Below, piece by piece: positions 1-36,667 of a stretch of 36,667 nucleotides of DNA. The DNA comes from a virus, in the IMG/VR virus record IMGVR_UViG_3300027710_000069, positions 1-36,667 of that record; one strand, 5' to 3'. The position numbers and the translations under genes were made by a program. How positions within the stretch are numbered: position 1 is the stretch's first letter; every line of letters begins with the position of its first letter. Below the pieces are notes generated by a model. It did no database searches and was not told the DNA's origin. It saw nothing but the letters and a program-made list of their open reading frames with translations.

Positions 1-1
1 G

Positions 2-418
2 TTTAAGATTGTACAGGACGAAGGTTTAGGCGGAACTCCTGTTGATATGACAATTGATGAAATTGTTGGTGAGTTCGAGTTTGCTCCTGTTGATGGCGCT
101 ATGCCTATTGATCGCATGGCGCAGACTATGATTTACAAAGAGTTGTTAATGGCTATGCAGAGTATGCCGGCTATTGCAGGTCGGTATGATGTGGCTCAGT
201 TTTTTGCGTATACGGCTAAGTTAGCTGGTGCTAAAAACTTGAAGTCTTTTGAAATTCAAATTGAAGATCAAGAGAAGATTGCTCGAGAAGCTGCTCTTGG
301 TAATCTTGTAATCGGAGGTGGTAATGGCAACAATGCTGGAAGAGATGGAGCAGCTTCGGGTGATGAAGGCCGCGTTACTGGAGCTCCAACAGCAGCCGGG
401 GTGGGCTCTGTTGGTTGA
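2..418 (+). CDS. Portal protein, C-terminal part (5' end outside window)
   Basis: The frame is open from base 2, so the gene starts before the window; an internal ATG at 47 is not the true start. The visible 138 residues are mostly helical and polar, followed by a Gly/Asn/Ala-rich tail. I call it portal from gene order: it directly precedes a scaffold-like acidic gene and the capsid gene, as in T7-like and phiEco32-like podoviruses. The portal is the dodecameric head-tail connector through which DNA is packaged. No sequence signature in this fragment proves it. The last 95 bases overlap the next gene in another frame. Confidence 0.6.
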   Translation, partial: FKIVQDEGLGGTPVDMTIDEIVGEFEFAPVDGAMPIDRMAQTMIYKELLMAMQSMPAIAGRYDVAQFFAYTAKLAGAKNLKSFEIQIEDQEKIAREAALGNLVIGGGNGNNAGRDGAASGDEGRVTGAPTAAGVGSVG

Positions 419-638
419 GAGTTTACGAGGGGCTAAGAAGCGTTATCAAGCAGACGCCCTTGTCCCTTGTAGTTCGATAGATGAACTGGTGAAAAAAAAT
501 GTATTAGTTGCAAGGGTTGAACAGCTTGACTTTTGCATTAAACTGCCTAATACTTTGGCAATGACCTGTGACGAAGATTTACAAAGTCTTCGTGAACAAT
601 TAGAAAGAGAGCAAGAAGATGCCCAAACTAATGATTAA
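324..638 (+). CDS. Small protein overlapping portal and scaffold genes
   Basis: 104 residues, not recognised. I chose ATG 324 because GGAGG lies at 314-318 just before it; a GTG at 318 in the same frame is inside that ribosome binding site. The protein is rich in Leu, Glu and Gln with helical ends (LEEMEQLRVMKAALLELQQQ and SLREQLEREQEDAQ) that look like coiled coil, around a central part with three cysteines. It overlaps the portal end by 95 bases and the scaffold start by 20, so the three are translationally linked. A head-assembly role is inferred from position only. Confidence 0.7.
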   Translation: MATMLEEMEQLRVMKAALLELQQQPGWALLVESLRGAKKRYQADALVPCSSIDELVKKNVLVARVEQLDFCIKLPNTLAMTCDEDLQSLREQLEREQEDAQTND

Positions 639-1518
639 GCTTTTAAGTAAGCGCTTTAAGTCCCTGAATTTAATGACTGGTTTTGGTGATGATCCAGAGC
701 TTGATGTCGATGATGATTCCGATTCAGATGATTTAGAAGATTTTTTTGCAAACTTGGCGGACAACCCCGCTGACTTTAGTTCTGAAACTTTGGACGAGGA
801 CGACGAAGAAGAAGGGCAAGAGTCGGTTGCAGTGGAAGAAGCCGTTACCGACGAACCAGTCGTAGAGTCTAAACCTGTGGTCGAGGATGCTCCACAGGAA
901 GAAGCTCCAAAGCCGGTAGTCGAAGAGCAGCCAAAGGTCGAACCTAAAGTAGAAGAAGCTCCTGCTAAAACTGAAGAAGAGCAGGCTGCAGAATTTACTC
1001 AGGTTATGGGCGAGCTCCAGAAAGTATACGCAATCACAGAAGAAGATGCGGATGCAATTCTGACAGACCCTATGAACGCTGTGCCAAAGTTAATGGCCAA
1101 TGCTCATGTCCGCATGATGCAGACGGTGCATAATATGATGCAGCAAATGGTGCCGGCTATGGTCGAACAGCATCAAACACAGTCCAAAACTCGTCAGAGT
1201 TTGACTGAAAAATTCTCACAAGCATGGCCAGACTTGGCTGCAGAAGAACATAAGAGTGTGGTTATTGCCGCTATTCAAACTGTTCGTAGTGTGAACCCAA
1301 ACATTGACGTGGATACGTTAATTAAGAAAGTTGGTCCGGTAGCTTATTCTATTTTGGGAAAAGAAGTGCCGACTAAGACTCCGGCTGCGCCTGCTCCAAA
1401 AGCTGTTGCGAAGCCGAAGCCACATCAACCTGCACGTGCTCGTGAAACAACCACTGCAAAACCAAGTCCAACTGGGGACGCTGTTGCGGACTTCATTGGA
1501 ACATTGTTATCAAATTAA
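619..1518 (+). CDS. Capsid scaffolding protein (putative)
   Basis: 299 residues. After a basic-hydrophobic N-terminus (about residues 1-23, ending NLMTGFG) comes a very acidic Asp/Glu stretch (about 25-75), a Val/Pro/Glu-repeat region (about 75-120), a Met/Gln-rich helical region (about 125-220) and a Pro/Ala/Lys-rich basic C-terminus ending FIGTLLSN. Low complexity, charge asymmetry and the position directly before the capsid gene are typical of podovirus scaffolds, which drive procapsid assembly and then leave. The purine-rich stretch before ATG 619 supports this start; ATG 631 has no ribosome binding site. The N-terminus resembles those of the capsid protein and the ssDNA-binding protein (see findings). 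Confidence 0.75.
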   Translation: MPKLMIKLLSKRFKSLNLMTGFGDDPELDVDDDSDSDDLEDFFANLADNPADFSSETLDEDDEEEGQESVAVEEAVTDEPVVESKPVVEDAPQEEAPKPVVEEQPKVEPKVEEAPAKTEEEQAAEFTQVMGELQKVYAITEEDADAILTDPMNAVPKLMANAHVRMMQTVHNMMQQMVPAMVEQHQTQSKTRQSLTEKFSQAWPDLAAEEHKSVVIAAIQTVRSVNPNIDVDTLIKKVGPVAYSILGKEVPTKTPAAPAPKAVAKPKPHQPARARETTTAKPSPTGDAVADFIGTLLSN

Positions 1519-1526
1519 GGACTGCT

Positions 1527-2816
1527 ATGAAAACTTTAAACGTGTTTAAGACGGCTTTAATGCTGCAATTAATGGCCGGTTATGGTACGGCTGTGTCTAT
1601 TCAAGGTATCCGTGGTACAGGTGACTATGGTGCTGACGAGCGTCCAAAAGACTTTCGTGAATATATTTTGTGGGAAACTCCAAACGGTGATACCCCACTT
1701 ACTGGTTTGATGTCAAAGATGGGTTCAGAATCTCTGACAGATCCTGAGTTTTACTGGTTTGAAGAAGTCGAAGAACAAGTCCGTATCAAAGTAAACGGCG
1801 CGTTGACTAACGTGGCTACCGCTGCTGTAGTTCATGCTGGTTCTGTTGCTGATTCTACTGGCGCTCTGTCTGCTCTGCCTGGTGATCTGTACATTGTTGA
1901 AGACCAATATGGTCGTGTAAGTACGAATGAAATTGTTGCTATCGGTGCAGCGCCTTCTACTGACACCGGCTTAACCCTGATCCGTGGTCAACGTGGTACT
2001 GCTGCTGCTGCGATTGCAGATGGTGCGTTCCTGTTGAAGATTGGTACAGCTTTTGGCGAAGGTACTAATGCTCCAGGTTCTACTACTAAGAATCCAACTC
2101 GTTTTGATAATCTGGCTCAGATTTTTAAAACAACGTATCGTGTGACAAATACTGACATTAAGACGCAAAAACGTACTGGTGATGTATTGTCAAACGAGCG
2201 CAAACGCGCTATGTTTAAACACGCATCAGCTCTGGAATTTGCCTATTTGATGGGTAAGAAGTTCCAGGATATCGATCCAGCCAATGGCAAACCACGTCGT
2301 ACCACCGGCGGCCTTTTGTCTTTCATTACTACAAACCGCGTTCATTTCGGTACTGGCGGTATTCCATGGAACGAAGATAACTTTATCGACGCTATCAGCC
2401 CTGTCTTTGATATTACAGGTCCTGGTATCGGTAATGATCGTATCGTTTTTGCTGGTAATGGTGCTTTGACTGAGTTCAATAAGCTGATTAAAAATGCAGC
2501 TAACACCGAATTCAGCTATGACGGTATCTTAACTCTGTATGGTATGAACCTCCGCAGCTACACGCTGCCACAAGGTCGTATCCTGATTAAGACACACCCG
2601 CTGTTTAACCAGAATCCAAAGCTGCGTTATGCAATGCTGGGTCTGAATCCTGCTGGTATTAAAGATCGTTACCTGCGTAAAACCACTTTTAAAGACAACA
2701 TTCAACCGAATGATGCCGATTATAAAGCTGGTGAGTGGCTGACTGAATCTGGTTTAGAATTGCATTTTGAAAAATCGCATTTCTTCCTGACGAACGTTGG
2801 TGCTAAAATCGCTTAA
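1527..2816 (+). CDS. Major capsid protein, SU10/phiEco32-like (DUF5309 type)
   Basis: 429 residues. The segment RPKDFREYILWETPNG (about residues 36-51) followed by PLTGLMSKMG, and a C-terminal region with GRILIKTHP and a final beta-rich part, resemble DUF5309-type coat proteins with the HK97 fold. About residues 90-180 look like the beta-rich insert of this family (PGDLYIVEDQYGRVSTNEIV, then TLIRGQRGTAAA). AAGGA at 1516-1520 precedes ATG 1527. The first 20 residues are basic/hydrophobic and end QLMAGYG, matching the leaders of scaffold and ssDNA-binding protein, and may be removed. A terminator follows directly. Confidence 0.85.
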   Translation: MKTLNVFKTALMLQLMAGYGTAVSIQGIRGTGDYGADERPKDFREYILWETPNGDTPLTGLMSKMGSESLTDPEFYWFEEVEEQVRIKVNGALTNVATAAVVHAGSVADSTGALSALPGDLYIVEDQYGRVSTNEIVAIGAAPSTDTGLTLIRGQRGTAAAAIADGAFLLKIGTAFGEGTNAPGSTTKNPTRFDNLAQIFKTTYRVTNTDIKTQKRTGDVLSNERKRAMFKHASALEFAYLMGKKFQDIDPANGKPRRTTGGLLSFITTNRVHFGTGGIPWNEDNFIDAISPVFDITGPGIGNDRIVFAGNGALTEFNKLIKNAANTEFSYDGILTLYGMNLRSYTLPQGRILIKTHPLFNQNPKLRYAMLGLNPAGIKDRYLRKTTFKDNIQPNDADYKAGEWLTESGLELHFEKSHFFLTNVGAKIA

Positions 2817-2824
2817 TGTTGTGT

Positions 2825-2853
2825 GAAGCCAAGGATGGCTTCTTTTCTTTTTT
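2825..2853 (+). terminator. Rho-independent terminator after the capsid gene
   Basis: GAAGCC (2825-2830), loop AAGGAT, GGCTTC (2837-2842), then a nearly unbroken T tract to 2853. A classical intrinsic terminator nine bases after the capsid stop. It would lower transcription of tail genes relative to capsid. The T tract runs directly into the first 31-bp repeat element. Confidence 0.85.
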
Positions 2854-2883
2854 ACCTGTAATTTAGCAACCATTATACCTGTA
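2853..2883. promoter_or_regulatory. 31-bp TACNNGTA-bounded element, copy 1
   Basis: Both ends are TACCTGTA, 23 bp apart start to start, with an AT-rich middle containing TTTAGC and CCATTATAC. It lies between the capsid terminator and the ribosome binding site AAGGA (2884-2888) of the next gene. On the - strand the right side reads GGTATAATGG. It is one of five copies in intergenic regions. Function unknown; operator or phage promoter are the main options. Confidence 0.75.
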
Positions 2884-2894
2884 AGGATAATCTT

Positions 2895-3188
2895 ATGAAT
2901 CTGAAATCGATTGCCGTAACTGGCAAATCCAAAGCAGCTGTTGGCGTGACGGCTTTAAAGGAAGCGCTTCCGAACGGTCTTGAAATGAGTGATCATTTGC
3001 ACAGCGCTTTGGCTGAATTAGCTGCTGACAAAAAGGTAACTACTTTTCCTGAAAAGGCAGAAGTTGAATCTGTTCGTGGTTTGTCGGTTTTGATGTTTAG
3101 TGAAAAAGCTGGTGACATGTTTACCAATGATTTAGAGCTGGCTTTGTTAAGCCCTGTTAAAGAAGAAGAGCCAGAGCCTGCTAAATAA
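2895..3188 (+). CDS. Hypothetical small head-region protein
   Basis: 97 residues, not recognised. It starts with a Lys/Ala-rich segment, has a helical middle (MSDHLHSALAELAADKKV) and ends in an acidic EEEPEPAK tail. ATG 2895 is preceded by AAGGA (2884-2888). Its place between capsid and adaptor fits a head completion, decoration or joining protein, but no motif shows which. It forms its own short unit between the terminator at 2825 and the hairpin at 3211. Confidence 0.75.
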   Translation: MNLKSIAVTGKSKAAVGVTALKEALPNGLEMSDHLHSALAELAADKKVTTFPEKAEVESVRGLSVLMFSEKAGDMFTNDLELALLSPVKEEEPEPAK

Positions 3189-3210
3189 GACTGTTCTGGT
3201 CGGTGCTTGT

Positions 3211-3263
3211 AAGCTCCGAAGATTTAGCTAGAATATATCTAGTTAAGTTTTCGGAGCTTTTTT
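3211..3263 (+). terminator. Terminator-like hairpin that contains the next gene's ribosome binding site
   Basis: AAGCTCCGAA (3211-3220) pairs perfectly with TTCGGAGCTT (3250-3259), followed by T to 3263 and ATG at 3264. The 29-base loop holds a second small hairpin, CTAGA-atata-TCTAG. The GGAG at 3253-3256, which must be the Shine-Dalgarno sequence of the adaptor gene, lies in the descending arm of the stem. The structure could terminate transcription and, in read-through RNA, hide the ribosome binding site. Confidence 0.8.
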
Positions 3264-3962
3264 ATGGGCTATGATCAGTTAGTTGCAATCATTCAAACTC
3301 GTTGTGGTTTTCACGACAAATTAGCGGATGTTATTGCAGCAGAAGTCCAGCTTGCTCAATATGAATTAGAGCATGATGTAACTTTCAATCCTTGGTTTCT
3401 ATGGCGCGCTGCTGATGTTTGCGTGGATGAGACTTGTCTCAATATTACATTGCCTGTTGGTTTTTTACGGTTGTGTGAGTTTAACAATCCTTTGTTCCAA
3501 AAACAAGGTTGTCACCAAGCATACCCGTTAAACCGTGGTTTTGCTGATGATGTATACGCGCATAACATGCCTGCGGGCGTACCCTATGCCTTTACCTTAC
3601 AAGCTGGTTTTATCAGGCTGGATAAACGGGATACGGGCTTATTAAGGCTGTTTTACATTAGCACTAATGCTAAATTAAGCGCCGCTGTTCAAAAGAATCT
3701 TTGGACAGAAAATGCTTTTAATCTGCTTTTAAATAAAACCGGATTGGCTGTTGCACAGACTATCCAGGATGCTAGTGCGGTTTCTCGTTTTTCAGATGGT
3801 CTTACGATTGCCTACTCTTCTTTCAAAAAAGAGTGTGTAGCATATGAAGATTTTGGACGGGAGCAGTTGCGTATTAAAACGGAATCGAGTGTGTGGAACC
3901 AACGTCCTGTTGGTGGTTGGTATGAAGCCGGTACAAATACGCCTTGTGGCTGTGGGGGTTAA
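3264..3962 (+). CDS. Head-tail adaptor / tail tubular protein A-like
   Basis: 232 residues. The N-terminal part has helices and the pattern VIAAEVQLAQYELEHD followed by NPWFLWRA (about residues 24-50), typical of the adaptor family that joins portal to nozzle in podoviruses (T7 gp11, P22 gp4 and SU10 adaptor class). The middle is beta-rich (LPVGFLRLCEFNNP) and the C-terminal half helical (FSDGLTIAYSSFKKE). It ends in a Cys/Gly tail, CGCGG. Position after head genes and before tail genes agrees. Translation is probably controlled by the upstream hairpin that holds its GGAG. Confidence 0.75.
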   Translation: MGYDQLVAIIQTRCGFHDKLADVIAAEVQLAQYELEHDVTFNPWFLWRAADVCVDETCLNITLPVGFLRLCEFNNPLFQKQGCHQAYPLNRGFADDVYAHNMPAGVPYAFTLQAGFIRLDKRDTGLLRLFYISTNAKLSAAVQKNLWTENAFNLLLNKTGLAVAQTIQDASAVSRFSDGLTIAYSSFKKECVAYEDFGREQLRIKTESSVWNQRPVGGWYEAGTNTPCGCGG

Positions 3963-3964
3963 TT

Positions 3965-4354
3965 ATGAGTTGGCAAACACCAGAGCCTCCAGTCACAGTT
4001 CCAACCTGTGCTCCTTGTAATGACAAGTTTAATCCTATTGATTGGAACCAAAAGACTTTGCGAATTGATGCAACAGATCATTTGAATTTCTATTTGTTGA
4101 CGTATCAAGGCAACGCTCTTGTAGAAGAAGTTGTAGTTACAGTCGGCCCCTCTGTCGATACAAAGGGGATTGTGTTGGGAGCTTTTGTCTTGTTTCAAAG
4201 ACGGACAAATGTACCAGTTCGTTTTGTTAATGAAGCTGGTGTAACTCTTACGGGAGCTGGCGCTCTTAATGCGTATTTAAACGGGTCTATTGTTGGCGTA
4301 GTTTCAACAGCTCAAAACAACTGGGCATTTGGTGGGGATTTTGGCTTTGAGTAA
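3965..4354 (+). CDS. Hypothetical virion protein, beta-rich
   Basis: 129 residues from ATG 3965; an upstream in-frame start at 3944 would overlap the adaptor gene and is not needed. The N-terminus is Pro/Cys-rich (two cysteines, CAPC), and the rest predicts beta strands alternating with glycine turns (VEEVVVTVGPS, GIVLGAFVLFQRR, GAGALNAYLNG), like small beta-sandwich virion proteins. It begins two bases after the adaptor stop, so the two are coupled. Function not recognised. Confidence 0.7.
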   Translation: MSWQTPEPPVTVPTCAPCNDKFNPIDWNQKTLRIDATDHLNFYLLTYQGNALVEEVVVTVGPSVDTKGIVLGAFVLFQRRTNVPVRFVNEAGVTLTGAGALNAYLNGSIVGVVSTAQNNWAFGGDFGFE

Positions 4355-4823
4355 ACCTCGGCAAAAGATGGGTATAGTACATGCTGCGATGCTGCTTATT
4401 GGCGGCACTCGTCGTGTTGTCCCTGTTTATTGTAGAAAGGCTTTACGCTCATACCCTTTGCATAAGTTTATTAGAGACCCTGTAACCCTTGGAGTTACTG
4501 TTCATTCTGTTGAACTCCTTGATACAACTTTTGTGACGTCGACAGTTGATGCGTGTGTATTGCAAGTTGCTGTGACATCACTTGCGTTTCAAGATCCAAT
4601 CAGTATAGTTACGTTACAGGAAAAAGCTCGTTTAGCTGCATCAGTGACTTCTCTTACTTTGACTGATGCTGTGAAAGTAATGACTTTGTCTGAGAAAGCA
4701 ACTCTTCAAGTAGGCATTATTGCCGGAACCTTATCTCTTGTAGATAATGTTAAGATTATAACGACAACTGAAAAAGCTCGGTTGTCTGCAACTATTATAG
4801 CTTTATCATTGGAGGCACCATGA
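4347..4823 (+). CDS. Tail/appendage protein with about 26-residue repeats
   Basis: About 158 residues; the start is uncertain. TTG 4347 is preceded by GGTGGGGA at a usable distance; ATG 4368 is a shorter choice. After a basic N-terminus the protein has at least three repeats of about 25-26 residues with the pattern (S/T)L-x-(F/L)-x-D-x-(V/I)-x-(V/I)-x-T-(L/T)-x-E-K-A-(R/T)-L, ending in a partial copy. Such beta repeats suggest a fibrous or stacked beta fold. A similar single segment (SFTDVCKLGVSVFSLEMF) is found in the 481-residue protein two genes on. Ends in an ATGA overlap with the next gene. Confidence 0.7.
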   Translation: MSKPRQKMGIVHAAMLLIGGTRRVVPVYCRKALRSYPLHKFIRDPVTLGVTVHSVELLDTTFVTSTVDACVLQVAVTSLAFQDPISIVTLQEKARLAASVTSLTLTDAVKVMTLSEKATLQVGIIAGTLSLVDNVKIITTTEKARLSATIIALSLEAP

Positions 4824-5806
4824 TTGTCGACGCCGGATTTGGCCTAAGAGGTCGTCAAAATGTACAAGTATTAAAAAAAGGAAAGGTTTGCAGAGAATCG
4901 GGTTTTCATAAAAATCTTATTTTAGATAATTTTTTTAATGACCTGACAAACCCGTCTGCAACCACTACGATGGGTTCAACTTTGTCGTATCAACATGTAG
5001 TGGTTGGGACTGGTTCTACCGCCCCAGCTCCTACTCAAACTAATTTAGCTACATATCTTGCAGGGAAATCTACAACTGACGGCGCTACTGTCTCTACATA
5101 CTTAGGAGTGGTTAATAACAAAGCACAGTATAAGTGGTCGAGAACTTGGACTTTTACAGAAAGTGCGGTTACTGGGAACGTATCTGAAGTTGGGACTAAA
5201 AATGCAAGCACTCCTGGCACCTTAAGCGCCACAGCTCTCCACACAAGAGCTCTTGTTTTAGATGTCAATTCTAACCCAACATCGATTCCGGTGGGGGCTG
5301 GCGAGCAGCTTCGTGTTATTCATGAGTTTCTTTTTGAAGTAGATTTAACTGCGTTTTCGCAAAACATGTCAGTAACTACCGGGGGTAATACGACAAATCA
5401 TACCGTAGAAATGCAATGGACTAATATAACTACTGCTGCAAATTTTACACAATTTATCTTAGAAAGCACTATTTTTAGAGGAACTGGCGGGTCTGCTGTT
5501 TTAGCCCCTTCAAACACATATTCTTCTTTAACTTTTGGAGCTGGGAACACAACTCCTACGGTTGGTACTGGGTTTGCAACAAGCGCTGTTAAAACCCACA
5601 CACAGCCATCCGGCGTGTTGACAGCTCGTTTGAATTGGTCAATACCGTCTACTGGGGGCAATGCTACTGGCGGTATTGGGGGGATGCACGTAGGGGGGAC
5701 TTCTGCTGGTAACGCCCCTTTGTGTGTTAAATTTACACCAGCTCTCCCTAAGACTTCTCTAAACAAGTTGGTAATTGGGTTTGATTTTACTTACACGAGG
5801 TTGTAA
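4820..5806 (+). CDS. Tail appendage / virion structural protein
   Basis: 328 residues, almost entirely beta and rich in Thr, Ser, Gly and Asn. The middle segment NVSEVGTKN...LHTRALVLDVNSNPTSIPVGAGEQLRV resembles a segment common in phage virion proteins (EVG..., RAL..D..GNP..I.V...EQL.V). ATG 4820 follows GGAGG and overlaps the preceding stop as ATGA. An appendage or fibre-base role is inferred from composition and from place between adaptor and nozzle-like genes. C-terminal repeats of GTGG and GGTSAG type suggest flexible loops. Confidence 0.65.
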   Translation: MIVDAGFGLRGRQNVQVLKKGKVCRESGFHKNLILDNFFNDLTNPSATTTMGSTLSYQHVVVGTGSTAPAPTQTNLATYLAGKSTTDGATVSTYLGVVNNKAQYKWSRTWTFTESAVTGNVSEVGTKNASTPGTLSATALHTRALVLDVNSNPTSIPVGAGEQLRVIHEFLFEVDLTAFSQNMSVTTGGNTTNHTVEMQWTNITTAANFTQFILESTIFRGTGGSAVLAPSNTYSSLTFGAGNTTPTVGTGFATSAVKTHTQPSGVLTARLNWSIPSTGGNATGGIGGMHVGGTSAGNAPLCVKFTPALPKTSLNKLVIGFDFTYTRL

Positions 5807-7252
5807 ATGATCCCAAATGATACGTGGGCTCCTGGACTTTATTCGCCTGTAAGTTATCCGACTTATGGGCTTATTGTCCCATCTGATAGGAATTTAGTTT
5901 GTGCTGTTAGCGTAGGTCCTGTTGCATTGGGCGCTGCTGATGGTAAGTTGACTTCTAGATTTTGGATGGCAAGTCAGTTGGAAACAGGTCGTATCTTTAT
6001 ACAAGGAGAAGTCGGCGGTGTGTGGGGACCTCCTGTTTTTGTGTTTGAGGATGTCGGGGCAATTCTTGCTTTGGGTTTGACTTTTGATCAGAATGGTCGT
6101 CCTATTATTTTTTATAAAAAGGATGGTGACGGCCTTAAACTCTATTGGTTTAATTCTCAAATCAGTCAGAATGAGATCCGTTTTATAGCCGAAGGTATTA
6201 CACCTATATGCGGATTTGACTATATTACAGAAGTAAACTACCAGGAATCAGATGCTTGGATTTTTTATGCAAGAGGCAACTCTGTTTATTCAAGACTTCA
6301 GAGAGAGTCTTGGAATACAGAACGTCTTGTTAAGACTTATGGAAGCCCTGCTTATGTCATAAGCGCTGGTTATGTTGATCAAGGGTTTTTTCAACTAGTC
6401 GTAGATGCTGAAGGTGTTTGTGAAATCCTCGTGCAGACTTTGTCTTTTACGGATGTTTGTAAACTTGGTGTGTCTGTTTTTTCTTTAGAGATGTTTGAGA
6501 CCTTTATACCAGTAGATCCAGATCCGCCGATTATAGTAGATCCTGATCCACCGGTTATAGTAGACCCTCCTGTGGTGAATCCGCCAACAACACCTCAAGG
6601 GTATTATATTAACAAATATCAGTCTGGTGGTTGGGTTCTTGGGACTGCTTTGTTGCAAGAGCTTGGTGGTTTTGCTGTATCTTTTAAAGTGAAAAAAGAG
6701 TATGAATCGTATGGCGATTCTTTACTTGTATTTCAAGGTGGTTATTTACAGAAGTCGCCGACAAACCAATACTACCAATCTACTTTTTCTATTATTGAAA
6801 GAGCTGGTGAGTTGCTTGTTACATACAGAAACGCAGTCTTTAAGTGCCCTAAATTTTGGACAGGGGTTGTTCCTAAGTTTAAATTTAGAGCTCAGATCAC
6901 TAAAGCTATGATGTGTTCTGTTACGTTCTGGAAAGAGCTACCGTCTGGTTTGGGTTATGATACTCCTATTGTTTATAATTTTCCGTTACCTTTTACCAGC
7001 ACAGCGAACCCCCCTTTTAAAACGGAGCCTGAAGAAAAGCTTGGGATTGGATGTCAGCCTATGGGTGCGTTTCAAGGCAACACGCAATGCAACACTATTA
7101 TACGAGATGTAATAGTGGAGTTAGAAGATGCCTTTGGCTTCTTTAACACAAACTTAAACGCACCTCTTAATCAGTGGAATGTGCAGTACCAATCAGGGTT
7201 TTACAACCTCAACTATAAACCACAATATTGGATGGAAGTTACGGGGGCATAA
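5807..7252 (+). CDS. Two-domain virion protein with proline-rich hinge (possible receptor binding)
   Basis: 481 residues, starting at the base after the preceding stop. An N-terminal beta-rich domain (about 1-230) is joined to a C-terminal beta-rich domain (about 262-481) by a tandem Asp/Pro/Ile/Val linker (about 233-258, repeats of the type VDPDPP). The N-terminal domain has blade-like strands (FIQGEVGGVWGPPVF, RPIIFYKKDGDG). Just before the linker is a segment like the repeat of the 158-residue protein. The C-terminal domain, rich in aromatic residues, may be a carbohydrate-binding beta sandwich; this is inference. Stop and next start overlap as TAATG. Confidence 0.65.
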   Translation: MIPNDTWAPGLYSPVSYPTYGLIVPSDRNLVCAVSVGPVALGAADGKLTSRFWMASQLETGRIFIQGEVGGVWGPPVFVFEDVGAILALGLTFDQNGRPIIFYKKDGDGLKLYWFNSQISQNEIRFIAEGITPICGFDYITEVNYQESDAWIFYARGNSVYSRLQRESWNTERLVKTYGSPAYVISAGYVDQGFFQLVVDAEGVCEILVQTLSFTDVCKLGVSVFSLEMFETFIPVDPDPPIIVDPDPPVIVDPPVVNPPTTPQGYYINKYQSGGWVLGTALLQELGGFAVSFKVKKEYESYGDSLLVFQGGYLQKSPTNQYYQSTFSIIERAGELLVTYRNAVFKCPKFWTGVVPKFKFRAQITKAMMCSVTFWKELPSGLGYDTPIVYNFPLPFTSTANPPFKTEPEEKLGIGCQPMGAFQGNTQCNTIIRDVIVELEDAFGFFNTNLNAPLNQWNVQYQSGFYNLNYKPQYWMEVTGA

Positions 7253-8805
7253 TGGATATTTCATTTGGCAGTCTTGGTTTTACAGGCTTGAATTTAGACA
7301 TTAATCCAGCGGACTTACCTCCGCAGGTTTTTAATTATGGTCTTAATGTGGAGTTTAAGGGGTCTCATGTAGAGCCTATGGTTCAAGAGTCTTTGAAAGC
7401 GGCACATCCGCAAGCAGGGTCTTCGATCCATTTACTTGAAAGTTTTTATATTGTAGGCAATGTCTTATGCTGGCTGGCGTGTACAGAAACTAAGGCATTT
7501 ATTCTGTACATGGGTGCGTGGTACGATGTAACTCCTGTTGGATTTTTGGCTAGTAAAAAATATCAAACTACAAAAATCAATGGGTTTATCCTGTTGAATA
7601 ACGGTCGTCAAAAGCCTTTCTATGTAGATATCTATTCACCACTAACACCATTAGTCAGCTATGCTACATGGCCTGATGATTTACTCTGCGAAGTTATTAC
7701 TTCTTTAGAGGGTATTCTTATTGGATGTGGTGTTACAAATTCTTCTGGAATTTTTAATAAGCAACTTGTAATATGGTCGGATATCGCAGATCCAGGATCG
7801 TTGCCGGCTAATTTTGAATTTTCAAATCCTGCAAGTAGGGCTGGCTTTACCACGTTAGAAGGGGATGAGTTTGCCATCACAGCAGTCCCATTGGAAAATA
7901 GAATACAGCTATACAGATCGTTTTCCATTTACGACATATCATTTGTCGGAGGCAATTCTGTATTGGCATTTACTCGTCGCCAACTTCAACCCAATCTTAT
8001 TGCCAGAAATGCTGTTGCTCCGTTCCGTCGTTCTCACTTCGGCATTGGAGATGGTTATTTCTTTGAGTACAACGGCTTCGACATAAATCCTTTGGGTAAG
8101 GATGTTGTTGCAGATTATTTCTTTTCAAAGGTAAACAAAGACAGACTTGATTTGATAACTGTTGTTTATGACAGTGCTTTAGATCAAATTGTTGTTGCTT
8201 ATCCCGAAGGTACGTCTGATACTTGTAATCGAGCTTTGCTTTTAGATTTGCAAAAGAAAATCTGGAAGCATCGGGAGTTGAATACGGTAACATCTCTCGG
8301 TGTCGGTTTTTTTCCTCTAGCTTCGGATTTAATAGCTTGGCAAGACCTGCAACCAACTTGGGCTACTTGGGATGATTTGTGGGCAATAACGTATAACAGG
8401 TCTGAAAAATCCAGTCTGGTGTTTGGTTCTTCTACGGGTCTGTTTAAGATACCCAATGAAGGCTCTCCAAAAGAAATTGCAGCACAGCGTTTGTTTATTG
8501 CCTTTGATGGAAAAGACACTGAAGGATCCCCTGATATTAAAAGGGAACTTCGTAAACTTTTTAGAGAGTGCTGGCCAGAAGTCTACGGCCTTGTTAAATA
8601 CAGACTTGGCGTTGCCGAATCGACTCAAGGTACTTTTAATTGGGGTACTTGGGAGTTGTTTGATGGAAACTCCCAACAAAAAACAAGTCACATTTTAGCT
8701 GGTAAATATGTCGCCATAGAGCTTTCTAACAACATCAGTGGACAGCTTACGTGGTTCCGCTTCGGCGGGTTTACTTTAACCGCACAACCAAGAGGTCGTT
8801 ATTAA
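7252..8805 (+). CDS. Tail nozzle / stabilisation protein-like beta propeller
   Basis: 517 residues from ATG 7252 (TAATG overlap; an upstream TTG at 7228 is unnecessary). The sequence has recurrent beta blades with aromatic and Asp/Trp motifs, for example LVIWSDIADPGSLPANFEF, TTLEGDEFAITAV, GIGDGYFFEYNG and DQIVVAYPEGTSD, as in nozzle or stabilisation proteins of podoviruses (T7 gp12 and P22 gp10 class) that form the tail tube below the adaptor. Motifs of the W.D...PG type are common in these propellers. Identification is by pattern and position, not by a diagnostic motif. Confidence 0.65.
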   Translation: MDISFGSLGFTGLNLDINPADLPPQVFNYGLNVEFKGSHVEPMVQESLKAAHPQAGSSIHLLESFYIVGNVLCWLACTETKAFILYMGAWYDVTPVGFLASKKYQTTKINGFILLNNGRQKPFYVDIYSPLTPLVSYATWPDDLLCEVITSLEGILIGCGVTNSSGIFNKQLVIWSDIADPGSLPANFEFSNPASRAGFTTLEGDEFAITAVPLENRIQLYRSFSIYDISFVGGNSVLAFTRRQLQPNLIARNAVAPFRRSHFGIGDGYFFEYNGFDINPLGKDVVADYFFSKVNKDRLDLITVVYDSALDQIVVAYPEGTSDTCNRALLLDLQKKIWKHRELNTVTSLGVGFFPLASDLIAWQDLQPTWATWDDLWAITYNRSEKSSLVFGSSTGLFKIPNEGSPKEIAAQRLFIAFDGKDTEGSPDIKRELRKLFRECWPEVYGLVKYRLGVAESTQGTFNWGTWELFDGNSQQKTSHILAGKYVAIELSNNISGQLTWFRFGGFTLTAQPRGRY

Positions 8806-8960
8806 TGAGAAGCCCTCCAACGAGTACGCCTACTGAAAAGTGGGCGTTTGAAGAGTTAGAGAAATTGGAGCGGGCTTTAGCGTCCGCTTTATCTGCTCTG
8901 GAAAACGCTGAAAAGCGCATTACTGCATTAGAAGAAAAGGTTGCTCAATCAGCAACTTAG
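8805..8960 (+). CDS. Small coiled-coil protein
   Basis: 51 residues, ATG 8805 overlapping the previous stop (TAATG), AGAGG upstream. After a short Pro/Thr-rich N-terminus it is one continuous amphipathic helix (FEELEKLERALASALSALE and AEKRITALEEKVAQ) with leucine/alanine heptads, surely an oligomeric coiled coil. It sits between nozzle and fibre genes, so it may connect or trimerise tail parts. Function not known. Confidence 0.7.
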   Translation: MRSPPTSTPTEKWAFEELEKLERALASALSALENAEKRITALEEKVAQSAT

Positions 8961-8990
8961 TTTATACTCAATCTTTTTGGGAGGTGACAT

Positions 8991-10316
8991 ATGCCACTTG
9001 AGACTGCAACTCGACCTTTTGACTTAAACGTCAATAACCCTTTAGAAGGTGATCCGGCTAAAGTAGGTGCTGCACATATCCGTTTGATAAAACAAATGGT
9101 TAAATCAATAGGTCTTGGGAATCTGACTTTAGCAGAGGCTAAAGCACTGACTGCTCCTTATTGTACTATGTTTGTTTATGCCGAGCATCTATATCAGATA
9201 CAGCCAAATTATATTGGCAATACTGCGTTAGAAGATACTGGCAAGGTTATCTTTTTAAACAACGGTAACAGAGCGTATCGTATCGATAACCCAAGTTGGC
9301 TCGGTTCTTACAAGGGCACTGAAGTCAAAAAACCAGGGGACTTTACAGCGTTTCGCTATCCCGTTGTAGTTCACGTAAAACATACGAGTTCTTCTTTTAA
9401 TGACACAGCAGCTGCTGCCGCATGTCCAGGTGGTATTCCTGTGGTAGGTGATGTAGTTGCCTATCAGACATTAGGAACTGGTGTGGGTATCACCGAAGCC
9501 AAAATATGGCGTGGCGCTGGGATGGGATGGGTTCGTGTAGATGTCGAATCAAACGGGGATTTGTTTGTTTTTGGTTTATTGTCTACATTGAGAATTTCAG
9601 CCCCTACGTCAGTTATCACGCAGATGCGTGGTCATAAGTTGGAGCTTGTCGGTACGACTAATATGGAAATTAGAAATCCTGATGGGTTCGGTCCTGACTC
9701 TCTTTATTACTGGTTTGGCAAAAAGGCCGGTCTTGTTGATGGCAATGGTGAAATCTCCTACGATTTACTGACAAAAACAAATGCGTTTAAATGGGGACAG
9801 GTAGGCGCTACTGGTGCTGTTGAAGGCGGTGGTGGTGTCAATCCAGGACTTCCTGGCAACCCGACAACTGGTGGTGCTGTTGTAGCAAACCTCGGCATGG
9901 CCTCTGTTTACAGGTCTAATGTAGTCGCCTACAACGGTGTCACAGCAGAAGCTATTGTACAAATCTCTCTGAGAACTGATGGTACTTTTGCCATTCTTGT
10001 TGAAGGCGATGTTACAGGATTCCCGTTATCCGGAAACTGGGTCACAACTCCAGCTGCCAATGTCGGCCCTCTGTATGAGTACAAAGTAGAGCAGCAGTCA
10101 GGTGACAATATAGCATCTGGTCAGGTGCTTGCATTTACACCGATTTCTGTAAATAAAAATATCTTCCAATTAGCAACTTCATCAAGTTCGACAGCAGTCT
10201 TTAAAGAGACTGTCTTCAAGTTGACTATACGTGAGATTGCAACACCTGCAAATGTCGTTGCGTTTAATATGACGATATCTGCAAGAGCTCAATCATTCAC
10301 AGGCTCCGAGCCTTAA
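8991..10316 (+). CDS. Tail fibre / spike protein
   Basis: 441 residues, with a very strong ribosome binding site GGGAGGTGA before ATG 8991. The N-terminal segment NNPLEGDPAKVGAAHIRLIKQMVK (positions about 15-38; key residues D, A, H, R, I, K) is like the virion-attachment part of several phage fibres (pattern AxHIRxIK). Residues about 100-260 are beta-rich, a Gly/Pro collagen-like linker (GAVEGGGGVNPGLPGNP) follows at about 275-295, and the C-terminal about 140 residues form a beta domain probably exposed for receptor contact. No hydrolase motif is seen. Confidence 0.7.
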   Translation: MPLETATRPFDLNVNNPLEGDPAKVGAAHIRLIKQMVKSIGLGNLTLAEAKALTAPYCTMFVYAEHLYQIQPNYIGNTALEDTGKVIFLNNGNRAYRIDNPSWLGSYKGTEVKKPGDFTAFRYPVVVHVKHTSSSFNDTAAAAACPGGIPVVGDVVAYQTLGTGVGITEAKIWRGAGMGWVRVDVESNGDLFVFGLLSTLRISAPTSVITQMRGHKLELVGTTNMEIRNPDGFGPDSLYYWFGKKAGLVDGNGEISYDLLTKTNAFKWGQVGATGAVEGGGGVNPGLPGNPTTGGAVVANLGMASVYRSNVVAYNGVTAEAIVQISLRTDGTFAILVEGDVTGFPLSGNWVTTPAANVGPLYEYKVEQQSGDNIASGQVLAFTPISVNKNIFQLATSSSSTAVFKETVFKLTIREIATPANVVAFNMTISARAQSFTGSEP

Positions 10317-10324
10317 GGATTTCT

Positions 10325-10642
10325 ATGTTAGATAGACACGCTTTATGGTTTCTCATTATAGGAATCTTAGCAATGATTGCTCGGATTTTTATTACAGCAG
10401 AACGTCTCGTTATGTACGGTATTTTGCGTACAATATCGACTGGCGCTTTTATTGGTGTGATTGTGGGGCTTGGGCTTCTAAACAACACATCCTTAGAGTT
10501 GTGGCAAAAGTACGCTCTTTTAGGTATAGCGGTAGCTTTGTCGGAAGATTTGATGCTGGCTCTTGTCACGTTTGGTAAAACCTTTAAGGACGACCCTCGT
10601 GGTTTTATTGAATATTTTCTGAGAAAACGTGATGACAAATGA
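10325..10642 (+). CDS. Holin-like membrane protein
   Basis: 105 residues with three likely membrane segments (about 7-25, 33-54 and 63-83) and a basic charged C-terminus (FLRKRDDK). Size, topology and the tail rich in Lys/Arg/Asp fit a class I-type or LydA-like phage holin, which forms inner-membrane holes at lysis. AAGGAT precedes ATG 10325. The gene is 8 kb from the endolysin, which is unusual but known in podoviruses. A non-lytic membrane protein is the alternative. Confidence 0.6.
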   Translation: MLDRHALWFLIIGILAMIARIFITAERLVMYGILRTISTGAFIGVIVGLGLLNNTSLELWQKYALLGIAVALSEDLMLALVTFGKTFKDDPRGFIEYFLRKRDDK

Positions 10643-11003
10643 ACTCGAAATAATCGAGGCACTTAAAAAAGCTCACTCCTATTCAGGGAGTGAGTTTTCT
10701 TTTGAGTCCATTATGGCTCGGCTTGCCTCTAACGATGCTTTACTTATTTCAGTTGATGGATTGCACTCTGTAATTGTTATCAATCAATATGAAACATATC
10801 GAGCTTGCTGTGTCCAACTTGCTGGTGGTACACTAACTTTTGACAACCTTGAAAAAGGACAAGCTCTGATAGAACGCTTTGCACGAGACTCTGATTGTCA
10901 AGTAGTAGAGGTTTATGGTCGTTCTGGATGGGCTAAATTACTTGTACCATTAGGCTACGAACAAGCGTATGTCGTAATGAAAAAGAAACTGGAGGCTTTA
11001 TGA
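10632..11003 (+). CDS. GNAT-fold-like small protein
   Basis: 123 residues from ATG 10632, which overlaps the holin-like gene by 11 bases. The C-terminal pattern VVEVYGRSGWAKLLVPLGYEQ...VVMKKKL is like a family of small phage proteins with a reduced acetyltransferase (GNAT) fold, often coded near internal virion proteins. The acetyl-CoA loop (Q/RxxGxG/A) is not clear, so enzymatic activity is doubtful. It overlaps the next gene as ATGA. A virion-assembly role is inference. Confidence 0.6.
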   Translation: MTNELEIIEALKKAHSYSGSEFSFESIMARLASNDALLISVDGLHSVIVINQYETYRACCVQLAGGTLTFDNLEKGQALIERFARDSDCQVVEVYGRSGWAKLLVPLGYEQAYVVMKKKLEAL

Positions 11004-11869
11004 GCGGTGGTGGCGGGTCTAAAGAGACTACTAATACGCAGAACAAAACAGAAATCCCAGAGTACATGAAACAGTACATGACGGGAGCTCTTACGGATGC
11101 TGGTAAAATCTATGCTAATGGCGGGTTTGCGCCTAAAATGACACGTTCTGCTGAGACTTTAAAATCCAATCAAATGGCTTTGGATTTGTCAGATTATCTA
11201 CAAGGTACAGCGCTCCCGGGTTATGAAAAATCTATTAATGATTTGCGTAATAAGAGTATTGTAAACTCTGATGTTACTCGTAATGCCATAGATGCAGCAG
11301 CACGTCCTGTAATGAACAACTTAGCTCGTTATGCGATTCCCTCTACACAAGACGCAGCAGTTAGTGCCGGTCAACGAGGTTCTTCCAGACAAGGGATCGC
11401 AGAAGGTCTTGCGCGGTCTGATGCTAATAATCAAATTTTAGACGTGGGTGCTCGTATCAGCCAAGCAGCTATGGGCGAAGAACTTACCAATCAACGATTG
11501 GCTACTCAGTTGATGCCTCAATTGTTGCAGATGTTCTCACTCCCAGCTCAGCTAGTGCAGGGTGTTGGTCAGTCTAATGACCAATTCCAAATGCAACAAG
11601 ACAGCGCTGCCGGTAACAACTTAATGCAATATGCACAGCTTTTAAAGTTGTTTACTCCACAGATGGACACCATGCAAAACTCTGTTAAAGAGACTAAACC
11701 TACTGGCGGTATGGCAGGTCTCGGAGGGATTATGGGGGGTCTTGGTGGTCTTGGACAAATGATGGGTAACCTGGCTCCGATTGCATCTATGATTCCAGGC
11801 TGGGGTACTGCAATTGGAGCTGGTTTATCTTTAGGAAGTCAAGCGCTCGGCGGCGGCAAAAAGGGGTAA
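11000..11869 (+). CDS. Internal virion (ejection) protein 1
   Basis: 289 residues; GGAGG before ATG 11000, which overlaps the previous stop. Starts with a Gly/Ser tail (MSGGGGSKETT), has a long helical Gln/Asn/Ala-rich body, and ends in a Gly/Met-rich hydrophobic region (GGMAGLGGIMGGLGGLGQMM, then a membrane-like SMIPGWGTAIGAGLSLGS). Such proteins lie inside the podovirus head and are ejected to help carry DNA through the envelope. The hydrophobic C-terminus could insert in a membrane. Called from composition, order and the two larger proteins after it. Confidence 0.65.
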   Translation: MSGGGGSKETTNTQNKTEIPEYMKQYMTGALTDAGKIYANGGFAPKMTRSAETLKSNQMALDLSDYLQGTALPGYEKSINDLRNKSIVNSDVTRNAIDAAARPVMNNLARYAIPSTQDAAVSAGQRGSSRQGIAEGLARSDANNQILDVGARISQAAMGEELTNQRLATQLMPQLLQMFSLPAQLVQGVGQSNDQFQMQQDSAAGNNLMQYAQLLKLFTPQMDTMQNSVKETKPTGGMAGLGGIMGGLGGLGQMMGNLAPIASMIPGWGTAIGAGLSLGSQALGGGKKG

Positions 11870-11872
11870 GAT

Positions 11873-13264
11873 ATGGAATGGTTAGCAGAAGCTTTACAAC
11901 GGCAGCAAGGTCGTCGAGATGAATACCTCCGTAAACGTCAGCTTAACGAAATGGCTGCTGCTGGGGAAATTGCTTTAGACGATCCACGTATGGCGGGTAT
12001 TAATCCTGGACTTGACGCGTTTCTTGCTCAAGCAAATCCAGTAGACCCTGCTCAAATTATGCACCAAGTGCAGGGTTTAGAGCAAAGACATCCGGCAGAC
12101 ATTGCTCAAGCATTAATGTCACAACAAGCGTTAGCACAACGTCAAAGTGGCGCAGCTCAAATGCCGCCATCGCCGACAGGTAATCAACAGTTTCCACCTA
12201 CACCGGAAACTTTATTACAAGAAGTCGCGCAAGCACAAACTCAGGTTCAACAACCAGCAGCAGCGCCTGTTGCTCAACAAGCATCCCAACCAATGCAATC
12301 CAGCCAAAGTATTATTGCTGAGTTGGAAAGAGCTGCTCGTCCAATGCCAGAGGCTCTTCCGGCAGAATATGTTACGACACTTGCAAAGGTATTAGGCAAT
12401 GAACAAATTAACCAACCAGTACAATCGTCGCAAATCGGACAACCCGGAACTCCAAGCCAGTCTGGAAAAGCAACTCCAGAGAATACGTTCCTTGGTGTGC
12501 TTAGTGATCCTAGCATATCTCGCTTTTTACTTGGGATGGGATCAGCATTAAGTCAAGGGGTTCCGTTTGGGGCTGCTGTCAAAGCTGGTGTTGACGAACG
12601 TGACCGCGATGCCGCTAACAGAGCGGATGCTCCTTATCGCCAGAAAAAACGTGAAATAGACTTAAACAAGACAGTGGCAGACACTGTTAAAACAATCGCA
12701 GAAGCTGGTCAGGCAGAGCAACTTGGTTACAAAGCTAAAGCTGATGCAGGAAAGTCTAGAGCTGAGGCTGGTAAGATTAATGTAGAAACTCCGCTAACAG
12801 GTTATAATGCACAAACGGATCGTATTAAAGCACAAGCAGCACAACTGTCCGCACAAGCTGCTTATAAGCAATCCGAAGCAGCTATTAAAAATGCGTTTAG
12901 TAATGCTGGTGGTAAAGACAATGTAATGACAGACAAAGAGCGTATGTCATTAACTGCATCTACATTAGAGGCTGTTAATGAAAATATAATCTTAAAGAAC
13001 CAGTTACAAGAACAAGGCATTGATGCTTTAGAGTTTGTGACTTATTCTGCGAACACTGCTGCTAAGAACCCTGAGAACTTGCGATACCTGCCGCTTGATC
13101 CTTCAAAAGGCGCAAGTCTGCAACAAGAGTTCCAACGGTTACGTGCTTTGCCTGATACACCAGAGACACAGGCGGAAGTAAAAGCCTTTGAAGATCGGCT
13201 GACACGGTATAAACTTGTTTACGGGAAGGAGGCACTTACGCCTTTATTCAGATCACAACAATAG
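11873..13264 (+). CDS. Internal virion (ejection) protein 2
   Basis: 463 residues, two bases after the previous stop region, with AAGGGG upstream. Very rich in Gln and Ala: a Gln/Pro-rich stretch at about 90-165 and a long helical region at about 225-330 (repeats of KAKADAGKSRAEAGK type), with no transmembrane segment apart from a weak one near 213-225. Composition matches soluble ejection proteins such as the middle member of T7 gp14/15/16-type sets. No enzyme motif. It precedes the giant protein with an eight-base gap. Confidence 0.65.
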   Translation: MEWLAEALQRQQGRRDEYLRKRQLNEMAAAGEIALDDPRMAGINPGLDAFLAQANPVDPAQIMHQVQGLEQRHPADIAQALMSQQALAQRQSGAAQMPPSPTGNQQFPPTPETLLQEVAQAQTQVQQPAAAPVAQQASQPMQSSQSIIAELERAARPMPEALPAEYVTTLAKVLGNEQINQPVQSSQIGQPGTPSQSGKATPENTFLGVLSDPSISRFLLGMGSALSQGVPFGAAVKAGVDERDRDAANRADAPYRQKKREIDLNKTVADTVKTIAEAGQAEQLGYKAKADAGKSRAEAGKINVETPLTGYNAQTDRIKAQAAQLSAQAAYKQSEAAIKNAFSNAGGKDNVMTDKERMSLTASTLEAVNENIILKNQLQEQGIDALEFVTYSANTAAKNPENLRYLPLDPSKGASLQQEFQRLRALPDTPETQAEVKAFEDRLTRYKLVYGKEALTPLFRSQQ

Positions 13265-13272
13265 GACATAGC

Positions 13273-16200
13273 ATGGCCACAATCAATATTGACGCTATAC
13301 TTGGCGAGGAACCGTCTGCTGTAATGCAAACAACCAGCCAAGTGCAAGCCCCTCAATCTAATGATGACTTTTTAAATGAAGTGTGGCAGGGACAAAGACC
13401 AGGTACGCCTGGTCTAGCCGCTCCTGCAACCAGCACATCTCCAGTAGTTATTTCAATTGACAACCGCAGTTCTTTTGAAGTCGGAACTGATGCAGGTATG
13501 CGTGGTATTAAACAAATTGAAAGTAACATCTATTCTGCTTTCGGGGCTTTCGATAAAGCTCAGGAAATTGAAGCAGACATTGCTGCCAATTACGCGCCTG
13601 CCAACCCAGACATCACAGCTGATAACGCAAGCATAGCTGGATTTGCAGGTGAAGCGATTGCATCAAACGTCCCAAACTTAGCGGCTGGTGTAGCTCTTGC
13701 TTCCATCCCCGTTGTAGGTTGGGGATTGGCTGGTGCGTATTTCTTCACCCAGCTCTATGGAGAATCTCGTAAAAACATTCTCGATGAAACAGGCACTGAC
13801 AACCCACTCGCCGCTATCGGACCTGCTTCTATCAACACATTGATGGAAATGAACCCTGTCTTAAAAGTTGCCAATAAGTTAGGCCTCGGTTCTGCTGCTA
13901 AAAAATCAATAGCAGATGTGGCTAAAGAAGCATCTGAAAAAGGCGTACTTACGCGGACTAAAGATGCTCTTAAATTCGCAGGAGAGATTGGGGTAAAAGA
14001 AGGTGCCATTGAAGTCGCACAGCAAATGTCAAATCTGGCTACAGTTCGTGTGCTTCAAAATGAAGCTATTATCCAATCGTTAGACAAGCAAGAAGTTAAC
14101 GAAGCTATTAATAACTTTGCCGGTGGTATGTTTGGCGGAGCTGTCTTAGGCGGTGCTGCCCAAACCTACGCCGATATATCTGTCGATAAAAAAGCTGTAA
14201 AACAAGTCGAAGAAATCGAAAGACAAATTCAGTTTCATGACGATTTGATTAACAAAGTCGTAGCTATGAAAGAACAAGCTACACCATCAAACCGCATAGC
14301 TGAGGGCTTAGCGGCTGCAACTATAAAGCCGGATACCAGCACTACAACGCCAAGCCAAGCGCAGCCTACCACTAGCAGCGACCCAATAACTGCTATGCAG
14401 GATAACGCGGATATTGCGGATAAAGAAAAAGCACCTGCCCAATCTTTAAAGCAAGAAGCATTGGACATTAATACGCCAATTGCAGAGACTGTAGTTGCCT
14501 TACCACAGGAGCAACAAGATGTATTTCTCAACGGACTACGTCAGCAGCGTTATGCCTTAGAGCAGCGTCTTAATTTCATAGACAAAACTTTAACCTCAAT
14601 CGGAGAATCTGCTACCCCATTAACTGGCGGCTCTATGATCCCTTTAGTTGAGGAACAAAATCTACAAGTTTTAACCGGAGAGCTCCAAGCCCCTGCTTTA
14701 CTAAACTTAGCCAATCCTGATATGAAACAGTACGTCAGAGACCCTGACGGTGTTGTGACATCTAAGTCACCAACCCTTGGTGTATCAGGCACCTCCGTTG
14801 TATCTTCTGTTGATTTAAATCAGAGTTTTGTTGGTGGGCATTCAACCTTTTTTGATATCGTTGACCAGTTTAACTCAATTGTAAAAGACTTGGGTATGGA
14901 TATAAACCCTACAACAAAGTCCCCGATGAAATTCGTTATCGAAGTCAACAATGAAAAAGACTCACAAGCAGCTGTCCAGGACACTAATACCTATGTAATG
15001 CGCCTTGGTACAAATGGTGCAATGACTATGCAGAATGCGACCGAAACTTTGTTGCACGAACTGGGTCATTTGATGAAAATAAACATCCTGGCATCCGCTC
15101 CAAAAGAAGTCTACCAAGCAATTAATGCGTCTTGGCAAGACCGTTTAATGTCAGTGAAATATCGTGACGCTTTTGTCAACCAGAACAAACCGACAGACCG
15201 TCGCAAAGTACCTCACTCAAAAATTAATGCACGTGATTTTAATTCGGAAATTTATGACACATCGTTACCGGAATACGCTGCCGAACAGTTCTATAGAGCT
15301 CTTGTCAACAAGGTTGGCAAAGGCGACTTCAACATGCGAAAACAAGCGCCGTCTATGTTTGCAAATTTTCTTAAAAGATTCAGAAGATTATTTGCTCAAA
15401 GCAAATCTATGCAATCAAAGTTTGCGCCCACAAATTACAAGCAAGAAACTTTTGACAGATTTGTAGAACGCATGACTCTTACACGTCAGATTGCTGAGCT
15501 CAAAGCTAAAGAGCAACAAGCAACTTACGACAAGAAAGCTGCCGCAGAAGTTATGGGCGAAACTCGCACAGCAGATCTCCCTAAATCAGACTTAGAAAAA
15601 GTAAGTCTGTTTATGCGTAAGATGGGTGTATCGGAAGAGAACGCAGATCGTTTTGATGAGATGGTAAATCTCAACATGGGATTTCTTGGCGAAGGCACTC
15701 TTGGGGCTTCGATGAAAGGAGTCATGACTCCTATTCAAATTGCGGAGCAAGCTGACAAACGTGGCTTTAACCTCCCGTATCAATATATGGAAATTGTTCA
15801 AGCGTTTCAACAGACTAAAATGAAGATAGTTGAAGCCGCCGATACTGTCATGAAAAGTTGGCAATCAGAAAGCCAACATGCCCGTGACGTATCTCGTATG
15901 TTATTTGTAGCGAGTACAGCCAGTGATCAAAAAGGACGTCGATTAACTGCTGAAGAATTAGAAGTCATTAAAAATGATTTAAAGATTTCTGATCTTGCAT
16001 TTGCATCCTGGCAACAGACTGATGAATCCCTCCGTTTAGTCCTAGACCCTATGGAAGCAACATCTATTTACGAAGTTGCAAGAGCCAATATTCCGAACAG
16101 AGCAAAGGCCAAGGAATTCAGGGACAGGTACATGGAAGCTACCTCCGAAGGCGAACGCATGGATCTTGTCGAAGAATACACTGGGGAGTCAGCAATCAAT

Positions 16201-18480
16201 TTAGACCCTGATTCTAAGGATGTCTTTTCTGAGTTTTATAAAGACCTGCAAAAAACTACTAAACGCTTTACAGACATGAGGGATCGCAACTACTTCCCGC
16301 GTTCACGTCTTGGTCAGTTCTATGTCAGAGTTATCGCAACGGAGGACGAAACTACATGGGAAAACTACACAGCAAACGAAGGAGAAACCGTCGGATTCTA
16401 TTCTTTCGATACGGAAAAAGAGCAGAAAGAATTTCTCGAATCTGTGAAGAACGAGACAGCGACAAGTGGTGGCGTGAGATTTTACGGCAGCAAGATGGCA
16501 TCATCAATCTACTCAACGATGGGGATGCCGAATGTGATTGTAGAGAAAGTTAGGAAGGAGCTTGAAGCAGAAGGAACACTTTCAGTCGAAGACAAACGGG
16601 TGCTTAAAGACTTAGCACTTGAACTAAGTCCTGGTAAAAAGTTTCTTAAGCACATGACTCGCCGCAAAGGTATCGCTGGTTATAACGAAGATGCTGCTCG
16701 AGTCTACGCTAATTATATGGCATCCGCTAGTAACCATATAGCCAGAGCCGAACATGCTTCTGACATGGCGGACGCTTTGCAACGTATGGAAGATTTTCCA
16801 AAGCAATACTCTGCAAACTATAACAAGACTTTAGCCAACGGCATTCAGTCAATTACTGAGTATTATAAACGACACTTTAAATATGTGATGGCTCCTGACA
16901 ACGATTTTGCAAACCTTCGGGCAGCGGGTTTTCTCTGGTATTTGGGTTTTAATATTAAGTCAGCTGCTGTAAACTTTATGCAGACGCCTTTAGTGCTTTA
17001 CCCAGTCCTGGCTGGCTACACATCAGATGCACATGCAATGCGTCGTATTGGTGGTGCTTTGCAGGACGTCTTTAAAGCAGTTAAAAAACCAGATACTTTA
17101 GAGCCAGACTTGCTAGTCACTATTGACGAAATGATCAAAGCAGGTCTGATAGACGAATCTATGGTTTCTGATTTAGCAGCAATGGGTGAAGAGACTGGGC
17201 TTCGTCGTTTAGTCCCTGGGTATGATTTGCAATCTTCGTATCAAAAGTTTTCTTACTATGCTGGATCTATGTTCCGTTATGGCGAGAAGTTTAATCGAAT
17301 GGTTGCAACAATAGCTTCACATCGTATTGCAAAAGACAGAGGGTTAACCGATCAAGACGAGATTACAAAGTTTGTTCGTGACGTTATTCAATCATCTCAA
17401 TTTGAATATTCAAGATTCAATCGGGCTGAGTTCATGCGTGGTAAAAAGTCTGTTATCTTTTTATTTTGGCAATACATGCAACACGCAAGCTACCTCTTTT
17501 TCGGTGGCAAGGGCGGAAAGACTGCGCTTCGTATGTGGATCTTAGCAGGCGTCATTGCAGGTCTGGAAGGCTTGCCGTTTGCAGAGCTTTTACTAGGACT
17601 GTTAGACCTTGGCGGAACTAAGGTCAAAGCCATCTTTGGATCGCAAGACCCTCGTGTAGACATTCGTAAAGAGATTCGTGAAATACTTGTCGAGATGGAG
17701 GTTAATCCTGACTTAATCTTGCGAGGCACTTCTCACTCTTATGGTATGTTTGCTTTCCACATGCTGCCATTTTTGGGAGTTCCTTTCCCAAACGTAAACA
17801 CACGAGGGTCTTTAGGTTATGGCGATCCGATTCCTTGGTTCGATGGGTTAACTGACCCGACTGTGACTGATGTGGAAAAAGCCGTCTATAAAACAGTAGC
17901 TGGTGTTGCAGGTCCGATTGGTGGTATTACTTTGACAGGTGTGCAGGCCATGATGTCAAATGAACCAGACCAATGGAAACGGTGGGAAGCGGCAGCTCCA
18001 ACCTTCATTCGTAACGCGTCGGCGGGTACACGCTGGCTTGCTCGTGGGGAAGAAGTTACAAGACAGCAGGCCAAGCTCGTTGGTTTTGAGACACCAGAGG
18101 AACGCATTAGCGCAGTCCTGAAAGCGATGGGCTTCCAAGCAACTGCTTTAGATACTCAACGTGAGCAGATGCGTGCAGTCCAGGTTGCAGCTATGTACTA
18201 CGAGTCACGACGTAGTGCCTTACTTGACCGAGTAAGCTACGCATATGCAACAAACAATCGGGAAGCTATTCGAGATGCAATGGATGATGTGACAGATTTT
18301 AATAAGGAGTTATTAAAGACACCTTCATTAGCACCGCTGACCATCAGTGGTAAAACTCTGAACAAGAGTATCAGCGGGAAGCTTGAAGTTAAAGCAGAAA
18401 TCGAAGCAAACATTTTACAAGGAGAAAACATGTACTTGCTTCAAAAAGATATCCAAAAACTTTACCCAACAGGACAATAA
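13273..18480 (+). CDS. Giant internal virion/ejection protein with gluzincin-like metallopeptidase motif
   Basis: 1735 residues; AGGA upstream of ATG 13273. A membrane-like segment lies at about 128-160 (AAGVALASIPVVGWGLAGAY). Residues 595-599 are HELGH within TLLHELGHLM, the HExxH zinc motif, and YAAEQ with Glu 671 follows about 75 residues later and could be the third ligand, as in gluzincins. The remainder is mostly helical, with another hydrophobic region at about 1390-1450 (MWILAGVIAGLEGLPFAELLLG). Size and position match the largest ejection protein of podoviruses (T7 gp16 class), but with a peptidase motif where others carry a transglycosylase. Activity is not proven. Confidence 0.75.
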   Translation: MATINIDAILGEEPSAVMQTTSQVQAPQSNDDFLNEVWQGQRPGTPGLAAPATSTSPVVISIDNRSSFEVGTDAGMRGIKQIESNIYSAFGAFDKAQEIEADIAANYAPANPDITADNASIAGFAGEAIASNVPNLAAGVALASIPVVGWGLAGAYFFTQLYGESRKNILDETGTDNPLAAIGPASINTLMEMNPVLKVANKLGLGSAAKKSIADVAKEASEKGVLTRTKDALKFAGEIGVKEGAIEVAQQMSNLATVRVLQNEAIIQSLDKQEVNEAINNFAGGMFGGAVLGGAAQTYADISVDKKAVKQVEEIERQIQFHDDLINKVVAMKEQATPSNRIAEGLAAATIKPDTSTTTPSQAQPTTSSDPITAMQDNADIADKEKAPAQSLKQEALDINTPIAETVVALPQEQQDVFLNGLRQQRYALEQRLNFIDKTLTSIGESATPLTGGSMIPLVEEQNLQVLTGELQAPALLNLANPDMKQYVRDPDGVVTSKSPTLGVSGTSVVSSVDLNQSFVGGHSTFFDIVDQFNSIVKDLGMDINPTTKSPMKFVIEVNNEKDSQAAVQDTNTYVMRLGTNGAMTMQNATETLLHELGHLMKINILASAPKEVYQAINASWQDRLMSVKYRDAFVNQNKPTDRRKVPHSKINARDFNSEIYDTSLPEYAAEQFYRALVNKVGKGDFNMRKQAPSMFANFLKRFRRLFAQSKSMQSKFAPTNYKQETFDRFVERMTLTRQIAELKAKEQQATYDKKAAAEVMGETRTADLPKSDLEKVSLFMRKMGVSEENADRFDEMVNLNMGFLGEGTLGASMKGVMTPIQIAEQADKRGFNLPYQYMEIVQAFQQTKMKIVEAADTVMKSWQSESQHARDVSRMLFVASTASDQKGRRLTAEELEVIKNDLKISDLAFASWQQTDESLRLVLDPMEATSIYEVARANIPNRAKAKEFRDRYMEATSEGERMDLVEEYTGESAINLDPDSKDVFSEFYKDLQKTTKRFTDMRDRNYFPRSRLGQFYVRVIATEDETTWENYTANEGETVGFYSFDTEKEQKEFLESVKNETATSGGVRFYGSKMASSIYSTMGMPNVIVEKVRKELEAEGTLSVEDKRVLKDLALELSPGKKFLKHMTRRKGIAGYNEDAARVYANYMASASNHIARAEHASDMADALQRMEDFPKQYSANYNKTLANGIQSITEYYKRHFKYVMAPDNDFANLRAAGFLWYLGFNIKSAAVNFMQTPLVLYPVLAGYTSDAHAMRRIGGALQDVFKAVKKPDTLEPDLLVTIDEMIKAGLIDESMVSDLAAMGEETGLRRLVPGYDLQSSYQKFSYYAGSMFRYGEKFNRMVATIASHRIAKDRGLTDQDEITKFVRDVIQSSQFEYSRFNRAEFMRGKKSVIFLFWQYMQHASYLFFGGKGGKTALRMWILAGVIAGLEGLPFAELLLGLLDLGGTKVKAIFGSQDPRVDIRKEIREILVEMEVNPDLILRGTSHSYGMFAFHMLPFLGVPFPNVNTRGSLGYGDPIPWFDGLTDPTVTDVEKAVYKTVAGVAGPIGGITLTGVQAMMSNEPDQWKRWEAAAPTFIRNASAGTRWLARGEEVTRQQAKLVGFETPEERISAVLKAMGFQATALDTQREQMRAVQVAAMYYESRRSALLDRVSYAYATNNREAIRDAMDDVTDFNKELLKTPSLAPLTISGKTLNKSISGKLEVKAEIEANILQGENMYLLQKDIQKLYPTGQ

Positions 18481-18481
18481 C

Positions 18482-18859
18482 ATGATAGTGATTATTAAAG
18501 AATTTACCCACGATGAGTTTTCTTGTAAGTGTGGCAAGTGCAATCTTGGTTACGAAGATATGGATGATCGGTTGCTTTCACAACTCTTTACCGCAAGAAA
18601 GAAAGCAAACATCCCTTTTATCATAAGCTCTGCAATTCGCTGCGAAGAGCATAATGAAAATGAAGGAGGGTCTCATGACTCGTCACACTTACGCGGCATG
18701 GCTGTTGACATAAAGTTTGTAAATGGCTTAGACTTAATTATTAAGGTTGGGGTTTTATTGGCGGCAGGCTTTAAACGGATGGGTGTGAATTGGCGTCTAA
18801 AGTTTATTCATGTAGATGTCGATCCTGGAAAGCCGCAAGGCATGTTCCAATATAAGTAA
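18482..18859 (+). CDS. Endolysin-type M15 peptidase (D-Ala-D-Ala carboxypeptidase-like)
   Basis: 125 residues from ATG 18482, with AGGAC upstream; a longer frame reaches back into the giant gene and is not used. The pattern EFSCKCGKC at the N-terminus, SAIRCEEHN, GGSHDSSHLRGMAVDI (His 69, Asp 76) and FIHVDVDPGKP (His 110) is that of peptidase family M15A (PF08291-like), a zinc enzyme cutting peptidoglycan cross-links or stem peptides. Residues His 69, Asp 76 and His 110 are the expected zinc ligands. Last gene of the left arm; no signal peptide, so it would need the holin. Confidence 0.85.
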   Translation: MIVIIKEFTHDEFSCKCGKCNLGYEDMDDRLLSQLFTARKKANIPFIISSAIRCEEHNENEGGSHDSSHLRGMAVDIKFVNGLDLIIKVGVLLAAGFKRMGVNWRLKFIHVDVDPGKPQGMFQYK

Positions 18860-18863
18860 AAAG

Positions 18864-18889
18864 AAAGGGAGCCTAGTGCTCCCTTTTTT
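18864..18889. terminator. Bidirectional terminator between the converging arms
   Basis: AAAGGGAGC (18864-18872), loop CTAGT, GCTCCCTTT (18878-18886), followed by T to 18889. The opposite strand has TTTCTTTTTA after the same stem, so it can stop both the rightward late transcript and the leftward transcript. It touches the second 31-bp element. Confidence 0.85.
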
Positions 18890-18919
18890 ACTGGTATAAT
18901 AGCAGGCAAATTACCTGTA
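18889..18919. promoter_or_regulatory. 31-bp TACNNGTA-bounded element, copy 2
   Basis: Ends are TACTGGTA and TACCTGTA, 23 bp apart start to start. On the + strand it contains TGGTATAATAGC, an extended -10-like sequence; on the - strand TTTGCCTGCTATTATAC. It lies between the bidirectional terminator and the stop of the DUF3987 gene, where a promoter would be hard to explain in either direction. This position is the best argument that the elements are not simply promoters. Confidence 0.75.
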
Positions 18920-18926
18920 TAAATTA

Positions 18927-20153
18927 TTACAAAATATCCGAAGGCATAATATAATACTCTGACTTTATTTGCTTAATTGCAATTTGCCTCGCAAATAAAG
19001 CCGCCTGTAAACCAGCTTCAAATTCATTGTAAGTCACAGATGTTGACATCATTCTGAATAAGACATTCTTAGGAACCCCTTTAGTCTGCCCGCGCATATT
19101 CTTAATAATAAGATTGTATGCCTGTATCTTATCTGATGTTACGATGGCTTGGTAAATAGCCCTCAGTTCTATTTCAGACTTTAACAACAAGTCTTCAGCC
19201 ATAGCCATATCGTCTATTGTTATGACCATTTCACTAGACCGAGCAGCACTGACTACCATAGCCACTTTGTGAAGATGTGTCTGACGTCGAGCTAAGTACG
19301 CTTGAAACATCTCACCTGTTAAATGCTGTGGTGCTTTTGTTTGAAACTCGTTGTACCAAGATTCACCAAAAGCAATAGCATCATCATCCATTACAAACTC
19401 ACCACGCAAGAGTTTGATATTATTTAAATCCTGTAACAACTGCGTTCGCAATTCCGTTGCATACTTATTAGCACTCGGATAAGCTACTAACTTTGATTTC
19501 TTGTCGGCATAAACAAAGATAGTCCTAGAGAAGAACCCGCCATCAATAGCATACTTGCCTCCGTTGTTAGTTAACCAACTAGGAGTGGTGCAAGCAATCA
19601 TGTTTAAAAAAGGGCGGGAGATTTCCATTTCACCACCACTCCGTGTACGTCGTTTAAACGACGGCCCGCCGTCCCAAATGTCAACAAGTAAATCAATCAT
19701 CGACCCATCATGATCTGAGTTAAGCAAAACCCCCAACTCAGATGCAAACACCTGCAAGCAAGACATGGTATGCAACTTACCATTACCCATATCGACTTGC
19801 GTTTCACCATCTTTTAACTCATCAAGAAAGGCTTGCCACGACGCACTTCCTCGAAACATTCTGATACCTTTAATCTCTTCAAGCATGTCCATACCAGCAC
19901 GCGCTGTAGTAGACTTAGTAGCAATCCCCGGAGGTGCTACAAAGGTAATATAAAAAGACGGCTGTATTTCAAAACGACCTATCTTTACAAAACACTTACG
20001 ACCAAGAGCGCCGGCTATTGCACTTACAGCAGTCCACAAATGAAACGCTTTAGGCGCCTCTGTGTTATCTGTGTAATCTATGTAACCGTCGATCCAGTTT
20101 TCAAAATTTCTTGTTGGCTTTACTAGGGCAATGTTATCAGTGTTACTAGCCAT
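18927..20153 (-). CDS. DUF3987-like helicase/primase-associated ATPase
   Basis: 408 residues, GGAGGA before ATG 20153. FVAPPGIATKSTT (about 72-83) is a Walker A variant in the position used by DUF3987 proteins, LQVFASELGVLL is the matching Walker B-like strand, and FLNMIACTTPSWL followed by GGFFSRTIFVYADK are further family patterns. DUF3987 proteins are thought to act in phage or element replication as helicase or primase-helicase partners. In Walker A the usual GK(S/T) is present as TKST. It is last in the leftward transcript, after the polymerase pieces; a canonical replicative helicase is otherwise missing here, so this is the candidate. Confidence 0.7.
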   Translation of the reverse strand: MASNTDNIALVKPTRNFENWIDGYIDYTDNTEAPKAFHLWTAVSAIAGALGRKCFVKIGRFEIQPSFYITFVAPPGIATKSTTARAGMDMLEEIKGIRMFRGSASWQAFLDELKDGETQVDMGNGKLHTMSCLQVFASELGVLLNSDHDGSMIDLLVDIWDGGPSFKRRTRSGGEMEISRPFLNMIACTTPSWLTNNGGKYAIDGGFFSRTIFVYADKKSKLVAYPSANKYATELRTQLLQDLNNIKLLRGEFVMDDDAIAFGESWYNEFQTKAPQHLTGEMFQAYLARRQTHLHKVAMVVSAARSSEMVITIDDMAMAEDLLLKSEIELRAIYQAIVTSDKIQAYNLIIKNMRGQTKGVPKNVLFRMMSTSVTYNEFEAGLQAALFARQIAIKQIKSEYYIMPSDIL

Positions 20154-20213
20154 AAGGCTAATCCTCCGGCTTATCCCGCCTTTATTATATGTAAGTTAAG
20201 TTACCCTACAGGG

Positions 20214-21083
20214 CTATGCGGCAAGCGGCCATAACGTATTGCGTTGCGTTGTAGCAAGACCTGTTTTACCATCAATAACCCAACCATCCCAAGTCACATC
20301 ATCTAACTTACCAAAGTCAAGTCCGATGCCGAGTGTACTTGGCAGAACAACGGGATCATTATACGGTAAAACTACGGAGTTAAAAGCTGCTTGCACTAAA
20401 GGCGCTGCTTCGTCCAGTCTGCCTTCTGCAATTTGAAACGCAAGGGAGTCATGCACTTGCATCTTAACTTCAAGTAAAGACTTGTCAATTAAATCTAACT
20501 CTTTCCATACCATATTGATTACGTTACCGACAGTCGACTGTGGTATCCAAGCCAAGGCTTCACTAAGAGCATTAGCATGGTCACGCCCATCAAAGAAGTT
20601 TTTAGTAAAGCCAAAAATATTTGTGACTTTCTTTTCAACCATCATCTGATTGTAAATTCGCTTATGCCAAGCTGCAATCTTTGGGTGCGCGCCAAACCAA
20701 TTTTTAATAAAGAGCTCAGCTTCAAGCACAGTGATACCAAGCGTAGACGCAAGCGTAGTCGGGTATACATTGTAATTAACTGCGTGTACGCCAGCCTTAG
20801 CTCGAGCTCTGTTTGGGTGGTCTTTTGTGGGACATGAGCCAAAGATAGCTTTAGCATTTTCAGTGTGCAAATCCATAGTTGGATCCAAAAAGATTTCTTT
20901 AAGGATTTCATCATCAGCATCCCAAGCTACAACACGGGCATCTGCTTGAGCTAAGTCAGCATCTGCCGCAATAAACCCTTCATCTGGTAAAAAGAGTTGC
21001 TTAATGTTTACCTGCTTTACGCCTTTGCCAAACGGAGGACGCTTCGGTGCTGCATAAAAATTCTGATTTAAAAGACCATTCAT
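20214..21083 (-). CDS. DNA polymerase I, C-terminal (catalytic palm/fingers) piece
   Basis: 289 residues. Motif A is DADLAQADARVVAW (about 41-54), the O-helix region (motif B) RARAKAGVHAVNYNVYP (about 92-108) and motif C QVHDSLAF (about 210-217). These are the catalytic parts of family A DNA polymerase; the exonuclease and the first palm motif are in the upstream gene. The gene starts 2 bases after that gene's stop, in the -1 frame, with AAGGG six bases before ATG 21083, so it can be translated separately. The pieces would have to associate, or be fused by frameshifting. Confidence 0.85.
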   Translation of the reverse strand: MNGLLNQNFYAAPKRPPFGKGVKQVNIKQLFLPDEGFIAADADLAQADARVVAWDADDEILKEIFLDPTMDLHTENAKAIFGSCPTKDHPNRARAKAGVHAVNYNVYPTTLASTLGITVLEAELFIKNWFGAHPKIAAWHKRIYNQMMVEKKVTNIFGFTKNFFDGRDHANALSEALAWIPQSTVGNVINMVWKELDLIDKSLLEVKMQVHDSLAFQIAEGRLDEAAPLVQAAFNSVVLPYNDPVVLPSTLGIGLDFGKLDDVTWDGWVIDGKTGLATTQRNTLWPLAA

Positions 21084-21085
21084 AA

Positions 21086-22735
21086 TTAACCCTTACTCAA
21101 ATTCTGTAAATTGAAACCCTGATCAAACGCATCTTGTTTAGATGCAAGTCTAAAAGTGTCAGTCCCAGGTAGCATATAAGTAGTACGAGCGCGGCCATCC
21201 GGACTTACATGAGCAGCCAAATATAAATTATAAAACTGCATCACAGACCTGTAGGTGCGTAGCACATCACAAACCAGTCGAAGGATTGGCTCACGCTTTC
21301 CGATGTTAATAAGAGCATCATCATTTGTGGTCGGTCTCTTAGTCTTTTTATCCAACACAGGCTCAATGCCAAGCTGTTTGTAAAACAAAAAGGACATCTG
21401 CGTTGGCGAATCAAACCAAAAAGAATTACCAGTCGCATTTACCTTTTCTTGCGGAATCATATAAAGCAACCACGCTTTATAGTCAGCAATCTTTACTTCG
21501 TATTCACGACGCCAGCGCTGTTGCAACGCTTTGTCAAAACGAATACCAGCAATGACTGGTTTTAAAATGATGTTTTGCATCTCACGTTGAAAGCTCACAG
21601 GCAGTGTCTCTCCCATCCGCTTATGAACTTTGTCAAGTTCTTCATAGACTTCAAATGTATAGCAGTTATCGTAACCATTGTAGAGGGCATACGTTTTAAA
21701 ATCATCTGCTGACTTAAACGATTTGTGAAAGTCTTTACCGTCCTGTTTCCAGTAACGATACCAGGAGCAATACAATGATGAAAGAAAAGCCAAGTCTAAT
21801 GACAAGCCCTTTGTGAAAAGCACATGAGCTTCAACCATGGTATCGCGATAAATTTTTGGAAGAAAGCCCCAACGAGTTGTCACATACTGGATATCGTATT
21901 GAAAGTTTTGACCGATAATCTGAATGTTAGGATGGGTTAAAAAAGTTTTAAGCTTTTTAACAATAGCAAATTCTTGGTCAACTGACCAATACGAAGTCCC
22001 ATCTGGTTTAATAAACGGGATAACCAGAGCGTTGCGTTTATCCCAAGCAAACCCAATAAAGGTGGGCAATGGATTCCTGGTTTCCAAGTCGACAGCGTAC
22101 GGTTTGCAACCCGTTGCCAATGAATCAATATGCCAATCCAATTGCTCAATTAATTCATCAAAGCCATATTCAAATTGGATATTAAACTTAGGCATATCCC
22201 AGTTTGATAAATCACGCAGACGAGCTAAGTCACGTTTAAACGGCATATGTCTTTCAGGAGATTTATAAAGAGCTAAAGGCGAGTAAGTCACAAGCATATT
22301 AAACGTAGACCATTTAAGCTGTGAACCACGCCAAGCTTCTATCGACGTGCCAAAACCAAACGCAGACAGAGCAAGCACGCTCATACAGATAATCACTTTA
22401 GGGTTTGTAAAACGAATTGTATCAAACAAATCTGCAAACGGCTTTTCCAAAGAAGGCTCAAAGAAAAAACCACCAGCATGGACGGTATCTTCTCTGTGAA
22501 TCTTCGCCTTAGTCGTCCGGTAAAAATCTGTAATTTTAGAATTACCTAATGGGTATGACAACACTGAGTGCCAAGATACGCGTGAGCAATTAATGCCCAA
22601 TTCGCGCAAGTGTTTATAGACGTATGACTTAGCATTACCGTCTGCTATATGCCCGTTCTCAAACTCACTGATGCTTGGATAATCAAAGACAACAAGAATG
22701 TCGCTGTCTTGGATGGCATGGGTATTAATATACAT
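21086..22735 (-). CDS. DNA polymerase I, N-terminal piece: UDG-like + 3'-5' exonuclease + partial palm/thumb
   Basis: 549 residues from ATG 22735 (GGAG seven bases upstream); a TTG at 22747 lies in the ribosome binding site. Residues about 10-170 look like a uracil-DNA glycosylase-fold domain (PKVIICMSVLALSAFG, then AWRGSQL and MLVTYSPLAL), as in SPO1 polymerase; the usual His of the TxHPS-type motif is Ser 152, so activity is doubtful. The DEDDy exonuclease follows: VDLETRN (Asp 216, Glu 218), GQNFQYD and YNGYDNC. It then has thumb and palm sequence to RLASKQ...FNLQNL and stops at SKG, where other family A polymerases continue to motif A. Confidence 0.85.
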   Translation of the reverse strand: MYINTHAIQDSDILVVFDYPSISEFENGHIADGNAKSYVYKHLRELGINCSRVSWHSVLSYPLGNSKITDFYRTTKAKIHREDTVHAGGFFFEPSLEKPFADLFDTIRFTNPKVIICMSVLALSAFGFGTSIEAWRGSQLKWSTFNMLVTYSPLALYKSPERHMPFKRDLARLRDLSNWDMPKFNIQFEYGFDELIEQLDWHIDSLATGCKPYAVDLETRNPLPTFIGFAWDKRNALVIPFIKPDGTSYWSVDQEFAIVKKLKTFLTHPNIQIIGQNFQYDIQYVTTRWGFLPKIYRDTMVEAHVLFTKGLSLDLAFLSSLYCSWYRYWKQDGKDFHKSFKSADDFKTYALYNGYDNCYTFEVYEELDKVHKRMGETLPVSFQREMQNIILKPVIAGIRFDKALQQRWRREYEVKIADYKAWLLYMIPQEKVNATGNSFWFDSPTQMSFLFYKQLGIEPVLDKKTKRPTTNDDALINIGKREPILRLVCDVLRTYRSVMQFYNLYLAAHVSPDGRARTTYMLPGTDTFRLASKQDAFDQGFNLQNLSKG

Positions 22736-22748
22736 CAAGAACTCCAAA

Positions 22749-22764
22749 GGGGAGCAAGCTCCCC
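22749..22764 (-). terminator. Hairpin directly before the polymerase ribosome binding site
   Basis: GGGGAGC-AA-GCTCCCC, read on either strand, with TTTGGAG following on the - strand. The T run is short, so termination would be weak; it may act as an RNA-stabilising or processing structure. It ends three bases before the GGAG of the polymerase gene. Confidence 0.55.
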
Positions 22765-22771
22765 ATAAAGA

Positions 22772-22918
22772 TTAATACAGACGCAAAGCTATACGCACGG
22801 AACAATGTACACGAGTTAACAACATCGGGATTGGCCATGCTGGGTGTAACGTCTGTTGAGCACCTAACATACGCGCTTCAAAAAGTTTACGTTGATAATC
22901 AGACAGTTGTTTGGTCAT
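22772..22918 (-). CDS. Small hypothetical protein (48 residues)
   Basis: An open frame of 49 codons fills the gap between the DUF4406 and polymerase genes. ATG 22918 has GGAG at a 7-base spacing. The protein begins MTKQLSDYQRKLFEARMLGA, basic and helical, and ends in a hydrophobic/basic IPMLLTRVHCSVRIALRLY. Length and ribosome binding site support translation; no function recognised. The hairpin at 22749-22764 follows its stop. Confidence 0.55.
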   Translation of the reverse strand: MTKQLSDYQRKLFEARMLGAQQTLHPAWPIPMLLTRVHCSVRIALRLY

Positions 22919-23432
22919 TTTTAACTCCAGAATTTAAATAGGTTTCTAAATCTTGTTCTGTGTAGAACACCGGTATTCCATGTCGTGTTGCAAGCTCAAC
23001 TTCCGCAGCCGTTCCTTTTGACTTTGGGTCTGCGTTGAATACATAGACGCAATCACAATACAACAACAAGTCGAGTAAGCCATCAAGCCAGTACCGATGA
23101 CCGCCCCGACCGCTTTGCTCAAGAAAGCTATCTGGGATGTCGTAATCAAAAAGAGCGCAAAGCAAGTGAGGAGTAATTGCAAAGCCGCCAAGCTCATGGA
23201 CACGTATAGCATGAGTACGAGCGTCTTGGATGTTTGCTGTTGTATGTGCTTTGTCAATTCCACGATATGGTCCTGCTAAATAAACTCTTTTAAAATTTGA
23301 ATGACGGCTGACGCTGTAAGGCACCCCTAACGCCGGAGGCATTGTTGAAACTCGCTGAGTTTCCTTGTCATCCCAATGGCCTGAGAACACCATAGATCCG
23401 CCATAATTATCTTCGTTTTCACTGGCACTCAT
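22899..23432 (-). CDS. DUF4406-like / nucleoside deoxyribosyltransferase-fold protein
   Basis: 177 residues. RVYLAGPYRG (about 49-58), NIQDARTHAIRVHELGGFAITPHL and SKGTAAEVELATRHGIPVFY are the family pattern of DUF4406 and the related nucleoside 2-deoxyribosyltransferase fold, which binds nucleotides or nucleosides. The family-type start is at about residue 45; the first 45 residues are a polar, Gly/Ser-rich extension. GGAGG precedes ATG 23432, which overlaps the previous gene by 14 bases. A role in nucleotide salvage or in modifying nucleotide signals is possible. The last 20 bases overlap the 48-residue gene. Confidence 0.7.
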   Translation of the reverse strand: MSASENEDNYGGSMVFSGHWDDKETQRVSTMPPALGVPYSVSRHSNFKRVYLAGPYRGIDKAHTTANIQDARTHAIRVHELGGFAITPHLLCALFDYDIPDSFLEQSGRGGHRYWLDGLLDLLLYCDCVYVFNADPKSKGTAAEVELATRHGIPVFYTEQDLETYLNSGVKNDQTTV

Positions 23433-24855
23433 TGTACGCCTCCACTAACATCGGGTAATACGTATCAGACAACTCCACTGAGTATGAGATACGTTTAGAC
23501 GCGTGTGCTGCACGAAGCATGTTACCTTGTCCAGCAAACCCATCAAAGACATACTCACCAGCAAGTGTAGACCGTTCAATCAAGAACTTGTAAAGGTCAG
23601 TTGGCTTGCCTGCCGGATGTTTTTGGTTTTGAATCTGAGGGATATCAATAACAGCTAAGTCAAGTTTGGCTTGCTCATGCCCACCTTTGATAGCATAAAG
23701 GAGACACTCATAAGACTTACGTGGCCAGTGGTTTGGCTTTGGATAAGACGCCACGTTCCCTTTATTCCAAATGAATGGGAAATACATGACCTCAAATACA
23801 GCTTTTGTCTTGAGCATAATCTTGGACTCTTTAATACCCAGGTTATGCTGGAGCGCACATTCTGGTGTAACAAGAAATCCAACCTTACCTTTTTCATCGA
23901 CTCGATAGGAGTCAAATATTGAGCGAATCTTCTCGAACTTTGCAAAGTCGCAGAAGGCATACAGGTGAGCCGCATCAAGGGTGATGCGATCCCATTCCGG
24001 TATAAGGGCTTCGAAGAGATTGAAGCAATAGGCTTCATCGTCATTGTATTCGTGCCACGTGCCGTCCCACGATTGGTCTTTGTGCATTTCGATGCCATAC
24101 GGAGGGTCGGTAACAATAGCTCTAAAGGTATCGGACGGAACTGTCTTGATAACATCCCTGACATCTCCTTTAAAAATCTTATGTTGAGACTGGTTGACCA
24201 CAGTTGTTGCTGCCACTCGTTCCCGATGGGCTTGTGCCGCTTTCTTTTCAACAATCTTTACAGCGTCTTTTAATGACTTAGCTTTAGCAACATCAGGATC
24301 GTCGAGATGATTAACAATGGAAAGATGGGCACCAGCAGAAGAAGGAGCAGTCCCGAAAACTTGAGCAACTTCTGCTTGAGTGACCACAACATCAGGTAAC
24401 ACGTCATTAGCATCAGGATCGCTTTCCGCTTTGGCTTCTTGTTCACGTTGCTTACGTCCAGCAATAATTTCTTTAATACGAGCAAGTGCTCGTGCCTTTT
24501 CTTGCCAAGTCAAATCCTGGCGATCAGAGTTCTCAGACAGCTCAAGCTCTTCTAACTTAAGCACATCTGTTTCGTTTAAAAGATTAACCGGAATCATACC
24601 AACAGGAAGGACTTCCGAGTTGTACTTAACAGGGATGCCGTGTTTAGCCATAGTCCGCATACAACGGAAACGTCGTTCGCCATATACGATGGCTGAATTT
24701 TCCAGGGTGTCAATACCGGGCGGGTGCAGTAAACCGTCTTCGACGATACGGTGATACAGAGCTTCAATAGCTTCTTTGTCAAAGTGACTACGCTGGCGCT
24801 CTGGTTTAATCTTAATCTTGTCTACATGAACAAGTTGTAACCGGATTGTTTCCAT
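23419..24855 (-). CDS. ParB-domain / beta-class DNA methyltransferase fusion
   Basis: 478 residues from ATG 24855 (GGAG upstream); a GTG at 24882 lies inside the terminator. N-terminal ParB nuclease-like domain: IKPERQRSHFD, IVYGERRFR (GERR about 59-62), ELSENSDRQDLTWQEKAR. An HTH follows at about 158-184 (VTQAEVAQVFGTAPSSAGAH). The C-terminal domain has TDPPYG (about 249-254) before FDGFAGQGN (about 437-445), the order of beta-class N6-adenine/N4-cytosine methyltransferases. Such fusions are known in phages and plasmids. No endonuclease partner is seen, so it is an orphan enzyme; the ParB part may give target choice or DNA binding. Confidence 0.85.
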   Translation of the reverse strand: METIRLQLVHVDKIKIKPERQRSHFDKEAIEALYHRIVEDGLLHPPGIDTLENSAIVYGERRFRCMRTMAKHGIPVKYNSEVLPVGMIPVNLLNETDVLKLEELELSENSDRQDLTWQEKARALARIKEIIAGRKQREQEAKAESDPDANDVLPDVVVTQAEVAQVFGTAPSSAGAHLSIVNHLDDPDVAKAKSLKDAVKIVEKKAAQAHRERVAATTVVNQSQHKIFKGDVRDVIKTVPSDTFRAIVTDPPYGIEMHKDQSWDGTWHEYNDDEAYCFNLFEALIPEWDRITLDAAHLYAFCDFAKFEKIRSIFDSYRVDEKGKVGFLVTPECALQHNLGIKESKIMLKTKAVFEVMYFPFIWNKGNVASYPKPNHWPRKSYECLLYAIKGGHEQAKLDLAVIDIPQIQNQKHPAGKPTDLYKFLIERSTLAGEYVFDGFAGQGNMLRAAHASKRISYSVELSDTYYPMLVEAYNECQ

Positions 24856-24870
24856 AAATTTCTCCGTAAA

Positions 24871-24895
24871 AAAAGGAGCCACTAGGACTCCTTTT
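24871..24895. terminator. Terminator between SSB and ParB-methyltransferase genes
   Basis: AAAAGGAG (24871-24878), 9-base loop, CTCCTTTT (24888-24895). On the - strand seven T follow the stem, a good intrinsic terminator 20 bases after the SSB gene; on the + strand the T run is weaker. The next gene's GGAG follows at once on the - strand. Confidence 0.8.
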
Positions 24896-24913
24896 GTTTA
24901 AACCAATGAATAA

Positions 24914-25420
24914 TTAGTCAGGCTGAGTAACACGGCTTACCGTATTGTATTCAACACCAGAATCGCCTTTGGCAACTTTGGTTAAACCAATCACGTTGCG
25001 GCCTTCTAACTGGGCAATAGTAGCATCACCACCATACAGACCAGCGGCAGCGAATAACAGACCCAGGTTAATGTTTTGGTTAACACCAGTCGCCAGCATA
25101 TTGTTTTCATCTAAGTCGAGGAAAGTTTCATAACGGGCACCGATTTTTTCAACACCAATACGGGACAGTTCGTTTTGATCGGCCAGCTCTAAAGGCAGAG
25201 ACAAACGCGCCCAAGGCTTACCTTCTTTTTCACCAGACTGGATTTTTGGTTTGCCGGTTTTGTACATAAACTCACCTTCACCAATCAGGGTGCGGGCAGT
25301 CGCAAAATCTTCAGTTGCCAGTTCGACGTTCAACAAAGCGTTTGCATCAAAGGCACCAAAGCCCGCCATCAGAGTCAGAGTCAAAGCATTCAGAGTCGCA
25401 TTACGTTTTAAAGTCTTCAT
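24914..25420 (-). CDS. Single-stranded DNA-binding protein (DUF669-like OB fold)
   Basis: 168 residues. After a 22-residue leader (MKTLKRNATLNALTLTLMAG, then FG) comes a beta-rich body with GKPWARLSLPLELADQ, ARYETFLDLDENNMLATGVN and LEGRNVIGLTKV, which match the pattern of DUF669-type phage ssDNA-binding proteins (.W..L.L...I.D, ...FLDL....L..G.N). It would coat unwound DNA for polymerase and for the Sak4-like recombinase coded next to it. AGGAA lies before ATG 25420, after a 100-base structured leader. The N-terminal leader is shared with scaffold and capsid. There is no acidic C-terminal tail. Confidence 0.65.
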   Translation of the reverse strand: MKTLKRNATLNALTLTLMAGFGAFDANALLNVELATEDFATARTLIGEGEFMYKTGKPKIQSGEKEGKPWARLSLPLELADQNELSRIGVEKIGARYETFLDLDENNMLATGVNQNINLGLLFAAAGLYGGDATIAQLEGRNVIGLTKVAKGDSGVEYNTVSRVTQPD

Positions 25421-25443
25421 ATAAATTCCTATTCGATTTAAGC

Positions 25444-25458
25444 GTTGCCCTATGCAAC
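25444..25458 (-). other. Small hairpin in the SSB 5' leader
   Basis: GTTGC-CCTAT-GCAAC (5-bp stem, 5-base loop) lies 24 bases before the SSB start. Together with the stem at 25481-25513 it makes a structured leader. Confidence 0.4.
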
Positions 25459-25480
25459 AGGTTTAATACTACTTGAATAT

Positions 25481-25513
25481 AAGGACACTTACAAGCATAA
25501 TAAAAGTGTCCTT
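25481..25513 (-). promoter_or_regulatory. 10-bp stem hairpin in the SSB leader
   Basis: AAGGACACTT (25481-25490) and AAGTGTCCTT (25504-25513) are perfect inverted repeats with a 13-base loop. There is no T run on the - strand after it, so it is not a typical terminator. It could protect the SSB mRNA from decay or be a protein-binding site. The element at 25524-25554 is just upstream. Confidence 0.6.
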
Positions 25514-25523
25514 AAATATTTTT

Positions 25524-25554
25524 TACAGGTATAATAGCCAGCATTATACATGTA
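25524..25554. promoter_or_regulatory. 31-bp TACNNGTA-bounded element, copy 3
   Basis: Ends are TACAGGTA and TACATGTA. Inside, GTATAAT and ATTATAC are an inverted repeat about GCCAGC, the most symmetric copy. It touches the stop codon of the Sak4-like gene and lies about 104 bases before the SSB start, so it may control SSB expression. Confidence 0.75.
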
Positions 25555-26436
25555 TTAAATAAGCGCCTGCTCTTTAAGCCAGCCCATAACTAACGGCTTA
25601 AAGTCCGGATCTAAATCACCAGAATGAGGCAGATACGTAGCCTTCAACTGACAATTTGGATCGATAGTTTTCCATTTAAACTTACCCGTTCCATCCTGGG
25701 TTGCCATAATAAAATCATTGTAAGCAAACGGCATAGACGTCGGCAACTGTTTTCCGAGTGCCTTGAGTGTGGTAATAGTTTTACCAGTGACTTCTTCCTG
25801 CTCCCGAGATAGATGACTCAAGAGGACAAACGGCACACGAATGTTTGCACATTGCAACTGGAACTTATCCAACTGATCAATCGCAACACCCCAGTCCTGC
25901 AAGGTCTTAGTAGGCTTAGCACCGACCGTCAAGTCCATTGCCATCTTAGCCAGCCCTGACATACCGTCGAGAGCCAACACCCGATTGCAACCCCACTTAT
26001 CTACAGGACCGAACTCGACACCGTTCTGATCGATAAAGTTTTCAAACAGATTCATCAACTGAATGAGCTGTTGAAAATCCCTGCGCGACCCTGACTCCAT
26101 TTTACCGAACTCGGCTGCTGCGTTAACAGCACTTGCACCGACTTTCAATTTGGAAAACGATTCGACACCTGGTTTGATATAAGCAAAGTGAATCCGCTTA
26201 CGTTCTTCTTCCGTGAGCTTAGCCAGCATCATTGCTTTGTTTAAGTTACCGATACCTGGCTCTGTAAAGGCAACAAAAACGTCGAAGCCCATTTGAGCCA
26301 GTGTGACAAGGGATGTAGTCTTACCCGAGCCAGGCATCCCCATAAGGATAGTTTTAAAACCCATAACCCAGTCTGGAAAGCTATTAGTAGTAATAAGCTC
26401 TACAGCCTTGGCCATTTCGTCTTTTGTAAACTTCAT
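25555..26436 (-). CDS. Sak4-like RecA-fold ATPase (phage recombinase / AAA_24)
   Basis: 293 residues, GGAG before ATG 26436, two bases after the ligase stop. Walker A is GMPGSGKTTS (33-42), Walker B NRVLALDGMSGL (151-162), and VPFVLLSHLSREQEE is the following sensor-like strand. This is the pattern of AAA_24/Sak4 proteins, minimal RecA-like single-strand annealing/pairing ATPases of phages. An SSB gene directly follows, the usual partner, and exonucleases lie upstream, forming a recombination module. A replicative-helicase loader is the less likely alternative. Confidence 0.75.
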   Translation of the reverse strand: MKFTKDEMAKAVELITTNSFPDWVMGFKTILMGMPGSGKTTSLVTLAQMGFDVFVAFTEPGIGNLNKAMMLAKLTEEERKRIHFAYIKPGVESFSKLKVGASAVNAAAEFGKMESGSRRDFQQLIQLMNLFENFIDQNGVEFGPVDKWGCNRVLALDGMSGLAKMAMDLTVGAKPTKTLQDWGVAIDQLDKFQLQCANIRVPFVLLSHLSREQEEVTGKTITTLKALGKQLPTSMPFAYNDFIMATQDGTGKFKWKTIDPNCQLKATYLPHSGDLDPDFKPLVMGWLKEQALI

Positions 26437-26437
26437 C

Positions 26438-27367
26438 TTAATACTCCGTCATATCAATTGGATCACGCCAGCGAACCCCAACCGGCTGTCTTGGTTTTTC
26501 AACAGTACCATAAGTCATGCACTTGTATTGTATAATGCGATCACGGAGTGATGCACGTTGAGAATACATGTCAATACGATTGAGCATAGTAAAGAGATGC
26601 CCACCGCCGATATCAAATTGGACTTTAGATTTAACATCTTCGACAAGCAACGACCCAATTGCATCTACAATAACATTCCCGTTCTCTAGTTCTTCCAGAA
26701 TGGTGAGTGGGAAATTGCTGGCTTCATAAGTTGACCGTTTGATTTCCAAAGGAGCCCAATCAAGCACACGAGCTTCAAACAACTCTTTACCAAATGGCTT
26801 AAGTTTACCAGCACCTCCTTCATTAAAGGTAGAACGTCCATGTTTATATAAGCCTCGTGGAGCTTTAGTGATGATGCCTTCGTAACCTTCCTTGAGGGCA
26901 GCTTCGTACAACTCTGTAAGAAGTTGAGCGTTACGAGCAATGCGTTGCTCAATAAATACGACAAAACCAGGAGCACTAGCACTATGCCAATCGATAATCC
27001 GAGTAAGGCGATCATCGAAGGCAACACCTGCCAACACCCAATCAAAGACGTAAAATCTGAGTTCATGTTGATCCAACTCCTTCGGCCATTCAATTGACAT
27101 AACCGCAGTCTGAGTTAAAGACATACATTGCTCGTCAGCCGGATTCCCATAAACCCATTCCCCATCAATACCAGATGGTAACCTCGTGGCAAGATGTCTT
27201 ACATACTTTGAAGGCAACTCTTTACCACTAGTTGAGCCAGCTTTACCACAGTGTATGGTGCAACGAATGCCATCTAACTTGTTAGAAACATAGACTGGGT
27301 ATCTCATTTTTTCCGGTGTCTGTTTCCCTTCAAATTCGATAGAGAAACATTTCATTGGTTTGAACAT
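26438..27367 (-). CDS. ATP-dependent DNA ligase
   Basis: 309 residues, GGAG before ATG 27367. Nucleotidyltransferase motifs in order: SNKLDGIR (Lys 30 is the adenylated residue), GIDGEWVYG (67-74), FYVFDW (105-110), EGYEGIITKAP (motif IV, 160-170) and GKLKPFG (motif V, 187-193). It has a catalytic core and a short C-terminal OB-like domain, as in T7-type ligases. It seals nicks in lagging-strand and recombination intermediates. The next gene starts two bases after the stop. Confidence 0.9.
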   Translation of the reverse strand: MFKPMKCFSIEFEGKQTPEKMRYPVYVSNKLDGIRCTIHCGKAGSTSGKELPSKYVRHLATRLPSGIDGEWVYGNPADEQCMSLTQTAVMSIEWPKELDQHELRFYVFDWVLAGVAFDDRLTRIIDWHSASAPGFVVFIEQRIARNAQLLTELYEAALKEGYEGIITKAPRGLYKHGRSTFNEGGAGKLKPFGKELFEARVLDWAPLEIKRSTYEASNFPLTILEELENGNVIVDAIGSLLVEDVKSKVQFDIGGGHLFTMLNRIDMYSQRASLRDRIIQYKCMTYGTVEKPRQPVGVRWRDPIDMTEY

Positions 27368-27380
27368 ACAAGCTCCAAGA

Positions 27381-27401
27381 AAAGGAGGGCCGGAGCCCTC
27401 T
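27381..27401 (-). terminator. Terminator-like hairpin before the ligase gene
   Basis: GAGGGC-CGGA-GCCCTC (27385-27400) forms a stable stem; on the - strand CTTTT follows. It lies just after the stop of the 97-residue gene and just before the ligase GGAG, so it may terminate part of the transcript. Confidence 0.7.
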
Positions 27402-27403
27402 AA

Positions 27404-27697
27404 TTAAAAATCAAAATTATCAAGCAAGAAATTGATACGTGCATTTAACTCTTCAAGACCATGTGACTTTGTAAGTAAAGACTGGCCTAAAGACGAACGA
27501 GCTGATCCGATAGCAACTTCAGATGGAGGAAAATCAGAATCCACCAGCAACGGGTTTAACTTTGTTTGTAACCTGTCAACTGTGTCATACAAATTTCTGA
27601 TGTTATCATCCAATTTATCGAGAGCGGTGCTGCAAGTAAAAAAATCAGATGAACCTTTGACAGCAGTTGCTGTCCCAACTATTTGATTTTTAGACAT
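27404..27697 (-). CDS. Hypothetical helical protein (97 residues)
   Basis: Not recognised. Residues about 26-50 (LDKLDDNIRNLYDTVDRLQT) and 80-94 (LEELNARINFLLDNF) look like short coiled coils; the middle is Ser/Leu-rich. The start overlaps the end of the exonuclease gene by 8 bases, so it is coupled to it. It may be an accessory factor of the replication-recombination genes, by position only. Confidence 0.65.
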   Translation of the reverse strand: MSKNQIVGTATAVKGSSDFFTCSTALDKLDDNIRNLYDTVDRLQTKLNPLLVDSDFPPSEVAIGSARSSLGQSLLTKSHGLEELNARINFLLDNFDF

Positions 27698-28352
27698 TTG
27701 TTACAACCTCTAAAGTCAATGGAACATAGTCCTCAGGTTGCACACCAGCAGCAGTCAGTTCCCGCATTTTATAAAAGACATCAATCATGGCATCGACATC
27801 ATTCATTGCGTTGTGAGCACCAATATGAGGGCGACCGCACAAAGCAACCAGAGCTTCTTCCAGCTTAGGCATCTTATAACCAGTCATACCCTTCTTCTGC
27901 TGAGCTGCGCTAAGAGGTGCTTTAACCCAGTCTTTAGCAGCATTCATTACGCAGACATGTTGAGCAGTTTCCCACTCATGGTTGCCCTGACCCAACGTCC
28001 TGTCCAACATAATTTGAGTAATCTTCCGGTCGAACTCGGCATTGAACGCCATAACGATCCGATCAGATTGCAAAAATAAATCATGCAAGGTTTGCATAAC
28101 ACGTTCCGGAGTCAGGCCACGTTGCTTAGCCAGCTCTTGACTAACGCCATGAATATCGACTAAGAACCCAGGAATAAAGACACCGTGGTCAATGATGAAC
28201 TCCATGGAACCCAACACCCGACGTGTATCGAGTTCAATTACTTTGACTGCATGCTGTACGCACAGAGCTTGGCCTTCCTGAAACGGATCGCCTTCTTTCG
28301 GAAAGCCAGTCGTTTCAGTATCATGGAAAAAAATTACACGTGATTGTGACAT
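27690..28352 (-). CDS. DEDDh 3'-5' exonuclease (DnaQ-like)
   Basis: 220 residues. FFHDTETTGFP has the first two acidic residues (Asp 11, Glu 13); AFNAEFDRKI the third (Asp 108); and HNAMNDVDA the His 180 and Asp 185 of the DEDDh class. The fold is that of proofreading subunits and RNase T-like exonucleases. AGAGGA precedes ATG 28352, five bases after the nuclease gene stop. The polymerase has its own exonuclease domain, so this one more likely works in recombination or in host DNA degradation. Confidence 0.85.
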   Translation of the reverse strand: MSQSRVIFFHDTETTGFPKEGDPFQEGQALCVQHAVKVIELDTRRVLGSMEFIIDHGVFIPGFLVDIHGVSQELAKQRGLTPERVMQTLHDLFLQSDRIVMAFNAEFDRKITQIMLDRTLGQGNHEWETAQHVCVMNAAKDWVKAPLSAAQQKKGMTGYKMPKLEEALVALCGRPHIGAHNAMNDVDAMIDVFYKMRELTAAGVQPEDYVPLTLEVVTNV

Positions 28353-28357
28353 AGGAA

Positions 28358-29341
28358 TTATTCCTCTTGATTTGGATTAGTTGGATCCCAAACACGAATA
28401 TCAAAATCTGATACCCAGCGTTCCGGATGTTGTGTTTTGCACAAAGACTGAAACTCACAGCCTGAGTACGAGTTGCACGCATTACTAAAGTGTCCACGTT
28501 GTGGGACCATATGCGCGAGTTTTACTGCATGAAACTTTGGATTATTTTTTTGAGCTTCATGCTGTTCTTTCAGAACTCCATAATAGGCAATCATATTTGC
28601 TACAGTCACGTGCAAATCTTCCCACCACTTATCGAGTTCCCATTGTTGTCTGCGAGTAATTGACTCCATAAAATCAACACGGTCTACATAAAAACAAGCT
28701 CCACGAACTATGGCTCCGAGCACAGGAAGCCCATAAGTTTTTGCACCGTAAACATAGCCCGTAAATTGGCTTCGAAAATCCCATTGACCCGCCCAAGACT
28801 GTCCGAGCTGGGAACACGTTTTATCATCCATAACGAAGATACCGCCGCCATATTCCGATAACATGTCGAAGCGTCCGTGATATAATATTGGCTGGCCTGT
28901 ATCTGGATTCTTAAGACCAAGCTCCAGCGTAAAAGACTTTTCAACAGCAGCCTCCCCGTTCATAATAAGCGGCGTCACTACATCAGTAGAATGGCCGAAC
29001 TTATTAAAGTATTTAATATAGAGTTCAGCAATCCTGTGAAAGGATTTCTTTGTCGTTGAAAATACTTTATCAACTTCAGGGTCGTAACCAAATGCTTTAA
29101 TGAGGGCTTTGAAACCCAGCAGTCGTGACGCCTCAAAGTCACCTTTAACAGGACTTGATTCGTTGTAATATGCTTTACGATAAGTCTCTAAAGCTTCCGC
29201 ATAAACTGCACCTGCATCCAAATGAACTCGAGGTCCTTTAGGACTCAGGTGCAAAAAATGCGCCATGAAAGCTTTTGTTTCACACGTCTGCCATGACGAC
29301 ACAATAGTGTTATCAAGAACTTTAGGGAACAAAAAATCCAT
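28358..29341 (-). CDS. PD-(D/E)XK nuclease with Cas4/AddB-type Fe-S cysteines
   Basis: 327 residues, AAGGA before ATG 29341. The nuclease core is GRFDML (156-161), VMDDKTC (Asp 172, Asp 173, Lys 174) and QFTGYVYG (Gln 191, Tyr 195), the RecB-family pattern. Four cysteines, Cys 20 and Cys 288, 294 and 300 (ACNSYSGCEFQSLC), have the one-plus-three arrangement of Cas4 and AddB proteins, which bind a 4Fe-4S cluster. Likely a 5'-3' or end-processing exonuclease that gives single strands for the Sak4-like protein. Confidence 0.85.
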   Translation of the reverse strand: MDFLFPKVLDNTIVSSWQTCETKAFMAHFLHLSPKGPRVHLDAGAVYAEALETYRKAYYNESSPVKGDFEASRLLGFKALIKAFGYDPEVDKVFSTTKKSFHRIAELYIKYFNKFGHSTDVVTPLIMNGEAAVEKSFTLELGLKNPDTGQPILYHGRFDMLSEYGGGIFVMDDKTCSQLGQSWAGQWDFRSQFTGYVYGAKTYGLPVLGAIVRGACFYVDRVDFMESITRRQQWELDKWWEDLHVTVANMIAYYGVLKEQHEAQKNNPKFHAVKLAHMVPQRGHFSNACNSYSGCEFQSLCKTQHPERWVSDFDIRVWDPTNPNQEE

Positions 29342-29351
29342 GACGCAATCC

Positions 29352-29597
29352 TTATGAAAGAAGATCGCCGAGCAAATCCTGCGCGGCTTTCTTGGTTATT
29401 TTTTTGGCAGTTGCCGCCGTTGCAACTTTATCAGACTTAGGCTTTGCAACCTTAGCTGTTTTGTCACGGAACGATTGCAGCAAATTGATTGCTTCTTTGA
29501 GTTCTTCGTCAGGAATATCTTCCCCACGATTAACTCTGATACGAAAGTCAGTCAACTTGTCAATGACCTGCGCTTCTGGTTCTTTGATATCAGCCAT
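29352..29597 (-). CDS. Small hypothetical protein with LLGDLL C-terminus
   Basis: 81 residues, GGAG before ATG 29597. Charged helical N-terminal half (RGEDIPDEELKEAINLLQSF), a Lys/Ala/Thr-rich linker (about 48-70) and a final short helix AAQDLLGDLLS. A similar ALDLLGDLLD is near the N-terminus of the 190-residue protein at 31929. The mobile linker plus short terminal helix looks like a protein-docking peptide. Not recognised. Starts directly after the ribbon-helix-helix gene stop. Confidence 0.6.
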   Translation of the reverse strand: MADIKEPEAQVIDKLTDFRIRVNRGEDIPDEELKEAINLLQSFRDKTAKVAKPKSDKVATAATAKKITKKAAQDLLGDLLS

Positions 29598-29801
29598 TTA
29601 AGACTCCAACATTTTTTTTACTTTAGCTTCGCTGGAACGCAGCTCCCGCTTAAGCACTTCAATGATAAATGTGTTGTACGACCCTTTAACAACACGACCT
29701 TTTTCTGGATTAAACAACAGCTCATCCATACGCTTCCTGACATCTTCGGGAATATAAATGGTGAACCGTTCTGTCTTAACTTCACTTTTTGGTCTAGACA
29801 T
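29598..29801 (-). CDS. Ribbon-helix-helix (Arc/CopG-like) DNA-binding protein
   Basis: 67 residues. ERFTIYIPEDVRKRMDELL (about 11-29) has the beta strand and first helix, and GSYNTFIIEVLKREL (about 40-54) the second helix of the ribbon-helix-helix fold, which binds palindromic operators as dimers. It is a candidate for the regulator of the TACNNGTA elements, though nothing in the sequence proves this. The start overlaps the end of the helicase frame (ATG within aATGtc). Confidence 0.65.
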   Translation of the reverse strand: MSRPKSEVKTERFTIYIPEDVRKRMDELLFNPEKGRVVKGSYNTFIIEVLKRELRSSEAKVKKMLES

Positions 29802-30105
29802 TATCTTGCTCCAAGTACGTTAACGTGTGCTTTGCACGTGTAATCATAACATAACGCAAGTTTAACTCTTGCTGAAATGCTTCTGTATCGCCAGGATCTA
29901 CCCAAGGAGCTGGGCTTAAATCCGGCCGCAAAAAGAATACATGATCTGCTTCAAGCCCTTTAGACTTATGACCGGTACAGAGTTCGGTCCGAACTTAGAG
30001 GTCATAAGCTCTTTGAACTTATCAGCTATATCATCAGGGTTTTTCACGGTATCTGCAACAACATAAATACAGTCACGTTCGTCTTGCAAACGCGAAATTA
30101 AACCT
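29794..30105 (-). pseudogene. Helicase C-terminal part, out of frame (motifs V and VI)
   Basis: After the stop at 30106 the coding continues in the +1 frame (SLKGLISRLQDERDCIYVV...) to about 29990 and then in the original frame: TELCTGHKSKGLE and LRYVMITRAKHTL are helicase motifs V and VI, with stop TAG at 29794-29796 overlapping the next start. Two compensating single-base shifts (one near 30110-30125, one near 29985) would give one helicase of about 480 residues. The second lies on a perfect palindrome, AGTTCGG-T-CCGAACT (29981-29995). Sequencing error, recent mutation or recoding are possible; I favour the first two. Confidence 0.7.
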
Positions 30106-31239
30106 TTAAGACTTAATGGTTTCTATCTTAGCTTCGTAATACTCGTGGACAGCTGTTTTAAAAACTGACATACCAGTCGCCCCTTTAGCTAATTTTTTAG
30201 CAACCTTTGCCAACCTGTCCGGATAGTCTGACATCAATTGAAAAGGCTTGCCGGATGAAAGAAGCTTCAAAGCAACTTCAAGTAACGGGCTGTTAGTCCG
30301 ACATACAATTAAGGACTGATTGTCGATGTTAGAGTTTAGTAAAGAACTCACACGAGATGTTTTGATTTCACCCTCACCAGCGCCCGGACGTGGTTGTAAG
30401 AATTTCCCAACAATAGCTTCCGACTCCTGAATAATAGCCAGATCACAACGCCACGTTACAGACAGCGGAAGTGTTTCACACTTGAACGCAGTCTCGAAAG
30501 CATCCATAGCACCAGTCAAGGCACCAGCAAAAGCATAGATAGCCTGGTGACGATCACCTACGCCAATCATCCGTTTGCCAAACAGACTAATAAGATGCAA
30601 ACGAATAGCACTAACGTCTTGCAATTCATCCACAACAACACAGTCGTAATCTTTTAAATACCAGCGTTTGTGGTGAGCAAAGTAAGCCAACATCCACAGC
30701 ATATCACCAAAGGTATAACCAGACGGGCTTTTGAGCTCTTCCGCTAAGAGGAACTTTGCCCACTTAACCGCATCCGCATAGTCCAGAGTTGCATTTTCAA
30801 TATCAATCAACCTGCCGTCGTCACCTATGGTTTCTTCAAAGAAATCATTAGTCCAATTTTGATATTCAATAAACACACCTTCAACGGACAGTTGAAACAA
30901 CGTAATCAATTCGTCCACGTATTGTGCATCTTGCTTTGACAGCCCTTGTTGCTTTGCCAAGTTTTGATACTTGTATGAATCAACCGCTAAACGTCCAATA
31001 CGAGAACTCAAGTGGGCCAGGCCGATTGCATGGAAAGTCTTACAAGTGCGACGTGGCATACGACGAGCAAGCTCATCAGCGATTGATTTATTAAAGGCAA
31101 GGAACAAAGTCGAAGATGGCAATAAGTGATTACCTTCGACAATAGTGGTAGTTTTACCAGTACCGGGTCCAGCTTCGATAAGAAGATTTGCACGTCCACG
31201 AAACACATGGTGGATTGCATCTTGTTCGATTGTATTCAT
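30106..31239 (-). CDS. SF1 (UvrD/Dda-like) DNA helicase, N-terminal part
   Basis: 377 residues. Motif I AGPGTGKTTT (23-32), Ia LFLAFNKSIADE, II VVVDELQDVS (201-210), III IGVGDRHQAIYAFAGA (225-240), IV VTWRCD and QSLIVCRTN. Motifs V and VI are not in this frame but follow in the next 300 bases (see 29794-30105). Such helicases unwind DNA at forks or during recombination. As read, the protein lacks the arginine finger and could not hydrolyse ATP normally. ATG 31239 overlaps the preceding gene as ATGA. Confidence 0.85.
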   Translation of the reverse strand: MNTIEQDAIHHVFRGRANLLIEAGPGTGKTTTIVEGNHLLPSSTLFLAFNKSIADELARRMPRRTCKTFHAIGLAHLSSRIGRLAVDSYKYQNLAKQQGLSKQDAQYVDELITLFQLSVEGVFIEYQNWTNDFFEETIGDDGRLIDIENATLDYADAVKWAKFLLAEELKSPSGYTFGDMLWMLAYFAHHKRWYLKDYDCVVVDELQDVSAIRLHLISLFGKRMIGVGDRHQAIYAFAGALTGAMDAFETAFKCETLPLSVTWRCDLAIIQESEAIVGKFLQPRPGAGEGEIKTSRVSSLLNSNIDNQSLIVCRTNSPLLEVALKLLSSGKPFQLMSDYPDRLAKVAKKLAKGATGMSVFKTAVHEYYEAKIETIKS

Positions 31240-31469
31240 TTTGACTCCAGTTGTTTTAACTTTCTGTGTAACTTACGAAGCTCTATTGCGTTATGACGAG
31301 CACACCATTGCTGTCCAATAAACATTGCAGTAGATGCAAACCCGCCGTCAATGGCTTTACCGCCGATCAGGATTGCTTCTAATTGAGCTTCTTTCTTTGT
31401 TGAAAAATAACAAACCTTAACTACTGACCAAACAGACTCTTTTTGTCTAACAAACGCGTAATTGCTCAT
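31236..31469 (-). CDS. Hypothetical protein (77 residues)
   Basis: AAGGAG before ATG 31469; overlaps the helicase start as ATGA. Begins with a beta-rich part (YAFVRQKESVWSVVKVCYF), then GGKAIDGGFASTA and a basic helix (ELRKLHRKLKQLESK). Not recognised. Coupling to the helicase suggests a joint role. Confidence 0.65.
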   Translation of the reverse strand: MSNYAFVRQKESVWSVVKVCYFSTKKEAQLEAILIGGKAIDGGFASTAMFIGQQWCARHNAIELRKLHRKLKQLESK

Positions 31470-31480
31470 AAAAACTCCTT

Positions 31481-31498
31481 TAGCACATCCTTGTGCTA
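31481..31498 (-). other. Hairpin before the 77-residue gene
   Basis: TAGCACA-TCCT-TGTGCTA, a perfect 7-bp stem with a 4-base loop, stands just before AAGGAG and TTTTT on the - strand. It may terminate or protect RNA; it repeats the hairpin-then-Shine-Dalgarno arrangement seen elsewhere here. Confidence 0.6.
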
Positions 31499-31506
31499 CT
31501 TATTTG

Positions 31507-31929
31507 TCAATAAGGGCCGAATGTCGAAAAGACCCTGTCTAAATGCACACCAACATAAACATCAAAGAGTTGCAGGTTTGGTAAGGTCACAACCACATAA
31601 CCCAAAGCCATGAGCTCGGTACAAAATTCAGTAACACTGATTAAGCCCTGAACTAACTGTTCATGCCGGCCTGCAATTTCCGATTTGTTTTTTTCAAACC
31701 GGCTGTAAGGGTCTTCAATTTCAATACCGGCATTTGTCGCACTAACACACGCATCAATACAAAAAGATTCATCTGATGGGCACGTGATAATTTTGATATC
31801 TTTTTTCTTCACATCAAAAGACTTTGCCAATTCAGGGATTTCAGCTTTCACTGTCGATTTTTCATAAGCACCGAATTGGATAGTCCAATTACCAGTTAAT
31901 TTAACAAGTGCTACGTGATATGCTGGCAT
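31507..31929 (-). CDS. Hypothetical protein (140 residues)
   Basis: GAGGAG before ATG 31929, which overlaps the previous stop (TAATG). Mixed alpha/beta, four cysteines (SFCIDACVS and others), a central charged helix (YSRFEKNKSEIAGRHEQLVQ) and a hydrophobic C-terminal part (YVVVTLPNLQLFDVYVG). Not recognised. An early-gene product by position. Confidence 0.6.
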   Translation of the reverse strand: MPAYHVALVKLTGNWTIQFGAYEKSTVKAEIPELAKSFDVKKKDIKIITCPSDESFCIDACVSATNAGIEIEDPYSRFEKNKSEIAGRHEQLVQGLISVTEFCTELMALGYVVVTLPNLQLFDVYVGVHLDRVFSTFGPY

Positions 31930-32501
31930 TAGAATTGCTCCTCGTCAAAAGAAGTCAGTGGGTTTTCCCAGCTATCAGCCAGTTGCATCAATCGTGCTTC
32001 GGCAGATGCTTTGGCTTCGTTAGCTGCTTTGAGCTTGGCGCTGACTTCGGCGGCTTCGAGTTGAATAGTTGACTTCATCTGTGCCTTGAATAAAGAATGA
32101 ATATCTGATTTAAAAGAATCAATACATTCATAACAGAAATGAATCGGAGCCATTGGGTAAGTATCAGGCTGGACACCTTCTGGCAATTGATCCAAATCAA
32201 TATGGATTGCCATTGGATTAGACGTCTTTTGGTCTTTCAGAATTGAACCATCGTGTGCAACAAGTTGCTCATGTAAAAGTACAAGAGGGTTAAGCTCGCG
32301 ATGTTTTGTACCACAATGTAAGCAAAGAGTTTCTTTATAAAGAACAATCAAACCGAGGGCTTTCCACTGAGGTCTTGGCGTAGAGCGTTTACGCTCAACA
32401 GTTTCGCCAAAAAGAGAAGTTTTATCTTTTGGATCAATGTCCAACAAATCACCGAGTAAGTCAAGTGCTTCGGCTTTGGTAACAGATACTTTATCAGTCA
32501 T
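31929..32501 (-). CDS. Putative Zn-ribbon protein with acidic, Phe-ending C-terminus
   Basis: 190 residues, AGGAC before ATG 32501. CLHCGTKH (about 60-67) and HFCYECIDSF (about 121-130) give two Cys-x2-Cys pairs, a likely zinc ribbon. N-terminal ALDLLGDLLDI resembles the C-terminus of the 81-residue protein. About 130-175 is a helix (LEAAEVSAKLKAANEAKASA), and the end is FDEEQF, an acidic tail with final Phe as in SSB-type proteins such as T7 gp2.5. Function unknown. A long leader with element copy 4 and a structured GC-rich island lies upstream. Confidence 0.65.
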   Translation of the reverse strand: MTDKVSVTKAEALDLLGDLLDIDPKDKTSLFGETVERKRSTPRPQWKALGLIVLYKETLCLHCGTKHRELNPLVLLHEQLVAHDGSILKDQKTSNPMAIHIDLDQLPEGVQPDTYPMAPIHFCYECIDSFKSDIHSLFKAQMKSTIQLEAAEVSAKLKAANEAKASAEARLMQLADSWENPLTSFDEEQF

Positions 32502-32603
32502 AATAAGTCCTAGTATGTTATTGATTTAAGGGTCTAGGTCAAGGGAGTCGCTGGACTATCCACTTAACTTATATAGTATAACAGATATTTTGGACAGTGT
32601 AAA

Positions 32604-32634
32604 TACCTGTAATTTGCTCGCTATTATACAGGTA
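32604..32634. promoter_or_regulatory. 31-bp TACNNGTA-bounded element, copy 4
   Basis: Ends TACCTGTA and TACAGGTA form a perfect 8-bp inverted repeat; the middle has TTTGC and GCTATTATAC. It lies about 100 bases before the start of the 190-residue gene and next to the GC-rich island. Confidence 0.75.
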
Positions 32635-32654
32635 ACTAAGATGCACCAAAGTCG

Positions 32655-32790
32655 GCTCCATTCCGCCTGCGGGCTGAGGCGCTAGCTTAGCAGCTTGGGC
32701 GTCGTGGTGTGTCAAGGGACGGCGCAAGCGCCTGTAAACCCCTTGACATCCACTAGCCCGCTGCTTTGCTGCGCCCAACGCCGCTGGGGA
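32655..32790. other. GC-rich, strongly self-complementary non-coding island
   Basis: In an otherwise AT-leaning genome this 136-bp stretch is GC-rich and folds on itself: GTCAAGGG (32711-32718) with CCCTTGAC (32740-32747), inside it GGCGC-AA-GCGCC (32721-32732), outside TTGGGCG (32695-32701) with CGCCCAA (32772-32778) and CAGC (32691) with GCTG (32783); GCGGGCT (32669-32675) can also pair with AGCCCGC (32755-32761). The whole gap 32502-32808 holds no convincing gene. A replication origin, a structured RNA or a cruciform protein site are possible. Confidence 0.55.
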
Positions 32791-32808
32791 ATTTAAGAGC
32801 CGCCAAAA

Positions 32809-33051
32809 TTAACGTAACCTCGATTGTTGGTTTGCTTTTTCAATCGCCATGTTTGCTATCATCGCTGATTCCCTGCACCATGCTGATAATGCGCGAGTGT
32901 TAGCTTGACATGCCGTAATTGTCATAGCTTTATTCAAGCGACTGCTGTAAATAGCAATATGCTTGTGCCAAAATTCAGGATGCATAGTCCTGTCTATAAA
33001 GAAGGCAGCCAATCCAGGCTGCCACCCTAAGTGTTGATGTTTGTATCCCAT
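32809..33051 (-). CDS. Hypothetical protein (80 residues)
   Basis: Starts two bases after the stop of the gene before it (TAATCATG), so probably by re-initiation; no clear Shine-Dalgarno of its own. Contains many His and Trp in the first half (YKHQHLGWQPG, HPEFWHKH) and an Ala-rich C-terminal helix. Not recognised. Confidence 0.55.
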   Translation of the reverse strand: MGYKHQHLGWQPGLAAFFIDRTMHPEFWHKHIAIYSSRLNKAMTITACQANTRALSAWCRESAMIANMAIEKANQQSRLR

Positions 33052-33053
33052 GA

Positions 33054-33263
33054 TTAATAATCGAAATGAATTTCGACTTGCTTAGTCTCAGTGTCTACAA
33101 CAACCTTATGGGGAGTTGCTGAAAAATAGGGACTAATCAGTCTGACTTGAAACCCAGCGGCTTTTTCATTGCCATACTCTACTGCATCACGTGCGGCAAC
33201 CTCTAAAGCGTCGACAAGTTCTTCACCTGTCGGGTTTTTTAAATCTACAATACCTTGTGCCAT
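33054..33263 (-). CDS. Hypothetical protein (69 residues)
   Basis: AGGAG before ATG 33263. An N-terminal helix (GEELVDALEVAARDAVEYG) is followed by beta strands ending VVVDTETKQVEIHFDY. A compact alpha/beta protein, not recognised. Confidence 0.65.
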   Translation of the reverse strand: MAQGIVDLKNPTGEELVDALEVAARDAVEYGNEKAAGFQVRLISPYFSATPHKVVVDTETKQVEIHFDY

Positions 33264-33272
33264 GATAGGCTC

Positions 33273-34409
33273 CTATTTGCCATGTTTGTCTAAAAGAGCC
33301 TGGATATCTACTTTGATATTTCGGCGGATTTTGTTACTGTGTTTTTGGAGCAAAGCACTCAAATCATTGTGCCACTGGTCTTGTACTTTCTTTGTAAACA
33401 GATGGGCGTTGCCGTTAGACCAGTAGCCGCCGCGAATTACAGCTCCCAGATGGGATGTAATGGTAAGACCGCCAGCCACAGGCACGCTGCGGGAGTCGAC
33501 CATTGGTTTACCAGAGGCCTCTCGGACGGCGCATTTGATTACGTGGTCGCGCAACAGAGGGAAACTATCTGGATAGTTGATAAAGTAATTCAGGTCTTCA
33601 AATGCTTTTTCATTGGTCAAGGTCAGGTAGACTAAATCACCGAGTTTTTGGGCGTTTTCAGTCTGCATTTCGAGTTCAAATTGTTCGCAAACGATGCGCG
33701 ATACATCCCACATATCTACATGATTGCGGTCGCGGTTTAATTTGAGAAAAGCTGGATTGAAGTTATACGACCACTGTAAGTTTGGCATACGTTTGACATG
33801 TAAACCAGCAACGTAGAGTTCACAGGTCGGAGGTTGGTAATAAGAGCTCACAGTAAAAGCTTCGCAGGAAAAGAAGGCCGAGCTTTTAAAGGACTCTTCG
33901 TCGATAAGCAACGAGTTAATGCCGTAAAAAAGCTGCTGGAATGTATCGTTATCTGGAGCTGCGATTTCTGTCCAAACGTCTGTAACATCTTCGGCAGCAT
34001 AGCTGGAATAGATAGTGCGCTCTACGTGCAAAGTAGGATGTCCAAAGACTTCATTTTCGGCAATGTAGAACCACCACTTTTCGACACATAAATCGTTTAT
34101 GTATTGGCGAATTGTCAGATTGTGGTTTGCGCGTTTGAGCGCCAGTGCTGCCACCTTAAGACCTTCGCCAAAGCGCCCAATCGAATCTTCGGCTTTGTTG
34201 GAATTGCCCATAAGCAAAGCTGAGACTGGGATACGGCCTTTTGAATGAATAGTCCGATAAAGCCATTCATGGTTGTCAACGATTTCCCAGGGCTGCTGGG
34301 TATCGATTGCGTTGGCAATGATTTCGCGCAAGGCAGTTGCCGTAGTCCAGTCAGGACAATAGTCTGGGGCTAGGGATAGTGGGATGATTTGTTGATTGGC
34401 TAAGCTCAT
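33273..34409 (-). CDS. GHKL-type (Hsp90/histidine-kinase fold) ATPase
   Basis: 378 residues, AGGAGC before ATG 34409, ATGA overlap with the gene before. REIIANAID (28-36) is the N-box (Glu 29, Asn 33, Asp 36), and MGNSNKAEDSIGRFGEGLK (67-85) is the lid and G2 region of GHKL ATPases (compare GNSxK...IGxFGxG). The G1 box (DxGxG) is degenerate (HSKGRI). The remaining 270 residues are not recognised; no kinase or MutL/topoisomerase domain is evident. In bacteria stand-alone proteins of this fold often act in defence; here in an early phage region it might counter a host system. Confidence 0.7.
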   Translation of the reverse strand: MSLANQQIIPLSLAPDYCPDWTTATALREIIANAIDTQQPWEIVDNHEWLYRTIHSKGRIPVSALLMGNSNKAEDSIGRFGEGLKVAALALKRANHNLTIRQYINDLCVEKWWFYIAENEVFGHPTLHVERTIYSSYAAEDVTDVWTEIAAPDNDTFQQLFYGINSLLIDEESFKSSAFFSCEAFTVSSYYQPPTCELYVAGLHVKRMPNLQWSYNFNPAFLKLNRDRNHVDMWDVSRIVCEQFELEMQTENAQKLGDLVYLTLTNEKAFEDLNYFINYPDSFPLLRDHVIKCAVREASGKPMVDSRSVPVAGGLTITSHLGAVIRGGYWSNGNAHLFTKKVQDQWHNDLSALLQKHSNKIRRNIKVDIQALLDKHGK

Positions 34410-34633
34410 GCTGATTGCTCCTGGATGTAATTAAAGATTGAGAGTTCGTGGGCTTTGGCTACTGGCTTGCCTGAGGAACGGTAAGTCATGCGGCCGCCTT
34501 TTGGCCAAAAAATGTCGAAGGTTTGGGCGCGGCCGAACTGCTGGCTACGTGCAACGACAGTAAAGTATTTATGACCGTGAATCAGAGTTGCGTCTGATTG
34601 CTGGTTATATTGGGTGACTGATTGGACTTTCAT
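34406..34633 (-). CDS. Small hypothetical protein (75 residues)
   Basis: ATG 34633 shares a base with the stop of the preceding gene (TGATG), GGAG lies upstream; a longer frame to 34696 would overlap that gene. Beta-rich with HKYFTVVARSQQFGRAQTFDIFWPKGGRM. Not recognised. Confidence 0.6.
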   Translation of the reverse strand: MKVQSVTQYNQQSDATLIHGHKYFTVVARSQQFGRAQTFDIFWPKGGRMTYRSSGKPVAKAHELSIFNYIQEQSA

Positions 34634-34872
34634 CAAGGGCGTGCTCCGTCTGAAAGACCCTGCCGGTAGGTGTCTTTTAATAAAGTCTGGAGCCAATCTT
34701 TAAAAAGAGGCTCCGCATGGATACGTCCATGTATTTTAACAATTCTGTACGGGACTTTAAAAAAGACTTGACAGGAGTCGTCAACTAAGACAGGGACTTC
34801 GAATACCTCTATTTCTGGATTGATGTCAAGAGTTGCCCCGTGTTTGGGACCTCCTATTAATGGGAGTCTCAT
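34633..34872 (-). CDS. Small hypothetical protein (79 residues)
   Basis: ATG 34872 overlaps the preceding stop (ATGA) with GGAG upstream. MRLPLIGGPKHGATLDI resembles the start of small, widespread phage proteins of the (L)IGGP.HG type; a beta-rich middle and C-terminal helix follow. Function unknown. Confidence 0.6.
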   Translation of the reverse strand: MRLPLIGGPKHGATLDINPEIEVFEVPVLVDDSCQVFFKVPYRIVKIHGRIHAEPLFKDWLQTLLKDTYRQGLSDGARP

Positions 34873-35111
34873 TTGGAGTTCTCCAATACATAGTTGCATT
34901 CGAGTGATGGGTCTACGGCTGGGTTGTGCTCGCACTTGATGTTGCCCAACTCATAGTCCAGAATAATGGACTCGATTGTCATGCGGTTTAAAAGGGCTTG
35001 CTTTGCTTTGAGGTCTTGACGATAACCCTCGGCTCCGTTTTGGGTGCCTATAAGAAGACCGCAAGCAAATGCAACAGTTATGGCTGTCAGAAATCCTGCT
35101 AGATTAGACAT
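34869..35111 (-). CDS. Small membrane-anchored protein
   Basis: 80 residues. One N-terminal membrane segment (about 4-23, LAGFLTAITVAFACGLLIG) followed by a charged, mainly helical part with two cysteines (CEHNPAVDPSLEC). No Rz-type lipobox or spanin pattern is clear. It overlaps the preceding gene by 8 bases. Possibly an early membrane protein that alters the host envelope. Confidence 0.6.
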   Translation of the reverse strand: MSNLAGFLTAITVAFACGLLIGTQNGAEGYRQDLKAKQALLNRMTIESIILDYELGNIKCEHNPAVDPSLECNYVLENSK

Positions 35112-35547
35112 GAGATTCTCCTAAAGCCGGCAACTCCGCGAAATGGACAATAAAAGACAATGAAATGTCATCCGAGTAATCTGTCGGGATTGCTCCGATG
35201 TCGTAGTGCAAAGCATCTGACCAGAGGGGGTCGTAAACGATTACGTCGAAGTCGTTAATTTGCATAATGTACCAGTGGTTGCGACGTAGACAAAGGAGGA
35301 AGCCGTGAGGTACTCCGGTTGAAATTGGGTTTACTGGTTCGAGGTAAACACCATGGCGAGCTGCGTAGAGCGGCATTTCGCGGGTCGGAATTACCGCCGG
35401 AATCTGTCTGAAAATAGACGCTGGTTCTTTTTGTTTTGCGGCTAACATTATAAGACAGGCACGACTGCAGTCGAATTGAGTTAGTTGCGTTTTGTGCTGA
35501 AGCCCGTGTGCTTGCACCGTGTCTTTGATTTCTTGGAAGTTAATCAT
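35104..35547 (-). CDS. C39-like cysteine-peptidase candidate
   Basis: 147 residues. QFDCSRACLIMLA (Cys 27) resembles the active-site strand of C39-family peptidases (QxDCGxAxLxMl), and NHWYIMQIND followed by VIVYDPL supplies the His 91 and Asp 106 of a papain-like triad. The oxyanion Gln would be Gln 24 or Gln 21. No transporter is fused. C39-like domains process peptides or deconjugate proteins. An early host-directed protease is an inference. No close homologue is recognised. Confidence 0.5.
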   Translation of the reverse strand: MINFQEIKDTVQAHGLQHKTQLTQFDCSRACLIMLAAKQKEPASIFRQIPAVIPTREMPLYAARHGVYLEPVNPISTGVPHGFLLCLRRNHWYIMQINDFDVIVYDPLWSDALHYDIGAIPTDYSDDISLSFIVHFAELPALGESHV

Positions 35548-35585
35548 AAGTGTCTCGCTTTGTTATGTTAGAGAGTTGCTGGCGG

Positions 35586-35915
35586 TTAGGCCAGCTGACT
35601 CTTGGTTATGGCAACGCCATTAGTTACATTAAATACAGCCTTGTTAAAGTCTGCAACTGAATTAAACGGCTCTATAAGTAGAATCATTTTTTGATTTGAA
35701 AAGCTCTTGTGATCGTAGTATGTGGATACCTTGATTAAAGAGCCGTCGGCAAAGTGGAAGTAGGCAACGAATGCTGTAGGTTGTTTTTCGCGGCAATAAT
35801 CAATGTCGGATTGGCGCAAGTGGTTGCGAAACTCTGATAGAGTTGTGGTTGGCCGGTCGCTAATTGCTGCAAGCCAGGATTGGTAAATGGTTTGGGCTAT
35901 GGATTGTTCGGTCAT
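35586..35915 (-). CDS. Hypothetical early protein (109 residues)
   Basis: Not recognised. N-terminal helix (SIAQTIYQSWLAAI), middle beta strands (AFVAYFHFADGSLIKVSTYY), a C-terminal mixed part. ATG 35915 is only 8 bases after element copy 5, whose AGG may be the Shine-Dalgarno, so a protein on the element would also cover the ribosome binding site of this gene's DNA. Confidence 0.6.
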   Translation of the reverse strand: MTEQSIAQTIYQSWLAAISDRPTTTLSEFRNHLRQSDIDYCREKQPTAFVAYFHFADGSLIKVSTYYDHKSFSNQKMILLIEPFNSVADFNKAVFNVTNGVAITKSQLA

Positions 35916-35922
35916 AGGTTGT

Positions 35923-35953
35923 TACCTGTATAATAGTTGCTGTTATACCTGTA
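35923..35953. promoter_or_regulatory. 31-bp TACNNGTA-bounded element, copy 5
   Basis: Both ends TACCTGTA; inner GTATAATAG and GTTATACC. It lies between the 191- and 109-residue genes and abuts the latter's start. If it were a promoter for the 109-residue gene the mRNA would have almost no leader. Confidence 0.75.
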
Positions 35954-35975
35954 TTAATAAATGCAGATGCATCTG

Positions 35976-36551
35976 TTAACTGTTTGGAGTAAAGGATGCG
36001 TTGATTACACCTCGTTTGATGAGCAATAAGTAGGTAGAATCGGCGCGTGGTGTAACGTCCGTGTGTGTAAATGTGTAGTAGCCGTTGTCTGCTTCTATGG
36101 TGTGCTCTTGAGCCACAGGGTCGGCTTCGTAGATGCTGACTTGGTCTAAGGTTTCTGAGGTCTCGGTTGCAAAGGACTCTGCTTTTGTTACGTCAGTAAC
36201 TTCTTCTGGAAAGAGGTCGGCCATGAGGTTGTAAGCGTCAGTAAAGGCCGGACGCTGTGTGCGTAGGCGAATGGTCAGAAGGGTTTTTCCGTCTGGTGTT
36301 TTAGTGTCGTAGTCTACGCGGGCGCATTCGAGGGCATTTGCTCCGTCAAGCTCCTGGATTAGGTCAGGATCGAATTTGGCGGCTGGATTGCGCTGAAGCG
36401 CTCTGCGATACCCGTAGAACTCGCAGCGGAAAGATTGAGCGGCTTGCGGGGTTGGAAACTTTAGTTCCAACGGGAATCGGGAGTCGCTCTTTGATGCGGC
36501 GCGGCACATCGGGGAGAATTTTGGGTTAATGAAGGTCTTGGGGGCGGTCAT
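35976..36551 (-). CDS. Hypothetical early protein (191 residues)
   Basis: AGGAC before ATG 36551. Mixed alpha/beta; N-terminal basic residues, a middle LTIRLRTQRPAFTDAYNLMA, an acidic stretch at about 114-150, C-terminal strands (TYLLLIKRGVINA). Not recognised. First gene of the leftward cluster in this window; 116 bases to the right (36552-36667) show a TTGACG box at about 36630 on the - strand but no convincing -10, and no gene. Confidence 0.65.
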   Translation of the reverse strand: MTAPKTFINPKFSPMCRAASKSDSRFPLELKFPTPQAAQSFRCEFYGYRRALQRNPAAKFDPDLIQELDGANALECARVDYDTKTPDGKTLLTIRLRTQRPAFTDAYNLMADLFPEEVTDVTKAESFATETSETLDQVSIYEADPVAQEHTIEADNGYYTFTHTDVTPRADSTYLLLIKRGVINASFTPNS

Positions 36552-36667
36552 GAATATGAAGTCCTGTGGTTGGGTTTGTTGATGGCTTTATTGTGGTGGG
36601 TTTGGGAAGAGTCTGCAAGGGGTTTTTTACCGTCAAGTATTTTTGGGATAGCGGGATACCTGTGGAT

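What the first reader, a model, noticed from the sequence alone, without database searches (positions are those of the whole stretch)
619..25420. Scaffold, capsid and ssDNA-binding proteins share an N-terminal leader ending LxLM[A/T]G[F/Y]G
Residues 1-23 of the scaffold (end LNLMTGFG), 1-20 of the capsid protein (LQLMAGYG) and 1-22 of the SSB-like protein (LTLMAGFG) have the same plan: a basic start (MKTL in two), 8-10 mainly aliphatic residues, then the Gly-aromatic-Gly end. The bodies are unrelated, and the third gene is on the other strand 23 kb away and belongs to the replication genes. An internal start at the Met is unlikely since each has a ribosome binding site before the long form. 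These are probably the phage's most abundant proteins. A removed propeptide, a localisation tag or a translation-start effect are possible. I know of no described leader like it.
Basis: partly seen in the sequence, partly recalled or inferred. Interest (0 to 1): 0.8.

Follow-up and report, generated by a model that had tools for sequence, protein, structure and literature searches.

The report
Shared leader on three phage proteins
One uncultured phage carries nearly the same 20-23 residue leader at the front of its capsid, scaffold and single-strand DNA-binding proteins; in two of them it is an extra piece that relatives lack, so it probably acts as a common processing or targeting tag.

Summary
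LM[AGST]G[FYW]G occurs three times in the six-frame translation of the window, each time at the end of the N-terminal leader of the three named proteins; shuffles give 0.005 per window. Comparison adds the main point. In the capsid protein and the OB-fold SSB-like protein the leader is an in-frame addition ending where orthologues start: 24 distinct SSB orthologues begin at or within a few residues of M-x-x-F, and about 74 of 78 capsid homologues begin at or near MA-x-IAGLRGTG. In the scaffold it is a modified version of a basic-aliphatic N-terminus present in about half of related scaffolds. Codons differ between the copies, so the match is at protein level. The closest precedent is the leader shared by scaffold and capsid of Staphylococcus phage 80-alpha, removed by host protease Prp. 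The motif here differs and also marks a replication protein. Most likely it is a shared protease-recognition leader; a weakly supported C39-like peptidase (35104-35547) could act on it. Cleavage is inferred, not shown. An uncut docking tag is the main rival.

The parts
619..687 (+). Leader of the scaffold-like protein, residues 1-23, MPKLMIKLLSKRFKSLNLMTGFG
   Evidence: a basic-aliphatic N-terminus is a trait of about half of related scaffolds
619..1518 (+). Scaffold-like protein, 299 aa, acidic, directly before the capsid gene
   Evidence: position; weak similarity to the scaffold-position proteins of Microcystis phage Mel-JY34 and Vibrio phage VS-ABTNL-3
1518..1521 (+). AGGA ribosome binding site before the long form of the capsid gene
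1527..1586 (+). Leader of the capsid protein, residues 1-20, MKTLNVFKTALMLQLMAGYG; absent from orthologues
1527..2816 (+). Major capsid protein, SU10_MCP family
   Evidence: PF17236 135 bits; phrog_1328
25355..25420 (-). Leader of the SSB-like protein, residues 1-22, MKTLKRNATLNALTLTLMAGFG; absent from orthologues
   Evidence: disordered in the structure model
24914..25420 (-). SSB-like OB-fold protein among the replication genes
   Evidence: model mean pLDDT 84.7; VIA-align Z 10.0 to PrgE; one orthologue matches phrog_378 SSB at E=0.0012
25427..25430 (-). AGGA ribosome binding site before the long form of the SSB gene
35104..35547 (-). Candidate C39-like cysteine peptidase, 147 aa, possible enzyme for the leader
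   Evidence: best of 246 window ORFs with a C39 profile, E=0.0038; 1 of 5000 shuffles reaches its score; not significant in Pfam or PHROGs

Best explanation
The three N-termini are one short recognition leader, gained in this phage lineage. It was placed in front of the old start codons of the capsid and SSB genes, and the existing N-terminus of the scaffold was remodelled to match (or served as the source). The most likely working is that a single protease, of the phage or the host, binds the basic-aliphatic LxLM stretch and cuts at or near the Gly-aromatic-Gly end. This would release capsid and SSB proteins of ancestral length, and a scaffold whose N-terminus is needed only early in assembly. 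A phage-encoded C39-like peptidase is a candidate enzyme. Shown: shared motif, non-chance, junction at the ancestral start, protein-level similarity, absence from readable relatives. Inferred: that one factor recognises it, that it is cleaved, where, and by what.
For: Motif only at these three N-termini and far beyond chance. Leaders end exactly where capsid and SSB orthologues begin. Synonymous codons differ between copies, so the peptide is what is kept. Leader disordered in the SSB model. Precedent: the 80-alpha scaffold and capsid share a leader with L27, all cut by Prp; [quoted passage not shown]). A C39-like ORF ranks first of 246 ORFs with a C39 profile.
Against: No cleavage data. The Prp motif is not met and no Prp is in the phage. 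The leaders lack the Gly-Gly of C39 substrates. The C39-like ORF is not significant in Pfam or PHROGs and its structure model is poor. One genome only; readable relatives lack the leader. SSB proteins are not known to be processed this way in phages (own knowledge).
Confidence: 0.45

Rival explanations
1. The leader stays on and is a docking tag. The basic-aliphatic segment binds one partner (membrane, chaperone, portal, or a replication-assembly focus) and so brings scaffold, capsid and SSB proteins to the same place.
For: About half of related scaffolds keep a basic-aliphatic N-terminus followed by a Gly-rich or acidic linker without any known protease. In 80-alpha the scaffold N-terminus is essential though its cleavage is not, and a shared chaperone was proposed there (PMC5744158). 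Unrelated hydrophobic extensions occur on two or three other capsid proteins of the family.
Against: Leaders end sharply at the ancestral starts and share a Gly-aromatic-Gly end, which a helix-like tag does not need. No shared partner known.
Confidence: 0.28
2. A translation-start cassette: the leader codons give strong initiation for abundant proteins and the peptide is incidental.
For: Capsid and SSB leaders both start ATG AAR ACT TTA after AGGA.
Against: The scaffold starts differently. The most similar part is 12-20 codons downstream, and there the codons differ while the residues agree. Other genes of the window lack it.
Confidence: 0.1
3. Signal-peptide-like membrane targeting or export of the three proteins.
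For: Basic start and a hydrophobic stretch; in bacterial genomes several N-terminal hits of the loose pattern look like signal peptides.
Against: The proteins work in the cytoplasm on DNA and procapsids; the leaders are only moderately hydrophobic, the scaffold's hardly so.
Confidence: 0.08
4. Chance resemblance of three N-termini.
For: The pattern was selected after it had been seen; the scaffold-capsid pair alone scores only 28.
Against: 0.005 expected hits per shuffled window against three found, all N-terminal. The capsid-SSB pair is an outlier among 903 pairs, and such scores are rare in 15,120 pairs from relatives. Two are additions at ancestral starts.
Confidence: 0.05

Closest known systems
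Prp-cleaved leader of Staphylococcus phage 80-alpha scaffold (gp46) and capsid (gp47), shared with ribosomal protein L27 (PMC9405229, PMC5744158)
   Same: One short basic-aliphatic N-terminal leader on scaffold and capsid proteins with unrelated bodies; L-x-L in the core; found on other non-homologous phage proteins too
   Different: Motif LNLQ[FH]F'A against LxLM[AT]G[FY]G; 13-14 residues against 20-23; here also on an SSB; known relatives infect Gram-negative bacteria; no Prp in the phage; cleavage unproven
Double-glycine leaders and C39 peptidases
   Same: Short leader ending in glycine; a C39-like ORF in the same genome
   Different: No Gly-Gly at the end, substrates are not secreted peptides, no ABC transporter, enzyme assignment weak
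Basic-aliphatic N-termini of scaffolds in the same phage group
   Same: Basic-aliphatic start followed by Gly-rich or acidic sequence in 24 of 51 scaffolds compared, window included
   Different: No Gly-aromatic-Gly end elsewhere; no such sharing with other genes found in those loci
Prohead-protease propeptides of capsid and scaffold proteins (T4, HK97 type; own knowledge)
   Same: N-terminal part of capsid and scaffold removed during assembly
   Different: No prohead protease found in the window (the left end with portal and terminase is missing); propeptides there are not on replication proteins

Membership tests
Prp-type phage leader (80-alpha) | same N-terminal leader on scaffold and capsid protein | tested here: met
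Prp-type phage leader (80-alpha) | cleavage motif (D/N)LQ(F/L)F'A | tested here: not met
   window leaders end LxLM[AT]G[FY]G; motif from PMC9405229
Prp-type phage leader (80-alpha) | host Prp and extended L27 with the same leader | not testable with these tools
   host unknown; no Prp in the phage record
Prp-type phage leader (80-alpha) | leader removed in vivo | not testable with these tools
   needs N-terminal mass spectrometry
C39 double-glycine leader system | Gly-Gly (or Gly-Ala) at the cleavage site | tested here: not met
   leaders end AGYG, AGFG, TGFG
C39 double-glycine leader system | C39 peptidase with Q-x4-DC and H...DP boxes | tested here: inconclusive
   E=0.0038 of 246 ORFs and 1 of 5000 shuffles; Pfam and PHROGs not significant
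C39 double-glycine leader system | ABC transporter domain fused to the peptidase | tested here: not met
   the ORF is 147 aa with no transporter part
SU10-type major capsid protein | Pfam PF17236 over its cut-off | tested here: met
   135 bits against a cut-off of 24.1
Single-strand DNA-binding OB protein | OB fold | tested here: met
   model pLDDT 84.7; Z 10.0 to PrgE, about 6 to PriB and SSB
Single-strand DNA-binding OB protein | binds single-stranded DNA | not testable with these tools
   inferred from fold and position among replication genes only
Signal peptide | basic n-region, hydrophobic h-region, AxA-type c-region | tested here: inconclusive
   capsid and SSB leaders moderately hydrophobic, scaffold not; no predictor available

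The most novel reading that the evidence does not exclude
A phage carries its own leader-and-protease pair: a new leader motif on capsid, scaffold and SSB proteins is cut by a phage C39-like cysteine peptidase, coupling replication and head assembly through one processing step.
Probability: 0.15. Interest if true: 0.85.

Novelty: new variant of a known kind. Interest (0 to 1): 0.6.

Why it matters
Leaders shared between non-homologous proteins of one phage are described from the Prp system of Gram-positive hosts, where their purpose is still unclear. A different motif, in a phage group whose known hosts are Gram-negative, present on a replication protein as well and gained in front of ancestral starts, would show that such leaders arise independently. 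It would give a clean comparison between phages with and without the leader.

Tried and rejected
Strict leader pattern in IMG/VR: one hit, not at an N-terminus. Loose patterns in IMG/VR: chance hits only. tblastn of the leaders alone in 50,697 phages: none, but such short queries are weak. A host protein sharing the leader, as L27 does in the 80-alpha case, could therefore be neither shown nor excluded. HExGH zinc-protease motif in the 1735-aa virion protein: present in some relatives without the leader, so not specific. Single-sequence structure of the C39-like ORF: pLDDT 43, fold search meaningless. Sinorhizobium hit to that ORF: chance, E=0.1 and no fitting protein. A shared leader in relatives with other hydrophobic capsid extensions (L032, L043, L056): their scaffolds do not share it, and the L056 SSB lacks it.

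Full report
The window is a 36.7 kb fragment, 43% G+C, of an uncultured tailed phage with head genes on the left and replication genes on the opposite strand at the right. The capsid protein belongs to the SU10_MCP family (PF17236, 135 bits). Annotated relatives infect Vibrio, Caulobacter, Roseobacter, Pseudomonas and others; the closest, Vibrio phage VS-ABTNL-3, shares 49% of capsid residues.

The observation. The three N-termini are exactly as described. In a six-frame translation of the window the core LM[AGST]G[FYW]G occurs three times, and nowhere else than at these N-termini. Two hundred dinucleotide shuffles give a mean of 0.005 hits of LM[AT]G[FY]G. Among all N-terminal 28-residue pairs of 43 genes, capsid against SSB scores 47 and the next best 32; in 15,120 such pairs from related phages only 10 reach 40, some of them between evident tandem paralogues. 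The ribosome sites before the long forms of capsid and SSB are clear (AGGA). For the scaffold there is only a purine-rich stretch. I see no comparable site before the internal Met codons (by eye).

What the leader is, seen against relatives. Capsid homologues in 78 IMG/VR loci and in the annotated phages nearly all begin MA-x-IAGLRGTG or within a few residues of it. The window protein continues upstream of this point by its 20-residue leader plus one or two residues. Orthologues of the SSB-like protein were found by a profile in 11 of 13 relatives tested and in further IMG/VR contigs, 24 distinct ones in all. Each has a start at, or a few residues before, the conserved Phe, none with a leader; F24 of the window protein, two residues after its leader, is invariant. 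A positional counterpart in phage MW202489 also begins MSFDP. So in two unrelated genes the leader was added in front of the ancestral start. The scaffold differs: 24 of 51 scaffolds compared, the window's included, begin with a basic-aliphatic stretch, followed by Gly-rich or acidic sequence, but only the window's ends Gly-aromatic-Gly. The scaffold may thus be the source, or may have been remodelled.

Level of selection. Between capsid and SSB the identical residues of LxLMAGxG use different synonymous codons at several positions (TTA/CTG, GCC/GCG, GGT/GGC). This speaks against a recent copy and against an RNA or DNA signal, and for a peptide that is recognised as such. In the SSB model (mean pLDDT 84.7) the leader is disordered, while the body is a confident OB fold closest to PrgE (Z 10.0) and, less closely, to bacterial SSB and PriB.

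Distribution. The leader was not found in other readable genomes: strict and loose DNA patterns over IMG/VR, tblastn over 50,697 phages, and a truncated GTDB scan. The tools state that records very near the window may be left out. One hint of a relative remains. BFVD entry A0A5Q2WBJ9 (174 aa) matches the SSB model over as many columns as its own length at 40% identity, with TM-score 0.83 but rmsd 8.7, whereas the next hit, of the same length as the Vibrio phage orthologue (163 aa), has rmsd 3.4. A floppy aligned N-terminus would give that pattern, but its sequence could not be read here.

How it most likely works. The closest described case is Staphylococcus phage 80-alpha, whose scaffold and capsid share a basic-aliphatic leader with ribosomal protein L27, all three cut by the host protease Prp. 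The same cleavage motif occurs on non-homologous proteins of other phages, and the scaffold N-terminus is essential for assembly while cleavage itself is not (PMC9405229, PMC5744158). By analogy I favour a protease-recognition leader (0.45). Removing it at the GxG end would restore proteins of about ancestral length, which fits the junctions. The Prp motif itself is not met, and no Prp is in the phage.

A candidate enzyme. ORF 35104-35547 on the minus strand has Q21-x4-D26-C27 and H91...D106-P in the arrangement of C39 peptidases (by eye). A profile built from C39 domains of fetched genomes ranks it first of 246 window ORFs (E=0.0038), with both catalytic boxes co-linear; one of 5000 shuffles reaches its score. 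The family was chosen after looking at the sequence. Pfam, PHROGs and a single-sequence structure give no significant support. No homologue was found in 11 relatives, two of them short fragments. This is a lead, not an identification. The leaders lack the Gly-Gly of C39 substrates.

Rivals. An uncut docking tag (0.28) fits the scaffold data well. A translation cassette is disfavoured by the codon differences, and export by the function of the proteins. Chance is very unlikely. The novelty lies in the motif, the phage group and the presence on a replication protein, not in the principle of a shared leader. All function here is inferred from a single genome.

Noticed in passing
20214-22747: DNA polymerase A is split into two ORFs in different frames (21086-22747 and 20214-21083), with a purine-rich site and ATG just after the first stop; both parts match PF00476 in order. 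The Vibrio phage relative also has polymerase spread over several ORFs, the Microcystis phage has one.
   Followed up: partly
13273-18480: The 1735-aa virion-type protein carries an HELGH zinc-protease motif, kept as HExGH in large proteins of some relatives.
   Followed up: partly
L043:10001, L056:9983, L032:8544: Three other capsid proteins of the family have unrelated hydrophobic N-terminal extensions (the L032 start is uncertain), not shared with their scaffolds.
   Followed up: partly
25477-25561: Two inverted repeats lie just upstream of the SSB gene (14 and 19 nt arms), possibly a terminator or regulatory site between it and the ATPase gene.
   Followed up: no
L004:1134 and L004:12474; L019:1320 and L019:13549: In relatives, two separate proteins share an N-terminal motif of the type D(E/D)LNxxWPEG, probably a common virion attachment segment.
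   Followed up: no
23419-24882: DNA methyltransferase with an N-terminal ParB-like nuclease domain (PF02195 plus PF01555).
   Followed up: no
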